This document shows, piece after piece, positions 1-64,000 of a DNA stretch of 64,000 bases. Every line of letters starts with the position of its first letter. Position 1 is the stretch's first letter. Where the stretch lies: the NCBI RefSeq assembly GCF_001831495.1, contig NZ_CP017689.1, forward strand, positions 2,542,001-2,606,000, written 5' to 3'. The position numbers and the translations under genes were made by a program. The notes under the pieces were generated by a model that saw only the letters and a list, made by a program, of their open reading frames with translations, was not told the origin of the DNA and made no database searches. This DNA comes from Thalassotalea crassostreae. Its GTDB lineage: Bacteria; Pseudomonadota; Gammaproteobacteria; Enterobacterales; Alteromonadaceae.

Positions 1-509
1 CGTTCATTCATTAGTCTAAGCATGGTTTTAACAAAGTTATAGCCATGCACCGAATATACCCAAGAGGTACGTATTACACAACAGGCACTACCAAGTACAT
101 CAATAGCCGCTTTTTCACCAGCGAGTTTGCTCTCACCATAAACGCCTATTGGAGTACATGTATCATCAGGAGTATAAGGAGAAGATTTACTACCATCGAA
201 GACAAAATCGGTTGATACTTGCACTAAATTTATGCCTAAATCAGCACAGACAACCGCGATGTTTTTAACGGCCTGTTCATTCAATAAAAAGGCATTTTCA
301 ACGTCTGATTCTGCTTTATCAACGGCTGTATATGCTGATGCATTAATAACGGCATCTGCACCTAATGAACCCATAACACTTTTAAGTGAATTAACATCAC
401 TTATATCAACATCATTTCGCCCTAAACATACAACAGAGCATTCTTCGCTATTAAGTAAACCTAGCTCAGTAGCAAGCTGACCACTTTTGCCTATGACTAC
501 AATTTTCAT
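1..509 (-). CDS. rfbD: dTDP-4-dehydrorhamnose reductase, 3' part beyond the window
   Basis: This NADPH-dependent reductase makes dTDP-L-rhamnose in the last step of the pathway. The reading frame opens at the ATG at 509 and runs off the left edge, so only about 169 residues are visible. They show a Rossmann start (MKIVVIGKSGQLA), the conserved NASAYTAVDKAE stretch, STDFVFDG, and the YGESK catalytic Tyr-Lys pair of the short-chain dehydrogenase type, all typical of RmlD. It starts 11 bases after rfbC ends, as the third gene of an rfbA-rfbC-rfbD run. The rfbB dehydratase is not in the window and may lie further left. Confidence 0.93.
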   Translation of the reverse strand, partial: MKIVVIGKSGQLATELGLLNSEECSVVCLGRNDVDISDVNSLKSVMGSLGADAVINASAYTAVDKAESDVENAFLLNEQAVKNIAVVCADLGINLVQVSTDFVFDGSKSSPYTPDDTCTPIGVYGESKLAGEKAAIDVLGSACCVIRTSWVYSVHGYNFVKTMLRLMNE

Positions 510-520
510 CAATAGCCTAC

Positions 521-1069
521 TTATTCAAAATATGGAGCTTCAGCAAAACTAAGCCCTTGCTCATCTTTTGCTGATAGTGAAGGAGCCTTACCATCAACTA
601 ACGGCCATTGAATGCCAATACTAGGATCATCCCATTTGAGTGATACTTCAAATTCAGGCGCATAATAGTCTGTGCATTTATAAACAAACTCGGCAGAGTC
701 ACTCATAACATAAAAGCCATGAGCAAAACCTTCAGGAACCCATAATTGACGTTTATTATCTGCAGACAACACAACACCAACATGTTTACCAAAGGTCGGA
801 GATGATTTACGCATATCAACCGCAACATCGTAAACTTCACCTGAGACGACACGAACAAGTTTGCCTTGAGTCATTTCAGTTTGATAATGAAGGCCACGTA
901 ATATGCCACAACTTGATTTGCTATGATTATCTTGTACAAAGCGACGCTCACAAACTTCCGACTGAAACGTATCATCACGAAACGTTTCCATAAAAAAGCC
1001 ACGTTCATCACCAAATACTGTAGGCTCTAAAATTACAACATCAGGAATGTCAGTTTTAATAAACTTCAT
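521..1069 (-). CDS. rfbC: dTDP-4-dehydrorhamnose 3,5-epimerase
   Basis: A cytosolic cupin enzyme that epimerises dTDP-4-keto-6-deoxyglucose at C3 and C5 in dTDP-L-rhamnose synthesis. The 182-residue length is normal for RmlC. Visible family marks are FGDERGFFMETF near residue 19, the catalytic His in RGLHYQ (about residue 61), VAVDMR with its conserved Asp (about 85), PEGFAHGF (112-119) and the YKCTDYY tyrosines near 130-136. Its ATG shares one base with the rfbA stop codon (TAATG), so the two are translationally coupled. Nothing looks degraded. Confidence 0.96.
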   Translation of the reverse strand: MKFIKTDIPDVVILEPTVFGDERGFFMETFRDDTFQSEVCERRFVQDNHSKSSCGILRGLHYQTEMTQGKLVRVVSGEVYDVAVDMRKSSPTFGKHVGVVLSADNKRQLWVPEGFAHGFYVMSDSAEFVYKCTDYYAPEFEVSLKWDDPSIGIQWPLVDGKAPSLSAKDEQGLSFAEAPYFE

Positions 1070-1944
1070 TAAAAGATCTTCTCTTCAATAATATTTAGCA
1101 AGTATTCGCCATAACCACTTTTACGTAGTGGCTCAGCAATGACCCGTAATTGTTCAGCAGTGATCCAACCGTTACGAAACGCTATCTCTTCTGGGCAATT
1201 GACCTTCAAACCTTGGCGCTTTTCAACCGTAGCTATAAACTGAGCCGCTGCTAATAAATCATCATGAGTACCAGTATCAAGCCAAGCAGTACCTCGTCCC
1301 ATAATTTGCACGTTTAATTCACCAGCCTGTAAATACTGATCAATTACGTCTGTTATTTCTAATTCACCACGTGCGGAAGGTTTAACATTCTTAGCAAATT
1401 CAACCACACGAGAATCAAAGAAATATATACCAGGAATTGCATAACTAGATTTTGGCACTGCAGGCTTTTCTTCAATTGAAATAGCCTTGCCAGTCTCATC
1501 AAATTCAACCACACCGTAAGATGTAGGATTGGCAACACGATAACCAAACACTGTACCACCAACGTCACGAGAAGCAGCCGAACGTAAAGACTTAACTAAA
1601 TCGTGACCATAAAACATGTTATCGCCAAGCACTAGAGCCGCAGAAGAACCAGCAAGAAAGTCTTCAGCAATAATAAATGCCTGTGCTAAACCATCTGGTG
1701 AAGGCTGAACAGCATATGTAAGTGACACTCCAAAACCAGAACCATCGCCAAGCAAACGCTCAAATCGATGAATTTCTTCAGGGGTGGATATAATAAGAAT
1801 TTCGCGGATACCTGCTTGCATTAATGTAGCAAGTGGGTAGTAAATCATTGGTTTGTCATAAACTGGCATAAGTTGCTTACTAACAACTTTTGTCAAAGGG
1901 TAAAGGCGTGTTCCACTGCCACCAGCTAAAATAATTCCTTTCAT
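1069..1944 (-). CDS. rfbA: glucose-1-phosphate thymidylyltransferase
   Basis: This enzyme joins glucose-1-phosphate and dTTP to give dTDP-glucose, the entry step to dTDP-rhamnose. The 291 residues open with the nucleotidyltransferase signature [11 protein letters not shown] (about 8-18), followed by [23 protein letters not shown], the EEKP motif and [15 protein letters not shown] are also typical of RmlA. It lies two bases downstream of the preceding epimerase gene and overlaps rfbC by one base. Length and motifs are complete. Confidence 0.97.
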
Positions 1945-1946
1945 AA

Positions 1947-2975
1947 CTAATTCTCGATTTCTAAATTGTAATATTCACGATACCAATTAACAAACTCAGC
2001 AACACCTTCTTTCACAGATGTTTTTGGTCGCTGCCCTGTAACCTCAAATAAGTCTTCAACTTCAGCATAAGTTTGGTAAACATCTCCAGGTTGCATATCC
2101 ATAAAGTTTTTCTCAGCTTTAACCTCTAACGAAGTTTCCATTGCTTCAATAAAATCAAGTAACTTAACAGGATTACCATTACCAATATTATAAATACTGT
2201 AAGGTGCAGAACTATTAGCGGCAGAGCTTGTCTCAACATTCCAATCTGTGTTAGCTGTTGGTATAACTCCTTGAATGCGTATAATACCTTCAACAATATC
2301 ATCAATGTAAGTAAAATCACGACGCATATCACCATGGTTAAACACTTTGATTTCACGGCCATTAGTTATGGCGTCAGCAAATAACATAGGAGCCATATCT
2401 GGTCTTCCCCATGGTCCATATACAGTAAAAAAACGTAAACCCGTGGTTGGTAAGTTATATAAATGCGAATAACTATGAGCCATTAGCTCATTAGACTTTT
2501 TGGTTGCTGCATAAAGTGATACAGGGTGGTCAACACTATCAGATGTAGCAAAAGGTACTTTAGTATTTAAACCATAAACAGAGGACGATGATGCATATAC
2601 TAAATGTTTAACATTATTGTGGCGACAGCCTTCTAATATGGTTAGGTGCCCTACTAAGTTTGAATCTGCATACGCTAGAGGGTTTTCAATAGAATAACGC
2701 ACACCAGCTTGTGCTGCTAAATGAATAACACGGTCAAACTTTTCATCCGAAAATAAACTAGCAATACCTTCACGATCTGCTAAATCCATTTTTACAAATT
2801 TAAATAAGCCACAATCAGAATAAGGTTTTAAGTTTTCTAAACGATCTTGTTTTAAACTAACTTCGTAATAATCGTTCAAGTTATCAAGGCCGATAACTGC
2901 ATGCCCTTGTTCACACAAACGCTGCGCAACAAAGTGGCCAATAAAACCAGCAGCGCCGGTAACTAAATATTTCAT
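1947..2975 (-). CDS. UDP-glucuronate 4-epimerase-like NAD-dependent epimerase
   Basis: Probably interconverts UDP-glucuronate and UDP-galacturonate for the polysaccharide repeat unit. The 342-residue extended SDR has GAAGFIG (7-13) for NAD binding, [17 protein letters not shown] typical of the LpsL/Cap1J type, and a YAATKK active-site Tyr/Lys. I place the start at 2975, because an AGGAAAAAAT ribosome site precedes that ATG. A frame open up to 3077 would overlap the ugd stop region and adds residues unlike any epimerase. Its neighbour ugd makes UDP-glucuronate, its presumed substrate. Substrate choice among uronates is inferred from context. Confidence 0.85.
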
Positions 2976-3030
2976 ATTTTTTCCTAAAAAAATCCTGACA
3001 TAGTCAGGATTTCTCAACAATAATTTAAAC

Positions 3031-4197
3031 CTAATCGTTACCAAACAAATCGCGCGTATACACTTTGTTAGCAACATCAGCTAATTCTTCATCCATACGA
3101 TTTGAAACAATAACATCAGAAATAGATTTAAATTCTTCTAAATCAGCCACTACACGAGATTTAAAAAACTCATCATCTTTAAGTACAGGTTCATAAACAA
3201 CAACTTCAATACCTTTGGCTTTGATGCGTTTCATAATCCCTTGTATAGATGAAGCTCTAAAGTTATCTGAGCCAGATTTCATCACCAAACGATAAACACC
3301 AACAATTGTTGGCTTTCTTGCAACTATTGAATCCGCTATAAAGTCTTTACGTGTACGATTGGCATCAACAATTGCGCCAACCATGTTATTAGGTACATCA
3401 GCGTAATTAGCTAATAGCTGCTTAGTATCTTTTGGTAAACAGTAACCACCATAACCAAATGAAGGATTATTATAATGACTGCCTATACGAGGATCTAAAC
3501 TAACCCCTTCAATAATTGAACGAGAATCTAATTCATGTACTTCGGCGTAAGAATCAAGTTCATTAAAATAAGCAACACGCATAGCTAAGTACGTGTTAGA
3601 AAATAATTTAACAGCTTCAGCTTCAGTAGAACGAATAAATAAAACTTCTATATCTTCTTTCCAAGCACCTTCAACTAAAAGCCTTGAAAACGCACGAGCA
3701 CGCTCTGAATCTTCGCCAACAATTATACGTGATGGATAAAGGTTATCGTAAAGAGCCTTACCTTCGCGTAAAAATTCAGGAGAAAAGATTAAACCTTCAC
3801 AACCAAACTCTTCGCGAATGCGAGCTGTATAACCAACTGGCACTGTTGATTTAATTATCATACAAGCAGATGGATTAATCGCCATAACATCTTTAATTAC
3901 TGCTTCAACTGAAGATGTATTAAAGTAATTTGTAGTAGGGTCATAATCAGTAGGTGTCGCAATAATCACATAATCAGCGCCTGCATATGCTACTTCTTTA
4001 TCTAAAGTAGCTAAAAAATTTAGACTCTTATTTTCAAGAAAATCAGATATTTCTGTATCTTCAATTGGTGATTTACCTGAATTTAATAACTCTACCTTTT
4101 CAGGAATGATATCGACAGCAACAACTTCATTGTGCTGCGCTAATAACATGGCATTTGAAAGGCCTACGTAACCTGTACCAGCAATTGCAATTTTCAT
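3031..4197 (-). CDS. ugd: UDP-glucose 6-dehydrogenase
   Basis: Oxidises UDP-glucose to UDP-glucuronate with two NAD+. The 388 residues begin with a Rossmann GTGYVG motif (7-12), include STVPVGYT and SPEFLREG, and carry the catalytic Cys in GGYCLPKD (C253). The short length and the [21 protein letters not shown] start are those of the compact Ugd form common in enteric capsule and lipopolysaccharide loci. It sits three bases after the phosphoglycosyl transferase gene and just before the uronate epimerase, giving a likely UDP-Glc to GlcA to GalA path. Confidence 0.95.
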
Positions 4198-4199
4198 AA

Positions 4200-4766
4200 T
4201 TAATCCTTTATAACTCTATCACCACTTCCTTTACCTGTGACAGTTTGAATTATGTACTTAAAGTAATCACCTAAAGATAACGTCAAAATCATTTTTTCAT
4301 CCGTTTTAGCTAGAAGCTCTGGAGTTGACATGTCAATTTCATTCACTTGCGCAAGGCCAGTGATACCGGGACGCACATTATAAACCCCTCGAGATTCACG
4401 CTCACTAATTAATTCTTCTTGGTTAAACAAATTAGGACGAGGTCCTACTAAACTCATTTCGCCTCTAAATACATTCCAAAGTTGTGGCAATTCATCTAAT
4501 TTGGTTTTACGTAGAAAGTTACCAAATTTAGTAATAGACGCACTCGATGCTAAATGGCTTGCCACAGAAGCTGTGCCTACGGTCATGGTTCTAAACTTAA
4601 TAAGTTTAAAAGGCTTTTGATTACGCCCTACTCGCTCTTGAATGAAAATAGGAGAGCCAGTATCAAAATAACCGACAACGGTTAATACAATTAAAATAGG
4701 AAACCCAAATAAAAGCCCAAAGAAGGCAAATAAAAAATCTAGGATACGAATTACAAAATGAGTCAT
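4200..4766 (-). CDS. Initiating phosphoglycosyl transferase (sugar transferase, WcaJ/PglC type)
   Basis: Transfers the first sugar-1-phosphate to undecaprenyl phosphate on the inner membrane, starting repeat-unit assembly. It is a 188-residue minimal (monotopic) form with only the catalytic domain: one hydrophobic segment at about 7-33, KLIKFRTM (54-61), the catalytic Asp-Glu pair in [11 protein letters not shown] (D91, E92) and [10 protein letters not shown] (102-111). The longer WbaP/WcaJ N-terminal membrane domain is absent. The downstream-linked sugar epimerase at 4810-5748 is a usual partner, which suggests a modified HexNAc as first sugar, but this cannot be read directly. Confidence 0.92.
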
Positions 4767-4809
4767 ATGTCTCTCTATTAATAAAAAGAAATTATTGAAT
4801 AAATAAGGG

Positions 4810-5748
4810 TTATTTTTGAAAGTCTTTTACTGTTTCAGTAAAGCCATCTTCAACGGAATAAGGTGGTGTCCAATCAAGTGTTTGGCACGTATGATTTATA
4901 TCTACTTGAAGTGAACCAACTAACCTATCAACCAAAGTAGTTTTACCTGTTAATTTTCCAGCTAATTCAAATAAAGATTTAGGGAATGGCAGTAGCAAAG
5001 TGTTTTTGCCCATAGCTATACTCAAACGCTTAATAAAATCTGATAAAGATAAATCGTCATTATCTGACACTAAAAATATCTGATTTGCCGCTTTCTCGTT
5101 TTTCACACATTCAATAATCAAGCTGATTAAGTTACCAACATAAACCATTGAACGTTTATTGGCAGATAATGAGCCAAACGGAAGAGGTAAACCTTTACTG
5201 ACCAAGTTACAAATAGCGGCAAAATTTGCTTTAACGCCAGCCCCATATACTAAAGGGGGACGGATGATAACAATCTCCATTCCTGTTTCTTTTCCCAAAG
5301 CAATTAATTGCTCTTCAGCTTCAGCTTTTGAAATACCATATGGGTCTTCTGGTGCAGGTTGATCTGTTGAAGTGTAAGGTTTTTTGCCTGTGGTAGATTC
5401 TCCATTCACCTTAATTGAGCTAACAAAGATAAATCGTTTAACGCCAGCCTCTGCTGCAGAGCGAGCTAATTTCATAGTACCTAAAACATTTACTTCACGA
5501 AATTCCTCTAGGGGATTTTTTGCATACTCTCTCATTACATGCACCCGAGCAGCACAATGAATAATAATATCAACAGATAACAGTTTATCACTCCAGTCTG
5601 TAGCAGAGTCTATCCCATGAACAAATTTTTCACGCTCTTTATCTACCATTTCGCCTCGAAAGACTGTTACAACCTTTGAGTCATTATTTTTTAATTTCTT
5701 AAGTAATCGTTTTCCAACGAAGCCACTTGCTCCAGTAAGCAAAATCAC
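4810..5748 (-). CDS. NAD-dependent sugar-nucleotide epimerase/dehydratase
   Basis: An extended SDR of 312 residues with GASGFVG (6-12) for NAD binding, HCAARVHVM, a substrate-side FVSSIKVNGE stretch, PYGISKAEAE (catalytic Tyr and Lys), RPPLVYGAGVKANF and KRSMVYVGNL. This pattern is typical of genes paired with small initiating transferases (WbpV, Gne or GalE-like), where the product is often a 4-epimerised or 4-reduced HexNAc nucleotide. The precise reaction is not determinable here. It ends 43 bases before the phosphoglycosyl transferase start and follows the glycosyltransferase gene by 10 bases. Confidence 0.82.
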   Translation of the reverse strand: MILLTGASGFVGKRLLKKLKNNDSKVVTVFRGEMVDKEREKFVHGIDSATDWSDKLLSVDIIIHCAARVHVMREYAKNPLEEFREVNVLGTMKLARSAAEAGVKRFIFVSSIKVNGESTTGKKPYTSTDQPAPEDPYGISKAEAEEQLIALGKETGMEIVIIRPPLVYGAGVKANFAAICNLVSKGLPLPFGSLSANKRSMVYVGNLISLIIECVKNEKAANQIFLVSDNDDLSLSDFIKRLSIAMGKNTLLLPFPKSLFELAGKLTGKTTLVDRLVGSLQVDINHTCQTLDWTPPYSVEDGFTETVKDFQK

Positions 5749-5758
5749 AATATTTATC

Positions 5759-6907
5759 CTATAAACTTAGATATTTGTTAAATATTTGCATATATAATTC
5801 AAACTTAGTTGTTTTAAACTGACTGTTCATAACCTGTTGCCGCATTTTTTTAATAATCATATCTCGATGATCATTATTTAGTAATTTCACTAAGCCATCG
5901 TGAATTGCATCTATAGAATTCGGATCAACGTAAACTGCATACCCACCTAAAATATCTCTAACATAATTATAGTCGCTAGCGATCAGAGGTGTACAGCTTT
6001 CGATAGATTCAGAATAAACGGATGAATAATCTTCTTTGAAGCTTGGGATCACTGTAAACAAGCTAATACTATACAGTCTAAATAAGTCTTTTCTTTTTAC
6101 TTTCCCTAGATTCTCTATGTTGTTCAATAAAAACACTGAATTTAAATTACAATTTTTACAAAGCTTTTCGAACTCAAAGTCTTCAATTGTTAATAACAGC
6201 TTAAAATTTTTATTTTTCTCTCTCACTTTTACGCAGGCCTTGATGACATTTTCAAAGTTTTTATGAGGATAATAAGAAGACAACATTAGAATGTTGTTAT
6301 TACATAGTTTTAATATTTTATTATTTATACATTCTTGACTAGCATTAGTTATACTTTTACCAAAATTTGTGTTTATATTAGGAACAACACTTATTTCCTC
6401 AATGCTTTTATTTACTATATAAGCTAAATCTTTTGCACTTCTTTGCGTTTCGCAAATATAACTATCGGCTTTAAAAAGCCAACTTCGTTTATAAGAAAGG
6501 CTCATTTTAAAAAAAACTAAATCTAAATAATTTTTATATACTTTTGTAAACGGGATCTCTTTCGGCTTTGTTAACCAAGTATTAGCAACGCCCATGATAT
6601 GAAAGCTATCAAACTTTACATATGCAGGTCCAAATATTGTGTAAACCATATCGGGTAAGACTCTTCGCTCTATGGCTTTCAACCTAAATCGAGAAATTAT
6701 ATTTTTAGCTGGGCTTTGCCTGAAAACAAATATTTTTTGTCTTTGAATACCTAAATTTTTTATTTCTTCATATATTTGCGAGGAAACACAGTAGTGCCAC
6801 TCTACCCCTTTGTTATTCCAAAATTGGGACTCTTCGATAAAATAAACTGCACAGGAGATGCCACCTCCTTTTATTAAGTTAGTCGCATTAACTAATATTC
6901 TTTTCAT
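5759..6907 (-). CDS. Glycosyltransferase, GT4/GT-B type
   Basis: A 382-residue GT-B type enzyme that probably adds one sugar to the lipid-linked repeat unit at the cytoplasmic face. The N-terminus has a glycine-rich ATNLIKGGGISCAVYFIEE, and the C-terminal half has ILMLSSYYPHKNFENVIKACV and a donor-binding PSFKEDYSSVYSESIESCTPLIASD segment, where the second half of the usual E-x7-E motif is visible. AT content is high, as in the whole 5.7-13.5 kb stretch, which is common for laterally exchanged serotype genes. Sugar specificity is unknown. Confidence 0.85.
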   Translation of the reverse strand: MKRILVNATNLIKGGGISCAVYFIEESQFWNNKGVEWHYCVSSQIYEEIKNLGIQRQKIFVFRQSPAKNIISRFRLKAIERRVLPDMVYTIFGPAYVKFDSFHIMGVANTWLTKPKEIPFTKVYKNYLDLVFFKMSLSYKRSWLFKADSYICETQRSAKDLAYIVNKSIEEISVVPNINTNFGKSITNASQECINNKILKLCNNNILMLSSYYPHKNFENVIKACVKVREKNKNFKLLLTIEDFEFEKLCKNCNLNSVFLLNNIENLGKVKRKDLFRLYSISLFTVIPSFKEDYSSVYSESIESCTPLIASDYNYVRDILGGYAVYVDPNSIDAIHDGLVKLLNNDHRDMIIKKMRQQVMNSQFKTTKFELYMQIFNKYLSL

Positions 6908-6956
6908 TTTTAGCTGTCAATATTATTTTATAATTTACTGTTAACACCAATTTTTT

Positions 6957-7070
6957 TTAATTGCTAATAGAATTGATTAGATTTGCTCCATTTACATAAG
7001 GAAAATAAGCTATTACAACCAATAATACAGCGACGCCTCTCAGTCCATCTAATGCAGGTAAGTATTTCAC
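6957..7070 (-). pseudogene. Truncated acyltransferase-3 family gene remnant (N-terminal 37 codons)
   Basis: A GTG-started frame begins six bases after the stop of the GT2 gene and ends at a TAA at 6957-6959. It reads VKYLPALDGLRGVAVLLVVI and then AYFPYVNGANLINSISN. The YLPALDGLRGVAVLLVV block is the hallmark start of OafA/acyltransferase-3 O-acetylases, normally 330-650 residues with about ten membrane helices. After about 25 residues the match fades and only AT-rich sequence follows before the next gene. I infer that a polysaccharide O-acylase once sat here and was deleted. A functional 37-residue peptide is unlikely. Confidence 0.7.
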
Positions 7071-7075
7071 GATCT

Positions 7076-7852
7076 TTATCTTTTTATTAATCTATGTTTT
7101 GTTTGTTTTACAAGAAACCTTATTAGACTAATTAAATACCATCGAAAATGCTTGGAAAAAATATTTCTATTTTGATATCCGCCAATATGAAAAGCTTTAA
7201 TTTCTTTTAAATATATTACTGGCTCAGAAAGTAAATTGTTGGCCCTAAAACATATATCAACATCTTCATAATACATAAAATAGTTTTGATCAAACCCGTT
7301 CAATTCATCATAAAGAGAACACCTAAAAATTAAAAATGATCCTGCCGCCCAGTCAACATTATCTAAATGTCTAAGTTCAGCTTTGTTATAAGCGTCTGTT
7401 ACAGGCAATCTACGAATAAGATTAAGCAAAGATTTATTTGAAGGAAACTTTCGAATTGACAACTCACTGCGAGTCAATTTTTCATCAGAAAAAAGATTTA
7501 TCGCAAATAAGTTCATCGAATTAGTGGATAGAATATTGGTTAATTTATTTATCATATCACACGAAATAACCACGTCCGGGTTCATTGTTATAAACCAATC
7601 AGCAGGCTTAATTCCATGTTTTAGAGCGATAGAGAAGTTTTTATTATTGTTTTCACCAAATCCTAAAGGAATTGCAGATTCAGAGTAATGGAAGCCATTT
7701 TTCAAACTAAATTTTTTTAATTGACAATTTCCAACATTATCTCGTAACAAAATGGTAACATTTGGTAAGTTACCTATTTTAATTAACTCTTCATTCTTGA
7801 TAAGGTCTGATTCGTTATTATGAGACACTATTGAAATATAAATCGTAGCCAT
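7076..7852 (-). CDS. Glycosyltransferase family 2 (rhamnosyltransferase-like)
   Basis: A 258-residue GT-A fold enzyme. IYISIVSHNNESDLIKN opens the fold, DNVGN and FGENNNKNFSIALKHG follow, then the metal-binding WFITMNPDVVIS (a DxD-like NPDV) and AAGSFLIFRCSLYDELNGFDQNYFMYYEDVDICFRANN. The MYYEDVD-xCxR ending is typical of rhamnosyl- and related GT2 transferases. With rfbABCD nearby, a dTDP-rhamnose donor is plausible but inferred. It is cytosolic or peripheral at the membrane. The decayed acyltransferase frame begins six bases after its stop. Confidence 0.87.
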   Translation of the reverse strand: MATIYISIVSHNNESDLIKNEELIKIGNLPNVTILLRDNVGNCQLKKFSLKNGFHYSESAIPLGFGENNNKNFSIALKHGIKPADWFITMNPDVVISCDMINKLTNILSTNSMNLFAINLFSDEKLTRSELSIRKFPSNKSLLNLIRRLPVTDAYNKAELRHLDNVDWAAGSFLIFRCSLYDELNGFDQNYFMYYEDVDICFRANNLLSEPVIYLKEIKAFHIGGYQNRNIFSKHFRWYLISLIRFLVKQTKHRLIKR

Positions 7853-7869
7853 TTTTAACTTTTTCTCAC

Positions 7870-9024
7870 TTAAATTTTAAAATAAATTAGATTTACATGA
7901 AGCATTAGATTTATGCATATGAAGGTGTAAAAAATTTTTTTGTATGATAAGACAGGCAAGGCAGCAGCAATAAAAAAAGGAAGCATGAAAACATAATATT
8001 TAGCATTTACATAACTAGGAAATACAAAAACAATGCATAATATACTAACAAACCCAGCAATTGACGGAACGATGAAATCATTAACGTGCGAGATTTCTAT
8101 AGATTTAAAATTCTTTGCTAATTTAAATATTGAGTAAAAAATCAAACAGCCTATAGCCGCATATAAAATAGGAGATTTAACATATGCAGGAGTAAAGAAG
8201 ATAAACGACATGTATGTTATTATTGGTCTCAAAATAACAGGATATTTATCAACTAAATCTTTGCTCTCCAGAGCGTAGAACATAGCTTCTGCTTTCTCAG
8301 CTATTATAGGTATGTAAGGTATGTTTTTTAATATCTCTGTACCCAGAACATAAAACACTATGATTTGTATTGTCGCGACTGTTAATAACCAACTAAAACC
8401 TTTAATTGAATATAGCCATTGATAAACAATCGTTAAACAATAAAAAAACAGTACAACAATAAAGCTTCCAGCATCTATTGCAAAAATTGCCATTAGTAAA
8501 GCTATTACAACATAGATATTTTTAAAATATAAAACGATTAATATTGATAGGAACAAAACTAATTGCTCATCAGCTAAAACACCCAAGTAGTAAATAAAAC
8601 CAGGAAAGCAAAGACTCAACAAAATAGAAATTTGGCGAAAATTAAATTGAGGATTGTCACTTTTGTGCTTTGTAACACAAAGCATCAGTATCGGTATTGT
8701 AAAAAACAAAGCAATAAAAATCCGGATTAACGCTTGATAAAATGGCTGCTGACATGATTCTGCGTCTATAGACACATTTAAACTAGTGGGGGTTGAATTT
8801 ATTTGACAATTAGAATTAATATCGAGGTTCGACAACATACCTTCCAACCAGTGATATGGTGAAATAATGGGATGCGAATCCTGAATTATTTGATAGGCTC
8901 TATAGTTATAATCAGGTTCATCTCCAAATGGAAAAGAAAACCTAGCAACTATACAAGCTACTATTGCAAACAAGGAAATAACGAACCTTGCTTTAGAAAG
9001 CCGTAATTTATTTTTAGTAAACAT
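7870..9024 (-). CDS. Multi-pass membrane protein, candidate polysaccharide polymerase (Wzy)
   Basis: A 384-residue protein with roughly nine to ten hydrophobic segments and a large polar loop between the first and second (about residues 33-95). It has no sequence signature I can name with certainty. The placement inside a Wzx-containing locus that otherwise lacks a polymerase, and the long loop with FGDEPDYNYRAYQI after the first helix, make it the best Wzy candidate; EpsG- and GT-C-like proteins have a similar layout. Its start overlaps the stop of the GT4 gene at 9024 by one base. Function is inferred mainly from context. Confidence 0.6.
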   Translation of the reverse strand: MFTKNKLRLSKARFVISLFAIVACIVARFSFPFGDEPDYNYRAYQIIQDSHPIISPYHWLEGMLSNLDINSNCQINSTPTSLNVSIDAESCQQPFYQALIRIFIALFFTIPILMLCVTKHKSDNPQFNFRQISILLSLCFPGFIYYLGVLADEQLVLFLSILIVLYFKNIYVVIALLMAIFAIDAGSFIVVLFFYCLTIVYQWLYSIKGFSWLLTVATIQIIVFYVLGTEILKNIPYIPIIAEKAEAMFYALESKDLVDKYPVILRPIITYMSFIFFTPAYVKSPILYAAIGCLIFYSIFKLAKNFKSIEISHVNDFIVPSIAGFVSILCIVFVFPSYVNAKYYVFMLPFFIAAALPVLSYKKIFYTFICINLMLHVNLIYFKI

Positions 9025-10109
9025 TAACGGTTTAACATAGAGTCTAAGAAGCTATTAAACTTATTAGATATCTTATCTACACTATACTTTTCTGATATTA
9101 ACATCGCTTCGCTTGCCAAAGATTCTGCGAAAATATCATTCGTGATTAGTTCATCAATCGCATTTGCTAAAGATATGTAATCTCCCTTAGGAACCAATAC
9201 CCCATTAATGCGATTTTCAATTAATAGCCGAGCACCACCTGGGTCGCAATCAGTCGCTATACAAGCAGAACCAATCGACATTGCTTCAATTAAAGCATTA
9301 GGAATTCCTTCAAAGTCTGATGATAAGACATAAATCTTATCTTGCTTAACTTGCTCCTTAACGTTTTGCACCAGGCCATGAAATACAACATTATCAGACA
9401 AACCTAGTTGCTTGACTAGGTCCTTAACTATAGCTAAATCAGGTCCATCACCATAAAAGTTCAAAATTAATTTAGGGTATTTTTCAATTAATATATTCAA
9501 TGCATTCAGCATTAAATCTTGACGCTTTTGTTTTAATTCAAATCTACCGACAAACGAAATTGCAATATTTTTGTCATCCCAACTTATAGGTCTACATTCG
9601 TCTAAAATAACTGGATTCGGCAATATAATTGATTGTTTTTGCAATTTTTCAGGAAAATAAGCCCTAGCACCAGGAGTTTGGAATATCGCAGCATCAGCTC
9701 TTTCCATTCCATATCTCTTAATTTTTGAAATTAATCTAGTTTCAGACGCAGGAAATCCCCTTTCGGAGACGATTAAGGTGCAACCACAAATAACCTTTAT
9801 CAAAAAACCGTAGAAACTATTAGTTGAATTAAATGAAACAATAGCGTCCGGTTTCTGTTTTTTTACTACCTTTAAAATTGATAAAAAGTCACCTAATCTT
9901 TTTAAGATAGGTAATGCCAATCTTTTATCTCGCCTAATTAGATTTATGTTTTCATTTAACTTGTAATATGGATATTCTGAAGTTTCATAAGTATACATAA
10001 CGCAATTAAATCTTTCTTTATCAAGATTATTTGACAAAAAAGATACCATTTTATTTGCGCCACTGTAGGTAATCTTATGATAAATAAATAAAACTTTTTT
10101 CTTATTCAT
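9024..10109 (-). CDS. Glycosyltransferase family 4 (GT-B)
   Basis: A retaining GT-B transferase of 361 residues. It starts KKVLFIYHKITYSGANKMVSFLS, has SERGFPASE in the acceptor domain, then SFVGRFELKQKRQDLMLNAL and the donor-binding SSDFEGIPNALIEAMSIGSACIATD, followed by GGARLLI. This E-x7-E layout (FEGIPNALIEAM) is typical of GT4 enzymes such as PglA, PglH or WbnH that build lipid-linked oligosaccharides. It starts ten bases before the acetyltransferase pair ends and overlaps the candidate polymerase by one base. Donor and linkage are unknown. Confidence 0.88.
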   Translation of the reverse strand: MNKKKVLFIYHKITYSGANKMVSFLSNNLDKERFNCVMYTYETSEYPYYKLNENINLIRRDKRLALPILKRLGDFLSILKVVKKQKPDAIVSFNSTNSFYGFLIKVICGCTLIVSERGFPASETRLISKIKRYGMERADAAIFQTPGARAYFPEKLQKQSIILPNPVILDECRPISWDDKNIAISFVGRFELKQKRQDLMLNALNILIEKYPKLILNFYGDGPDLAIVKDLVKQLGLSDNVVFHGLVQNVKEQVKQDKIYVLSSDFEGIPNALIEAMSIGSACIATDCDPGGARLLIENRINGVLVPKGDYISLANAIDELITNDIFAESLASEAMLISEKYSVDKISNKFNSFLDSMLNR

Positions 10110-10119
10110 GATTCATTCT

Positions 10120-10560
10120 TTAAGAAATAAAAACCTGAGAATTGTTAGTACTTTTAGCTAAGAAACTCCCAGCACCAACGATAGTTTTTTCAGCGACTGT
10201 AATATCGCCTATCACAACGGCATTACAATATATGACAACATCATTCTCAATAATTGGATAACCGTCTATATCCATAGATTTACGACCAATAGTAACATTT
10301 TGATATATAACAACTCGTTCGCCAAGTGTTACACCAGCACCTATTACAATACCTATTGGGTGAGGAAACTTTATATTTTTAGATAGGTTCGCTTGACAAG
10401 AAATTGCACATCCATAGTTAGACATTATCCAACCTTCAATAAAAAATGCGCACCTTTTAAAGCCTCTGATAAATAAGTTATTAGACATTTTTTGCCAAAA
10501 TAAAATTTTTTCAGATTGAAATATAAAAGGGAAAATAATTTTTATAAAGTTTTTCATCAT
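10120..10560 (-). CDS. Hexapeptide acetyltransferase, serine acetyltransferase-like
   Basis: A 146-residue left-handed beta-helix protein likely to O-acetylate a sugar from acetyl-CoA. Hexapeptide repeats are visible from about residue 60: IGIVIGAGVTLGERVVIYQNVTIG, then IIENDVVIYCNAVVIGDITVAEKTIVGAGS. The family usually ends with a VVGNPAK block, which here is replaced by NNSQVFIS, so the C-terminus is short or divergent. It overlaps the next acetyltransferase gene by four bases (ATGA) and is clearly its relative. The N-terminal 50 residues are hydrophobic and basic, perhaps membrane-associating. Confidence 0.78.
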   Translation of the reverse strand: MMKNFIKIIFPFIFQSEKILFWQKMSNNLFIRGFKRCAFFIEGWIMSNYGCAISCQANLSKNIKFPHPIGIVIGAGVTLGERVVIYQNVTIGRKSMDIDGYPIIENDVVIYCNAVVIGDITVAEKTIVGAGSFLAKSTNNSQVFIS

Positions 10561-10982
10561 TTTTCAACCTGTCGAGCAGGATTCCCTACAACGGTTGTAC
10601 CTTCGACGACATCTTTTAAAACAACTGAACTTGCCCCAATTCTAGCCCCATCACCAACAATTACATTTCCTAAAATGCACGCTCCGGCACCAATATAAAC
10701 CCCCTTACCTATTTTTGGAGTACCGTGTTGCTCTCTTCCCCCGATCGTGACATTTTGATAAATAACGGTATTTTCACCTACTTGTAAATTATCATGGAGC
10801 ACAATACCTAGACCGCCATGTTTCAACTCTACACCACATCCCAAGTAACAACTTGCTGGTATTTCAGCCGAAAATAATAAGCGAAGAACTCTAGTCAAAA
10901 CTCTTGCTATACCTTTATAATCTTTTCGATAAAAATAATTAGCCAACCTATACAGCCTAATTACGCTAGATTCTTTTTTCAC
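10557..10982 (-). CDS. Serine acetyltransferase-like sugar O-acetyltransferase
   Basis: A 141-residue hexapeptide-repeat protein with IVLHDNLQVGENTVIYQNVTIGG, GKGVYIGAGACILGNVIVGDGARIGASSVVL and the complete family ending VEGTTVVGNPARQV. These are the marks of LbH-SAT proteins, which in polysaccharide loci such as WcaB/EpsB-like genes acetylate sugars and do not make cysteine. It overlaps the flippase gene end by 17 bases and its own end overlaps the next acetyltransferase. Tandem related acetyltransferases suggest two acetylation positions or a recent duplication. Confidence 0.85.
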   Translation of the reverse strand: MKKESSVIRLYRLANYFYRKDYKGIARVLTRVLRLLFSAEIPASCYLGCGVELKHGGLGIVLHDNLQVGENTVIYQNVTIGGREQHGTPKIGKGVYIGAGACILGNVIVGDGARIGASSVVLKDVVEGTTVVGNPARQVEK

Positions 10983-12381
10983 TTCTACCTCTATTTACCC
11001 AAAGTACATCTATTAGAAGTTGCCCTAAAGATTTTTGATTTAACTTTGCTACTTTTATGGGCCATTTCCAGCCATTATATAGCAATAAAATAGCTATTTG
11101 ATTCAATAAAATAACTGTTACTGAAATCTCGATACAAAAACTCTCTAGAAATATTAATATGGGAAGTAGCAGAGCATTTAAGATGTATGCTTTCACCATA
11201 GGATATTCATTGCCCAATATTATATAGTTCACACACAAAAGTTGAAAACTATATAAAGAAGTGTAAATTAAACCCAGAATAATATCCCAAGTATTTAACA
11301 TAGTTGTTTGCGAGCCTAACAAATGTAATATGCTAGGCCCTAAAAACACTAAGCACACTCCACCTACTGACAAAAGATAAAACTGAATAGCTAATGCCTT
11401 ACAAAAATATTCGTATAATTCGTGAGACTTATTTTGAGCTTTAAAATTGATTAGTTTAGGTAAGACGGTATTATAATAAACATGACCTAATACTGAAATG
11501 ACACCAATAGCTTGCATTGTAAGGCCAAAGCTTGATGAGACCAAAAGGCCAGTATAAATCGTTACATAAAGAAGTGATATTTTATCAATTAAAAAATTCG
11601 AAACAGAAATAAGTCCTTGCTTTACCATTCCAACATATGAATTTTTAAACGACTCCTTGGAGTCTGCCATTGAAGACATCCCGAGCAAATCTTCAAAACC
11701 AATTATATTGGCAGCTAAGTGTTTTTTGAAATACAATACGCTACATAATCTAGCTACTAAAACCGAAACTAAATAAGCAAAACAAATAGCAAAGAGGCCT
11801 CCTCCTGCTAACAACCCTAAAACGCTAATTATTAACTGTAATAATTTTGAAAGTATATTAACTTTGTAATAACTTTCTACAGTTCCAGTGCCTTTTAACA
11901 GAGGAGTCCAATACATAAAATACATATGTATCGAAATAGCCAACAAATAAGTTATCCAAGAAGCACTTATTTTTGAAAATTCCGCCTCATCACCAATTAC
12001 GTAATTCAAGTACCAAGAACCACCAATACCAAGCACCACGAAACCAAAGCTGGCTATTAGTGCATATATTCTACGACTAATTCTGATTATATTGGATAAT
12101 AAAAATTTATTAACAAGACCGTTTGACACACCTGCCAAACCTTTAGATTTTAGAGTATCAGCACCGGCCCATGCATAGCCTACATTTCGAGTTATAGTGG
12201 TTGAAAAGCCAAAATCAAGGAGGAGAACCAAGCCAAAGAGCATCGTAAAGTTATACCAGACCCCAAGAACTTCACTAGGTAAATAATATAGTATAAATGG
12301 TAAGAGAATTAGATTTAGCCCCGAATGTAAAAGCTGGCTAATTACACCTAGAGTATAAACTTTATTTTTAAATTTTCGCAC
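10966..12381 (-). CDS. wzx: Polysaccharide flippase (Wzx, MOP superfamily)
   Basis: A 471-residue inner-membrane protein with about twelve hydrophobic segments, expected to flip the undecaprenyl-linked repeat unit to the periplasm. The N-terminal LILLPFILYYLPSEVLGVWYNFTMLFGLVLLLDFGFSTTITRNVGYAWAG is typical of Wzx/RfbX proteins. Length fits the family. It lies ten bases upstream of nothing else unusual: the glycosyltransferase gene at 12391 precedes it in the same operon and the acetyltransferase overlaps its 3' end. Specificity for the repeat unit cannot be read. Confidence 0.88.
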   Translation of the reverse strand: MRKFKNKVYTLGVISQLLHSGLNLILLPFILYYLPSEVLGVWYNFTMLFGLVLLLDFGFSTTITRNVGYAWAGADTLKSKGLAGVSNGLVNKFLLSNIIRISRRIYALIASFGFVVLGIGGSWYLNYVIGDEAEFSKISASWITYLLAISIHMYFMYWTPLLKGTGTVESYYKVNILSKLLQLIISVLGLLAGGGLFAICFAYLVSVLVARLCSVLYFKKHLAANIIGFEDLLGMSSMADSKESFKNSYVGMVKQGLISVSNFLIDKISLLYVTIYTGLLVSSSFGLTMQAIGVISVLGHVYYNTVLPKLINFKAQNKSHELYEYFCKALAIQFYLLSVGGVCLVFLGPSILHLLGSQTTMLNTWDIILGLIYTSLYSFQLLCVNYIILGNEYPMVKAYILNALLLPILIFLESFCIEISVTVILLNQIAILLLYNGWKWPIKVAKLNQKSLGQLLIDVLWVNRGRSEKRI

Positions 12382-12390
12382 AATAAGACG

Positions 12391-13539
12391 TTAATATCCG
12401 ACGGTTTCTAATACTTTACGCATTTCATTTCCCCAAGATAAATGCTCACTTGCAAAATTCCTAATCTGCTCTTGATTTAGATTTAGTTTTTCATAAAAGT
12501 CAACTACACTCTTAATATCGATTGGCGAATCGTCGAACGGAACCTTGAATATAAAAGTTGGTTCATGTTTTTCTATTGCGTCATCTTTTTCACTAAAAAT
12601 GAATGGTAAACCTCTAGCGCAATATTCTCTATTTTTCAAAGAGTTTAATGAAAGAACCCCTTTTCTATGTACACCTAAACACCCTACTGCAAGATCAGAA
12701 GTAGCAAATACTTCTTCTAATTTTTCTCCTTCGAGATAACCATGAATATTTACATACTTTTCCAATCTATGCTTTTCTATAATACCTTGGATACCGAGAG
12801 AATCAGCAATAGGACCAACTAAATGGATATTAACTGTAATATTTGGGTTATTAGAAACATAAAGAGATAAGCCTTCGAGCAATCTATCTATACCATGAAA
12901 TATATTGAAGTTAGCTACGGAAATTAAGTTTAATTGAGAATTGACTTTCTTTGGGGACTCCTGAAAATTAAACTGCTCTAAAGAGATTGCATTATTTATA
13001 TTTAAATATTTGCTCCCTAAAGTTAAGGACGAACCAACGACAACAATTTTATCAACTCTGTTTTCCAAATGTTTAAAAAGCAACCTGTCGATTATATAAA
13101 ACAAGTATTTTTTTTCTGATAGCAACTCTTTTTCCCATGGGTAAGTCGGATATTCATATATAATTTTTGTATTAGTAAAGGATTTCCGCAGGTTGCTCAA
13201 TAAATTTAACAATGCAAATGTGATCGGGATAATTCGTCTTATATAAATTAGATCTGGAGCTATTTTTTTTATTCTATCAAAACAAATTCTAGTAAATTTA
13301 CTAAAAAGCCTAAATTCATCAATTATGTTTTTTTTATCAAAAATTCGATTTTGATATGAAAATAGTGTTGTTTTTTCACCTGTTTTAAAATTGTATTGTA
13401 CAACATCATTACCACTTACAGTTATCAAATAACATAAGTTGTCTCCAGTATTTAACGCCTCACATTGGCCATGGATTTTTTTTCTATAGCCACTTAATCT
13501 TTTTTCGTCAAGAAATGATATGTATACTGATTTCGTCAT
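12391..13539 (-). CDS. Glycosyltransferase, GT-B type
   Basis: A 382-residue GT-B type protein. The N-terminal part has SFLDEKRLSGYRKKIHGQCEAL, the middle has LIYIRRIIPITFALLNLLSNL and a KIIYEYPTYPWEKE acceptor-side motif. The C-terminal donor domain has LISVANFNIFHGIDRLLEGL, then FATSDLAVGCLGVHRKGVLSLNSLKNREYCARGLPFIFSE. This C-terminal arrangement is seen in divergent GT4-like transferases from capsule loci. It follows the UDP-sugar dehydrogenase gene by 25 bases. Donor and acceptor are unknown. Confidence 0.78.
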   Translation of the reverse strand: MTKSVYISFLDEKRLSGYRKKIHGQCEALNTGDNLCYLITVSGNDVVQYNFKTGEKTTLFSYQNRIFDKKNIIDEFRLFSKFTRICFDRIKKIAPDLIYIRRIIPITFALLNLLSNLRKSFTNTKIIYEYPTYPWEKELLSEKKYLFYIIDRLLFKHLENRVDKIVVVGSSLTLGSKYLNINNAISLEQFNFQESPKKVNSQLNLISVANFNIFHGIDRLLEGLSLYVSNNPNITVNIHLVGPIADSLGIQGIIEKHRLEKYVNIHGYLEGEKLEEVFATSDLAVGCLGVHRKGVLSLNSLKNREYCARGLPFIFSEKDDAIEKHEPTFIFKVPFDDSPIDIKSVVDFYEKLNLNQEQIRNFASEHLSWGNEMRKVLETVGY

Positions 13540-13563
13540 TGCTATTTCACAACCTCTGTTCTT

Positions 13564-14844
13564 TTAAAGCCTAATATCAACTTCATCTTTCGGCAAAACG
13601 TACTTAAGATCATAAATAACATGATTTGATTTAACCCAATTTAATAATTCTTTTCTGGTCAAGGATTTAAATTGATCATGGGCTACAGCTAGAATAACTG
13701 CATCATACTTTTCTTTTGGTTTTGATTTTAATATATCGATAGCATAATCAGATTTTGCTTCCTCTACAGAACACCACGGATCAAAGATATCGACATTCAT
13801 ATTATAGCTTTTAGCTTCCTCTACTATGTCTATTACTTTAGTATTTCTAATATCCGGACAATTTTCTTTAAATGTAAAACCTAGAATTAAAACCTTAGCA
13901 TCTATAACATGTATCTTTTTATTAATTAATGATTTTACTAATTGTGATACGACAAAAGTTCCCATCCCATCATTAATTCTACGTCCAGATAAAATTATAT
14001 CAGGTATATATCCGACTGATTGAGATTTATGAGTTAAATAATAAGGATCAACGCCTATGCAATGGCCTCCGACCAATCCTGGTCTAAATGGTAAGAAATT
14101 CCATTTAGTGCCCGCAGCCTCTAATACTTCCAAAGTATCTATTTTCAATGTATTAAATATAATTGCTAGCTCATTTATAAGGGCAATATTCAAATCTCTT
14201 TGGGTATTCTCTATTACTTTTGACGCCTCTGCTACTTTAATACTAGGTGCTTTATGCGTGCCCGCTTTAATAATACTCAGGTATAAAGAATCAACAAAAT
14301 TAGCTACTTCTTCTGTAGAACCTGATGTCACTTTCATTATGTTAGTAACACGATGTTCTTTGTCACCAGGATTGATGCGTTCAGGAGAATAACCAGCAAA
14401 AAAATCTTTATTAAAAACTAGTCCTGATATTTTTTCGATGACAGGAATACAATCTTCTTCAGTTGCGCCAGGATATACGGTGGATTCGTATACAACGATA
14501 TCTCCTGTACTAACTACCTGTCCCAACATCTCACTTGCTTTTACTAAAGGAGTAAGATCTGGTTTTTTATGCTTATCTATAGGTGTAGGCACAGTAACTA
14601 TATATACATTACACTCTTTTAGGTCATCAACATTTGCCGAGTATGAAATAAACTTAGATTCGGCTAACTCGTCTTCGCTGCATTCAAGTGTTGAATCCTT
14701 ACCAGAATTTAATTCGGCAATTCGTTCTTCATTAATATCAAAGCCTAGTGTTGGCATTTTTTTACCGAACTCTACTGCTAATGGCAAGCCCACATAGCCT
14801 TGACCAATAACTGCAATTTTTACATTATCTAATGACATACTCAT
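13564..14844 (-). CDS. tviB: UDP-N-acetylhexosamine 6-dehydrogenase (TviB/WbpO type)
   Basis: A 426-residue nucleotide-sugar dehydrogenase, likely converting UDP-GalNAc or UDP-GlcNAc to the uronic acid with two NAD+. It shows GQGYVGLP (14-21), [41 protein letters not shown], and the catalytic Cys in [12 protein letters not shown] (C262). The IDKHKKPDL and PGDKEHRV forms separate it from glucose-specific Ugd and fit the TviB/WbpO group. It is the first gene downstream of a 343-base spacer after wzc. No matching 4-epimerase (TviC) is adjacent. The choice of hexosamine is not decided by the sequence. Confidence 0.88.
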
Positions 14845-15187
14845 AAGATGTTCCTATTTCTTATCTGCAATTTTGGATCATTCGTGCAAATCCAATGTTC
14901 AATTTTGTTAAATTTATCTAAGTCGAACATGAAAGAATTCATGTCGATTGGTCAGTGTTTTTAAGCGTGTTTCACACTTTTTTGTTCGGTTTAGTCAGTT
15001 TATTTTATTCCTTCAGAGTCACATTGTGACTGAAGGAGGTCCCACATCTCGCTAGTGCTCGTGATGGGATGACGGTGCTCTTTTATTAGTTTAGCTTTTT
15101 ATCCCAGCAGGTTACTCTATTGGGATAGATTCCCGTATTCACGGGAATGACGAACATTTGTAATGACGCCCCTAGTAAGAATACTAC
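14845..15187. other. Intergenic spacer with REP-like inverted repeats
   Basis: No gene fits here. It contains an imperfect inverted repeat around 15010-15037 (CCTTCAGAGTCACA with TGTGACTGAAGG), a TCCCACATC...GATGGGATGACG block near 15041-15075, and CCCGTATTCACGGGAATGACG near 15133-15154. The last belongs to the GGGAATGACG repeat family also present near 19300-19366 and 36655-36677. The spacer separates wzc from the biosynthetic genes. It may hold an internal promoter, but I see no convincing hexamers. Confidence 0.6.
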
Positions 15188-17428
15188 TTACTTGTATTCG
15201 TACCCGTAGTTGTAATAACCATAATCACTGTTGCGTTTTTCAACGGCGTTGAATATCAAGCCTTTGATTTCTACGCCGTTTAAATCGAAACGGTTTGCGC
15301 CAGTAATGATTTCTTTTAATGGGCTCATGTCGTACCTGGCTAGCATTAATGTGGTGCCAGCTTGGTTACCGATAATTGCCGCATCGGTTACCGCAAGAAT
15401 TGGCGGCGTATCGATAACCACTAAATCGTAGTCTTTTGAGGCTTGCTCAATAAATTTAGTAAAGTTCTCGCTCATTAATAGCTCACTTGGGTTTGGCGGT
15501 ATTTGACCACGGGTAACCAGGTGTAAATTCTCCACTGCCGTTTCTTTAATCACTTCACTGTAATTGATATCGCCAATGAGTAGATCGGATAAACCATTTT
15601 CGAATTTTTGATTAAATATTTTTTGGATATAGCCTTTGCGCATATCGCCATCAATCACGAGTACCTTTTGACCTGATTGTGCAATAACGGCGGCAAGGTT
15701 TGATGAAACAAATGATTTACCTACTTCCGGGCTTGCGCCCGAGATCATCACTACATTGTTTTTCGCTTCTAGCATGGCAAAGTGTAATGAGGTTCGAAGG
15801 CTTCGAATGGCTTCGACTGCCATATCGCTTGGATTAACAAGGGCCAGCAAATCATTGGCTTGTTTTCGTCGTCTATTACTGCTAACTTTATCTTTAAGTT
15901 TATTTACTTGGGTACGTCTAACGTGCTCTTCCGATAAAGGAATAGTCGCATACACAGTTAAACCAACGTCTTCAAATTCTTGAGGGTTGGTTACGCCGCG
16001 ATGAAATGCCGCTTTTAGTATGACAAATGCCACCGCTAAGAAACCACCAAGCATAGTGATAATAACGACAATCAGTGCTTTTTTAGGTTTGATTGGGAAA
16101 CGTCCTACTTCGGCTCTATCAACAATATTGATATTGCCAACGGTAGAGGCTTTCACTACATTAAGCTCTTGTACCTTGTTAAGAAGCGCTAAATAGATTT
16201 GTTGGTTTACTTCAACATCACGCGCCATGCGAAGTATCTCTTGTTGGGCTTTTGGTAATGTTTTAATAGAATCGTTTAAACGTTGTTTTTGCGCTTCTAA
16301 ATCACTTTTTTTGGCAAGCAAACTGACATAACGAGGATGCTCTTTCGTATATTTTTGCGCAATATCAACTTCGATAAACGACAATTCATGAATTTTGGTA
16401 TCAAGCTCTACTAATTGATCTAATACCGATTCAGTTTCTAAGGTTAGATCAACAGAATCATTTTCTAAGCGATATTGATTAAGCGCTTCTTCCGCCGACA
16501 TTTGTTGTTGATCAACTTTAGGCAGCTCTTGATTTAAAAACTCAATCGACTTTTCGACTTCTTGGCTCATGCGTTGCACGTTTTGAAGTAAGAAACCGTC
16601 AGCAATGGTGTCGAGCACTTTTTTAATCTTAGCTCTGTCTTCGCCTTCTAAGGCAAGAGTTAACACGCCAGTATCTTTGCCTTGCCCTTGTTCTTGCACA
16701 GAGCGTTTAAGCTCGGCGACAACATCTTCGCGGTACCTGCGGCCAACGATAAAGGCGGTGCCTTGTTCAGCTTTTAACTCGCTAATTAACAGTTCAATAT
16801 CACCAGAAGAGTCTTTCGCGACTTCACCGACTTTGCCGCTTAGGATTGTTTGTTCATTACGCTCTAGCGTGTAGCTATTCTTACCTTGATAGATAAGATT
16901 AAACATTACGCCACGATATTTGTCGCTAATGCGCATTTTGCTCACACGAATACTTTCGCCGCCCCATGCATAATCATCTGATAAAAATATTGAATACCAC
17001 GGACTATTAAATTCATTGCCGAAATGACGACGAGCAGCCATTTTACCTAACTTGCCAAAATACTTCGGTTTTGCCACCCAATCTAAATTCAGCTCCTCAA
17101 CTGCATATCCCATTACTTTGCGAGATTTTAATAAAACAAGTTCTGTTTCGGCATCGTTATTACCAGCGCCAAATACTTCTTCAAAGTCTCCAAGCCCAGG
17201 CACTGCAGAAGATTTTTTCTCAATTTGAATTAACGCATCAGCTTTGTATATTGGTGTTTGCAATAAGGCAAAGATAATACCGGCAACAGCAAATACGCTA
17301 GTTATCGTTGCGATTAAAAACTTACTTTCCAGTAATAGATTAAAATATCGTGCGAAATCGATATCATCAGCGTTATCAACGTCGTTATTGTTTTTTTGAA
17401 ATTTTGATGCTTTTAACTGTTCTGTCAT
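15188..17428 (-). CDS. wzc: Polysaccharide co-polymerase tyrosine autokinase
   Basis: An inner-membrane PCP-2a protein of 746 residues that sets chain length and, through cycles of tyrosine phosphorylation, drives export with Wza. It has an N-terminal Wzz-type region with a membrane segment near residues 33-57, a coiled-coil periplasmic middle, a second membrane segment near 440-470, and a cytosolic BY-kinase. The kinase shows Walker A' GASPEVGKSF (about residue 560), VLVIDGDMRKG, LVVIDTPPIL and a Tyr-rich tail (YGYYNYGYEYK). Wzb and Wza lie directly upstream in the operon. Confidence 0.95.
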   Translation of the reverse strand: MTEQLKASKFQKNNNDVDNADDIDFARYFNLLLESKFLIATITSVFAVAGIIFALLQTPIYKADALIQIEKKSSAVPGLGDFEEVFGAGNNDAETELVLLKSRKVMGYAVEELNLDWVAKPKYFGKLGKMAARRHFGNEFNSPWYSIFLSDDYAWGGESIRVSKMRISDKYRGVMFNLIYQGKNSYTLERNEQTILSGKVGEVAKDSSGDIELLISELKAEQGTAFIVGRRYREDVVAELKRSVQEQGQGKDTGVLTLALEGEDRAKIKKVLDTIADGFLLQNVQRMSQEVEKSIEFLNQELPKVDQQQMSAEEALNQYRLENDSVDLTLETESVLDQLVELDTKIHELSFIEVDIAQKYTKEHPRYVSLLAKKSDLEAQKQRLNDSIKTLPKAQQEILRMARDVEVNQQIYLALLNKVQELNVVKASTVGNINIVDRAEVGRFPIKPKKALIVVIITMLGGFLAVAFVILKAAFHRGVTNPQEFEDVGLTVYATIPLSEEHVRRTQVNKLKDKVSSNRRRKQANDLLALVNPSDMAVEAIRSLRTSLHFAMLEAKNNVVMISGASPEVGKSFVSSNLAAVIAQSGQKVLVIDGDMRKGYIQKIFNQKFENGLSDLLIGDINYSEVIKETAVENLHLVTRGQIPPNPSELLMSENFTKFIEQASKDYDLVVIDTPPILAVTDAAIIGNQAGTTLMLARYDMSPLKEIITGANRFDLNGVEIKGLIFNAVEKRNSDYGYYNYGYEYK

Positions 17429-17480
17429 AGTTTTAAATTCTAATATTCTTTGTTATTTCCCGAATTAACTCAGGATGGCG

Positions 17481-17915
17481 CTAACGCGCGAGTTTGTCTG
17501 CCCATAATTGGCAGTTATGTTCTATTTGTATAAATGATTGTTGAAATGCATCGATACTCTTTTTGTAAGGATCGGGGATTTCTTCATCATTGTTCCATTT
17601 GCCTAACAGCATAATTTTGCCGCTGGCCGATGGGTATTTGTTCATTAACGATTGTTGATGCTTTTTTTCCATCACCAAAATTAAATCGGCATCGATGATC
17701 ATTTGATTGTCGATTTGTCTTGCTTGATGATCAGCGTCGTTATAGCTGTGTTGTTTTAATATCTGCGCCGCATTATGTTCGATTTCATGGTTTACCATGG
17801 CACCTAAGCCAGCACTGCTAATATTTTTATTCGGCAATTTGGCTTTCAATATGCGTTCTGCGCTTGGGCTGCGGCAGATGTTTCCAATGCATACGGTTAA
17901 GATATTATTAAACAT
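17481..17915 (-). CDS. wzb: Low-molecular-weight protein-tyrosine phosphatase
   Basis: Removes phosphate from the Wzc tyrosine tail, resetting the assembly cycle. The 144 residues begin with the P-loop signature CIGNICRSPSAER (catalytic C9, R15), and the general acid Asp lies in EIPDPYKKS near residue 113-118. Length and motifs are complete for the Wzb group. It lies between wza (six bases upstream) and wzc (52 bases downstream), the canonical wza-wzb-wzc order. Confidence 0.95.
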   Translation of the reverse strand: MFNNILTVCIGNICRSPSAERILKAKLPNKNISSAGLGAMVNHEIEHNAAQILKQHSYNDADHQARQIDNQMIIDADLILVMEKKHQQSLMNKYPSASGKIMLLGKWNNDEEIPDPYKKSIDAFQQSFIQIEHNCQLWADKLAR

Positions 17916-17921
17916 GTGTGT

Positions 17922-19103
17922 TTATAAATCGTTTTCTAAATCGTTTAAGTCATCTAAGCCACGCACAGTTGGTAATAGTAGCGAGATAACTTTGTTCCAA
18001 CGAGCAATTGGCGCACTGGTAACGTACACTAAATCCATAGGTTGTAATCGAAACTGTGTTGCCAATATAAGAGCTGCAGCGTTAGATGCATCTAACTGGT
18101 AAACATCTGCAATTTTTTCCGGATCTTGGCTTGCACGTAAAATAAATATACCGCTAGCATCTGCGGTCATTTCATTGAAACCGCCGACGTTACCTAAAGC
18201 TTCTGCTAGTGTTAAACCACTGCGATGGATTGGCAGTGTTGATGCACGTTTTACTTCACCCATAACAAATACTTTGGTGGCATCGTTGCGCGGTACGTGA
18301 ATAATGTCATTGTGTCTAAGTAAACGGTTTTGGCTCATATCGCCTTTTTGATATAGGGCATATAAATCTAAACGTTCATCTTTTGAGTCGCGGGTTAAAA
18401 TAACACTGCGCCAATCCGCATCTTCTTTAATACCACCAGCGCCATTAATCGCATCTAACAAAGTTACTGGAATATTGCCAATTGGTACCACGGTTGGTTG
18501 CATTACCGCACCAGTAACGTAAGTGCGCTTTGCGCGATAAGCAGCAACTTTTACATCAATTTGTGGGTCTTCTAAATAACGTTTTAATTTTGCAGTAATG
18601 GCGTTACGTATGGTTGCAACGCTTTGGCCTGAAACATGTAACTGACCAATGAATGGGAAAAAGATATTACCATTGGCATCAACTAAGTTACCCATTTGTT
18701 CTGGATCGCGAAATTGACCCGCAGGAATTGTTAATTCAGGATGATCGTAAACAATGATATTTAACACATCACCAACATCAACAGTATAAGCATAATTTGC
18801 TAATTGCTTTTCTAATGTTGGGTTTTGACTTGCAGTAGGCTCTGTTTCTTTAATGCTGTTTAACACTTTTGGTGTGATTAAAATGGTATTTACTTCGGCT
18901 GTGATATCAAACTGCGAGTCTTCACAGTTGCCATCCGTTTGCTCACCATTAGTTTCTTCATTTTGTTGTTCACATAATTCTTGTTGCTCGCTCGCACTCA
19001 CCCCTTCAATGTGACCACCAGGGATGGTACAGGCGGTTAGGCTTATTAGACTCGTTGCGAAAATAAGAGATGTGATTAATTTTAGGTTTATATTAGTTTT
19101 CAT
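17922..19103 (-). CDS. wza: Outer-membrane polysaccharide export lipoprotein
   Basis: Forms the outer-membrane channel for the polymer. The 393 residues start with a lipoprotein signal peptide with lipobox SLTAC. A Poly_export domain follows (VDVGDVLNIIVYDHPELTIPAG... FFPFIGQLHVSGQSVATIRNAI), then SLBB-type segments (TYVTGAVMQPTVVPIGNIPVTLLDAINGAGG and FVMGEVKRASTLPIHRSGLTLAEALGNVGG). An acidic, polar linker occupies residues 35-70. It is the first structural gene after rfaH. A candidate ops site lies in the leader about 105 bases upstream. Confidence 0.95.
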   Translation of the reverse strand: MKTNINLKLITSLIFATSLISLTACTIPGGHIEGVSASEQQELCEQQNEETNGEQTDGNCEDSQFDITAEVNTILITPKVLNSIKETEPTASQNPTLEKQLANYAYTVDVGDVLNIIVYDHPELTIPAGQFRDPEQMGNLVDANGNIFFPFIGQLHVSGQSVATIRNAITAKLKRYLEDPQIDVKVAAYRAKRTYVTGAVMQPTVVPIGNIPVTLLDAINGAGGIKEDADWRSVILTRDSKDERLDLYALYQKGDMSQNRLLRHNDIIHVPRNDATKVFVMGEVKRASTLPIHRSGLTLAEALGNVGGFNEMTADASGIFILRASQDPEKIADVYQLDASNAAALILATQFRLQPMDLVYVTSAPIARWNKVISLLLPTVRGLDDLNDLENDL

Positions 19104-19481
19104 TTTTATGTCCGAGGTACGAGGCTCGATGGTTAATAAGTCGTACCATTTCGACTTTTTGTTATCGTTATTTAGTAAGTTAGCATACTCTAGTTTTAAT
19201 TTTTAGGTACGCTTCCGCCCATTGCTTTGGCTGCAAAAGGCATTGTTTTTCTAGTTGCTTGAGGTAATTAGTCTCAGCTTATTTTCTTCAGTTTCCCACC
19301 GTCGTGAGAATGACGAGGTCGAGTCCGTTGTTTTCTTCTTTAGATTCCCACCGTTGTGGGAATGACGAGGTGAAGATCATATTTTCTTATTACGTCGTCA
19401 GAGGATGAATCCTCTCTTACGTTAATTTTCCTCAAAATGGTTTATTTATTGAGGAGGTCCTGAAACAAGTTCAGGATGTCA
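19104..19481. other. Leader between rfaH and wza, with repeats
   Basis: No gene. Reading on the minus strand it holds, from rfaH towards wza, a CCTGAAC-type palindrome (TCCTGAAACAAGTTCAGGA around 19458-19478, the unit also arrayed at 46940-47260), two GGGAATGACG-family inverted repeats (about 19299-19318 and 19342-19366), and an ops-like site at 19208-19220. The layout is that of a long antiterminated leader. Confidence 0.6.
19208..19220 (-). promoter_or_regulatory. Candidate ops element for RfaH recruitment
   Basis: On the minus strand the sequence is GGGCGGAAGCGTAC. It differs at one base (A for T) from the enterobacterial ops core GGCGGTAGCGT that pauses RNA polymerase and loads RfaH. It lies on the nontranscribed strand of the wza leader, about 105 bases before the wza start, and the gene immediately upstream encodes an RfaH-like protein. 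Function is inferred from match, strand and position together. Confidence 0.55.
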
Positions 19482-20006
19482 CTAAAGTGCCACTTTTTCT
19501 ATTGCTTGGTTTTCTATTTTAATTTCGTTTTGCTGACCAAGCATTTTGATTAATAAAATACTGCGCTCTAAGCCATCTTTGTTTTGGTATATACCATCTA
19601 AGCCTTTAAACGGACCAGTTGTTATTTCTACCTTTTCACCTTGCGTATAATTTTCTAATTCGGCAACAGTTTTATCTGTATCTTCGCGCTCGATATCCGC
19701 TTTGATTTTATTGATCAAAAAACTGTCTATTATTGCCGGTGCAATACCAAACTTTACAAAACTGCCAACCCCTCTGGTTGAACGAATTGCATTAAAGTTT
19801 GCGGTGTCTTTGTCTAAATAAATGAACAAGTAATTAGGGAACAGCGGTTCAAGAGATACAGTTTTAACTTGATTGCGTTTTTTGAGCTTAGAGATTTTAG
19901 GCAGAAAGCAGTCATAACCTTGTTGACAAAGGTTATCAAAAGCACGTTGTTCTTCACGAGGTTTACTCGTTAAGACATACCAATTATGTGTTTCTGCAAA
20001 GGACAT
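19482..20006 (-). CDS. rfaH: RfaH-like transcription antiterminator (NusG paralogue)
   Basis: A 174-residue specialised NusG protein that binds RNA polymerase at ops sites and keeps long polysaccharide operons transcribed. The NGN domain opens HNWYVLTSKPREEQRAFDNLCQQGYDCFLPKISK and has EPLFPNYLFIYLD and RSTRGVGSFVKFG. The C-terminal KOW domain has YTQGEKVEITTGPFKGLDGIYQNKDGLERSILLIKMLGQ. It differs from housekeeping NusG by its length and by heading a capsule operon. A perfect -10 box lies about 150 bases upstream. Confidence 0.92.
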   Translation of the reverse strand: MSFAETHNWYVLTSKPREEQRAFDNLCQQGYDCFLPKISKLKKRNQVKTVSLEPLFPNYLFIYLDKDTANFNAIRSTRGVGSFVKFGIAPAIIDSFLINKIKADIEREDTDKTVAELENYTQGEKVEITTGPFKGLDGIYQNKDGLERSILLIKMLGQQNEIKIENQAIEKVAL

Positions 20007-20155
20007 TTTCGTTCCATGATTATTATAAAACCTAAGCGCAAATTAAATCTTTTAATCTTAGCTTAAGGGTGAGCATCTAATTGCTCTAAAGGCAATTTCA
20101 TGCTTACATTTTAACCGCTTTTAATCTCCGTAGAAGCGGCTAAAACAAGCCAACG

Positions 20156-20161
20156 ATTATA
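20156..20161 (-). promoter_or_regulatory. Candidate -10 box for rfaH
   Basis: A TATAAT hexamer on the minus strand, about 150 bases before the rfaH start, in an AT-rich stretch downstream of the hydrolase gene. The -35 at the right spacing is poor (TAGAAT). A GC-rich inverted repeat (AGCCGCTT with AAGCGGTT, roughly 20112-20141) lies in the would-be leader and might be regulatory. Assignment is tentative. Confidence 0.35.
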
Positions 20162-20230
20162 TAGAACTTTATTGTCTAATTCTAGAAAATTTGTAGCTTT
20201 TTGTAATTAAATTACATAATACGTTAGATG

Positions 20231-21169
20231 CTAAGGGGTGAACCAATGTACTAATTGTTGGATAAATTTGGGGTGAATTAAATAGCCAATTGAAGAGTGT
20301 GGATTAGATCGTTGATTTCTAACGGTTAAATTATAAACCGGTGTGATGTCTTTAATGTTTTCAATAAGATTTAAGTGAAGCATTTCTTGGTAATCGTTTT
20401 TCAGTTGTGAATCATGGCTTATATAATCATCTTCAGCGGCGATATTTACCCAGTGTTTTATGTTGTTTGGGTATTTGTATTTTCCGCTGTTGGCGCTGCC
20501 CTTTAGGTGTTGTTTTACATTTTCATCACTTAACGGTGAGCCTAAGGTTATTAAGGTATCAATCTTTTTGTGTTTAATACCGCTGTTGCGGTATTCACTG
20601 TAATGGCTTAGCTTCCATAAATTATCATAAGCAATAATGCTTCCTAGGCTATGGGCAACAAGCATGATGTTTTTATCTTGGCTTAATCGTTTGGTTAATA
20701 CCTTGGTTAAACGATAACGTACGTCAGAGCCAAAGTAGCTATCGTTATACCAATAATGCTTCATATCCGGCGCTACCGCGCCAATTAAGTTATCGCCTGC
20801 GCCAAGGGCCGCAAGAATACCTGAAAACGTATCGGCAAGGGCTTCTTTAAAATGATTGGTTTTATTGATTTTGTTATAGGTAGTTTTATTAAACTGTTTG
20901 GGGCTGTAGTTTTTTAGCTGGTTAAGTGCGTCTTGCCTAGATTCGATGTCATCGGGGATGGTAAGCGAGTCGTCATGCTGTTTTAAGAACTGATTAGATA
21001 AATCACCGTAGTAAACAAAATCAATGGTAAGTTGGTTGAAGATATCAAGCGTTTCCTGACCATGATCACGTTTTATGCCATGGCGAATGGCATCAAGCCA
21101 TAACGCTTTTAAGTCCTGTTCTTCGGGTTTAGTTGCCCTGCCGTGAATTAAGATCAGAGTTTTGTTCAT
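20231..21169 (-). CDS. Alpha/beta hydrolase of unknown substrate
   Basis: A 312-residue cytosolic protein, with no signal peptide. It starts KTLILIHGRATKPEEQ (oxyanion HG), has the nucleophile elbow MLVAHSLGSIIAYD (Ser near 180), TLITLGSPLS (lipase-like), an Asp in NIAAEDDYISH, and a likely catalytic His near the end in NPHSSIGYLIHP. These fit a serine hydrolase of the DUF676/PGAP1-like sort, but I do not recognise a characterised relative. It is the last gene before rfaH and is separated from the upstream nucleotidyltransferase by a REP-like spacer, so it may form its own unit. Confidence 0.65.
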   Translation of the reverse strand: MNKTLILIHGRATKPEEQDLKALWLDAIRHGIKRDHGQETLDIFNQLTIDFVYYGDLSNQFLKQHDDSLTIPDDIESRQDALNQLKNYSPKQFNKTTYNKINKTNHFKEALADTFSGILAALGAGDNLIGAVAPDMKHYWYNDSYFGSDVRYRLTKVLTKRLSQDKNIMLVAHSLGSIIAYDNLWKLSHYSEYRNSGIKHKKIDTLITLGSPLSDENVKQHLKGSANSGKYKYPNNIKHWVNIAAEDDYISHDSQLKNDYQEMLHLNLIENIKDITPVYNLTVRNQRSNPHSSIGYLIHPKFIQQLVHWFTP

Positions 21170-21283
21170 GATGTTTTATTGTTTTTTTAGACTAATTTTA
21201 ATTTTGGTTTTAGTTTTGGTCCCTTTGAATAAAAGTAGATTAGAAACAAGGTATTGTAAATTTATTGGATTTTGGAGAAATAC

Positions 21284-21400
21284 TGGTGTCAGAGCAGACT
21301 TTAGTGAAACAAGAATAAAGTTTATGGTTATAGGCTAAAAGTCAGATCTGACACCTCTATTTCCTGAATAAGATAAAAGGCAGATCTGACCCTACTATTT
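21284..21400. repeat. REP-like inverted motifs of the CTGGTGTCAGA and GATCTGACCCTACT families
   Basis: The spacer 21170-21404 contains ACTGGTGTCAGAGCAGACTTT, GTCAGATCTGACACC and GATCTGACCCTACTATTT. The same words recur at 35833-35848, 36730-36784, 44811-44994, 49486-49578, 54861-54908, 55673-55687 and 57021-57035. They are of the type flanking the Y1 transposase at 54903-55595. Confidence 0.7.
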
Positions 21401-21404
21401 CTTT

Positions 21405-22676
21405 TTATTTAAATGCTCGGCGAATAAAATCGCTTAAATATTTCGCTTTAAACATCATTCTAAGGTGACGTTTAGCGTGTTTTAGTCTCCCAGATGAAGC
21501 AGGAAAATAACCTTCTTTGCCATAAATTACGTATATGTTTTCCCGTTTATAACCTTTTAACACGGAGAATAGATGGCCAAATTTCTTTCCTGAGCGCTGA
21601 CGTTTTACAAATAAATCAATACAGCGTTTTACGTGTTGTTTCGCTTGTTTATTAATACGTATATTCAAGGGTGTTTTTTGATTAAACAAATATTCAATCG
21701 TATATAAACTGCTAAAAAGTGGATCGCTTTTATTACAGCGATTAAAGTGTTTTTCAATATCTTGCCAGTTCAATAGTGTATTTTGGTTTTCATGAAAACT
21801 TATAATTTGCTGTAAGTTTAATTGCTGGCGCCAATCGATAAATTGTTCATCGAAAGCTCGGTGAGACAATTCACTATGGGCGATAGATAGTACAACTTGA
21901 TGTTCTGGACTGAGTTGTAAAATCGTCAAAGGGTCTTTGTCATTTGATTTTGATGATTTCGATGTATTCTGATTTTCTGGAGTTAATGTTAATGGAGCTA
22001 ACGATAATGGAATCGCCTGTTGCCAAACCTCTTTAGTAGACAACACATCACTATGTGCCTTAGATAAAGCCCAACGATGCAATTCAACGCAACAATGTCC
22101 TTTGCCTTGTCGAAACAATGCAGGTGCATGGTGATGATTTACCGCATGGATATCCATATCATCTTGATTCGGTGCATAACCCTGCTGTTGTAAAACCTCA
22201 TTGGCTTTATCTTGCAGCTCTTCTGGTACGAGTAAATCAACATCGGTCATAAAGCGATTACTTATCGGGCTAAATACACCATTAAATAAGCTTGCGCCGC
22301 CCTTAAGCATGATCACCGGGATATTGGCACTTGATAGGTGCGTACAGGCAAATAGCGCTTCTTCCATAATGCCTTGGTTACGCTCAAAGAACATTTGCTC
22401 GAGTTCCGTTAAATAGGTAATCAACTCTTCATCAAGTTGTGCCCAAATACTAGAGTGTTCCAAACTGTTTTTTAGTGCGCCAATAAGGTAATGCTGATTG
22501 GCTAACATAATAAGCGGTAAACGCTTATCTTCATCTAATAAAGTAGCCAATTGTTCGGCGTTGTGTTGCTCTGGGTGAGTAAGCCACATGCCAAGGTCGA
22601 TGAAGGTTTGTCGTGTTACCTTGTTCATTTGCACTTTGTTTTTAGTGCTTTCATTGTTGTCGGTTGTTTGGCTCAT
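21405..22676 (-). CDS. Nucleotidyltransferase family protein (NTP_transf_5-like)
   Basis: A 423-residue cytosolic protein. The active-site pattern of this minimal nucleotidyltransferase group is visible: IPVIMLKGGASLFNGVFSPISNRFMTDVDLLVPEEL, giving K-G, then R, then the metal-binding DVD (near residue 148). HAVNHHHAPALFRQGKGHCCVELHRW gives the later conserved Glu-His segment. Members are commonly found next to HprK-like kinases and PqqD-like proteins in exopolysaccharide and lasso-peptide clusters. Here it lies 51 bases downstream of such a kinase gene. The substrate, peptide or sugar, is unknown. Confidence 0.8.
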   Translation of the reverse strand: MSQTTDNNESTKNKVQMNKVTRQTFIDLGMWLTHPEQHNAEQLATLLDEDKRLPLIMLANQHYLIGALKNSLEHSSIWAQLDEELITYLTELEQMFFERNQGIMEEALFACTHLSSANIPVIMLKGGASLFNGVFSPISNRFMTDVDLLVPEELQDKANEVLQQQGYAPNQDDMDIHAVNHHHAPALFRQGKGHCCVELHRWALSKAHSDVLSTKEVWQQAIPLSLAPLTLTPENQNTSKSSKSNDKDPLTILQLSPEHQVVLSIAHSELSHRAFDEQFIDWRQQLNLQQIISFHENQNTLLNWQDIEKHFNRCNKSDPLFSSLYTIEYLFNQKTPLNIRINKQAKQHVKRCIDLFVKRQRSGKKFGHLFSVLKGYKRENIYVIYGKEGYFPASSGRLKHAKRHLRMMFKAKYLSDFIRRAFK

Positions 22677-22727
22677 ATTTTTACTTCTATTTATTTAAAG
22701 CGCTGGCTATTTTGATTCGCCGCTTTT

Positions 22728-24020
22728 TTATTCGTGGCTATTTATAATCTTATCGATAAGCGAATGCGATTGTTCACTATTGGCATAAACAAGTTTTTCA
22801 GTATGAATGTGTTCGCAAAACCGGATCAGTTGTTCGGCTTTATCGGCAGTTAGTTCAATTCCGAGCTGATAACCGCCATGAGTTATTAGCTCTAACGTTG
22901 CCATTACCGATAACGGTTCACTTGAACCATTTGCCATTGCATCAAAACGCGGGCACAACATTAAGGTTTTAGTGTCAGTTTGTACTTGCTCTGCTTTTGT
23001 TATTTTAGCGATCTGTTGTGGCCAAATATATTTTAAAATTCGCCCGTCAACGCGATGCCATTCGGTTTGCTCGGTCAATTGAGGGTAAAGCATAGCAATA
23101 TGTGCCCAACTGCCCTGCTTAATTGCCATCGGCAGCGCTAAGGGCAATAACTTAAAGTTATCGTCAAACGCGATGATCTCATCAGAATATAGGGCATAGC
23201 CTTTTGTCGATAACTCACTGGCTAATGTTGATTTTCCGGCGCCTGAAACCCCAGGTAACAATATGGTAGTTGCGAGTTTCGGGTTGTGCTCGTTACGCTC
23301 TTGTGTGGGCTGGTTATTCACTAGCGCCGCGCCATGAAAACCAAAACAATAATCCGATTGTTGATACGCTAATATTTGTAAGCGATCTATTAATATTGGG
23401 ACTAATTGTAATTGCGTTAAGCCTTCTTCTACGGTTAATCCGTTTGATATCAGCGCGTAACCCTCATCAAAAACCATAATGTGCAATACAAAGTCTATTT
23501 CAGGATTTGCAAGGTTTGGGCTATTGGCGCCCTTGTTTTTTGAGCTGGTGTCTGAGCTAGTATCATTTGAGCTAACTTCTTGTGAGCTTAGAATGATAGG
23601 TTGTAGTAATTTAGTTAATTCGTTGTGTAAAAAGTCACAATCACTGGTGATGCAAAACAGTGAATTAGTCACTTGAACGACAAAACCCGTTTGCGGATTT
23701 TTTTGTTTATTATGTGGTTTTAATTCTGGGTATTTACCATCGGCATAGGTTTTTTGTTGTTGGTCACTTTGCTCAGTAAATAACAGTTTAATTTGTTTAG
23801 CTGCAGCGCTTATTTGATCACTTGGTAAGCCACTAACGTCTTGTACTTGCTTTATCGCAAGCTCAAACGTTAAACCTTCATCAAAGGCAAATAACAAGGC
23901 AATAGATAATGGCGAAAGCTTTAACAGCGATTTGGTTTGATTAGAAAAGACAATGCCATTGTCTTCTTCAAGCCACACGCTTAATTGCTGGTTATTTAAT
24001 TGAATACGTTGATACGGCAT
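22728..24020 (-). CDS. PqqD-like/HprK-like fusion kinase (copy 1)
   Basis: A 430-residue protein with two parts. Residues 1-95 resemble a PqqD peptide-binding domain: GIVFSNQTKSLLKLSPLSIALLFAFDEGLTFELAIKQVQ. Residues about 210-430 are an HPr-kinase-like domain with YCFGFHGAALV, Walker A LLPGVSGAGKSTLASEL, LYSDEIIAFD and LALPMAIKQGSW. HprK-like kinases of this type phosphorylate peptides or proteins; in lasso-peptide loci they modify a C-terminal Ser. The central linker is Ser-rich. It is a paralogue of 45087-46421. It precedes the nucleotidyltransferase and follows a small frame and secreted-protein genes, so it may modify one of those products, which is inference. Confidence 0.82.
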   Translation of the reverse strand: MPYQRIQLNNQQLSVWLEEDNGIVFSNQTKSLLKLSPLSIALLFAFDEGLTFELAIKQVQDVSGLPSDQISAAAKQIKLLFTEQSDQQQKTYADGKYPELKPHNKQKNPQTGFVVQVTNSLFCITSDCDFLHNELTKLLQPIILSSQEVSSNDTSSDTSSKNKGANSPNLANPEIDFVLHIMVFDEGYALISNGLTVEEGLTQLQLVPILIDRLQILAYQQSDYCFGFHGAALVNNQPTQERNEHNPKLATTILLPGVSGAGKSTLASELSTKGYALYSDEIIAFDDNFKLLPLALPMAIKQGSWAHIAMLYPQLTEQTEWHRVDGRILKYIWPQQIAKITKAEQVQTDTKTLMLCPRFDAMANGSSEPLSVMATLELITHGGYQLGIELTADKAEQLIRFCEHIHTEKLVYANSEQSHSLIDKIINSHE

Positions 24021-24131
24021 AAAGGGCGTTTGAGTTCGCTTGTATTAAATGATTATTGTATGTGCTTAGGTGTATGCTTAATGCTTGCTTTAGATTAACA
24101 AAGGCCTTTTGCTAATACTAGGTTTATAAGT

Positions 24132-24257
24132 TCAATTGTGTGGATACTCACTGTTTGTCATCGTGACAATTGCTTTGTGCATTGCAGGACTATACATTTG
24201 AATAGCTTGTGTTGTTTTTATTTGTTGCTGTTTATTTTCGTTGCTGTTTATTTTCAT
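24132..24257 (-). CDS. Possible 41-residue peptide directly upstream of the fusion kinase
   Basis: An ATG at 24257, 17 bases after the stop of the lipoprotein gene, opens a 41-codon frame ending at TGA 24132-24134. It begins MKINSNENKQQQIKTTQ and ends AIVTMTNSEYPHN, with a polar, Gln/Lys-rich first half and a more hydrophobic second half. The position matches that of the TAT-type micropeptide gene upstream of the second kinase (46488-46718). No strong ribosome site is visible, and I recognise no homologue, so it may be chance. Confidence 0.35.
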   Translation of the reverse strand: MKINSNENKQQQIKTTQAIQMYSPAMHKAIVTMTNSEYPHN

Positions 24258-24274
24258 AGCAAACTACCCACAAT

Positions 24275-24862
24275 CTAATTGCTATCAGACAATAGCACCT
24301 TGTTTGCTGCAACATTAATTTCGCTCGACAATAAACTGGCTTTGTTGTTAATTACCGCTTGTACCTTGAACGAAAGACGTTGGTTATTATCCAACTGATA
24401 TCGAAAAACATTGGTATTAGCGATAACAAAATCACTTTCCAATGTTGCTTCGCCACTTTCACCAATATACACACGGTATTCTGTTACGCCACTAATGCGC
24501 TGCCAACTCAGCAGCACACTTTGCTCATTTTGATACATCGAAAACCCAAATGGTGTGGCCACCGATTGATCAATGCTAAGCTCTTGCTCTTGATCTTTGT
24601 CTTGCTCTTGCTCTCGGTCTAGCTCTTGCTCAGAAACAGGCGTTTCAACAATTGTATCGTCGTCGGTATTGTCAGCTTTGTCATCGCTTGGTTGTTCAGG
24701 CGTAACCGTTTCTGATGCGCTATCTATTGCTGGGTTATCGCTGTTTTTACTGTTATTACTTGCGCTGCCGCCGCAGCCGTATATCAGTAGCATTACAAAC
24801 AATGTGATCACTGCTCGATTAACGTTTTTTATGCGCTGAAGCGGGTTAAAGTTTGTATTCAT
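24275..24862 (-). CDS. FN3-like surface lipoprotein (copy 1)
   Basis: A 195-residue lipoprotein. The signal peptide ends in lipobox LIYGC (Cys about 30). An acidic low-complexity linker follows, rich in Asp/Glu/Gln (EQELDREQEQDKDQEQEL), likely a spacer from the membrane. The C-terminal 90 residues resemble a fibronectin type III fold: VLLSWQRISGVTEYRVYIGES and FRYQLDNNQRLSFKVQAVINN. It is a paralogue of 31701-32198, which has the same lipobox, linker and FN3 order. It is cotranscribed with the GRRLT-tail protein upstream. Confidence 0.78.
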   Translation of the reverse strand: MNTNFNPLQRIKNVNRAVITLFVMLLIYGCGGSASNNSKNSDNPAIDSASETVTPEQPSDDKADNTDDDTIVETPVSEQELDREQEQDKDQEQELSIDQSVATPFGFSMYQNEQSVLLSWQRISGVTEYRVYIGESGEATLESDFVIANTNVFRYQLDNNQRLSFKVQAVINNKASLLSSEINVAANKVLLSDSN

Positions 24863-24922
24863 TGTCTTCTCATTAGCGTTTTGTATTTGTGCGTTTTGTA
24901 TTTTTTGCCTATAGATCGCGTC

Positions 24923-25975
24923 TTAGTCGTTTTCTAGCACTGTAACCGTTAAACGTCGACCGTCTTGTTGGTAATAAGCGCTTTCTTCTAAATTCAAAAA
25001 GTTCAAATTGCCGGACAATATCGTCGATACGCCCGTGTCCATATTGTGTTTAATATTGTGGTCTTGAATGGCCAAAAATCGTATCACCAAGGCATCGTTA
25101 ACTACTGTTTTAGTTCCTTGCGGTAGTATAAAGTTATAGCTAAAACGGGTGTACGAAGCTTTTTCGCCACGAAAGCTATAACCGGATAAACCATAGCCTT
25201 GTGCTTGATTATTGGTGAGAACCTCACCGCTAATAAAATCCGATTGATCGGTATTAACAAAAGCTCCGTCAATAACGCCATTATCGCTGTCATCTACATA
25301 CTGCGGATTACGGTGGCTGTATACAGAAGTGCCACAATTACTGTCGGCTTCATCGTAAATGTTATCTTCGTCGCTATCTTTAACGCAGTTGAATATATAA
25401 CTGCTTAGCGCGATATCGTCGTAGGCCATTGCAATGACATTCATAGTGTAAGGCGTTTGTTCTAATAACGGGCCATCAGTTACTAAGCTTGGGTTTTGCG
25501 TATCGCTTACATCAATGATTTCTACATAAGCAATAATTGGGCTTAAACGGCGCTGCGCTTCATCGGTTGCTGGCTCAAAATTAAAATTGCTGGCAAACAC
25601 TTTAATTGTTTCACCTTCGACTACGTCATTTATGCTAAGCACGCTGCTATGGTTGCCTGGTCCGGCGCTTTGATAATTTACCAAAATGGCGCACATATCA
25701 TTAGCTTGCCAAGTGTTGATACAATCGCTGACATTAAAACTTATACTATCGCCAATAAGTGCCGTTGTTTGAAAGTCATCTAGAGAAAGCGTTGTCGGCG
25801 CATCAAAGGTCAGCACCAATTGCTGGCTTTGCATGGCAGAGTCTTTTATGTCGGCGCGAAAAATAAAGTTACTACTCGACATTGATACCTGAGCAAACGC
25901 GGTGTTTATCGTTGCAATCGATACAACAATTGAAAAACCGTATATTAATGTTGATAGAAATAGATGTTTTTTCAT
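24923..25975 (-). CDS. Secreted protein with RRLSP core and GRRLT tail (copy 1)
   Basis: A 350-residue exported protein of unknown function. I start it at the ATG at 25975 (MKKHLFLSTLIYG), because the cleavable signal peptide is then of normal length and ends INTAFA. Residues 30-150 look like an all-beta domain with a TWQANDMCAILVNYQ strand. A conserved core follows, ATDEAQRRLSPIIAYVEI, then Cys-containing FNCVKDSDEDNIYDEAD (an Asp-rich, possibly calcium-binding loop). It ends VSTILSGNLNFLNLEESAYYQQDGRRLTV. The paralogue at 32208-33140 shares the core and tail. It follows the giant sulfatase gene by 30 bases. Confidence 0.75.
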   Translation of the reverse strand: MKKHLFLSTLIYGFSIVVSIATINTAFAQVSMSSSNFIFRADIKDSAMQSQQLVLTFDAPTTLSLDDFQTTALIGDSISFNVSDCINTWQANDMCAILVNYQSAGPGNHSSVLSINDVVEGETIKVFASNFNFEPATDEAQRRLSPIIAYVEIIDVSDTQNPSLVTDGPLLEQTPYTMNVIAMAYDDIALSSYIFNCVKDSDEDNIYDEADSNCGTSVYSHRNPQYVDDSDNGVIDGAFVNTDQSDFISGEVLTNNQAQGYGLSGYSFRGEKASYTRFSYNFILPQGTKTVVNDALVIRFLAIQDHNIKHNMDTGVSTILSGNLNFLNLEESAYYQQDGRRLTVTVLEND

Positions 25976-26005
25976 TTTATAAACCATTTACCTTTGAGCT
26001 AGCTA

Positions 26006-29000
26006 TTACTGAGCAAGGACAATTTTGCGGCCAAGATTATCAACGCCTGTGAACCCTAAACCACCGGGTATAACCAAGGATATCCACTGCTTATTGGTGT
26101 TATTATCCATTTGGTTTTTATAAAACAAGCGCAGCACCAACACGTTTTGTTGATAATCATCCGGCATAGTGAAATACACTTGATAATCGAATTGATTTGC
26201 TTGCTCTTCTCGAAAACTTATACTGCCGCTATTGACCGCAGTTTGCTCGGCGACGTCGCTTAGTAGTTTTGCGGTTAAGCTTTGAGCACAACTATCATCA
26301 ACGATATCGCAATCAAATAGCGCCATCGCTGTTTTATAACCATCTAAGTGGTAGCCTTGCACGCTAAAGCTTAATAAATAGCTGTTACCAGCAAGAAACT
26401 CTGTAGCGCTAGTATTGGAAAGTACGTCAGTAACAGTTAAGTCACTAACAGTAGGCGGTACTCGATGTTGTGCTTCTTGGCGTTTAGACATGCCTTGCGT
26501 TACAAAGGTGACAAATTTCGGGTGTTCGACCGAATCGGTATCCACTGAAATAACGCCTTGGGCTGGCGAGGTATTAGTTGCTGTTACGATAAAATCACAG
26601 TGTGTGTTTGGTAATAACGTTGGCAAGCTTATACAGTCGCTACTCGATTCACTGATTAAGCCATTGCTTAGCTCAAAACCGTCACTGTTAAATTCCATTA
26701 ACGCGATAGTTTCACTGGTGCTATTCATTAAACGAATGCTTTGCGAATTACCCAAAGCATTATTGGAATCATGGGTTAGCAAGATTGCGGTTGGGCTGGC
26801 GTATATTTGCTCGGCAACATAATTAGACTGTAATTGGTTTTGACTATTGTTGTCGATTGCATAATCACTGTTTTGGCGCTGCACATTGGTTACCGTTACC
26901 GACAACGATAAATTATTGGCAAAATATGGCGTACTCACCAATGCTTCACCTTGATTATTGGTGGTTACGGTAACACTTTGACGATAACTACCAATAAAAT
27001 TAATGGTCACTTGGGCGTTATTAATTGGCAATCCATATTCATCAACAATCAACACTTTTGCATCTACCCGCATATGACCGTAGTCATCGCTTACTTGCTG
27101 TAACTCAAAGTTACTAACCCAATGTTGTTGTTTTTGCCCGTAGGTGAGTGTTAGATACGGTTTATTAATGGCTTCAACGCTATCTATTCGACCAACAGAA
27201 TTGCCCTGCTCATTTAACACAAATGAGTATTCGCTAGGGCTAATTAACAGGTTGGTAAATTCATCGGTTACGTCGGCAATAAACCAACTGTTAGCGGCAG
27301 CAACTGTAGTGGCGATTGTGTCTGATAAGCTCGGCGAGTTATTCCAGGTTAATTCATCATCTTGCCAGTTGGTTGCACTGGTATGCACATTCACCGGTGC
27401 CACTAAGTCGGCGCTGTAAAAGCTCAATTGAGCTTGCGTAATAGACTCCATCACTTTATTTGAAACATCTGAAAAGTCGTATTTAAAAAATGCCGCGCGA
27501 GCAAAGTTAGAGCCACCTATTTGGCGTAATTGCAATGATGCCACGGTTGCATAAGTTTTATCTGGGTTATTTTGACTGATATAGGTATCGGAAATTGGCG
27601 TCAATATCAGCGAATTACTGACTTGCTCAATGCTTTGCTCTAATACGTTTACGTTTACTGTAAACACTGTCGAGTGATCACCGTTTGATGCTACAATATC
27701 AATACTGTTTGTACCAGCATTCGTTTGCCTTGGCATGCCTGTCACTGTGCCATTTGCATATACACTAAGCCATGCTGGACCAGATACTTTGCTAAATACT
27801 AAGCTGTCATTGTCGGTGTTGTTGACAAAACTGCGGACACTTTCGCTAAACAGCTCAAACATTGGCGCGGTAAAGTCGCTAATCGCTTGTGTTGACAAAG
27901 GTGTCTGCGAAGCGGTTATTGTTAACGTTGCACCTTGCTCACCTATGCCAGCTTCTTTTGAATGAAAAACTGGCCTATTGTCCATCGCAGATTTAATGGC
28001 AAAGGTGATAAACGTACGTTCATGGCCTTGTGCTGTTTGCGTTGCTTGCTTGGCTTGATTTACGTGATTGGTAACATCCAAAATTAAATTACCGCCGCTC
28101 GATACCGTAACGTCATCAATTTTGTTTTCAATCAGTAATTCAGGTTTGGTGTTCCAAGTCAGGTTCATTTCATCCCAATTACTGGCGGTTGCATACACTT
28201 CAACCGTTTGATTAACGTTATCGGATGCAATTGACAACTCTGCCAGATCAACCGTGCCATTAACCTTAGATAAGTCGAATTTAAAATATGGGATATATTG
28301 ATCAGATACTTCGCCGCTAATAAACACTCTTTCATCATCGCCCAAGCCTTTGCTTGTTGGTGCTGTTTCTTTAGCATGGTGGTCATCAATAACGTTTAAC
28401 GTAATGTTGGTGACTTTGTCGGCAATAGGGTCAGTTTGTTGATCAATACCCAGTGCCGTTACGCTGTATGGCGGTAACACGATTAGGTCCGGTAATTCTT
28501 GGTAAAGGCCGCCGTTTAACGCACCGGTAGAATAGACGAAGGTTTGCGGCGCAGCATGATATTGGCGCATTAGGTTAGTTTTAGGATCAAAGCCAGCTCG
28601 GCTGAGCACAACTTGGCTGCTTGATGTATTGACTAACACATAACGAGAACCATCATTTTGAATGCCTTGCCAACCATAGACTGCATCATAGGTTTGCTCA
28701 AGCGCAGTATAAGTTTGGCTATCGCTAATGGTTATCGGTACGATTTGCTGACTATTATTTAAGGTTTGGGCAAACGCTTGCATAATAATGCCCGACGCCG
28801 ACAGGCCAAACCTAGGTGCTGTTAAATCGCCCTGCCCGTGCGTTATAGAAAGACGATCAAATGGGTTGGCAAAAGCAAAACTTGCGGCTTTAGCACCGGT
28901 AATTAAGTTATGCATTAGTATCATATCGACTCGACCATCGAGCAAATAACTTTGAATTTGATTGGCATTAAACAATGCATGCGCCCAAGTATTTCTTGTT

Positions 29001-31330
29001 GGCCCTACGGTATCTTTGTAGTTAAACTCAGTGATCCAGATACGCTCATCAAGGGGTAAATTGTTTTCCGTTACGTAGGTTTGCCATTCAACAAATGGCT
29101 GGCTAAGCATAACTTCAACATTGCTTTGCTGATTAAACTCAGTCCACTTTAATTGTTGCTCTTCGTCTGTACCAAAGTAACTTTCACCTGAAGCAGCAAG
29201 CTCTGGTGTTAGACCACTGCGCGGGTAACTGTGTACAACTGCGATGTCTAATAAAGGACACGCAGCGCGAGCTTCGCTGTCCCAAGTAAGTTGTCGACTG
29301 CCAGATTTCATTGTCGATGGAAACGCTATTTTAACGTTTGGATATTGTTGTTTTATGGCGCTAACAAAGGTACAGGCATGTTGACCAAACTCAGTACCAT
29401 TAGCAAACGCAGAGGTATATTCCGCATCGTTTAAGTAAAACTCGTTGCCAAGCTCAATATAATTAATAGGCAAACTACTTGCATTGGCGATTGCTAAAGC
29501 GTCTAGCGTTTGTTGTAAGGTTTGGGTAAGTAAGTTTAGTACGTAAACTGGGGCAAACTGGTGGTTGGTATAGCCCACTTCAAAGTTTTCAAGCGTATAA
29601 TCACCGTTATCAAATACTTGCACGCCGTCGACCCAGCTAAACTTGGCGCCCACAGTCCAATCAAAATAATTAGCAATGGTGCCTCCAGGGTAGCGCATAA
29701 TATTGGCACCCGATTTACCAAATACTTCATTTACACCATCAACTAGCCAAGGCTGATCAGACAAGTGCTGCATCATATTTCCGTTATAGCCAAATAAGTT
29801 TTCACTTACATTGCGCGCTTCACCAAATTCGGCAACTTGAATAGGCTGAGCGACCGAAGGCACGGTCATAGACGCTAAACCTTTGCTATTTTGGCGTAAG
29901 GTATTTTGTAGCTCGATATGCAAACTGCTGTTTTGGTTGGCATCGAATATATTTTCACTTTCACCATTAATGACTTGCTCGTCGGGAAGATAATATAGTT
30001 CAGTGTACTCTAAAGTTTTATTATTAATATCCCACCATTCGGTATAACGATATTCGTCGGTGCGCAACGAATAACCCATGTTGCCATTGCGTTGAATTTG
30101 AGAAATAGCTCCTGTTCGAACGTGTTCGGCGTGCTGAGTAATCACCGCTAATTGTGACTGTCCGTCTATATCGGTTGGTTGCTCTAAGTTAGCCAGAGAT
30201 AAAATTGTTGGATAAATATCGGTAAGTTCAAATAAAGCATCGGTCACTAACGGCTCTTCGCCTGGAACTTTAATGATCATTGGCACATGGTTGGCATTTT
30301 CGAGTAAAGAATGTTTACCCCATTGACCTTGTTCGCCTAGATGAAAACCATGATCGCCCCACAATACCACTATAGTGTTTTCAGCTAAATTATTGGCCGT
30401 TAACGCACTCAGTAATTTTCCTACTTGTGCATCGATATAACTCACTGATGCGTAATAACCGTGAATTAATTCACGTTGTTGGCTTTCGGTTATGTTTGCC
30501 GGATCGTATAGCGTATCAACTTCATCTGCTCGATAATTATTCGAAAGTTCATTACCGCCCGAGTTTTCATAATTACTGTTATAACTAGCATTGGCATTGA
30601 TTGGGAGTTGCTTATAAAACGCCAAATCGAGCGATTCGCGATCGTATAGATCGTAATATGTTTTAGGGGCGTAAAACGGTAAGTGCGGTTTTTTAAAACC
30701 GACCGCTAAAAAGAACGGTTGATTAGTATCGGCCAAATCATTAATTGCGGTAACGCCAAGAGTGGCGATTTTACCGTCAACAAATAAGCTTTCATCTTGA
30801 TCAATCGATTTAAACGCTACGTTATTGTTGGCAGATTTGCTGTCTACCGTATTTGATGTAGACGCATCTTGATAGGCAATAGACCACGACACCGCATCAT
30901 GATCACTATCTACGTTACGAGAATCAAAAATTTTGCCGATTGCTTGAGTTTGATAACCGTGTTGTTTTAAGCGTTGCGGTAAGGTAACCACATTCGGCAC
31001 AAAGTCTCGCATAGTATCGTTTAAGCTCGTTAAGCCTGAGGTTTCAGGGCGCAATCCAGTAAGCAAACTTACACGAGACTGGCCACAAACCGGCCACTGA
31101 CTATAGGCACGATTAAACTGCACACCTTGTGAGGCTAACGCGTCTAAATTTGGTGCCGAAATTTCGCTATAGCCGTAACTTGGCAACGACGCTTTAAGAT
31201 CGTCTATCGCAATAAATAATATATTCGGGCGTTGCTCGGTATTTGCTGTTACCTGGGCATGAAAGCTCGACAAAAGCGTCAATAAAACGAGTGTGGCGAG
31301 GCGAGTAAAAGTCATCATATTATTGTTCAA
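26006..31330 (-). CDS. Secreted sulfatase/glycosidase fusion with two DNRLRE-type modules
   Basis: A 1774-residue protein with an N-terminal signal peptide. Residues about 34-490 are a type I sulfatase close to iduronate-2-sulfatase (NILFIAIDDLK, metal-binding Asp43/44; CGQSR at 82-86; GDHGFHLGEQGQWGK). The usual C-x-P-S-R has Gln in place of Pro. Residues about 500-960 look like a clan GH-A glycosidase, with RYPGGTIANYFDW, an ELGNEF acid/base (about 630) and WITEFNY nucleophile (about 767), nearest in pattern to GH79/GH39/GH51. Two DNRLRE-type modules (about 980-1130, 1243-1397) flank an Ig-like domain. The C-terminus shares the module-specific ending NLGRKIVLAQ. Likely cleaves or remodels a sulfated polysaccharide at the surface. 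Confidence 0.83.
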   Translation of the reverse strand: MNNNMMTFTRLATLVLLTLLSSFHAQVTANTEQRPNILFIAIDDLKASLPSYGYSEISAPNLDALASQGVQFNRAYSQWPVCGQSRVSLLTGLRPETSGLTSLNDTMRDFVPNVVTLPQRLKQHGYQTQAIGKIFDSRNVDSDHDAVSWSIAYQDASTSNTVDSKSANNNVAFKSIDQDESLFVDGKIATLGVTAINDLADTNQPFFLAVGFKKPHLPFYAPKTYYDLYDRESLDLAFYKQLPINANASYNSNYENSGGNELSNNYRADEVDTLYDPANITESQQRELIHGYYASVSYIDAQVGKLLSALTANNLAENTIVVLWGDHGFHLGEQGQWGKHSLLENANHVPMIIKVPGEEPLVTDALFELTDIYPTILSLANLEQPTDIDGQSQLAVITQHAEHVRTGAISQIQRNGNMGYSLRTDEYRYTEWWDINNKTLEYTELYYLPDEQVINGESENIFDANQNSSLHIELQNTLRQNSKGLASMTVPSVAQPIQVAEFGEARNVSENLFGYNGNMMQHLSDQPWLVDGVNEVFGKSGANIMRYPGGTIANYFDWTVGAKFSWVDGVQVFDNGDYTLENFEVGYTNHQFAPVYVLNLLTQTLQQTLDALAIANASSLPINYIELGNEFYLNDAEYTSAFANGTEFGQHACTFVSAIKQQYPNVKIAFPSTMKSGSRQLTWDSEARAACPLLDIAVVHSYPRSGLTPELAASGESYFGTDEEQQLKWTEFNQQSNVEVMLSQPFVEWQTYVTENNLPLDERIWITEFNYKDTVGPTRNTWAHALFNANQIQSYLLDGRVDMILMHNLITGAKAASFAFANPFDRLSITHGQGDLTAPRFGLSASGIIMQAFAQTLNNSQQIVPITISDSQTYTALEQTYDAVYGWQGIQNDGSRYVLVNTSSSQVVLSRAGFDPKTNLMRQYHAAPQTFVYSTGALNGGLYQELPDLIVLPPYSVTALGIDQQTDPIADKVTNITLNVIDDHHAKETAPTSKGLGDDERVFISGEVSDQYIPYFKFDLSKVNGTVDLAELSIASDNVNQTVEVYATASNWDEMNLTWNTKPELLIENKIDDVTVSSGGNLILDVTNHVNQAKQATQTAQGHERTFITFAIKSAMDNRPVFHSKEAGIGEQGATLTITASQTPLSTQAISDFTAPMFELFSESVRSFVNNTDNDSLVFSKVSGPAWLSVYANGTVTGMPRQTNAGTNSIDIVASNGDHSTVFTVNVNVLEQSIEQVSNSLILTPISDTYISQNNPDKTYATVASLQLRQIGGSNFARAAFFKYDFSDVSNKVMESITQAQLSFYSADLVAPVNVHTSATNWQDDELTWNNSPSLSDTIATTVAAANSWFIADVTDEFTNLLISPSEYSFVLNEQGNSVGRIDSVEAINKPYLTLTYGQKQQHWVSNFELQQVSDDYGHMRVDAKVLIVDEYGLPINNAQVTINFIGSYRQSVTVTTNNQGEALVSTPYFANNLSLSVTVTNVQRQNSDYAIDNNSQNQLQSNYVAEQIYASPTAILLTHDSNNALGNSQSIRLMNSTSETIALMEFNSDGFELSNGLISESSSDCISLPTLLPNTHCDFIVTATNTSPAQGVISVDTDSVEHPKFVTFVTQGMSKRQEAQHRVPPTVSDLTVTDVLSNTSATEFLAGNSYLLSFSVQGYHLDGYKTAMALFDCDIVDDSCAQSLTAKLLSDVAEQTAVNSGSISFREEQANQFDYQVYFTMPDDYQQNVLVLRLFYKNQMDNNTNKQWISLVIPGGLGFTGVDNLGRKIVLAQ

Positions 31331-31451
31331 CCGTTGGCTAGCAACTGTAGATTCGGAGTTTATATTGGAGGTTGCAGTTATGTTTTAAGGAACCATGCAA
31401 CTATATGTACGAGCATAAGCATGTGCTATTTAAAACGTTCAACTTATTAAC

Positions 31452-31483
31452 AAAAAACAAAAGGGAGGTATAGACCTCCCTTT
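31452..31483 (-). terminator. Intrinsic terminator after the TAT-type micropeptide gene
   Basis: On the minus strand a perfect 10-bp stem (AAAGGGAGGT with ACCTCCCTTT, loop CTAT) is followed by TTGTTTTTTG. It lies 13 bases past the stop of 31496-31690, so it ends the 34672-31496 operon and separates it from the sulfatase operon, which must have its own promoter between 31331 and 31450. Confidence 0.88.
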
Positions 31484-31495
31484 AAGCTGATTTCT

Positions 31496-31690
31496 CTAAA
31501 TAGTACTTGGACTTGCACCATCTGAGTTCATTGCATGCGATGTCTTAGGTGTCATTAACGCCGTTACCGCAACAGGTGTAACAACCGCTAATTTACCGTA
31601 CTTTTTAATGAAGTTTCTGCGAGAATCTAGTTTTTGCTCTTCTTGCTCTGTTTGTTCATTATGTGCGTTTTTTTCTGTTAAATTTTTCAT
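31496..31690 (-). CDS. TAT-signal micropeptide (copy 1, 64 residues)
   Basis: A 64-residue protein that is nearly all leader. A polar, acidic N-terminus (to about residue 23) precedes the twin-arginine motif SRRNFIKK, then a mildly hydrophobic KLAVVTPVAVTALM and a PKTSHA cleavage-like site, leaving only about eleven residues (MNSDGASPSTI). Its counterpart at 46488-46718 shares RRNFxKKxGKLAxVTPxAV. A GGATCAACC stretch before the ATG is a weak ribosome site. The product may be a Tat-exported peptide or a substrate of the fusion kinases; neither is shown. It is the last gene of a four-gene operon. Confidence 0.72.
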   Translation of the reverse strand: MKNLTEKNAHNEQTEQEEQKLDSRRNFIKKYGKLAVVTPVAVTALMTPKTSHAMNSDGASPSTI

Positions 31691-31700
31691 TGGTTGATCC

Positions 31701-32198
31701 TTAGTCAGAAACTTTTACTTTGCTAAGATCAGCGCTTAGGGCATAACTTAACGGGCTTAATACAGCGCCGTTGTCGTATACGGCTTGAATCTTATAATTG
31801 TGAACACTTTCATTTAAATCTTTGTGAGTGTAACGAGTGCCTTGAGTTGTAAACATTTGGCTCGATGAATCCACACTATTAGTGTCACTGTAATAAATGT
31901 TGTAAGCAGTTGCGCCTCTAACAGAGCGCCACTTTAATTGAACATCATTATTATGTGTCGACATTTTGACTTTGGTTACTGTAGGCATCTCTAGATTTAC
32001 TACACCTAAGAGTTCAACGTTATCTATTTCAGTTTCGGCTTCGACTTCATTAGAGCTTTCATCGCTTAACTCTAAATTATTTACTGGCTTTAATGAGGCC
32101 GTAGGTGTTTGTTCAAGTTCGTTTAATTCTTGTGTATCACCGCCACAACCAGCCAAAATCGCCGCGCAAATTATATTTGTAATAATTAGTTTATTCAT
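31701..32198 (-). CDS. FN3-like surface lipoprotein (copy 2)
   Basis: A 165-residue lipoprotein with signal peptide MNKLIITNIICAAILAGC (lipobox LAGC), followed by an acidic spacer rich in Glu and Asn to about residue 68. The C-terminal part is FN3-like: VTKVKMSTHNNDVQLKWRSVRGATAYNIYYSD and NESVHNYKIQAVYDNG. It matches the lipoprotein at 24275-24862 in layout. An AGGGGAT ribosome site lies before the ATG. It is ten bases upstream of the micropeptide gene and ten bases after the GRRLT-tail gene, a tight operon. Confidence 0.8.
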   Translation of the reverse strand: MNKLIITNIICAAILAGCGGDTQELNELEQTPTASLKPVNNLELSDESSNEVEAETEIDNVELLGVVNLEMPTVTKVKMSTHNNDVQLKWRSVRGATAYNIYYSDTNSVDSSSQMFTTQGTRYTHKDLNESVHNYKIQAVYDNGAVLSPLSYALSADLSKVKVSD

Positions 32199-32207
32199 AA
32201 GTATCCC

Positions 32208-33140
32208 CTATTCGCCTTTCTCGCCTTTCGCTGTTAAACGACGACCGTCCGACTCATAATAACCATCATTACCTAAGCCCATAAAATTCAAGTTGCCAGA
32301 TAATACCGTGCTTACATTACGAGTTATTGCTACGGCACTGTCAGCTTTAGTTCGATGAAAAAATCTAAAAGCTAAATCGTGAGTACCAGAAACAAAGCTA
32401 CCATCGACTATCGCAAATTCACCTACAAATTGTTGATGTGTTGCTTGGTTTCCTGAATAAGAGTATTCACTGTCACCAGTGACGCCTGCACCAGTCAGCG
32501 CTGAGGTATTGTCGATTTTTTCGCTATCAAATTCACTCGTTGCACAATTATTATCAGATTCGTTTTCTAAACCACAATCATAAACTACAAGCTTACCTAA
32601 TATTTCTTCATAGGCGAGCACTGTCCATCGAAGATTATATGTTCCTGGCACTAAACTACCTGTTAAAGGTGTCGTGAAACCTGTATCAGAACTTGCAAAT
32701 ACTTCTGCTTTTTCAACAACAGGTGATAAACGTCTTTTTGCTTCATTTGCAGTTGATTGATTAAAATAGTTTGAAACAAACACCATGTGTTTAACCGAAT
32801 TACTGTCTTCTATTTCTATGCCAAAACCTTGTGGATCGAAGTCCACTTGGTCGTAAGTAATGGTAATTTGGCAATCTTCTTGGTCGTTAAGACTTGTACA
32901 GTCATTTGTTACTTGGAAATTAGATACATTATCGTCACGTACAAGATTTACTTTACTGGTCAAATCCATAACCGCACCAGACACATTTGTAACATCAATT
33001 ACTTTTACTACTTGCGCGATCTCGTCAGAACTCTGCATTTTTACGTAAACATTGTTGTCAGTTAATTCAATACTTGCCAATGCTGTAGAAGAAAAGCAAA
33101 GTAATGCCATAGCTGTTTTTTTAATTGTCATTAATTTCAT
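32208..33140 (-). CDS. Secreted protein with RRLSP core and GRRLT tail (copy 2)
   Basis: A 310-residue exported protein with signal peptide ending STALA. The first 120 residues look all-beta, with TNDCTSLNDQEDCQITITYDQV, a pattern also met in choice-of-anchor D domains. The shared core reads STANEAKRRLSPVVEKAEV and the tail NVSTVLSGNLNFMGLGNDGYYESDGRRLTA, nearly the same as copy 1 (24923-25975). Two Cys pairs (CTSLNDQEDC, DCGLENESDNNC) may be disulfides. An AAGGAACG ribosome site precedes the ATG. Function is unknown; conservation of the tail suggests sorting or recognition, which is inference. Confidence 0.75.
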   Translation of the reverse strand: MKLMTIKKTAMALLCFSSTALASIELTDNNVYVKMQSSDEIAQVVKVIDVTNVSGAVMDLTSKVNLVRDDNVSNFQVTNDCTSLNDQEDCQITITYDQVDFDPQGFGIEIEDSNSVKHMVFVSNYFNQSTANEAKRRLSPVVEKAEVFASSDTGFTTPLTGSLVPGTYNLRWTVLAYEEILGKLVVYDCGLENESDNNCATSEFDSEKIDNTSALTGAGVTGDSEYSYSGNQATHQQFVGEFAIVDGSFVSGTHDLAFRFFHRTKADSAVAITRNVSTVLSGNLNFMGLGNDGYYESDGRRLTAKGEKGE

Positions 33141-33151
33141 TTTTTCGTTCC

Positions 33152-34672
33152 TTAATATTGCACAACAAGCTTGCGGCCAAGACCATCAGCAAAAACCATA
33201 CCTTGCCCACCGGTTGCAATCGCAGAAACATATTTAGAGTTACTTTCGCTATCAACTTCTGCGCGATAATAAACCCTCGCGACTAATGTATTATTAAAAG
33301 TCGGCATGCTATCTATGTCTGCTTTAACAGAGTATCCATTTGAATCAACTGTAACATTAGCCGGCGATTTGTATGAGCCAATACCTGTTACATTACCTAC
33401 ATCAGCCAAGTAATAACTGCCTATATTGCTACCATATCCAGCGGCACAATTTTCATCGGATGTATCAGCACAATCAAATAAAGCGACAATGGCTTGATAA
33501 CCTTCGTGGTAACCATCTAAAGTAAACGTTATATCATAAGGTTCACCTGCTGTTGGGGCTCCAGAAATCGGTGTTGTGGTATCGTTATCTACAACCTGAA
33601 AATCTAATAGGATTGGCGCAACACGGCGTTTAGCTTGATCGCTTGCAGCTTCATCAGCTGAATCTTGGATAAACACAGGGTAATATTTAATCTCATTTTC
33701 TGCATTAGGATAACGATATTTAAGTCGATAAATATCTCTTACAACATCACCTGCTGTTTGCTGGTTAACTTGTTGAATAAGGATAAAATTACATGAATCA
33801 CCTTGTGCTAACATTAAGCCGGTAGAACAGCTATTTAGCGACTTGTTGTATACCTCGTATAAAAAGTTAGCATCTTCGGGTTTATTACTATCTTGTCCAC
33901 GATATTCAACAACATCAGTACCTTCATTTGTCACCGTAACTAAAGCAGAACGAGCTTGACTACCGCCAGCATGATTAAGCAATAGGTGACTTGGCGTAAC
34001 GGCGATACCTCTGGTCTTGTAGTTACTGATTTCAATACTAGGTGCATTAGTTGCTAAGTCACCTGCGACATTTGTTGAAAAAACATCGATAACCTTAGTG
34101 CCACTATTAGTTAGCGCAAAATAATAATTCCCTGGACCAGTAATTAGAGAGGTAATATCAAGGTTGTAAATTGTACCTTGGAAATTATTAGCTGCTTTAG
34201 TTTGTTGTTTTATCGCAATAGTTAATTCTTCAGCACCGACAACTAAATTATGAGGATCGGCAAACGCTGTTCCATAGGTTATAGATGAACTATCAAAACC
34301 GTTTGCAGTTGTAAATGAACGAAGAGAAAGTGTGCCATCTTCGGCTGCTTGTCGAATTGCAAAAGACAAAGTAACTGTTGTATCACTTGATTTTGTAAAG
34401 TCATCAGCAAGCGTAAACTCAAACAAACCGTATTTTTCTGTGCTCAGCCCGTATTTTAACGTCGACATATATTTAGCGCCGTTACTATTAACAGTTTCTG
34501 CTGAGGCACTAATAAATGTATCTTTTGTTAAAGCTTGATTTTTGTCCATACTCATGATGTTGGTTGCATGAGCGTTAAACATAAATATTGGGATTATACT
34601 GAGTAGAAAAAACTTTAAACCGCGTGCAGAACGGCCTATTTTTCGAGCGTCTTTATCTCTGTTGGATTTCAT
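33152..34672 (-). CDS. Secreted DNRLRE-like surface protein heading the second module
   Basis: A 506-residue exported protein with an unusually long basic n-region before the signal core (KFFLLSIIPIFMFNAHA). Residues about 38-200 resemble a DNRLRE module (DTFISASAETVNSNG, YGLFEFTL, YNLDITSLITGPGNYYFALTN). Then comes a choice-of-anchor-like domain (THLLLNHAGGSQ type, with CSTGLMLAQGDSCNFIL), and the module-specific core QAKRRVAPILLDF with a VALFDCADTSDENC pair and ending GLGRKLVVQY. This C-terminal third matches that of the giant sulfatase. An AGGG ribosome site is 11 bases before the ATG. It probably sits on the surface; no enzymatic domain is seen. Confidence 0.75.
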   Translation of the reverse strand: MKSNRDKDARKIGRSARGLKFFLLSIIPIFMFNAHATNIMSMDKNQALTKDTFISASAETVNSNGAKYMSTLKYGLSTEKYGLFEFTLADDFTKSSDTTVTLSFAIRQAAEDGTLSLRSFTTANGFDSSSITYGTAFADPHNLVVGAEELTIAIKQQTKAANNFQGTIYNLDITSLITGPGNYYFALTNSGTKVIDVFSTNVAGDLATNAPSIEISNYKTRGIAVTPSHLLLNHAGGSQARSALVTVTNEGTDVVEYRGQDSNKPEDANFLYEVYNKSLNSCSTGLMLAQGDSCNFILIQQVNQQTAGDVVRDIYRLKYRYPNAENEIKYYPVFIQDSADEAASDQAKRRVAPILLDFQVVDNDTTTPISGAPTAGEPYDITFTLDGYHEGYQAIVALFDCADTSDENCAAGYGSNIGSYYLADVGNVTGIGSYKSPANVTVDSNGYSVKADIDSMPTFNNTLVARVYYRAEVDSESNSKYVSAIATGGQGMVFADGLGRKLVVQY

Positions 34673-34794
34673 TTATAAAATACCCTAAAACAATTAATTT
34701 GATTTAAAGTCCATTTCATTTAGTTGAGTTGTTTATTATGAAATTGGCGCTCAACCTTGTTTATCAATTCCTTTAAAAATAAACACAGTGTCAA

Positions 34795-34822
34795 AATGTA
34801 ACAGAAATGATAACGATGTCAA
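34795..34822 (-). promoter_or_regulatory. Candidate sigma-70 promoter of the 34672-31496 operon
   Basis: On the minus strand TTGACA (34822-34817) is followed after 16 bases by TACATT (34800-34795), about 120 bases upstream of the surface-protein start. The -35 is perfect and the -10 matches at four of six positions. It sits between a terminator and the first gene of a four-gene operon. Confidence 0.5.
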
Positions 34823-35012
34823 CTACAAATTATTTTTCATTAGAATCAAGCGACTAGGTAAAAATATTTAAATGCCCAAGTTACAGGTTGGTTATTTTTA
34901 CTTTTAATATCAATAACTTGAGAGGTAACAGCAAAGAATGCAGAATAACAACAATAATGACAAGGAAGGACAAAAAGTCGAATAATTATGATGTTAAAAA
35001 TAATTTTTAGAC

Positions 35013-35036
35013 AAAAAAGCCCTACGAGTAGAGCTT
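35013..35036 (-). terminator. Intrinsic terminator of the NeuD-like acetyltransferase gene
   Basis: On the minus strand AAGCTCTAC and GTAGGGCTT form a stem with one G-U pair, followed by TTTTGT. It lies 32 bases past the stop at 35068, ending the second exopolysaccharide export operon. Confidence 0.8.
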
Positions 35037-35067
35037 TAATTAATAAGGGGATTGATAAGTATATTAA

Positions 35068-35703
35068 CTATTTTCGACGAACAATATGGGCTGGACAACC
35101 GACAACAGTTACTTCTTTAGGAACGTCATTTAAGATCACAGCGCCAGCACCTGCAATAACGGTATGGCCTACGCTAATTTGATGAATAAGTGTTGAACCA
35201 ATACCAATCCAACTGTACTCCCCTACTTTCACTTCGGCTGCAATGTTTACGCCTGGCGAAATATGAACGTAAGGTGCAATCGTACAACCGTGATCGATAT
35301 TGGCGCCTGTGTTGATAATACAGCCATCGCCAATGACTGTACCGTAGTTAATACAAGCATTACCGACAATCATTACACCATCTGCAATCTCTGCGTAATT
35401 ACTAATTGTCGCGTCTTTAGAAATTAATGTGGTGATATTAAAGCCAAGTTGCTTAAACTCTTTGAGTTTAATTTTTCGAATTTTGTTGTGACTGGTGGCT
35501 ATGAATATTGCATTGTAGTTATGTCCGTGTTGCTTTAAGTCATCTTCAGTGCCCTTTACCGGCCATTTTCCACACTTGCTAACAGTTGGGTATTTGTCAT
35601 CAAAAAAGTAAACGTCATAGCCGTTTTGTTCCGCAATATCAGCAGCAACGATGCCGTGATCGTCAGTGCCTAAAATGGCAATAGTATTTGGGTTGGTAAG
35701 CAC
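35068..35703 (-). CDS. NeuD/PglD-like sugar O- or N-acetyltransferase
   Basis: A 211-residue enzyme with an N-terminal Rossmann-like domain (IAILGTDDHGIVAADIAEQNGYDVYFFDD) and a C-terminal left-handed beta-helix of hexapeptides (GVMIVGNACINYGTVIGDGCIINTGANIDHGCTIAPYVHISPGVNIAAEVKVGEYSWIGIGS). The catalytic His of the NIDHGC motif is present, as is VIAGAGAVILNDVPKEVTVVGCPA. This is the PglD/NeuD layout, acting on UDP-amino sugars or sialic acids. It is the last gene of the second exopolysaccharide group, separated from the VpsP-like gene by a 290-base repeat-bearing spacer. Confidence 0.85.
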   Translation of the reverse strand: MLTNPNTIAILGTDDHGIVAADIAEQNGYDVYFFDDKYPTVSKCGKWPVKGTEDDLKQHGHNYNAIFIATSHNKIRKIKLKEFKQLGFNITTLISKDATISNYAEIADGVMIVGNACINYGTVIGDGCIINTGANIDHGCTIAPYVHISPGVNIAAEVKVGEYSWIGIGSTLIHQISVGHTVIAGAGAVILNDVPKEVTVVGCPAHIVRRK

Positions 35704-35994
35704 AAGAACTCCAGTGTTAGTCGATTTGTTAGTTGTTAAGTTAGTGGTTAACTAATTATTCAGTTTAACTAGATATTTATATTGGCGCGTTGCGAATTAA
35801 TTGGCAAGGATTTATTTGCTCAACAAGAAAATAGTAGGGTCAGATCAAGTTTAAAGTCTCGAGCTCGATTTACTGAACTTGTTTCAGTATCTGTTTAAAT
35901 TCAATGTATTTCTCTAAGAGACCCTGAGACAAGCTCAGGGAATCGACATATTAGAGATTCAAAGAGTCAGGAATCAAAGTAGTGTTTGACACCA
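35704..35994. repeat. Spacer with REP-like motifs
   Basis: No gene. It contains AGTAGGGTCAGATCA (35833-35848), the palindrome GACCCTGAGACAAGCTCAGGG (about 35920-35941, of the CCTGAAACNAGTTCAGG type), and a GTGTTTGACACCACT motif at its left end. These repeats also occur elsewhere in the window. Confidence 0.65.
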
Positions 35995-36633
35995 CTATTT
36001 TTGTTTGTAGTAATTCAGTTTATTTAGGTGTGGTTTTATTAGTTCTCGATGAGCGGGATTCGAGCTGTTACTTAATGCTTGGCCAAGTTGTTGCCATATA
36101 TTTTTCACTTCAACCCGGTTTTTTCCGAAAGTGAAAGCATTGTCTAAATATTGGATCATTTCCGCATCAAATTCTTGCATGTGCCATTTAATTAATGCCA
36201 GTGATGCCCAAGTGACCGGCCATGTCGGTCTTAGCTCTGTTGATTCAAGGTATAAAGCTTTCGCTTGCAATAAAGTCGCGCTTTTATTGTTAGTTAAGTT
36301 TAAGCGCACGGCGATTTCAAAGGTTTGCGCTTTTGCTTCGATGTACTGTGGGTTGCGATGTAGATTTAGCGCATCGTCTATGTAGCCGATGGCTTGGTTA
36401 TATACTTCGAGGTTTATTTGGCTGTTATTTTTTTGGCTAATGCTTTCTAGGCTAGCGCTTTCTTGACCAGTGCTTTCTACTGTTTGCTGTTCTGTATTCG
36501 CTTTTTGGCCTTGAAGATATGTTAGTTGATGCTCTGCTTGTTTAAAGTAGTAATTCGCCATGCCGTGTTTACCAGCGAATGTTGCGCCGGTAATTAGTGC
36601 GATGATGATTATGGTTTTGAATAGGTTATCCAT
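35995..36633 (-). CDS. VpsP-like membrane-anchored polysaccharide biosynthesis protein
   Basis: A 212-residue protein with an N-terminal membrane anchor (NLFKTIIIIALITGATFAG) and a mostly helical, TPR-like body (YNQAIGYIDDALNLHRNPQYIEAKAQTFEIAVRL, PTWPVTWASLALIKWHMQEFDAEM). Its place immediately after a Wzc-like gene is that of VpsP in Vibrio VPS-II clusters. Its specific role in secretion or synthesis is not known to me. A 50-base perfect inverted repeat lies between it and the kinase gene. Confidence 0.65.
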   Translation of the reverse strand: MDNLFKTIIIIALITGATFAGKHGMANYYFKQAEHQLTYLQGQKANTEQQTVESTGQESASLESISQKNNSQINLEVYNQAIGYIDDALNLHRNPQYIEAKAQTFEIAVRLNLTNNKSATLLQAKALYLESTELRPTWPVTWASLALIKWHMQEFDAEMIQYLDNAFTFGKNRVEVKNIWQQLGQALSNSSNPAHRELIKPHLNKLNYYKQK

Positions 36634-36729
36634 GCTTTATGCGCTTTGACATAGATTCCCACCTTCGTGGGAATGACGAATTGATGCGTGAAAGTGACCA
36701 ATATAATCAAAGAAGTGACGAGCAGCACA

Positions 36730-36784
36730 AATAAGTAGGGTCAGATCACACTTTTCATTAAAGTGTGATCTGACCCTACTTATT
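36730..36784. repeat. Perfect 25-bp inverted repeat of the GTAGGGTCAGATCACA motif
   Basis: The two arms (36730-36754 and 36760-36784) are exact reverse complements around a five-base loop TCATT. This is the clearest hairpin form of the REP-like family linked to the Y1 transposase. It lies 6 bases past the stop of the Wzc-like gene and could attenuate transcription into the VpsP-like gene. Confidence 0.9.
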
Positions 36785-36790
36785 TTTAGC

Positions 36791-39043
36791 TTACGAGTTA
36801 TAGCCATATTGGTCATAGTATCCATGGAACTCTTCGTATTCTTGGGCTTTGGCGAGGTCGACGTGGTTAAGTACAACGCCGTCTATTTTAACCCCAGATT
36901 GGATCAAACGTTTGATGCCGGTCTTTACCAGTTTTTCTTTTGTATCTTCAGCTTTGACCACATACAGCAAGCTGTCGGCGTGACGAGCGACGATCATTCC
37001 ATCACTTACGGCTTGTATTGGCGCGGTATCGATGACGATGCGTGTATAGCTTTGCTTTAAGTTTTTGATTAACTCTTTAAAGCGATTACTTGCTAATAGC
37101 TCTTGTGGGTTTGGCGGCAGTGTACCTGCACAAATCACATCTAGACCGGTTTCTTTATCAGTGTGGATGCATTCTTCTAACTTGTGGGTACCGGCAATAA
37201 GATTAGAAAGGCCAGGCGTATTCATTGATAACTCAAAGTTTTTAGCAACGGAAGGCCTGCGCATATCGGTATCAATCAATATTGTTTTATCAAGCTGACT
37301 TAACGCAAATGCCAAATTGGTTGAAACCATGGTTTTACCTTCACCTGGAATGGTAGAAGTAATACTGACCACTTGGTTGGTATCTTCAAAGTTCAGCAAC
37401 AATAAGCTTGTTCGTAAGGTTCTAATTGATTCAGAAAAACTGTGATCTTCACCGTCAAAATAGTGTCTGATATTAAGCGGCTGCTTTTTGTTTTTTTGCT
37501 TACCAGGCAGCAATGTTTCGCCTTCACCACTTTGTTGCTTGGTCACCATAGGCACAATGCCGAGCAAGTTTTGATGCAATTTCATTTCAACGTCATCAAG
37601 TGTTCTCACTGTGCTATTAACGGCTTCAAGCAATAACGTCGCGCCAACGCCAACGGCAACAGCAAACATTACCGCGATAACAATGATCAGTTTCTTATTT
37701 GGCTTAAACGGCCCATAAGGTACTTCTGCTTTTTCGATAACACGGCCAGCCGATACTTCAAAGCCTTCGAGCTGGCTGGTTTCATTAAGTTTTGTGAAGA
37801 ATGAATCGTAGAGGTTTTTATTGGTTTCTACTTCTTGTCTTAACTCGCGGCGGCGGTTATCAACTCGAGCAAGTTTTTGGTAATCGTCTTTTGCTTGTTC
37901 AATCGATTGATTGATTTGTGCCACTTGTTTTTGTGCTTTACGGTACTCATTACCTATGTTTGAGACTAAACGATTAATGTTTTTATTAACGTTGGCATTT
38001 TCTCGGCGCAAATCGGCCTTAGCGGCAATTATTTTAGGGTGCTTAACACCATAGGTTAAACCAAGCTCGTCGAGCGTTTCTTCGGCATCGCGTCTTTGCG
38101 CGTTAGCTTCTTTAACCGCAGGATGGCTTAAAATATCAGGCAGGTTTGCTAATTGCTCTACGTCTTTTTGATGCTCGTTGATAATGTTATATACAAGCTG
38201 AACATCTTTTAACTCGCTTTTAGCATTCACTAGTTCTTGGGCTAAGTTTTCAAGCTCAATGGCATTAAAGCTTTTAACGCCATTTACATCGACAATCGAC
38301 TCTTGCTCTTGAAACGCTTGTAATCGCTCTTCCGATAGTTCAAGTTTTTCTTTTAAACCAGCTAACGATGAGTTTAACCAGGTTGCCGATTTTTCAATGC
38401 GCTGAAGGTTTACATCCATATGATTGTCGATATACGCTTGCGCTGCTGCGTTGGCGATCATAGCGGTTAATTCAGGATGAGGCGAAGTAAAAGAAATCGA
38501 CGCCAATTGCGTATCTTTAATGCCACTTGCGCCAATACCACCATAGACATAACCAACGGCACGGTGAAATTCAATGGTACTAATTTGTTTTTGTAACTCT
38601 TCGTCTGAAAGCGAAATTAACTCCGGGTTCGCCATCAAATAATCTTTTTTATTAATGCTAAATATTGGGTGACGATCGAGTTTAAGTTTTTCAACTACGC
38701 GCTCAGCAATCGGCTTAGAGCGAATAATTTCAAGTTGTGTATAAAAATATTCCTGATGACCACCTCCATCATTATAAACATCATCAAGGCTTACCACTTT
38801 AGAGTTTTCAGTTTCAAGATATAGGGTTGCCGAAGTTGAATAAATTGGTGTTAATGAATACGCATAAATCGTCGCAATTAAGCCAGCGACAATCGCTAAA
38901 GCGATAATGGCCCAACGACGGCGAAAAACAACCTTAAACAGTTGACCAAAATCAATATCGTCATAATCTTGCATATCATCGGAATAGGCGAGTGATTTAT
39001 TTGATGTTTGTTTATTGTTGGTATTAATAGCGTTTGTACTCAT
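36791..39043 (-). CDS. Second Wzc-like chain-length determinant tyrosine kinase (VpsO-type)
   Basis: A 750-residue PCP-2a protein. Membrane segments near residues 45-68 and 450-475 bracket a long coiled-coil domain. The cytosolic BY-kinase has Walker A' STIPGEGKTMVSTN (about residue 565), TILIDTDMRRP and RIVIDTAPIQAVSD, and a short Tyr-rich tail (YEEFHGYYDQYGY). It diverges from the copy at 15188-17428 and lies with a different set of partners, so the two export systems are separate. Wza- and beta-barrel-type genes precede it. Confidence 0.93.
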   Translation of the reverse strand: MSTNAINTNNKQTSNKSLAYSDDMQDYDDIDFGQLFKVVFRRRWAIIALAIVAGLIATIYAYSLTPIYSTSATLYLETENSKVVSLDDVYNDGGGHQEYFYTQLEIIRSKPIAERVVEKLKLDRHPIFSINKKDYLMANPELISLSDEELQKQISTIEFHRAVGYVYGGIGASGIKDTQLASISFTSPHPELTAMIANAAAQAYIDNHMDVNLQRIEKSATWLNSSLAGLKEKLELSEERLQAFQEQESIVDVNGVKSFNAIELENLAQELVNAKSELKDVQLVYNIINEHQKDVEQLANLPDILSHPAVKEANAQRRDAEETLDELGLTYGVKHPKIIAAKADLRRENANVNKNINRLVSNIGNEYRKAQKQVAQINQSIEQAKDDYQKLARVDNRRRELRQEVETNKNLYDSFFTKLNETSQLEGFEVSAGRVIEKAEVPYGPFKPNKKLIIVIAVMFAVAVGVGATLLLEAVNSTVRTLDDVEMKLHQNLLGIVPMVTKQQSGEGETLLPGKQKNKKQPLNIRHYFDGEDHSFSESIRTLRTSLLLLNFEDTNQVVSITSTIPGEGKTMVSTNLAFALSQLDKTILIDTDMRRPSVAKNFELSMNTPGLSNLIAGTHKLEECIHTDKETGLDVICAGTLPPNPQELLASNRFKELIKNLKQSYTRIVIDTAPIQAVSDGMIVARHADSLLYVVKAEDTKEKLVKTGIKRLIQSGVKIDGVVLNHVDLAKAQEYEEFHGYYDQYGYNS

Positions 39044-39095
39044 TTAAGTTTAATTAGTTTTGCTTGGCTTTTGCTTAGCGAATTTTTAACTGATA

Positions 39096-39671
39096 TTAAA
39101 AGAAGCTCTGCTTCACCGTTATTATGTCCCCGGGAAACACTTCCGCATCGATAGCAACGTTGACCGACTTTTTGCTGGCATCCTTGGCACGAATAATAAA
39201 TATTTTATCCCTCGATGCGCGCTCGGTAAAACCGCCAGCTAATACCACCGCTTTATCAACCGTAAGTCCCGGCTGATATGGGTAGGCGCCAGACGATTTA
39301 ACCTGACCTTTAATGAAAAACGGGCGATATTGTTTGATCACCACTGATACATTCGGGTTGATAAAGTAGTCAGGTTTTAAGCCATCAACAATTTTAACTT
39401 CAAGCTCGCTTAAAGTAAGTCCTTTGACGCTAATTTCCCCTAAAAACGGAAAATTAATGCTGCCACGATTGTTGATGATAATTTCTTTTTGTAAATCTGG
39501 CTCGCCAAATACGCTAATGCTGATAGTATCACCAGAATCGAGTTGATAGGCTTGTGCAGCATTGGCTTGCTTAGCGATAAAAACAGTTGAAAAAAGCAGC
39601 GTCATAAATGACAGAGCAATGAACACTCTAGCCTTTGAAATTTGATGAAAAAAAGAATCTAGTCTAGTCAT
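39096..39671 (-). CDS. Small polysaccharide export protein (Wza-like, VpsN-type)
   Basis: A 191-residue periplasmic or outer-membrane OPX protein. A cleavable signal peptide ends KQANA. The Poly_export domain has YQLDSGDTISISVFGEPDLQKEIIINNRGSINFPFLGEISVKGLTLSELEVKI, and one SLBB domain has FFIKGQVKSSGAYPYQPGLTVDKAVVLAGGF. It lacks a lipobox and is half the length of Wza, so it probably works with the separate beta-barrel encoded just upstream. The next gene is the Wzc-like kinase. Confidence 0.9.
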   Translation of the reverse strand: MTRLDSFFHQISKARVFIALSFMTLLFSTVFIAKQANAAQAYQLDSGDTISISVFGEPDLQKEIIINNRGSINFPFLGEISVKGLTLSELEVKIVDGLKPDYFINPNVSVVIKQYRPFFIKGQVKSSGAYPYQPGLTVDKAVVLAGGFTERASRDKIFIIRAKDASKKSVNVAIDAEVFPGDIITVKQSFF

Positions 39672-39750
39672 TTATAAACGATTACTCAGTTATGTATCGA
39701 TAAGTTCTGTTGGTAACAATAGACGTTTTAACAGGTGTTCAAACAAGCGT

Positions 39751-41034
39751 CTAAAACGACAGCGTTAGACCTACTTCAAAACTGTTACCTTGGTATTCTA
39801 AAACACTTACATTACTTTGTCTTTCTGAATTAATTATTGACGCTGAAAATTCGACGTTGCGAAGCATTTTATAATAAGCCGTCGCAGAAATGATGGTGTT
39901 TTCATCTTCTCGAATACTGTCACCGTAGTCATCATCACTTTGGGTAAATGAAAGTTTTGTTGCAAGGCGATTTAACCATTGATGGTGCCATGCAAGATTG
40001 TAGTTGGTGTTTTCAATAAAACTGCCCTGGCCTTTGGTTTCCGATACTTCACGCGATGTCGAAAAGTCGAAATTTGAGTAAGTAAGTGGCGTCCATAGCA
40101 CCCCAACTTGCCAGCGCAAACCGCTGGTATCTTCGCGATTACCGGCATCAAAGTCTTTGTTTGAGTACCCCATTTTAGCGTAACCAGTAGTTAACGCACT
40201 TCCTTGCCATTCAAAACCTGCAAACATAGAGAAACTGCTGCTATCTAATGTTGGCTCAGATGCCCGTTGATTTTGATATTCCACGTTGGTGTGCGCAATA
40301 TTAAATGTCGCTTTAGTGAACGCGCCAAGGTTATAGTAAATATTACTGCCAATGGTGTGCGCATCATGTTCGCGATTAGCGGTGTAATCTAATCCCGGTG
40401 ATTCAGGTAAAATACCAGGCTCAAGATCGTTATCATAAACACTACCCCAACGCATTTTTAGCCATTGGTATTTAAAGCCAATATTCATAATGGCTTGTTT
40501 AGAGCCGTAAACGTATTCGGAGTCTATTTTAGTTTGTTCAAACGTACTAGGTTCAGTCAGTAACGGACCAAAACCAATTGAAAAGCCTTTACCACGTTCT
40601 TCATGGCCATATGAATAGCCGACTTGCGTATTAAGGCGGTGGCGCGAGCCTAAATCAAACGCACCAATAAAATCTAGTTTATGGTCGAGATAGCTGTCAT
40701 CGCTATCATCGTAAAAAGTGACATTAGAAAATTGGTAATTAAGTTGCAGTTTATTTAGCTCACTGCTGCGACTTAATGCAATGCTTGGGGTGATGCGGGT
40801 GATCCAAGTGTCTTGTTCACTGTTTTCAACATCTAAGTAGTTATCATCAAAAGTCTGAGTTGCTTTTAACATCGGGGTGGCATCGAACTCGGCAAACTTA
40901 AACGTATGCGGATCTAATGCGTTGGCATATTTTACAGGTGCGGCAAGGCACAGCAAAAAGCTTGCTGCTAAAACTAAGTTACTTGAACTTAAACTCGCTG
41001 GTTGTAAACTGGCTATACCGCGGCGATACTTCAT
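39751..41034 (-). CDS. Outer-membrane beta-barrel protein (VpsM-like)
   Basis: A 427-residue protein with a long signal peptide region ending KYANA and many alternating amphipathic beta-strands (for example LQLNYQFSNVTFYDD, HRLNTQVGYSYGHEERG, SGLRWQVGVLWTPLTYSNFDFS). It ends ...SFEVGLTLSF, with the aromatic C-terminal residue used by outer-membrane barrel assembly. In VPS-like loci such a protein pairs with a short OPX protein to form the exit pore. The order polymerase, barrel, OPX, kinase supports this. The assignment is by layout, without a diagnostic motif. Confidence 0.8.
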   Translation of the reverse strand: MKYRRGIASLQPASLSSSNLVLAASFLLCLAAPVKYANALDPHTFKFAEFDATPMLKATQTFDDNYLDVENSEQDTWITRITPSIALSRSSELNKLQLNYQFSNVTFYDDSDDSYLDHKLDFIGAFDLGSRHRLNTQVGYSYGHEERGKGFSIGFGPLLTEPSTFEQTKIDSEYVYGSKQAIMNIGFKYQWLKMRWGSVYDNDLEPGILPESPGLDYTANREHDAHTIGSNIYYNLGAFTKATFNIAHTNVEYQNQRASEPTLDSSSFSMFAGFEWQGSALTTGYAKMGYSNKDFDAGNREDTSGLRWQVGVLWTPLTYSNFDFSTSREVSETKGQGSFIENTNYNLAWHHQWLNRLATKLSFTQSDDDYGDSIREDENTIISATAYYKMLRNVEFSASIINSERQSNVSVLEYQGNSFEVGLTLSF

Positions 41035-41334
41035 TAACGCTCTAAACCCTGAAAAATATTATTATTAGCTTTTCGCACTTATTAGCAGGTGTTATTAGTG
41101 TTTGCTTTTAACATTACTATAAACGTAGCTTTTAACGTTTGCTTTTGGCGTGCGAATTTTAATTATTTTTATACTTGCCTAGCATAACCTAGCAAGCGTT
41201 TAAAAAACAGTCTCCAGATCATTTTTTTTACATTTAAACTATTGTACAAGTGTTTAAAAACAAAGGGTTTAACGAAACTTCACCCTATTCTCACAGGCTT
41301 TCTTTGACAATTTCAAAGGCGCTTTGTGTCGCTT
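41035..41334. other. Intergenic spacer before the beta-barrel gene
   Basis: An AT-rich 300-base stretch with no gene, no named repeat and no convincing terminator. It may carry a promoter for the export operon, but I cannot place hexamers with confidence. Confidence 0.5.
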
Positions 41335-42768
41335 TTAGGATAGGTCTTCAACGTAGTTTTTTGACTTAAGGCCAGAGTGGGAAATCCAAGCAAGGGCAAT
41401 TATCATATGGAACAACATCGCATTCGCCGGTGCCTGCAAATTAAAATCTACACTCATGTGCATTAACATGCCTAATATTGCCATGGTCGATGCAAAGCCG
41501 ACACCTTGCAATATTCGACTATTACGATGCTTCATTGCTCGTATTGCATGCACTAAGGTGATTAGCACCACAATAAGTAACCAGATAGAAGCGGGAATGC
41601 CATATTCAATGGCAAATTGCAGATAATCGTTATGTGCATGGTCAAAGAAGGCTTTAACGTCTTGTCCTTTGACCGTTTCAAAAATGCTGTAATAACTGCC
41701 ACCGCCGGTGCCGGTTTCGGGAAACAACTGCACTAGTTCAACACTGTACTCGTTGACATCAACCCGCGCTTCATTAGCAATTGATGTATTTTCGATGCGC
41801 GTTTTCACCTTATCGATACCAAAGTAGGCACCCAAAATAATGGTGTCGACCACAAAGATGCTGAGCAGTAAAAACAGTAAGCTTCGGCTTTTATCGCGCA
41901 TTAACCAAAGCGCCATCACACCAGCAATCGACAGCGCAACAAAAAAGGCGGTATTGCCCATTCTCGAGCGAGATATCACCAGTGCAATAACCATAATGGC
42001 TAAGGCAATACGCAACGCCGCTTTACCCGAAATCAACATTCTAAGGGCATTGGCAATATGATCACGACCTGAGCGCAATCTATCTTTGTTTAACGTCGCC
42101 ACTAAATAACCCATACCAACAGACAGTGACATCATAATGTAATTGGCAAAATGGTTTTTATAAACGAAGCTGCCGTTTGCAGCAGAGCTATTGTTAAGGC
42201 CTAATACGAACGACTTTTCACTGCCGCTTAACGCCATTAAGCTGCCGTAAAATGCTTGCCAAGTGCCAATAACAATAATAGAGATAAGTAATAATTTTAA
42301 GCGGTTAAAATTGTTGACCAACACCAAACAAGACAACATTAATAAATAATAACTAAGGCCTTTTAGTGTGGCGATTTGTGATTGTACTTGATCTAAAGAC
42401 AAACTCATCCACGCATCAGCTGACACATTGATGTACTGGCTTTTTAAATAGTAGATGTTCGAGCTTAGCAGTTTGATCATTGGCGCTGGTAATGGCGTTA
42501 TTTGAATCAATTGAAACAGTACAAACACGCCCAAACCAATAACGATTGGCCAATAGAGTCCTAATGACTGTCGAATATACGATAATGAATAGCTCAAGAT
42601 CGTCATTGCAAAAATTGCAAAGCTGGCAACTTCCATGATCGCCCATGCCCACGGTCGGTTTGAGCCTAACGGTATAGGTAACCAAAACAACAACAATAAA
42701 AAAGCACCAAAGGTGATAGTGCTTAATCTATTGTTTTGAATTTTTTTGCGGGAATGGTTGTGCTGCAT
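41335..42768 (-). CDS. O-antigen ligase/polymerase family membrane protein
   Basis: An inner-membrane protein with about eleven hydrophobic segments and the PF04932-type periplasmic motif FDHAHNDYLQFAIEYGIPASIW near residues 375-396, with the conserved His-Asn-Asp-Tyr. It is likely the polymerase of the second exopolysaccharide. I start it at the ATG at 42768 (477 residues), five bases after the upstream stop. The longer frame from 42831 would read VAMAMADQVRANKRRR out of the Gly-rich coding tail of the previous gene, which is implausible. Confidence 0.82.
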   Translation of the reverse strand: MQHNHSRKKIQNNRLSTITFGAFLLLLFWLPIPLGSNRPWAWAIMEVASFAIFAMTILSYSLSYIRQSLGLYWPIVIGLGVFVLFQLIQITPLPAPMIKLLSSNIYYLKSQYINVSADAWMSLSLDQVQSQIATLKGLSYYLLMLSCLVLVNNFNRLKLLLISIIVIGTWQAFYGSLMALSGSEKSFVLGLNNSSAANGSFVYKNHFANYIMMSLSVGMGYLVATLNKDRLRSGRDHIANALRMLISGKAALRIALAIMVIALVISRSRMGNTAFFVALSIAGVMALWLMRDKSRSLLFLLLSIFVVDTIILGAYFGIDKVKTRIENTSIANEARVDVNEYSVELVQLFPETGTGGGSYYSIFETVKGQDVKAFFDHAHNDYLQFAIEYGIPASIWLLIVVLITLVHAIRAMKHRNSRILQGVGFASTMAILGMLMHMSVDFNLQAPANAMLFHMIIALAWISHSGLKSKNYVEDLS

Positions 42769-42772
42769 TTGC

Positions 42773-43378
42773 TTAATTAGACGACGCCGTTTGTTGGCCC
42801 GCACCTGGTCCGCCATTGCCATTGCCACCACCTAATGTTCCTGGCGGGATCGGCGGCGCTAAGTCTAATGCTTTGCGTTGATTGGCAAGTTGCTGGTTTG
42901 CAGTTAACTCTACAGAGTCTATTTGTTGTTTTGGATTTAACGCTGGGTTGATGAGCGTTTCAGCTTCTTTTTCGCTAACCGCTGGTTGTTTGTTTTCAGC
43001 TAATTGTTGTTTGAGTTTTTCTTGCTTGCGTTTTTCTTTTTCTAATTGGTATTCAATTGAGTTTTTGTCGTCGATGACTATTTCGTCAACTGCGAGCTCA
43101 TCAACAGCCAGTTCTTCAACAGCTGGCTCTTCAACGGCGAGTTCGTTCATGGCTAACTGGCCAGCAATTTCTTGCTCAGCTATTTCTGCTTCAACAACAG
43201 TTTCATTTTCTATGGCTATTTCATTTTCTATGACTGGAACTATTAAGTCTTGTTGAGAGTTAAGGTGAGAGTTTAAAGTGGTTTCAAACTGAGCGTCACT
43301 GCCTTTAAAGTTGTTAATGGCTGCACCTGAGCCAAACATCAGCAGTAAAATAATGATAGCTATGGTAATACGTTTCAT
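42773..43378 (-). CDS. Exported coiled-coil protein with conserved Gly-rich tail (copy 2)
   Basis: A 201-residue protein of unknown function. An N-terminal signal or anchor (ITIAIIILLLMFGSGAA) is followed by an acidic Glu/Val/Ala repeat zone (EELAVDELAVDEIVIDD), a charged helical zone (YQLEKEKRKQEKLKQQLAENK) and a tail LAPPIPPGTLGGGNGNGG followed by PGAGQQTASSN. The last 31 residues are almost identical to those of the protein at 43475-44089, whereas the middles differ. The tail is coded just before the polymerase gene starts. I do not recognise a family. Confidence 0.65.
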   Translation of the reverse strand: MKRITIAIIILLLMFGSGAAINNFKGSDAQFETTLNSHLNSQQDLIVPVIENEIAIENETVVEAEIAEQEIAGQLAMNELAVEEPAVEELAVDELAVDEIVIDDKNSIEYQLEKEKRKQEKLKQQLAENKQPAVSEKEAETLINPALNPKQQIDSVELTANQQLANQRKALDLAPPIPPGTLGGGNGNGGPGAGQQTASSN

Positions 43379-43405
43379 TAATACTCTCAGGTTAAATAAT
43401 CGTTA

Positions 43406-43456
43406 TGCTCAAGGCTGTTTACTGCTCATGGCTGTTTACTGCTCAAGGCTGTTTAC
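43406..43456. repeat. Three tandem 17-bp repeats between the twin Gly-tail genes
   Basis: TGCTCAAGGCTGTTTAC occurs at 43406-43422, 43423-43439 (one mismatch) and 43440-43456. It fills most of the gap between the two paralogous genes. Confidence 0.9.
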
Positions 43457-43474
43457 ACTATATGCGCGAAACCT

Positions 43475-44089
43475 TTAATTTGACGATGCGGTAAATTGGC
43501 CAGCGCCGGGGCCGCCATTTCCATTACCACCACCAAGTGTTCCGGGTGGAATTGGCGGCGCTAGGTTTAACGCGCGGCGTTGGTTTTCTAATTGCTGTGC
43601 AGTGTTTAACATCGCTAACTCTTGATCAGCATTTTCTGGCTCTAAAGTGTCGATAACGTCAGCTTGCTTCAGTTCAGGTTGTTGTTCCGCCTGCACGACT
43701 TCAACTTGCGCTTTATCTTGTGCGGTTACCGGTCTGCCCTTTTCAGCTAACTGTTTTTCTAACGCTAATAACGCTTCTTCATTTAACTGTTTCGTTAGCT
43801 TTGCTTTGAGCTCAGCATCAAGCTCTCGTTTTTGCTGCTTGAGCTTACGTTTATCTTCTTTAGACTCATAAATTAGTACATCAGAATCAGTGGTATATTG
43901 CTCGCTGCTGGCGATTTCTTCGCTGTCAGTGTCATTTGCTGCCATATCAGCATCACTACTAATATCACTATCAGCAAGAAAATTACCGGAACCAGAAAAC
44001 AGCGACGAATCATCTTTAAAAGACGAAACCGCCAATATTGATGATGCGAAGAATAAAGGTAATATAAGTGCTGCACTTTTACGTTTCAT
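43475..44089 (-). CDS. Exported coiled-coil protein with conserved Gly-rich tail (copy 1)
   Basis: A 204-residue protein of unknown function. The signal or anchor is SAALILPLFFASSILAVSSF. An acidic Asp/Ser-rich segment follows (SDISSDADMAANDTDSEE), then a charged coiled-coil zone (EDKRKLKQQKRELDAELKAKLTKQL, EEALLALEKQLAEKGR), and the tail LAPPIPPGTLGGGNGNGG then PGAGQFTASSN. It shares only the tail and general layout with the next gene, a tandem paralogue. The extreme tail conservation points to a recognition sequence, by inference. Confidence 0.65.
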   Translation of the reverse strand: MKRKSAALILPLFFASSILAVSSFKDDSSLFSGSGNFLADSDISSDADMAANDTDSEEIASSEQYTTDSDVLIYESKEDKRKLKQQKRELDAELKAKLTKQLNEEALLALEKQLAEKGRPVTAQDKAQVEVVQAEQQPELKQADVIDTLEPENADQELAMLNTAQQLENQRRALNLAPPIPPGTLGGGNGNGGPGAGQFTASSN

Positions 44090-44247
44090 ATTACTTTCCA
44101 GTTCTGTTCCGATTCGAATTAATTTTAACCATTAGTTGACGATAATAACCTTAATTTAACGATTTTTATAGTGTTAATTGCCTGAAGGCGTTTATTTACA
44201 ATGTGTTAACTTATCAGGCAATATTTTAACGTTTACTATTTTCGCGA

Positions 44248-44718
44248 CTATTTGGCACCGCCATCATTTTGCTCTTGATTATATTTGCTATAACCCCAGA
44301 GCATTTTTGCCACTTGCGTCGATAGCTCGAGCCATGGATTGGCTTGCTGCTCAGTAAAAAAGTCTAATTTAATGCCAATAAATAATAGCGTTTTAAATTT
44401 TGCCAAAGCAGCTTTGGCTTCAATTAGGTAAGGGTATCGCTCTCGATAAAAGTAAAACTCTTGTCCCGCGCCAATCTTTGCCGGAATTGCCAACAAGGCT
44501 AAACTGATTTGTTGTTTAAACATACAATCTTGTAATTGCATGATCACCGGGTAAATGGTCAAAGTTAAGTCGCAGCTCTTATTCCACAAATCGAGATTTT
44601 CATAAGCTAACTGTGGGTTGCTGTTAGCGGGGTTAACGGTATGGCTATTTGATTGATTGTCTGCAGCGTGATTGGTTTGAGGTTCAGCTTGGTTGGAGTG
44701 ATTATTTGAAGTATTCAT
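44248..44718 (-). CDS. Four-helix-bundle protein (S23/Avd-like fold)
   Basis: A 156-residue cytosolic protein. Residues 1-38 are Asn/Gln/Ser-rich and disordered. From about 39 a helical domain starts YENLDLWNKSCDLTLTIYPVIM, with the family hallmark near LALLAIPAKIGAGQEFYFYRERYPYLIEAKAALAKFKTLLFIG, where other members have a S-I-P-x-N-I-A-E-G box. This family (four helix bundle proteins, S23 relatives) often forms small homo-oligomers. Its role in polysaccharide loci is unclear to me. It is 158 bases upstream of the Gly-tail genes and 368 bases downstream of the second fusion kinase. Confidence 0.7.
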   Translation of the reverse strand: MNTSNNHSNQAEPQTNHAADNQSNSHTVNPANSNPQLAYENLDLWNKSCDLTLTIYPVIMQLQDCMFKQQISLALLAIPAKIGAGQEFYFYRERYPYLIEAKAALAKFKTLLFIGIKLDFFTEQQANPWLELSTQVAKMLWGYSKYNQEQNDGGAK

Positions 44719-45086
44719 ATTAAAGTCCTTTTTAAAATGTACTTCTAAAGTTTAGCCGATAAATTTGGTTTTTCGAGATAAATAAATGGGCCGCAGCAGT
44801 ATGTAGGGCTTATAAGTAGGGTCAGATCATAGTTTTCACAGACCGTTCAGTAATTAAAGTAATTAAAGTAATTAAAGTAATTAAAGTAATTAAAGTAATT
44901 AAAATTATAGGCAGGGGTTTATACAGGTCAATAATGACAAAACAGTGCTGCCAAAACGTGGGAGCAAAAAGTACGATCTGACCCTACTTATTTTGCTCGT
45001 TCTTTTTTGCCATTAACTTTGTGGAATGGTCGAATGATAAGTCGAACAATGAAGCGTTCAAATATTGCGGGTATTATCAGAGCTAA
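44719..45086. repeat. Spacer with 9-bp tandem array between inverted REP-like motifs
   Basis: TAAGTAGGGTCAGATCA near 44813-44829 and TACGATCTGACCCTACTTA near 44972-44990 are inverted copies of the REP-like motif. Between them, TAATTAAAG repeats five times exactly plus one degenerate copy at 44851-44904. No gene fits. The rest of the stretch shows nothing else. Confidence 0.85.
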
Positions 45087-46421
45087 TCACGACCAAAGTT
45101 TGGCGAGCCCAACCTTGGCCTGCTCACTGCTTTGATAGGTTAATTCGAATCGATGAATATCCAATAAGAAGTTGATCAATAAGTCTAATTTTTCTTTATC
45201 CATTTCAACACCAATTTGATAACCGCTTTCACTAAGCATGGCTAGGGTATCGATTATGGTCAATCGTTTTGCATCCGCGGCCTTATGAGTATCCGTTAAC
45301 GTTTGGTTAGCTTGAACAAATTTAGGGTTGACTAAAAGTACCTTGTTGCTGGTGATAGGCTGTTTTATCGATTGATTAAAGGCGAACTTTTCCGGCCACA
45401 CATATTTTAGTTTTCGACCATCAAGGCGTTTAAAGATACTGGCGCTTTCTAGCTCAGGATATTGATTTGCAAGATGTTGCCAACTGCCGCTTTTAATTGC
45501 CATCGGAAGGTTCAAACACAACAAGTTAAAGTGCTTATCAAGGGCGATGATTTCGTCAGAATATAACGGCGCTTTTGCGTTCGTCAGCTCTGCGCAAAGC
45601 GTAGACTTTCCTGCTCCTGACTTACCCGGTATAAGCAATGTGCCCTGCTCGGTTTGCACAGCAGCGCCATGGTAGCAAAAATAGTAGTCGGTACTTTGAA
45701 ATGCCAATATCTGCATGCGATCGATTAGCTCGGGCATAATTTCGTCAAAGCGTAAGTCTTGGGCAATCAAATGGTCATTGGAGAAAACAAAGAATTCGTC
45801 GTCGTTAAGATCGACATCAAGTTCAAAGTCTATTTCAATGTCTTCTGAAAGAGTTTGCTTTGACGTTGGCTTTCCGTTTGACTGTTCTATTGGTTTTAAA
45901 AGCGCTTTTACTTCATTAATAAATTTTGTGCAATTGCTGCTAATGGCAAACTTAGTGTTGGCAACTTGGCAAACAAATGCGCCTGGTTTAGCGAAGCGAC
46001 TGATTTCAGCTAAGGCATCTTCTAATAAATTAACGGCTGGCTTTTTGGTTTCTATAGTATCGCTTGGCTGTTCTGGTTCTTGCTCTTGTTTAAGCTCTTG
46101 TTTAAGCTCTTGTTTAAGCTCTTGTTTAAGTTCGGGATACCGTCCATCAAGATAACTTATCGATTCTTCATCGCTAACAAACAATTGTTTCACTTCGATA
46201 TAAAAGCTTCGCAACTGAGTTTCGGTTAAATTGCTTTGTTGTTTAATGTCGCTTATCGCACGTTGTTCAGTAAGACCTTCATCAATAGCGAGAACGAATG
46301 CCACTGATATTGACGGTAACTGATATAAACTTTGTTTGCGGTGATGAAACACCATGCCCTTTTCATTCTCGATATAGAGAGAAAGAAAATCACAATTGAG
46401 GGGGATGTTAATTAAGGACAT
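45087..46421 (-). CDS. PqqD-like/HprK-like fusion kinase (copy 2)
   Basis: A 444-residue paralogue of 22728-24020. Residues 1-90 are PqqD-like (KGMVFHHRKQSLYQLPSISVAFVLAIDEGLTEQRAISDIK). A linker follows with tandem ELKQ repeats near residues 98-115. The C-terminal HprK-like kinase has YYFCYHGAAV, Walker A LLIPGKSGAGKSTLCAEL, LYSDEIIALD and LNLPMAIKSGSWQHLA. The kinase acts, by analogy, on a Ser of a peptide or protein. It follows the TAT micropeptide gene by 66 bases. The 12-bp repeat inside it can vary in copy number without a frameshift. Confidence 0.82.
   Translation of the reverse strand: MSLINIPLNCDFLSLYIENEKGMVFHHRKQSLYQLPSISVAFVLAIDEGLTEQRAISDIKQQSNLTETQLRSFYIEVKQLFVSDEESISYLDGRYPELKQELKQELKQELKQEQEPEQPSDTIETKKPAVNLLEDALAEISRFAKPGAFVCQVANTKFAISSNCTKFINEVKALLKPIEQSNGKPTSKQTLSEDIEIDFELDVDLNDDEFFVFSNDHLIAQDLRFDEIMPELIDRMQILAFQSTDYYFCYHGAAVQTEQGTLLIPGKSGAGKSTLCAELTNAKAPLYSDEIIALDKHFNLLCLNLPMAIKSGSWQHLANQYPELESASIFKRLDGRKLKYVWPEKFAFNQSIKQPITSNKVLLVNPKFVQANQTLTDTHKAADAKRLTIIDTLAMLSESGYQIGVEMDKEKLDLLINFLLDIHRFELTYQSSEQAKVGLAKLWS
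46083..46130. repeat. 12-bp tandem repeat inside the kinase linker
   Basis: Four units of CTCTTGTTTAAG (the last ending TTTAAG then TTCGGG), encoding QELK repeats in frame. It lies between the PqqD-like and kinase domains. Confidence 0.85.
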
Positions 46422-46487
46422 ATATTACCGATTAGAGATTAGTCGGTTAAGAATAGATAAATTTAGGTGTTACTAGAACATTAGCGG

Positions 46488-46718
46488 TTAAAAACTGTTT
46501 TTAGATGCAGGTTCAGCCTTGCAGTGCTTATTGTTCTGCTGAGGTTTACATGATTTAGGTGCAGCCGAGGTTTTCGGGCTCATTAAAGCGGTTACAGCCA
46601 GCGGCGTAACAGCGGCAAGCTTACCGAATTTTTTCATAAAATTACGACGAGTTTCTTCATGTGACAACTCTTGATTATCATCATTATTTAATTCTACGTT
46701 ATCTTTATTACTAGCCAT
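46488..46718 (-). CDS. TAT-signal micropeptide (copy 2, 76 residues)
   Basis: A 76-residue protein counted from the ATG at 46718. A TTG four codons upstream also opens the frame, but GGGTGAC is a better ribosome site for the ATG. A polar acidic N-terminus is followed by TRRNFMKKFGKL, a twin-arginine motif, and AAVTPLAVTALM, then PKTSAA as a likely cleavage point. The remaining 23 residues are hydrophilic (Lys, Asn, Gln) with two Cys and end PASKNSF. It shares RRNFxKKxGKLAxVTPxAV with copy 1. It heads an operon with the fusion kinase, so it may be its substrate, which is inference. Confidence 0.75.
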   Translation of the reverse strand: MASNKDNVELNNDDNQELSHEETRRNFMKKFGKLAAVTPLAVTALMSPKTSAAPKSCKPQQNNKHCKAEPASKNSF

Positions 46719-46801
46719 TATGTCACCCAAAGTACTGCGAACTTCAATAAGAGTGTTTGATTTACTCTAATGCCGAACCTTTCGTTCAGCCTATTGACGA
46801 G

Positions 46802-46830
46802 ATAATAACCTGTTAGTAGTTATGACACAA
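46802..46830 (-). promoter_or_regulatory. Candidate sigma-70 promoter of the micropeptide-kinase operon
   Basis: On the minus strand TTGTGT (46830-46825) and TATTAT (46807-46802) are separated by 17 bases, 85 bases before the start. Downstream in the leader a 7-bp hairpin with a GAAAG loop (46772-46790) follows, without a T-run. Confidence 0.45.
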
Positions 46831-46873
46831 GAGAGTGGCAAGTTTAACCATTCGTTTCAATTAATTAGCGAAT

Positions 46874-46899
46874 AAAAAAGACGACCTAGCGGTCGCCTT
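46874..46899 (-). terminator. Intrinsic terminator after the 56-bp array, for the M13 peptidase transcript
   Basis: On the minus strand GGCGACC and GGTCGTC (one G-U pair, loop GCTA) are followed by TTTTTTATT. It lies some 370 bases past the peptidase stop, so the repeat array would be transcribed as the 3' untranslated end of that mRNA. Confidence 0.8.
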
Positions 46900-46939
46900 T
46901 GGGATTTTTATAATTTGGTGGTGGCTTTGATCCTGAGGA

Positions 46940-47260
46940 GATCCTGAAACGAGTTCAGGAAGTCGAAAGGATATAGATTGCCCTAACCTTCTTAAGATCC
47001 TGAAACAAGTTCAGGAAGTCGAAAGAATGCAGGTTGCCCTAACCTCTTTGAGATCCTGAAACGAGTTCAGGAAGTCGAAAGGATATAGATTGCCCTAACC
47101 TTCTTGAGATCCTGAAACGAGTTCAGGAAGTCGAAAGGATGTAGGTTGCTGTAACCTCTTTGAGATCCTGAAGCAAGTTCAGGAACTCGAAAGAATGCAG
47201 ATTGCCCTAACCTTCTTGAGATCCTGAAACGAGTTCAGGAAGTCAAAAGAAGGTAATTAG
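46940..47260. repeat. Six-copy tandem array of a 56-bp palindrome-bearing unit
   Basis: Copies of GATCCTGAAACGAGTTCAGG start at 46940, 46996, 47052, 47108, 47164 and 47220, an exact 56-bp period. Each unit has the palindrome TCCTGAAACNAGTTCAGGA, then AAGTCGAAAG, then about 26 bases. Units 1, 3 and 5 share TAGATTGCCCTAACCTTCTT; units 2 and 4 share AGGTTGCNNTAACCTCTTTG, giving a 112-bp higher-order period. The same palindrome occurs singly at 19458 and in altered form near 35920. Confidence 0.95.
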
Positions 47261-47267
47261 TTTTGTA

Positions 47268-49331
47268 TTACCAAATTTTTACACGTTTCTCAGGAGCAAT
47301 GTACATCGCATCACCTGGTTTCACGTCGTATGCTTCGTAGAATTCATTCATGTTAGACAATGAACCTAGTGCACGGAAGTGACCTGGTGAATGAGGGTCA
47401 GTTGCTACACGCTCACGCATTGCTTTTTCTGTACGCTTGCCACGCCAGATTTGTGCGTACCCCATGAAGAAACGTTGGTCGCCAGTTAAACCGTCGATAA
47501 TTGGCGCTTCTTCACCGTTAAGTGAGTTTTTGTAAGCGCGGTAAGCGATAGTTAAACCAGAAAGATCACCAATGTTCTCACCCAGCGTTAATTGACCTGA
47601 TACGTTTAAGTCATCAAATACTTGGTAACCGTCGTACTGAACAACTAATTGTTGTGCACGAGCTTTAAACTCTTCTAAATCTTTCTCTGTCCACCAGTTC
47701 TTTAAGTTACCTTCGTGGTCATACTTAGAACCTTGGTCATCAAAACCGTGGCCCATTTCGTGACCGATAACCGCACCGATTCCACCGTAGTTTACAGCGT
47801 CATCAGCTTCCATGTTGAAAAATGGCGGTTGTAAGATAGCTGCTGGGAAAACAATTTCGTTTACTAGCGGGTTGTAGTAAGCGTTAACCGTTTGTGGGTT
47901 CATACCCCATTCCCATTTTGCAATAGGTGCACCAAGTTTTGCGATGTCTTGGTTGTGGCTGTACATATCAACACTGATTGAGTTTGCAACGATGTTGTCT
48001 TCAGTAATGTTGATCGCAGAAAGGTCATGCCATTGATCTGGGTAACCAATTTTTGGTGTGAATGCCGCTAATTTAACGCGTGATGCTTTCTTAGTTTCAT
48101 CACTCATCCACTCTAGTGAATCAATTGACTCACCGTAAGCGCTGCGTAGGTTTTCAACTAAGGTTACCATGCGAGTTTTAGCTTCAGGCTTAAAGTGACG
48201 CTTAACGTAAACTTTAGCAACAACTTCACCTAAGTTTGCGTTGATCAGGCCAACAGCACGTTGCCAGCGAGGTTTTTGCTCTTGCTGACCGTTGATGTTT
48301 TTACCGTAAAACTCAAAGCTTTCCTGAGCGATGTCTTCTGACAATACTGAAGAGAAACCAGTGATAGTTTTCCACGTGTAGTAAGTCTTCCAATCCGCTA
48401 AGCTAGTTTCAGCAAAAATAGTACCGAATGCTTCAGCAAAGTTTGGTTGGTTTACGATAATATCAGGGTGATTTACAGCGCCAAGCTCTGTTAACCAAGC
48501 GTTCCAGTTGAACTTATCAGTAAGTGTGTTTAAGTCAGTAGTATTGAATTTATTGTAACGTTTCTCAGCGTTACGAGATTCAATACGAGTCCAGTGATGC
48601 TCTGCCATCTTAGTTTCGATAGCCATTACTGTTTGTGCTGCTTGTGCCGCGTTTTCTTGGCCAGCTAAAGTAAACATTTTCTCAACGTGTGCTACGTAAT
48701 CCGCACGCATTTTTACGAAACGTTCTTCTTCTTTGAAGTAGTAATCACGATCTGGAAGGCTTAAGCCTGAATGCCAGATGTGGCTAGTGTAACGGCTTGA
48801 GTCTTTTGCATCGATGTATACATAGAAAGCTAATGGCGTAGATACACCCATTTTTTGTGCTTTACCCATGAATGTTGCTAACGCGTCTTTTGAGTCAACT
48901 GCTGCAATTTCAGCTAAGATAGGCTCAATTGGCTTAACACCTGCTTTATTTAACGCTTCAACGTTCATGTAAGATTTGAATAAATCAGCAACTTTTTGCT
49001 CGTCAGTGCCCATTTCTAGGTTTTCAGTAGCCGCTAACTCTTCGATGATAGCTTTAACGTCGGCGTCAGATTTGTCACGTAGGTCATAAAATGAACCGAT
49101 AGCAGTTTTGTCAGAAGGCATAGGGTTAGAATCTAACCAACCACCATTAACGTATAAGTAAAAATCATCTTGAGGACGGATTTCTGTATTCATGTTTGAA
49201 GCATCGATACCCGATACTAACGTTGTTTTTTGAACTTCAACAGCAGTCGTCGCTGTTGATTCAGCTGAGTTATTACAACCAGCTAAAAGTAAAAGAGATG
49301 AGGCTACTGCGCCTGCAATAATTGTTTTCAT
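47268..49331 (-). CDS. pepO: M13 family (neprilysin-like) zinc metallopeptidase lipoprotein
   Basis: A 687-residue peptidase, lipid-anchored through lipobox LLAGC in MKTIIAGAVASSLLLLAGC. The zinc site VIGHEMGHGFDDQGSKYD (near residue 525) has the HExxH motif. The downstream GENIGDLSGLTIAYRAY provides the third zinc ligand Glu and conserved Asp. The substrate-binding VNAYYNPLVNEIVFPAAILQPPFF and the C-terminal W ending are family-typical. M13 enzymes cleave small peptides on the periplasmic or extracellular side. It stands alone between a REP-bearing spacer and the 56-bp array. Confidence 0.94.
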   Translation of the reverse strand: MKTIIAGAVASSLLLLAGCNNSAESTATTAVEVQKTTLVSGIDASNMNTEIRPQDDFYLYVNGGWLDSNPMPSDKTAIGSFYDLRDKSDADVKAIIEELAATENLEMGTDEQKVADLFKSYMNVEALNKAGVKPIEPILAEIAAVDSKDALATFMGKAQKMGVSTPLAFYVYIDAKDSSRYTSHIWHSGLSLPDRDYYFKEEERFVKMRADYVAHVEKMFTLAGQENAAQAAQTVMAIETKMAEHHWTRIESRNAEKRYNKFNTTDLNTLTDKFNWNAWLTELGAVNHPDIIVNQPNFAEAFGTIFAETSLADWKTYYTWKTITGFSSVLSEDIAQESFEFYGKNINGQQEQKPRWQRAVGLINANLGEVVAKVYVKRHFKPEAKTRMVTLVENLRSAYGESIDSLEWMSDETKKASRVKLAAFTPKIGYPDQWHDLSAINITEDNIVANSISVDMYSHNQDIAKLGAPIAKWEWGMNPQTVNAYYNPLVNEIVFPAAILQPPFFNMEADDAVNYGGIGAVIGHEMGHGFDDQGSKYDHEGNLKNWWTEKDLEEFKARAQQLVVQYDGYQVFDDLNVSGQLTLGENIGDLSGLTIAYRAYKNSLNGEEAPIIDGLTGDQRFFMGYAQIWRGKRTEKAMRERVATDPHSPGHFRALGSLSNMNEFYEAYDVKPGDAMYIAPEKRVKIW

Positions 49332-49583
49332 TTTGTTATACCGTGTATTAATACGTAAATATTTTTGCGAGCCTGATATTATTCGTTATTGAGCTCAAGA
49401 TCTAGTATTAACTGAAAGCTAAAATGAATTGTTACAAATTTTCAATCATTTTTGTAAAGATTTCTGCACTACCTGTCATAAATCAATAAGTAGGGTCAGA
49501 TCACACTTTTCAAAAAATACTGGTGTCAGAATCCACTAAATTGTTTCTAAAACTTAGTGGATTCTGACACCAGTATTTAGGTT
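49332..49583. repeat. Spacer with REP motif and a 25-bp perfect hairpin
   Basis: It contains AATAAGTAGGGTCAGATCAC near 49486-49504 and a perfect inverted repeat with arms 49515-49539 and 49554-49578 (AAATACTGGTGTCAGAATCC and its complement). The CTGGTGTCAGA word recurs near 21285 and 54863. No gene is present, and the hairpin may end cysC transcription. Confidence 0.85.
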
Positions 49584-50189
49584 TTAGGTTGGTTGGATAT
49601 AACCGTGTGCTTTTAAATGGTCAACAATTTGGCGAGCGCATTGTTCAATGCTTAAGTCGGCTGTTTTTACGTGTATCTCAGGGTTTGTTGGCACATCATA
49701 GGTAGAGTCGATACCAGTAAAGTCTTTAATTTCACCAGCACGGGCTTTTTTATACAAGCCTTTTGGGTCGCGTTGCTCACAAATTTCAATTGGCGTATCA
49801 ATAAATACTTCAATAAATTCGCCCTGCTCTAGCATGTCTCTGGCCATGTCACGATCTGATTGAAATGGTGAAATAAACGCGGTGGTGACAATCAACCCTG
49901 AATCGACAAATAATTTGCCAACTTGGCTAATGCGGCGGATATTTTCGATGCGGTCTTCATCACTAAAACCTAAATCGCCATTTAAACCATGGCGCACATT
50001 GTCGCCATCAAGAAGATAAGTATGGCATTTTTCTTTAAACAACAAGTCATCTACAGCATTGGCGATGGTTGATTTTCCTGAGCCACTTAAGCCGGTATAC
50101 CATAATAAACATGATTTTTGGTTTTTAAGCTCACTACGCTCTTGCTTAGTAACTTGATGCATGTGCCAAACAGTATTTTCAGTTTTCAT
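49584..50189 (-). CDS. cysC: Adenylylsulfate kinase
   Basis: Phosphorylates adenosine 5'-phosphosulfate to PAPS in sulfate assimilation. The 201 residues have the P-loop GLSGSGKS (33-40), LDGDNVRHGLNGDLGFSDEDR, FISPFQSDRD and the EVFIDTPIEICEQRDPKGLYKKARAGEIKDFTGIDSTYD segment of the family. It is a stand-alone enzyme, not fused to CysN. It lies 24 bases after the SLC13-like permease gene and completes the cysDN-permease-cysC set. Confidence 0.95.
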   Translation of the reverse strand: MKTENTVWHMHQVTKQERSELKNQKSCLLWYTGLSGSGKSTIANAVDDLLFKEKCHTYLLDGDNVRHGLNGDLGFSDEDRIENIRRISQVGKLFVDSGLIVTTAFISPFQSDRDMARDMLEQGEFIEVFIDTPIEICEQRDPKGLYKKARAGEIKDFTGIDSTYDVPTNPEIHVKTADLSIEQCARQIVDHLKAHGYIQPT

Positions 50190-50213
50190 TTTAATTTCAC
50201 TATTGTTATCAGT

Positions 50214-51944
50214 CTAAAATGGGAATATCAGTGGGATCATGTAAAGCACTACAGCGCTATAGGTAATTGATACCGGTACACCTACTTTCACAAAATCCAT
50301 TAATTTATAATTACCGGCGTTAAATACCATGACATTGGTTTGGTAACCATAAGGGCTAATAAAGCTGCCGCTCGCTCCAAATGCTACCGCCATAATAAAT
50401 GGCAATGGATTAACGCCTAAGCCAATAGCAATATTATAGGCTATTGGGAAGATCAATGCCGCCGCTGCGTTGTTGGTAATGATTTCAGTTAATATCAGGG
50501 TAATAAAAAACACCATCACAAACGCAATCATCGCGCTCTTATCTTCTAAAAATCCATGCACGTAATCGGCAATAACAAAGGACACTCCGGTGTTTTCCAG
50601 TGCTGTTGCTAGCGTCAATGCGCTAACTACTATCAGCCATATCTCTAATGGGAATCGACGTTTAATTTCATTAATGGTCAAACAGTTAAAGGCAAATAGC
50701 GCAGCGATATAGAATAATAAACATTTGACCAATGGTATTTCGAAAAACACTGAGGTTGAAATGGTGGCTAAAAAGCCGACAAGGGTAAATTTATCGCGCC
50801 AGCCCGACAACATATCTTCGGTTTCAACACCGCTTAGAATAAAGAAGTTTTTGGTTAAGTTAGTACGAGTCGAGAAATCGTTACCGACCGCGAGTACTAA
50901 AAAGTCTCCGGATTGCAATATTAACTCGCCGAGTTTACCAGACAGGGTAGAGCCTTCACGACGTATGGCAACAACTGCGGCATCAAAACGAGCTCGAAAA
51001 CCGGCTTGCTTTAACGTCATTCCGATTATTGCTGAGCCAGGTTTGATTAATACTTGCGTTAAGTTATCGCGCAGTAAACCATCTTGTTCAGCAAAAAGCT
51101 GTAAACCGTCAAATTGCTGCAATACAAATACTTTTGAAATGTCTCCGGTGAAAATAAGTTTATCGCCCGGCTGAATAAATTCCTCCGGAGTCACAGGAGA
51201 GATCAAATGGCCGTGACGAATAATTTCTACCAAGAACAATGAATCCATTGAGCGCAGACCATTTTCTTCAATCGTTCGACCAATTAATTTTGAATCTTCA
51301 GTGACCCGCGCTTCAACAAAATAATGCTTGTCATCTTTTGGGTTAGCAACGATTTTAGGTAAGGTACTAATGCGTAAAAATAATACGACCATACAGGCGC
51401 CCATGGCCGCTAAACCAATGAGGGTAAAATCGAAAAACTGTAGTCCAGGAATGCCGCGTTCAATCAACATCGAGTTAACGATTAAATTCGTTGACGTACC
51501 AACAAGTGTTAACGTACCACCTAAAATCGCCGCATAAGACAGCGGTAATAATAAGCGTCCGGGGTTAATAAACTTATTGTTTTTAATCGGTGAGATAAGC
51601 GTTGCTACTACCGCAGTGTTATTTAATATTGCCGAAGCAAATGCAGTAGTGAATAAGGTTTTAATGTATGACGCGCTCACTGATTTGGTGATCAATGAAC
51701 TGGCAACAACCCGTAAAAAACTGGTACGTTCAAACGAAAAAGAACAGTTAATCAATAATATTAGGGTTAATAAGCCAGGGTTAATGGCGTTTTGAAAAAT
51801 TTGTTCAGTGGTTACAAAAGATAAGGTTAGACACGCCATAGTTGCCGCAGCAAATACGCGTTCAGGACTGTTTTGATACTTCACTAATCCGGCAAACGTA
51901 AGCAAGAATATTGCTAACATCGCCCATTGATCAATGCTCAGCAT
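50214..51944 (-). CDS. SLC13/DASS-family permease with two RCK-C domains (likely sulfate)
   Basis: A 576-residue inner-membrane transporter. N-terminal helices include INPGLLTLILLINCSF and the LNNTAVVATLISPI re-entrant motif, and GGTLTLVGTSTNLIVNSMLIERGIPGL. Two TrkA-C/RCK-C domains occupy about residues 210-370, and the C-terminal half repeats the transport motif (IITNNAAAALIFPIAYNIAIGLG). The pattern is that of sodium-coupled sulfate permeases found between cysN and cysC in Alteromonadales and Shewanella. Substrate is inferred from neighbours. Confidence 0.85.
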   Translation of the reverse strand: MLSIDQWAMLAIFLLTFAGLVKYQNSPERVFAAATMACLTLSFVTTEQIFQNAINPGLLTLILLINCSFSFERTSFLRVVASSLITKSVSASYIKTLFTTAFASAILNNTAVVATLISPIKNNKFINPGRLLLPLSYAAILGGTLTLVGTSTNLIVNSMLIERGIPGLQFFDFTLIGLAAMGACMVVLFLRISTLPKIVANPKDDKHYFVEARVTEDSKLIGRTIEENGLRSMDSLFLVEIIRHGHLISPVTPEEFIQPGDKLIFTGDISKVFVLQQFDGLQLFAEQDGLLRDNLTQVLIKPGSAIIGMTLKQAGFRARFDAAVVAIRREGSTLSGKLGELILQSGDFLVLAVGNDFSTRTNLTKNFFILSGVETEDMLSGWRDKFTLVGFLATISTSVFFEIPLVKCLLFYIAALFAFNCLTINEIKRRFPLEIWLIVVSALTLATALENTGVSFVIADYVHGFLEDKSAMIAFVMVFFITLILTEIITNNAAAALIFPIAYNIAIGLGVNPLPFIMAVAFGASGSFISPYGYQTNVMVFNAGNYKLMDFVKVGVPVSITYSAVVLYMIPLIFPF

Positions 51945-52292
51945 GGAGAAACCTTTTTATTGTTATCATCATTTTGAGTTGTTTTTTTCATATTCACAGC
52001 ACAAAGGTTGATGAAAACTGTTATTTTTTAATTATTTATAAACATATACCAAGAATATTTCTGCGGCAATGTTTAATGTATTTTCTAATTTATGGCGAAC
52101 TGTTTAAACGCAATAAGACTCACGTGAATTTCGTTAGCGACAAATTCAGTAGCGGCAAAAAGAAAGGCGAGTTACCTCGCCTCTATTAAAATTCTATTTG
52201 TGCTCTAATTGTAATGCTAGCTCAAACATTCACGCACTTTATGCCTTTTACGCCCTTTGCGCCCTTTGCGCCCTTTATTATCGGGCGAGCGG
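51945..52292. other. Spacer between cysN and the permease gene
   Basis: No gene. On the minus strand it holds an imperfect tandem of GGGCGCAAA units (forward CGCCCTTTG at 52251, 52260 and 52269), then the terminator at 52152-52182. The remainder towards 51945 is AT-rich and would hold any permease promoter. Confidence 0.65.
52152..52182 (-). terminator. Intrinsic terminator downstream of cysN
   Basis: On the minus strand AGGCGAG and CTCGCCT pair around GTAA and are followed by TTCTTTTTG. It would end the cysDN transcript 110 bases past the cysN stop, so the permease and cysC need their own promoter. Confidence 0.8.
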
Positions 52293-53708
52293 TTAAACTG
52301 GCTTACAGCCCCACTCAGGGAAGTTCTTACGAATAAACGCGTTTAACTCCACTTCAGTCTTGCTGTATTGGCGAACCACTTCAGGTTCATTGCCGTCGCC
52401 TTCAATATAGGTTTTGCTGATCATACCGGCACCAACAGTGATGTTGGTTAAACGGTCAATGATCACAAATGAACCTGTACCTTCAACTTGCTCATATGCA
52501 TCAATAACCACTGGGCCATTGGTTGAAATGTTACAAGAAGCGATTTCGTTTAGCTTCATCTCATCTTCTTGGATGTGATCAAGGCTATTTACGTCAATGC
52601 GGTAGTTGATGTTGTCAATGCGGCCATAGGTATTTTTAGAGCCGATTTTTAACTCGTATTCTTTACCTGGTTGTAATGCCGCTTCACTCATCCAAACAAT
52701 CGTTGCTTCGAATTTGTCAGTGATAGTTGCCAGTTTATTAGAACGTACAATGACATCACCACGAGAAATATCAATTTCATCGTTTAATGTTAGCGTGATC
52801 GCTTGACCAACTTGTGCCGATTCTAATTCACCGTCCGCGGTAACAATCGCTTTAACCGACGACGTTTTGCCTGAAGGTTGTGCCGTAATTACATCGCCTA
52901 CGTTTATTACACCACCGCTAATAGTGCCGCAAAAGCCGCGAAAATCTAAGTTAGGACGAGTAACGTATTGAACAGGAAGACGGAAGTCTTCAAGGTTTTT
53001 ATCTTCGTCAATTTTAACCGTATCTAATAGGCCCATTAACGTAGCACCTGGATACCAGTCCATCGCTTCTGAACGATTAACAACGTTATCGCCTTTCAGC
53101 GCTGAGATTGGTACAAAACGGATATCTGGTACATTCAATGCACTTGCAAAATCACGGTATTCTTCTTTGATTCTACGGTAATCTTCTTGGCTATAATCAA
53201 CCAAGTCCATTTTATTTACCGCAACAATTAAATGCTTAATGCCTAACAATGACGCGATATAGCTGTGACGTTTGGTTTGAGTTTGAACGCCGTAACGAGC
53301 ATCGATCATCAAAATTGCTAAATCACAGTTTGACGCACCGGTTGCCATGTTACGTGTGTATTGCTCGTGACCAGGACAGTCAGCAATAATAAACTTACGC
53401 TTTTCAGTGGCGAAATAACGGTAAGCTACATCAATGGTAATGCCTTGCTCACGCTCTGATTGCAGACCATCAACTAGTAACGCTAAGTCGAATTCACCGT
53501 CTGTGGTGTTGAATTTTTTAGAATCTGATTTGATCGCATCCATATGATCTTCAAAAATTAATTTTGAGTCATGTAATAAACGACCAATTAAGGTAGATTT
53601 ACCGTCATCAACATTACCACAGGTTAAAAAGCGCAGCATGTCTTTGTTTTCATGAACTTTTAAATATTCATCGATATCGTTTTCTAATAAAGCTTGTTCA
53701 ATGCTCAT
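52293..53708 (-). CDS. cysN: Sulfate adenylyltransferase large (GTPase) subunit
   Basis: The GTPase subunit that drives ATP sulfurylase with CysD. It has the translation-factor signatures [15 protein letters not shown] (P-loop near 30-44), [17 protein letters not shown] and NKMDL, and beta-barrel domains II and III after them. It is 471 residues counting from the ATG at 53708, before which AAAGGAAAC is a good ribosome site. A frame from a GTG at 53723 adds only five codons. No C-terminal APS kinase is fused, consistent with the separate cysC. Confidence 0.95.
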
Positions 53709-53824
53709 TTTGTTTCCTTTCACAAGGTGATGTGTATTATCACCATTGCTTGAATTATTCTTTTTAAATCTTTCTAATTTTTGTCTATGTCACTTTCGAT
53801 TTCATATCGCTGTGTAAGACTTAT

Positions 53825-54724
53825 TTAGAAGTACCCTTCCATTTTCTTCTTCTCCATCGAGCCGGAAGAGTCATGGTCAATCATACGTCCTTGACGTTCT
53901 GATGTTTTGGTAAGCAACATTTCTTGAATAACTTCTGTCAGCGTTGTCGCTTCCGATTCAACGGCACCAGTTAAAGGATAATCACCAAGGGTTCTAAAGC
54001 GTACGCTTTTCATCATTGGTTTCTCGCCTTCTTTAAGAGGCATACGATCATCATCAACCATGATTAACGTGCCGTCACGTTCAACCACAGGACGAACCGC
54101 TGATAAGTATAAAGGTACGATTTCGATATTTTCTAAATGGATATACTGCCAAATATCTAACTCAGTCCAGTTTGATAGAGGGAAAACACGGATACTTTCA
54201 CCCTTGTTTACCTTACCGTTGTAAACATTCCATAATTCTGGACGTTGGCTTTTTGGATCCCAACGATGGTTCTTATCGCGGAATGAATAAACACGTTCTT
54301 TGGCACGAGACTTCTCTTCGTCACGACGTGCACCACCAAAAGCTGCATCAAACTGATGTTTGTCTAGGGCTTGTTTTAAACCCTGAGTTTTCATCACGTC
54401 GGTAAATTTAGCACTACCGTGATCAAACGGATTCATACCAGCCGCACGACCTTCTTCATTCGTATGAACGATTAAGTCCATGCCATATTTCTTCGCTGCG
54501 ATATCGCGAAACGCGATCATTTCTTTAAACTTCCACGTTGTATCTACGTGCATTAAAGGAAATGGTGGTTTAGCAGGGAAAAAGGCTTTCATTGTTAAGT
54601 GCAACATAACCGCAGAATCTTTACCTACTGAGTAAAGCATTACCGGGTTATCAAATTCAGCAGCAACCTCACGAATGATGTGAATAGATTCAGCTTCAAG
54701 CTGTTTTAAATGTGTTAAATTCAT
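53825..54724 (-). CDS. cysD: Sulfate adenylyltransferase small subunit
   Basis: Catalytic subunit that makes adenosine 5'-phosphosulfate from ATP and sulfate. It shows the PP-loop [13 protein letters not shown], then [51 protein letters not shown] and the C-terminal [21 protein letters not shown], all conserved in CysD. I start it at the ATG at 54724 (299 residues); a TTG two codons upstream also opens the frame. It precedes cysN by 101 bases on the same strand. Confidence 0.95.
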
Positions 54725-54860
54725 TGGCAACCAATTAGTTAGAATGAGTTAATGTTATTTTTAGAGGGTGATAATTATGCCACACCCAAATTCCTCTTTC
54801 TATAATAGTTTATAATTAAACAACCTGCTAAATTGTTATTACATATAAAGAAAGTTTTTA

Positions 54861-54908
54861 AATACTGGTGTCAAAATAAAGTAGGAATAAAGTAGGGTCA
54901 GATCACAA
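54861..54908. repeat. REP-like motifs beside the Y1 transposase
   Basis: AATACTGGTGTCA at 54861-54873 and AGTAGGGTCAGATCACAATTT from 54891 run into the 3' end of the transposase gene. With the inverted copy at 55673-55687 they flank the gene on both sides. Confidence 0.85.
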
Positions 54909-55595
54909 TTTATTTTTATTCGGCCGTCCGATCTTCTTAGGCTCTAATTCACATCCGCATAGTTTTGATAATCTTTGTTTAAATTTATTACTTCCTAAAG
55001 TATTTCCCGACTTAACACATTGCCTAATGTTGTTTAATTCAAATTCAGTTAAAGGCTGCTCAAGAAATTGATTATAGGCCTTTAATCGAGACAATTTGGT
55101 TGTGCCTAAACTTAGGTAATACTCATGAAAACATACTAATGTGGACTCTTTACCTAAACCATTTATTTGATAGCTAGACCATGAATAGTCAGCAGCATTG
55201 GAAACCATTCCAGCTCTCACCGGATTATGCTCAATATATTTGTATAACTGCAATAAATAGCTTTCTGAGTCGACAAGACAGGAATTGAATCGTCCTTCCC
55301 AAAGAGTCCCTGTCCGATTGTATTTAAAATTAAAGTATTGTGCATAGTCACGACCAAGTCCTTGCATCATCTTACTAATTGCGTTTTCCGTTTGTGGAGT
55401 GGCCAACAAATGAAAATGATTTGTCATAAATACCCACGCATGCAGTTGAACATCAAATTGATTGGTATATTTTTTTAAAAATGCTGCAAATGCTTTGAAG
55501 TCGCTGGCATCTATAAAACAAATGGATTTGTTGTTGCCTCGATTGTATATATGCTGCGGATAATTTGTAGGTGCTATCCTTAATTTTCTGACCAT
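54903..55595 (-). CDS. REP-associated tyrosine transposase (Y1/RAYT type)
   Basis: A 230-residue single-strand transposase of the IS200-like superfamily. The HUH metal site is HFH in VFMTNHFHLLATPQ. The catalytic Tyr is in GLGRDYAQYFNFKYNRTGTLWEGRFNS, and YKYIEHNPVRAGMV is a further hallmark. The 55-residue C-terminal extension is rich in Lys and Cys. Such proteins are single-copy, non-propagating, and linked to REP hairpins. The window shows many copies of the motif around it, consistent with that. It is intact. Confidence 0.9.
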   Translation of the reverse strand: MVRKLRIAPTNYPQHIYNRGNNKSICFIDASDFKAFAAFLKKYTNQFDVQLHAWVFMTNHFHLLATPQTENAISKMMQGLGRDYAQYFNFKYNRTGTLWEGRFNSCLVDSESYLLQLYKYIEHNPVRAGMVSNAADYSWSSYQINGLGKESTLVCFHEYYLSLGTTKLSRLKAYNQFLEQPLTEFELNNIRQCVKSGNTLGSNKFKQRLSKLCGCELEPKKIGRPNKNKL

Positions 55596-55685
55596 AGTAA
55601 TTCCTTTTACTGTAACTCACTTTATTTTAGATGTTATTTGAGAAAAAGGTTAATGAATATTTATGAATAAAAGTGTGATCTGACC

Positions 55686-57020
55686 CTGACGGATCCCCAC
55701 GAATTTATAGTTAAACATTAAGCGGCTCCAACATAAATTTATTGAGCTGCTTAATTGCACTTTTCCACTCTTCTTTTTCAATACAAAACCTTAAGTTCCT
55801 TACGGCTCTTAGTGCGATGAATTGATATGATAATACGGCTCTGGATTTAACACTATTAGCCTGGTATTGACGGTTTTTCCCTTGTATAACTAAAGCCATA
55901 CCAATGAGCATTAGAATATACTGCGCTATAAGTGCGATAACAAGCAGTACTAGTATTCGCAGCCTTTTTCGACTATTACATACATTCATATTAAGACCGG
56001 TTTTTACATCACGAAAGCTCTCTTCTATTTGCATTCTAGTGGTGTAGATTTTAACTACTTTTTTAGCAAAACCTAGCTGTTTTGAACACAGTGACGTTGT
56101 GAGTAACCAAGGCTCTCGCTCTCGTTTCGCATTGGCTTTTGATTTGCCACTTCGACGACGCCTATTACCTTTTGCAACAAGATCTTTTCGCCCTTTATTT
56201 CGAGATTTAAATATTACGAAGTTACATGTTATTGGATTGCAACGAGCCACATCAAAACGACCAAGCGATTTAGGGCGCGTCGTTGCAAGCTTGTATAACG
56301 CTTTAACTGGGAGCCAATCTTTATCTTGTTTACAGAATGTACGGTTTCTCATTCTGCCAACATAATCCCAATTCAGTGATTGAATCATATTAAACCAGGG
56401 CGTTCTGAATCCGGCATCTGTAACAATAATTGGCCGACAAGTTGAGGGCAGCATATTTTTCAAAACCATCATAAAGTCTTTATGAACCTTAGGTTTTTCT
56501 TTGCTTGATTGGGGATGAACTTCTTCATATAAAGTTAACGACCGACCGTTAACTGCTATCGCAGCGCGTATTAAGAAATTTTCTTGGCGCGCATCTAAAT
56601 CTGACCAATCCACCAGGATGACAGGATGCTTTTGCGTCCCAACAAGTTTGCGAGTTAGTGTCTCGTATATGCTAGGAATTTCGGCATGTAAGTGAACATT
56701 ACTACAAAGTCTATCACTTCGTTTGATTTGGTGTTTTTCAGATGTTTCGCTAAGTATGTTGCGCCCTAAATTCGTGACAGATAAATCAGCCCCTCGAATT
56801 AGACTAGTAATTAAACATTTAAGGCTATTTCGACGTACTTTGTGCATTTTCGGGGTGACAAAAGATAAGGTTTGATTCAATATATGGTCTACATTCATGG
56901 CTTGCTCTTGGGATTATTTTTGTTTGGCGATAGATCTGATCACCAAAAGCCATGAATGTTCCCCAGATTTTTTAATTCCTACGAAATTCTTGAATCACAA
57001 ATTTCGTGGGGATACCTCAG
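55686..57020 (-). mobile_element. Complete IS4-family insertion sequence
   Basis: About 1335 bases with imperfect terminal inverted repeats: left CTGACGGATCCCCACGAA and right CTGAGGTATCCCCACGAAA (reading inward). The target duplication is GATCTGACC, extended to CT if the end is read as GACGG. The only gene inside is the intact transposase. The 1.3-kb size and 9-12-bp duplication fit IS4-family members. Confidence 0.88.
55711..56898 (-). CDS. IS4-family transposase
   Basis: A 395-residue DDE transposase. The first Asp lies in PVILVDWSDLD, the second in RPIIVTDAGFRTPWF, and the Glu in the IS4 signature RMQIEESFRDVKTGLNMN (Y-R-E-K-like). The sequence is uninterrupted with a basic, Arg/Lys-rich stretch (NRRRRSGKSKANAKRERE). 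It fills the element bounded at 55686 and 57020. A 190-base end region to the right lacks coding. Confidence 0.92.
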   Translation of the reverse strand: MNVDHILNQTLSFVTPKMHKVRRNSLKCLITSLIRGADLSVTNLGRNILSETSEKHQIKRSDRLCSNVHLHAEIPSIYETLTRKLVGTQKHPVILVDWSDLDARQENFLIRAAIAVNGRSLTLYEEVHPQSSKEKPKVHKDFMMVLKNMLPSTCRPIIVTDAGFRTPWFNMIQSLNWDYVGRMRNRTFCKQDKDWLPVKALYKLATTRPKSLGRFDVARCNPITCNFVIFKSRNKGRKDLVAKGNRRRRSGKSKANAKREREPWLLTTSLCSKQLGFAKKVVKIYTTRMQIEESFRDVKTGLNMNVCNSRKRLRILVLLVIALIAQYILMLIGMALVIQGKNRQYQANSVKSRAVLSYQFIALRAVRNLRFCIEKEEWKSAIKQLNKFMLEPLNV

Positions 57021-57045
57021 GATCTGACCCTACTTATTTTGAGTG

Positions 57046-57076
57046 AAAAAAAAGGATGAGCTTAGCTCATCCTTTT
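57046..57076 (-). terminator. Intrinsic terminator of the DEAD-box helicase gene
   Basis: On the minus strand AAGGATGAGC and GCTCATCCTT pair and are followed by TTTTTTTTC. It lies 24 bases past the helicase stop, between the gene and the IS right end. Confidence 0.92.
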
Positions 57077-57099
57077 CGGTATTGGTTTGTCACGTTTAA

Positions 57100-58902
57100 T
57101 TAGTGACGGTTGCCGCGTGAACGGTCACCTCTGTTGCCACCGCGAGGACGGTCGTTACGAGGGCGGTCACTGCGAGGACGACGAGCTAATGCTTCAGCAG
57201 GCACATCCGATACTGAGATGTCTAGTTGCTGACGACGAACGCGTACTTGCTTTAATTGGGCGAACACATCTTTTGGCATGCCTTTTGGTAATTGTAAGAT
57301 AGTGTGGTTATCTTCCAATTTGATTTGACCAATGTATGCACTGTCTAATGCGATTTCGTTAGCGATTGCGCCTACGATATCACCTGGGTTAGCACCATGC
57401 TCGCGTCCAACTTCGATGCGGTATGACTGCCAATCGATATCTGGACGTGCTGAGTTGTTGCGTTGCTTGCGCTCGCCACGGTCAGCACGCTCGCCACGAC
57501 GACCACCATCTCTGTCGTTACGACCACGAGTTTCACGGTTGTCTCGATCCGCACGTTCACGACGTGGACGAGGATCTTCTTTTGGTTGGAACGGTTGCTT
57601 GATTTGTTTTTCAAACAATAACGCTGCCGCTAAGTCTTCAATTGATACTTCAGAATCTGCAGCCATCTTAACTAAGATTTCACGCATCGCGGTTAAATCT
57701 TTGTTTTCAGCTAGTTCAACTAATGCTTTACGAGCACGTTCGATACGGATGCCACCAAGTTCTTGAACTGATGGTAATTCAAAAGTATTGATTGTGCCTG
57801 ATGTTAAACGCTCATAATGACGTAAGTTGTACATTTCACGAGGACGTACGAATGAAATCGACGTACCTTCACGACCAGCACGACCGGTACGACCGATACG
57901 GTGAACGTAAGACTCTGAATCACCTGGTAAGTCGTAGTTAAGTACTAAGTCAATACGTGGAATATCAAGACCACGAGCAACAACGTCAGTTGCAACCATG
58001 ATAGAAATTTTACCTGACTTAAGTTGATCAACAGTGCGCTCACGTTGTGCTTGGTTCATGTCACCATTAAGTGCTGCACAAGGGTAACCTTGACGTTCTA
58101 ACATTTCAGCAACGGTTAAAGTATCGTTACGAGTACGAACGAAGATTAGCATTGCATCGAAATCGAATGTTTCAACAATACGCTCAATCGCGGTGTTTTT
58201 GTTAATACCTGATACTTTCCAAGCTAACTGTGTGATGTTTGCTTTTGCTTGTTTCTTAGCAGCAATTTTTACGTGCTCTGCATCTGTTAAGAAGCGATCC
58301 GCAATTTTCTTGATTGCTGGTGGCATCGTTGCTGAGAACAAAGCCATTTGTGTTTCACCTGATAAGTGGTCAAGGATCCATTCGATGTCTTCTAAGAAAC
58401 CCATGTTTAACATTTCATCAGCTTCATCTAGAGCACAGAACTTAATCGCATCTAGCTTTAACGTTTTACGACGTAGGTGATCCATTAGACGACCCGGTGT
58501 ACCAACAACAACTTGTGCACCTTTCTCTAACATTGATAATTGTGGACCATAAGATTGACCACCGTAAAGTGTTGCAACTTTTAGGCCTTTCATGTTTTTA
58601 GCGAAAGATTCTAATGCTTCAGCAACCTGTATCGCTAATTCGCGCGTTGGTGCTAATACCATCATTTGTGGCTTGCGAAGTTTAACATCGATGTTTGCTA
58701 AAGCAGGTAAACCGAACGCGGCTGTTTTACCAGTACCCGTTTGCGCTTCACCTAAAACGTGACGACCGTTTAATAAAGGTTGAATAGTTTTTTCCTGAAT
58801 AGGAGTCGGATGCTCAAAGCCCATAGCTTTAAGTGATGATAATAAAATTTCAGGTAAACCTAGTTGGTCAAAAGTAACCGATGTATTGTTTGATTCAGAC
58901 AT
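57100..58902 (-). CDS. deaD: DEAD-box ATP-dependent RNA helicase (DeaD/CsdA)
   Basis: Unwinds RNA in ribosome assembly and mRNA decay, notably at low temperature. All motifs are visible: Q-motif HPTPIQEKTI, AQTGTGKTAAF, PTRELAIQ, DEADEML, SATMPP, VATDVVARGLDIP and HRIGRTGRAGREG. A DbpA-type RNA-binding fold follows (about 475-570: DWQSYRIEVGREHGANPGDIVGAIANE), ending in an Arg/Gly-rich tail (RPRNDRPRGGNRGDRSRGN). I start it at the ATG at 58902 (600 residues). The frame extends 15 codons upstream through LIVLLCLLRTQL, which is unlikely for a cytosolic helicase. Confidence 0.94.
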   Translation of the reverse strand: MSESNNTSVTFDQLGLPEILLSSLKAMGFEHPTPIQEKTIQPLLNGRHVLGEAQTGTGKTAAFGLPALANIDVKLRKPQMMVLAPTRELAIQVAEALESFAKNMKGLKVATLYGGQSYGPQLSMLEKGAQVVVGTPGRLMDHLRRKTLKLDAIKFCALDEADEMLNMGFLEDIEWILDHLSGETQMALFSATMPPAIKKIADRFLTDAEHVKIAAKKQAKANITQLAWKVSGINKNTAIERIVETFDFDAMLIFVRTRNDTLTVAEMLERQGYPCAALNGDMNQAQRERTVDQLKSGKISIMVATDVVARGLDIPRIDLVLNYDLPGDSESYVHRIGRTGRAGREGTSISFVRPREMYNLRHYERLTSGTINTFELPSVQELGGIRIERARKALVELAENKDLTAMREILVKMAADSEVSIEDLAAALLFEKQIKQPFQPKEDPRPRRERADRDNRETRGRNDRDGGRRGERADRGERKQRNNSARPDIDWQSYRIEVGREHGANPGDIVGAIANEIALDSAYIGQIKLEDNHTILQLPKGMPKDVFAQLKQVRVRRQQLDISVSDVPAEALARRPRSDRPRNDRPRGGNRGDRSRGNRH

Positions 58903-59409
58903 TAATTGTGTTCTCAAAAGGCAGAGCAATACAATGAGGCAAATCAATCCATTACAAATACTGCAATAGTATAGATATTGTCTTAAAGCACATAACTGCG
59001 AAAAATTTCAAAGTTATCCACCTCAAGACTTATAGCGAGATCTCAGTGATCTATGCTAAACGAATAGGAATCGTGTTTAGCTTGGCAAGTCAGCGGGCGA
59101 AAATAACCACTCTTAGTCTCCTGCTCACATTTGCGGGGCAATTCATAGAAGCTTAAGTATGCAAACGCATGTTTAAAGCTTAAGTTCTGTTGCCGTGCAG
59201 GAATTGAGCGCATCATACCGTTTTGTAAATTTAATGCAAGTAACAATATGTAATTAATGGTCATTTAGGCGTATAATGTACGATTTTATAAAGATTTTTA
59301 GCGAAACTACCGGCTTTTCGTTCATTTACACCAATTTAACACCTTATACTTATTACTTTATCAGCACTTACTCGCCCATCCCCTCAATCTCGCTGTCGAA
59401 TATCGACTG
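58903..59409. other. Helicase leader and spacer
   Basis: No gene that I can support. A 73-codon frame (59043-59264) has no family. AAGCTTAAGT occurs as an imperfect direct repeat near 59151-59184, with ATGCAAACGCAT able to fold between. A TATAAT at 59272-59277 on the plus strand has no gene ahead of it. DeaD-family genes often have long cold-responsive leaders, and this may be one. Confidence 0.45.
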
Positions 59410-60594
59410 TTAGTCTTTTGCTTGTTGTATTAACTTTATAACGCCAATCGTATTGGCATCGCTACCAAACCAAACTTCATCGCTTGCTTGGTGATAGTAC
59501 ATGTAACGAACACTGCCACCGCCACTTGGTACATCAGCCTCAGCTATTAATTGTTTAGTTTTTGAATCAAACACTCTAATTTTAACAGGCTTAGTGCCGG
59601 TGAGAGCCACATAGATTCGATTATTACTATCCATGGCCGAGCCGTACAATTTCGCTTTATTACCTTCTGGCATGGCGTATTTGGTGATTTGTTCGGTGTT
59701 GAGGTCAACTTCGCCAAGATAGCCTGTTTTATGATCAAGATAGTACAGTAAGTCGGTGCTGGTTATTTCCAGTCGTCGTGGACGCTCATTGGCGTCAGGT
59801 AAGTCGATGAGTGAAAAAGATAATTCATCAGCATTAATTTTAGCGACCTTGTTAGTGCCAAATAGCACCACATAAGGAATATTTTGCGCTGACATTTTGA
59901 TGCCATATGGTCGCGCATGGGCAATCTTCATATCAATCAAATCAACTTTACCAGTGCTAGTGGTTAAGCGCCCTACTTGATTCCCCCATTGTGCGGTAAA
60001 CCAGATATCGCCTTGCTTATTAAATATTAAGGTGTGAGGGTCTATTTCTATTTTGCCAGGCATCATTATTTTCTCGATGCTGCCATCAACAGGGTTGAGC
60101 TTACCAATATGATTATTGCGATTACCGGCATACCAAATCATATTGTTTTTATCGATGATCAAGTTATGAGGGTGAGTATTATCTGGCAGGGTAAACTGTT
60201 TGAATTCACCAGTTTTAGGATCTAAGCTGGCAATATAATTGCCGCCCTGACCGCAAAAATAGACGACTCCATTACTATCTACTGCTGGATCGCGAGGGCG
60301 AGTTTTCGGCCATGGCACTTGCCATTCTTTAATTTCAAGTAGCGCACTATTGGTCGCTGCTGGGGTTACTGTTGGGGTTGCCACTGAAGCTTTAGCTGAA
60401 ACAACGAGAGAAGCTTTAGCTGAAACAGAAAGAGCTGTTATCGCCGATGCATAACTAGCGCTAAAAATACTGGCCATGAGACAAATAGCTGCCACAGCTT
60501 TACCCAGAGTTTTACTTTTACTTTTGGTTTTGGTTTTGGTTTTGGTTTTGGTTTTGGTTTTGGTTTTGTAGAAAGTCTTTAAAACAGTTTTCAT
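59410..60594 (-). CDS. Vgb/gluconolactonase-like secreted beta-propeller protein
   Basis: A 394-residue exported protein resembling virginiamycin B lyase-type six-bladed propellers. Blade motifs repeat: RPRDPAVDSNGVVYFCGQGGNYIASLDPKTGEF, HPHNLIIDKNNMIWYAGNRNNHIGKLNP, DPHTLIFNKQGDIWFTAQWGNQVGRL. The signal peptide (AVAAICLMASIFSASYASA) is preceded by a basic stretch of repeated Lys-Thr, coded by a hexanucleotide repeat. Substrate is unknown; few proteins of this fold are real lyases. A 12-bp tandem array and a separate terminator lie in the spacer after 60595. Confidence 0.78.
   Translation of the reverse strand: MKTVLKTFYKTKTKTKTKTKTKTKSKSKTLGKAVAAICLMASIFSASYASAITALSVSAKASLVVSAKASVATPTVTPAATNSALLEIKEWQVPWPKTRPRDPAVDSNGVVYFCGQGGNYIASLDPKTGEFKQFTLPDNTHPHNLIIDKNNMIWYAGNRNNHIGKLNPVDGSIEKIMMPGKIEIDPHTLIFNKQGDIWFTAQWGNQVGRLTTSTGKVDLIDMKIAHARPYGIKMSAQNIPYVVLFGTNKVAKINADELSFSLIDLPDANERPRRLEITSTDLLYYLDHKTGYLGEVDLNTEQITKYAMPEGNKAKLYGSAMDSNNRIYVALTGTKPVKIRVFDSKTKQLIAEADVPSGGGSVRYMYYHQASDEVWFGSDANTIGVIKLIQQAKD
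60521..60569. repeat. TTTTGG hexanucleotide repeat in the signal-peptide region
   Basis: About eight units of TTTTGG (coding Lys-Thr on the minus strand) at the start of the propeller gene. Gain or loss of units is in frame and would change the positive charge of the n-region. Confidence 0.85.
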
Positions 60595-60912
60595 TTTATT
60601 CCCGCCGATATCAAACCTTTATAAGTAACGTCTTAATATTAGCTTAATTTTATCGATATGAAATAAAGCAGATTTTAGTCTTACAGTTCACTTAGAATGG
60701 CAATAGGTTGTTTTAATTAACGTTAAAGTCGCTAGCGTTTCTTACAAAACTTCTTACAAAACTTATTACAAAACTTCTTACAAAAGCAGTACATCACCTC
60801 AGTTACCTCCTTTTGCGCCTCAAGCAAATTAAAAGTGCTTAAAAATAAAAAAACGCCCTACTTTCGTAGAGCGTGTTATTGGGAAAATATATTGTAAAAG
60901 CGAGTTTCTAGG
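60595..60912. other. Spacer with 12-bp tandem repeats and a terminator
   Basis: No gene. TTCTTACAAAAC repeats four times exactly spaced at 60739-60786 (unit three TTATTACAAAAC, unit four ends G), and the terminator of the following gene is at 60845-60874. The part next to 60595 is AT-rich and would hold the propeller gene promoter. Confidence 0.8.
60845..60874 (-). terminator. Intrinsic terminator of the repeat-rich lipoprotein gene
   Basis: On the minus strand ACGCTCTAC and GTAGGGCGT pair (one G-U) around GAAA, followed by TTTTTTTATTTT. It lies 38 bases past the stop at 60913. Confidence 0.9.
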
Positions 60913-61677
60913 TTAAGAATCTACGTCTACTTTGCCTTTAATTTCTTTGATGTTCACACCACCAGAGCCGCTTTCAGTTATTCTAAGACCGCCAGCATCT
61001 TTTACTTCAATGCTACCCGAGCCATCGTCAATAACGACGGTGCCACCGATGTGATGTAAAACCATTTCACCTGAGCCATCGTCAACATTGACACTGCCAC
61101 TAATATCAGTCACAAACATTGAGCCCGAGCCATCTTCAATCTCAACATCACCACTTACATTGGCAACTTCTAGTGACCCCGAGCCATCATCGATGTTTAA
61201 ATTACCTTGGATATTTTTTACATTTAATGAGCCTGAGCCATCTTTAATATCAACGTTGCTGTTAATGTTATTCACATCAATTGAACCTGAGCCATCATCA
61301 ATATCTAGAGCAATGCTATCTGGTACTGAAACAGTGACATTGATTTTTGGAGAATCGCCCCACGAAATACGAACCGAACTATGTTTAGCTACAAGTACAG
61401 CTTTGTCGCCTTTTCTTGTTAGTGTTAACTCATAGTCTTTGTCATCAGTGGTATAGATATCAGCATCAACATCAATGTTGGTCGCTTGTTTGTTACCATT
61501 TACAATTAGAAAACCTGCTCCGGCGTCAATTTCAAGTGTTTTAATATCTGCGGAGTTCAATGTTAGTTTTTCTTCAATATTAACATCTGCACTGGTGCCG
61601 TTCGCGCCAACGTGGATCACACAACCAGGTAAAATAAGTAAACCGGTAATTAGTGCTGCAATTTTTGTCATTTTCAT
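60913..61677 (-). CDS. Lipoprotein with DUF4097/GIN-like DGSGS repeats
   Basis: A 254-residue lipoprotein (lipobox LPGC in MKMTKIAALITGLLILPGC). Residues about 35-110 form a beta-rich region. From about 125 to 235, seven repeats of roughly 19-20 residues occur, each with a DGSGS or close variant followed by a hydrophobic pattern (IDVNNINSNVDIKDGSGSL, and similar). This predicts a right-handed beta-helix or solenoid, as in DUF4097/DUF2807 proteins. It is probably periplasmic and structural; no catalytic residues stand out. It is monocistronic with its own terminator. Confidence 0.8.
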   Translation of the reverse strand: MKMTKIAALITGLLILPGCVIHVGANGTSADVNIEEKLTLNSADIKTLEIDAGAGFLIVNGNKQATNIDVDADIYTTDDKDYELTLTRKGDKAVLVAKHSSVRISWGDSPKINVTVSVPDSIALDIDDGSGSIDVNNINSNVDIKDGSGSLNVKNIQGNLNIDDGSGSLEVANVSGDVEIEDGSGSMFVTDISGSVNVDDGSGEMVLHHIGGTVVIDDGSGSIEVKDAGGLRITESGSGGVNIKEIKGKVDVDS

Positions 61678-62022
61678 AGTAAATCCCTGATATTGATTTT
61701 TATTAAACTCGTATTCGATTTAGTTTGGTTTATTTAGGCTCAATGAAAAAAGTAATCAAATTATATCGGTTATTTTAAGTAACCTTTATAAATTGACCAT
61801 TTTTACCAAATTAAAACCTAATATTTACATTAATCTTACAGGAAACATTACAAGTATAGTGCCAACTTTATAAGTAATTGTTTTATAAGGCTTATTAAGT
61901 TTACCCCCATAGTTCTGTTATAAATTTGTCATTTTTATTTAGTAACTTTAACCACTATTTAGCAGATTTGCCAAAATATGAACTAGCCGAATTTAACCAG
62001 AATTTGCAAAATTTAGCCAAAG
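61678..62022. other. Spacer between nuoN and the lipoprotein gene
   Basis: AT-rich, without a gene or clear repeat beyond a short run of AGCCAAA words near 62010-62030. The region should hold the lipoprotein promoter and the nuo operon end, but I see no convincing intrinsic terminator. Confidence 0.5.
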
Positions 62023-63582
62023 CTAGCCAAACTTGGAAAGCGCAAAGATGCGAACCTCTTCAGAAATAATATCGGGGACGATGCCAAACAATAATAATGT
62101 AATACCTAAGGTCACCATTAAAATATGTGGTATCGCGTGTAACTTAAATATAGGCTTAGGACTATCTTTATCAGAGTCGATACTTGAGTCGCTAGAGCTG
62201 TTTGAGGTATTAGTGCTGTTTGAGGTGTTAGCGCTGTTAGACTCACTGACGCTAGATGCCGTGCTAGCATGCTTATCAAACATCACAAAAATGATGGTTA
62301 GATAGTAATAAAGGGCAATTGCACTACCCACAACCAAGGCACTAAGTAACACCCATGCGTCATTAACAACAGCGGTTGATAACAAGTAAAATTTACCGAT
62401 AAAACCCGCTGTTAATGGGATACCGGCCAACGATAAAATTGCCACCATTAAACAACTTGCTTGCATAGGGTTTTGCCAAAAGAACCCGCGTAAACTGTCC
62501 AAATCATCGACATCACAGGCCTTGTTAGCATTAGATACTTGCCCTAAGAATGTAAACAATAACAAGGTCGAAAAGGTGTACGCCATTAAATAAAATAACG
62601 CCGACTCCCAGGCAAGTTGCAATGATTCAATAGCGCTGACTTTTAAGATAATCAATAGATAGCCCATATGAGCGATGGATGAATAGGCCAATAAACGTTT
62701 TAGGTTTCTTTGCTTTAACGCTAATAGATTACCGATCAACATAGATGCTATAGCGATAATGGTGATCACTGTGAGTAACTGCTGTTGCTTAAATTGTTCG
62801 GCGATAAACCAAAACTTAACCAATACCGCAAACATCGACAGCTTTGATACAGTCGCCAAAAACATGGTAACCGGTGCAGGAGCACCTTGATAAACATCTG
62901 GCGTCCAAAAATGAAATGGTGCCAAAGATAACTTAAAAGCAAAACCACAAAGTATCAGTACTGAGCCAACAAAAAACAATATTCTTGATTGCTCACTTGT
63001 AACCATATTTACTGCGGTATTGATATAATTAAAGGTTAGATCGCCACTATACGCATAGATAAATGCCATCCCCAATAACAACACACTCGACGCCGTTGCA
63101 CTGAGTATTAAATATTTCATCGCCGCTTCTAGAGATTGACTGCGATCTCGTAAATAACACACCATGGCAACAAGTGAAATAGATAGTAATTCTAGGCCTA
63201 AAAACACGCTGGCAAAATGGTTAGCGATAACCAGTATGCTGGCACCAAGTGTTGCTAATAATAACAAGACGTAGAACTCATCGTGCACTTCAATGCCGGT
63301 ACGTAAATAACGATTAGACACGATAGTAACAACTGCCGCACTGGCAAAAATAAGTACATTAATCCCCAGCGAAAAACCATCAAAATAAAACAAGATTGTA
63401 GCTTGTGTATTTAACGCGGGTAGAACTAAATATATACTCGTCGCAGCAATAATTATGCTGCCCAAAGTAAATAATTGGATCATGTTGATAGAGCGTTTAA
63501 CAGCGATCATAAACAATTGCATCACGATAGCTGCAGACAAAATTATTTGCGGTGCAATGGCTAATAATTCAAGTTCACTCAT
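62023..63582 (-). CDS. nuoN: NADH-quinone oxidoreductase subunit N
   Basis: Antiporter-like membrane subunit of respiratory complex I, involved in proton pumping. Fourteen hydrophobic segments are expected; LGLELLSISLVAMVCYLRDRSQSLEAAMKYLILSATASSVLLLGMAF and PFHFWTPDVYQGAPAPVTMFLATVSKLSMFAV are unmistakable NuoN motifs, with the conserved Glu and Lys residues. The start is the ATG at 63582 overlapping the nuoM stop; GGAG lies upstream. An unusual Ser/Asn/Thr-rich insertion (about 60 bases of repeats near 62170-62260) sits in the loop before the last helix. Confidence 0.95.
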   Translation of the reverse strand: MSELELLAIAPQIILSAAIVMQLFMIAVKRSINMIQLFTLGSIIIAATSIYLVLPALNTQATILFYFDGFSLGINVLIFASAAVVTIVSNRYLRTGIEVHDEFYVLLLLATLGASILVIANHFASVFLGLELLSISLVAMVCYLRDRSQSLEAAMKYLILSATASSVLLLGMAFIYAYSGDLTFNYINTAVNMVTSEQSRILFFVGSVLILCGFAFKLSLAPFHFWTPDVYQGAPAPVTMFLATVSKLSMFAVLVKFWFIAEQFKQQQLLTVITIIAIASMLIGNLLALKQRNLKRLLAYSSIAHMGYLLIILKVSAIESLQLAWESALFYLMAYTFSTLLLFTFLGQVSNANKACDVDDLDSLRGFFWQNPMQASCLMVAILSLAGIPLTAGFIGKFYLLSTAVVNDAWVLLSALVVGSAIALYYYLTIIFVMFDKHASTASSVSESNSANTSNSTNTSNSSSDSSIDSDKDSPKPIFKLHAIPHILMVTLGITLLLFGIVPDIISEEVRIFALSKFG

Positions 63583-64000
63583 CGCCTTTCTCCACATTGT
63601 TGCTGCTAATCACAGGGGCTGAAATCCGCGGCAGTGCGGTTTGCTTTAATAATGTTAGTTGTGAGTCGGCTTGGGTATTAGCATTTGTATTCGCACCTGT
63701 ATTCACTTTTTCATTAGAATTAGCATTGGCAATTGGTTGAATCACCGTTAAATCACCTGCAGAAGTTACCAATAAATTATTAAGTAACAAATTCGGCTTC
63801 ATACCAAACAATATAAGCGCGCCCAGTAAGGATATGCAGACCAATAACTCTCTCGCATTTAAGTCGATAATTTCGTGACTTACCTTGCCTTGAAAGCTTC
63901 GCTGAAATAAGTGCATGCCATAAATTGCGGAGCCAATTAACCCGAGAGCGGCAATAATCACCATTGTTGGATTACTGGCAAAACTGCCAACCAATGCCAT
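63575..64000 (-). CDS. nuoM: NADH-quinone oxidoreductase subunit M, C-terminal part
   Basis: The last 141 residues of NuoM; the 5' end is beyond the right edge. AALGLIGSAIYGMHLFQRSFQGK and the following ISLLGALILFGMKPNLLLNNLL fit the C-terminal transmembrane helices of NuoM. After them comes a low-complexity tail rich in Asn, Ser and Thr (NANSNEKVNTGANTNANTQADS) of about 50 residues that most NuoM proteins lack. It overlaps nuoN by eight bases. Assignment rests on the partial sequence and on the neighbour. Confidence 0.88.
   Translation of the reverse strand: MALVGSFASNPTMVIIAALGLIGSAIYGMHLFQRSFQGKVSHEIIDLNARELLVCISLLGALILFGMKPNLLLNNLLVTSAGDLTVIQPIANANSNEKVNTGANTNANTQADSQLTLLKQTALPRISAPVISSNNVEKGDE

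Follow-up and report, generated by a model that had tools for sequence, protein, structure and literature searches.

The window analysed here is a stretch of 64,000 nt from Thalassotalea crassostreae (GTDB lineage Bacteria; Pseudomonadota; Gammaproteobacteria; Enterobacterales; Alteromonadaceae), covering positions 2,542,001-2,606,000 of the forward strand of NZ_CP017689.1 (GCF_001831495.1), and the region studied spans window positions 21405-46830. The following features were assigned:

21405..22676, minus strand: NT5, NTP_transf_5 (PF14907) nucleotidyltransferase (E 8.1e-28), third gene of the cassette
22728..24020, minus strand: KIN1, RRE-HprK fused kinase, 430 aa, paralogue of KIN2 with the same invariant residues
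24275..24862, minus strand: FN3 lipoprotein, copy A (fn3 E 0.0029, below gathering score; alignment with the B copy)
24923..25987, minus strand: GRRLT-tail protein, copy A (alignment with the B-operon GRRLT protein)
26006..31330, minus strand: sulfatase with CBM96/DNRLRE repeats and LGRK tail, heading the copy A operon (PF00884 E 1.3e-42, PF24517 E 1.3e-31)
31496..31690, minus strand: TatPepB, 64-aa twin-arginine micropeptide, B type, same leader family, predicted mature MNSDGASPSTI, ending the B operon
31701..32198, minus strand: FN3-like lipoprotein, B operon, 10 bp before TatPepB (alignment with the copy A lipoprotein)
32208..33140, minus strand: GRRLT-tail exported protein, B operon (alignment with homologues)
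33152..34672, minus strand: exported protein of the DNRLRE (CBM96-like) kind that carries an LGRKLV tail at its C-terminus, heading the B operon (NF033679 match and relatives)
42773..43378 and 43475..44089, minus strand: two GGGN-tail exported proteins, of a kind encoded beside A-type micropeptides where these lie in polysaccharide loci
45087..46421, minus strand: KIN2, RRE(PqqD-like)-HprK fused kinase, 444 aa (AlphaFold pLDDT 87.6 and structure matches)
46488..46718, minus strand: TatPepA, A-type micropeptide of 76 aa with a twin arginine and two core Cys, directly upstream of KIN2

The original prediction described two paralogous PqqD-HprK fusions, and this was borne out by their coordinates, by the RRE matches and by the matches to PEPCK and HprK. 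KIN1 and KIN2 align in two segments with 44% and 39% identity. With residues 1-100 of KIN2 modelled alone, the best structural matches are RRE domains of RiPP systems, and the remainder of the predicted structure matches PEPCK and HprK. By sequence, the kinase profile gives weak P-loop matches among solved structures, HprK entries included (best HprK E 0.0057). The catalytic-type residues are invariant in 51 of 51 sequences, and KIN1 and KIN2 both carry them. For both paralogues the predicted structures support a fusion of an RRE/PqqD domain with a kinase of the HprK type. Viral contigs scanned with the fused kinase yielded no relatives. A nucleotidyltransferase had also been expected after one kinase; the PF14907 gene indeed adjoins KIN1, and such a gene is likewise found 3' of the fused kinase in relatives, while there is none beside KIN2. 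Residues D145, D147 and E198 of NT5 are invariant in 15 aligned sequences, and its profile found no match by sequence among solved structures. The most frequent compact gene order is peptide, fused kinase, nucleotidyltransferase, and ORF maps of these three-gene cassettes show no additional recurring gene.

A small frame had been predicted ahead of both kinases. This holds for KIN2, which is preceded by the Tat-type TatPepA. The 41-codon frame ahead of KIN1 (24132-24257), considered as a second precursor, has no twin arginine, and its tblastn matches, among the loci compared, are confined to its own genome, so that on sequence grounds it is probably not a gene. A search of 5.8 billion proteins with TatPepA returned 22 matches, TatPepA itself included, and its homologues adjoin the fused kinase in relatives; a plasmid search with TatPepB gave no match. 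All 46 aligned peptides share the leader RRxFxxKFGKLAxVTPxAVTALMSPxTSxA, while the cores vary. The RR pair is kept in 46/46 and the F of RRxF in 45/46, and the window micropeptides score 11.5 and 13.7 bits against the twin-arginine profile TIGR01409, below its cutoff of 16.7. Two Ser columns are invariant among the 46 peptides. One lies within the signal region (TSxA); a Ser also stands third after the Ala of the predicted cleavage site, which was placed by eye, in 46/46 aligned peptides and 9/9 of the B type. The predicted mature B-type peptides comprise 10-14 aa and end in Ile.

An RRE-fold domain together with a conserved leader, a variable core and a shared enzyme, as seen in the 46-row alignment and in the relative G010, is a feature of RiPPs with an RRE, in which the leader also binds the RRE and the core is modified. 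Among these, LPP precursors are phosphorylated by LppK on the core Ser at position 3, and LPPs have been described as restricted to Bacillota (PMC13381572). LPP clusters resemble our system in combining an RRE, an HprK-like kinase and an NTP transferase with a short precursor whose leader is conserved and whose core varies, and they too frequently lie in loci for capsule or polysaccharide (PMC13381572); from the predicted core start, the Ser would be third in the core in our case as well. However, the RRE is a discrete protein in LPP clusters and an RRE-like domain fused to the kinase here, and the LPP leader, YxxPxVLxHQxIxFETxxS, contrasts with the Tat-type leader of our 46 peptides. A SipW-like peptidase and an MsbA-like transporter are further members of LPP clusters (PMC13381572); at the level of ORF maps, our three-gene cassettes show no further recurring gene. 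Moreover, the present system occurs in Gammaproteobacteria, with precursors dispersed genome-wide and partly tied to surface-protein operons. The HPr-rel-A systems (TIGR04352/TIGR04353) likewise have an HprK-related kinase, a PqqD-type domain and a PF14907 nucleotidyltransferase in one cassette, with a Tat-type gene ahead in both kinds of system. In contrast, the window kinases score 41 and 39.1 bits against a TIGR04352 cutoff of 200, the PqqD-type domain is fused here and a separate protein there (TIGR04353 matches neither window kinase), and the Tat-type product measures about 57-95 aa here versus mostly 160-290 aa there. The phosphorylated lasso peptides paeninodin and pseudomycoidin also involve an HprK-type kinase, which phosphorylates a Ser, and the nucleotidyltransferase-like PsmN has been linked to hexoses on that Ser, directly or via a host enzyme (PMC9266682). 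Their Ser is C-terminal, whereas our candidate Ser is near the core N-terminus, and Pfam scans of the assigned genes in 21405-46718, 31701-32198 and 43475-44089 aside, turned up neither a lasso macrolactam cyclase nor a B2 protease. Bufferins and other MNIO-modified RiPPs with Sec signal peptides (PMC12452194) carry an N-terminal export signal on the precursor, as here, but use Sec and oxidative chemistry, mostly on Cys, instead of a Tat-type signal and a kinase. Our best reading is that the system is a variant of the LPP/HPr-rel-A systems in which the leader doubles as export signal.

We consider it probable that the locus encodes a RiPP-like phosphopeptide system in which the leader bound by the RRE-kinase is the Tat-type signal, core Ser3 is phosphorylated and tailored by NT5, and the product is exported to a role at the surface. 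Computed support comes from the RRE and kinase folds, the intact catalytic-type residues, the genomic linkage and the conservation of leader and Ser. We infer the identity of the substrate, its phosphorylation and the site, the order of events, the Tat route, the chemistry of NT5 and the binding between partners, as follows. The precursor leader would serve two roles, as RRE ligand and as Tat-type export signal. Because the RRE is fused to the HprK-type kinase, leader binding would position the core at the active site, where the kinase would phosphorylate the invariant Ser3. NT5 would next alter the phosphate with a hexose or a nucleotidyl group. The kinase-bound leader would remain a masked signal until the peptide is modified, after which Tat export and trimming by signal peptidase would leave a short peptide in its modified form (10-14 aa for the B type) in the periplasm or at the surface. 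The A type (two Cys) may serve polysaccharide-export loci, and the B type (terminal Ile) may serve DNRLRE/GRRLT/FN3-lipoprotein assemblies.

Could the kinase instead mark the Tat signal itself, for example at the Ser of TSxA, and thereby switch the export of a regulated secreted peptide that is no RiPP? One invariant Ser column does lie inside the signal region, and the authors of an MNIO survey speculate that a partner protein masks the Sec signal until modification (PMC12452194). However, the other invariant Ser matches the position that LppK phosphorylates in LPPs, and the nucleotidyltransferase of the cassette suggests a lasting modification. We regard this possibility as unlikely.

Micropeptide and fused kinase co-occur strictly. 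The fused kinase occurs in 13 of 196 home-family genomes and the peptide in the identical 13; four scans, those for the peptide, the fused kinase and GRRLT among them, each covered 196 genomes, assumed to be the same draw. Kinase homologues lacking a micropeptide, which would have spoken against the original prediction, were looked for and none was seen among fused kinases: all 17 genomes in which the fused kinase itself was found have the peptide, a count that leaves out L074-L086 because these were found via the peptide. An order-wide peptide scan was positive in 4 of 295 genomes, all in the home family. Two candidates were left uncounted, namely a Thermoguttaceae locus (L087) with a weak peptide-model match and frames of 116-171 aa, and a match in G229 (E 7.5e-4) within a 271-aa frame that gave no peptide ORF. 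The predicted association with exopolysaccharide genes is real for many fused-kinase/peptide copies (the window; L035-L039, L074, L075) but not obligatory, since four cassettes (L032, L076, L077, L081) have no such genes nearby in the DNA covered, which reaches about 0.4 and 1.3 kb upstream at L076 and L077. The copies in polysaccharide loci would suit a kinase and nucleotidyltransferase acting on a sugar or lipid-linked polysaccharide intermediate, with the micropeptide a neighbour or regulator, as would the PEPCK-like kinase core, a fold that includes small-molecule enzymes. Against this stand the four cassettes without polysaccharide neighbours, the RRE-like domain as a peptide-binding fold, the shared 13 of 196 genomes, and G010, which has one fused-kinase locus and seven peptides, five of them scattered well away from the polysaccharide and kinase loci of that genome; we find it quite improbable.

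The order large surface protein, GRRLT protein, FN3 lipoprotein, tiny peptide had been proposed to occur twice in the window. The order itself, headed by a DNRLRE/LGRK protein, is real and recurs in 9 loci of 4 genomes, with 0-17 bp between FN3 lipoprotein and micropeptide; the copy A operon, paralogous to the B operon and related to one in L034, is without a micropeptide once 24132-24257 is dropped, and its "large surface protein" proved to be the sulfatase with CBM96/DNRLRE repeats. The protein heading the B operon matches NF033679 at E 5.2e-05 (23.4 bits, under the cutoff of 34) and has homologues in the equivalent position in L034, L042, L092, L173, L174 and L176-L178. One relative has six DNRLRE-GRRLT-FN3-peptide operons and one fused kinase. 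The GGGN tail was found in 12 ORFs across the window and relatives, and a GGGN-tail gene lies immediately 3' of the peptide in L035, L037, L043, L078 and L085. A reading in which the micropeptide acts as an adaptor or as a tag secreted alongside, with the DNRLRE, GRRLT, FN3 or GGGN-tail proteins as the true targets, is very unlikely. The nine tightly spaced B-type operons and the adjoining GGGN and A-type genes would fit it, but a full-length GRRLT protein is encoded in just 4 of 203 genomes, each of which has fused kinase and peptide, versus 17 genomes with fused kinase and peptide. The partnership with surface proteins stands as shared operons with secreted proteins, an optional add-on, and the micropeptide is the likelier substrate. 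The predicted modification of exported components agrees with the RRE-like domain, the strict co-occurrence and the secreted-protein operons, but surface proteins as its targets found no support.

HPr-rel-A systems are widespread and little studied. In a phylum-wide sample of 349 genomes, 71 gave a TIGR04352 match with an E value of 1e-15 or better, 57 of them exceeding the cutoff. The unfused kinase of L088, for instance, scores 310.1 bits and has a PF14907 nucleotidyltransferase alongside. For the home family, the 44 loci with the highest scores out of 76 unfused matches were considered, and in 43 of them a Tat-type gene precedes the unfused cassette. The same holds for about 25 of the 30 best-scoring TIGR04352 loci of the phylum sample, among which L150 belongs to the home family. 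The raw score of the Tat-like rule, composed after the first loci had been inspected, is 68/74 (43/44 family, 25/30 phylum) against 27/310 for control ORFs; it includes spurious matches in the L115 row (true gene seen separately) and L149, and L139 was missed by the rule but seen separately. In most loci a small frame intervenes between the Tat-type gene and the kinase (none listed for L112 and L121), and four such frames were examined by family. Tat-type proteins encoded by unfused cassettes give weak matches to the peptide model (E 2e-4 to 2e-3) and have little in common with the micropeptides past the N-terminus, and therefore we do not claim homology between the two. A P-x-x-x-T leader motif common to both was rejected: it is present in 45/46 fused-kinase peptides but, in a looser pattern, in 8/14 hand-picked unfused ones. 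A literature search on the names of the system found nothing beyond the phrase "PqqD family peptide". It is conceivable, though we hold it doubtful, that one kinase labels many micropeptides genome-wide. Tat signals acting also as RRE leaders would bring phospho- or sugar-phospho-Ser peptides of 10-14 aa to the surface, each type matched to its own operon (polysaccharide export, or carbohydrate-binding DNRLRE/GRRLT/FN3 assemblies in sulfatase clusters) and linking polysaccharide to assembly, and HPr-rel-A systems would all be Tat-coupled routes of phospho-modification with the front gene as substrate.

Our analysis offers a concrete substrate candidate for cassettes of an HprK-related kinase, a PqqD-type protein and a nucleotidyltransferase. 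It also suggests that, unusually, a modified peptide may have a leader that at the same time works as its Tat signal. Because the predicted substrates are short, conserved and genetically simple, the question of the kinase substrate could be reduced to a two-plasmid experiment. The scattered peptide and surface-protein operons among sulfatase-like genes point to the handling of sulfated polysaccharides, and peptide genes adjoining those of surface sugar-binding proteins hint at a little-studied form of cell-surface decoration.

Comparison of the window with its relatives shows that the twin-arginine micropeptide is genuine and that it is linked to the kinase that fuses an RRE (PqqD-like) to HprK. 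The elements concerned are:

21405-22676: nucleotidyltransferase NT5 (PF14907), beside KIN1
22728-24020: fused kinase KIN1
31496-31690: B-type micropeptide TatPepB
45087-46421: fused kinase KIN2 (copy 2)
46488-46718: A-type micropeptide TatPepA, with two Cys

A search with TatPepA matched 22 proteins among 5.8 billion, its own sequence counted, and no model in NCBIfam 2026 or Pfam 2025 scores above cutoff for TatPepA or TatPepB. In an alignment of 46 distinct sequences, taken from database matches and fetched loci, the RR pair, the Lys of GK, one Ala and the Thr and Pro of VTP are present in 46/46 peptides, and each of two Ser columns is likewise invariant. For the 27 peptides with DNA (351 pairs), the per-site difference is 0.76 at synonymous vs. 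0.21 at non-synonymous positions.

Full-length fused kinases occur in 13 of 196 family genomes, and strong peptide matches were found in the identical 13; one extra weak match lies in G229, where no peptide ORF was found. A further 70 genomes of this draw have an unfused HprK-like match only (83 matched overall). Within a single genus, genomes G044, G118 and G148 carry both peptide and fused kinase, while G175, G194, G212 and G228 have unfused kinases only and are absent from the peptide-genome set. With G002, G006, G008 and G010 added, the peptide is present in 17 of 17 fused-kinase genomes. It directly precedes the fused kinase in nine (G000, the window's own genome, at copy 2; G002, G013, G030, G044, G084, G118, G148, G150), lies 0.9 kb before it in G010 and follows the nucleotidyltransferase in G045. 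The 78% complete draft G003 has two peptides, and no kinase was found there.

The order peptide, kinase, nucleotidyltransferase was seen in loci L032, L034, L036, L038 (= L080), L074-L077, L079, L081, L083 and L086, and the order kinase, nucleotidyltransferase, peptide in L041 (= L082). L074-L086 are evidence for order, not linkage, because they were fetched via the peptide. At four of these cassettes (L032, L076, L077, L081) none of the neighbouring genes resembles the polysaccharide genes of the window (BLASTP at 1e-4, the upstream part spanning only about 0.4 kb in L076 and 1.3 kb in L077), and therefore polysaccharide is probably not an obligatory substrate.

The repeated order of surface proteins and tiny peptide described in the original prediction is a module, with nine B-type peptides in such operons (window, L034, L042, L092, L173, L174, L176, L177, L178). 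In all nine the peptide lies 0-17 bp after the FN3 lipoprotein, with the GRRLT protein upstream and the DNRLRE/LGRK-tail protein before that. The 41-codon frame at the sulfatase-type operon copy, proposed as a second tiny peptide, is not conserved. Predicted mature parts of the B type comprise 10-14 residues, the third being Ser and the last Ile in 9/9 (e.g. MNSDTGPSDII). Genome G010 (L042, L173-L178) has seven peptides and one fused-kinase locus; six peptides sit in B-type operons, five of them with sulfatase-like neighbours (by BLAST against the window sulfatase and by eye, without Pfam), and the seventh adjoins GGGN (Gly-rich-tail exported protein) and Wzy-like genes. Of 203 genomes, four encode full-length GRRLT proteins, and all four have kinase and peptide as well; among the 11 full-length copies, the peptide is missing at the two sulfatase-type ones (window, L034).

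Other elements of the window are:

15188-19103 and 36791-39671: Wza/Wzc-like export genes in two sets within one region, apparently two adjacent polysaccharide systems (Pfam calls for 17922, 39096 and 36791; BLAST and reading for 15188)
42773-43378 and 43475-44089: GGGN-tail proteins
44248-44718: 23S rRNA intervening-sequence family protein (PF05635), flanked by KIN2 and the GGGN genes, with similar genes in L033, L037 and L042
46938-47249, also 19454-19476: REP-like palindrome GATCCTGAAACGAGTTCAGGA; array period 56, about 5.6 copies
54903-55595: IS200-like Y1 transposase (PF01797), perhaps a REP-associated one; the REP-like array is in this window too

GGGN-tail proteins (12 ORFs, also in L035, L036, L037, L039, L043, L074, L075, L078 and L085) are about 120-230 aa long, most with a signal-like N-terminus, and end in a Gly-rich tail that hardly varies, such as PPIPPGTLGGGNGNGGPG...S.N. 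Their genes mostly adjoin an O-antigen-ligase-like gene, and the one copy tested had no Pfam match at 0.001. A related REP-like copy lies within the open kinase frame of L039 (10050-10071), and the kinases of L039, L040, L042 and L043 have long linker inserts.

Judged by analogy, the nearest tested counterpart is the pathway of the linear polyphosphorylated peptides (LPP) of Bacillota, and the window system seems to work like an LPP. In that pathway LppK is reported to put several phosphates on core Ser3 (the core begins AQS), the test host revealed no visible effect of LppN, and capsule loci are often found near the gene clusters (PMC13381572). For pseudomycoidin, the nucleotidyltransferase-like PsmN is described as required, directly or via a host enzyme, for one or two hexoses on phospho-Ser (PMC9266682). 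In the micropeptides, cleavage behind the Ala of TSxA, as predicted, would leave the invariant core Ser in third place; TatC is present in the genome. The leader would be an export signal too, so that shielding would be needed until modification; the RRE-kinase could combine shield and enzyme, much as masking by a partner protein has been proposed for a Sec signal (PMC12452194), here with Tat. For the window system, all chemistry and traffic are inferred. Several observations count against this reading: both window peptides fall below the NCBIfam Tat cutoff, the leader has no [Y/W]xxP, Pro directly follows the predicted cleavage site in A-type peptides, the two Ser columns are equally invariant, KIN2 has no adjoining nucleotidyltransferase, and in six of the 17 genomes (G004-G009) the peptide lies more than 7 kb from the kinase or on a different contig.

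The system differs from LPP in its leader and in lacking the discrete RRE, both defining features of that class, and from the unfused HPr-rel-A cassettes in that its kinases score below the TIGR04352 cutoff and a separate PqqD is absent. Among the open-access papers listed by literature searches, none deals with a Tat-signal precursor for HprK-related kinases, judged by titles and abstract starts.

In the best-scoring 44 of 76 unfused family matches (L088-L091, L093-L132), a gene with a twin-arginine start, 169-287 aa long, lies directly upstream on the kinase strand at 43, usually with a PqqD-sized small frame in between; the sole miss, L117, has a short kinase frame (206 aa). Family assignment was checked in four cassettes: the L088 kinase reaches 310.1 bits against TIGR04352, and against TIGR04353 the small frames score 35.9 (L091; cutoff 35) and 24.6 bits (L090), with no match for L088 and L089. 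A phylum-wide sample gave such a gene at about 25 of the best 30 TIGR04352 loci. By the same Tat-like rule, 27 of 310 other 100-300 aa ORFs of the family and phylum loci qualify. A Tat-type gene in front thus looks like a general trait of these cassettes, and the window system like a compact fused branch whose Tat-type gene is a micropeptide. Sequence comparison did not establish homology of the micropeptides with the Tat-type proteins of unfused cassettes. Those of the home family often have a Ser/Gly-rich mature start, e.g. CSVSGAMSGNLS. At most of the unfused cassettes in L088-L091, L093-L132 and L133-L162 a gene for a Tat-type protein stands in front, and its product is a candidate substrate of a widespread kinase.
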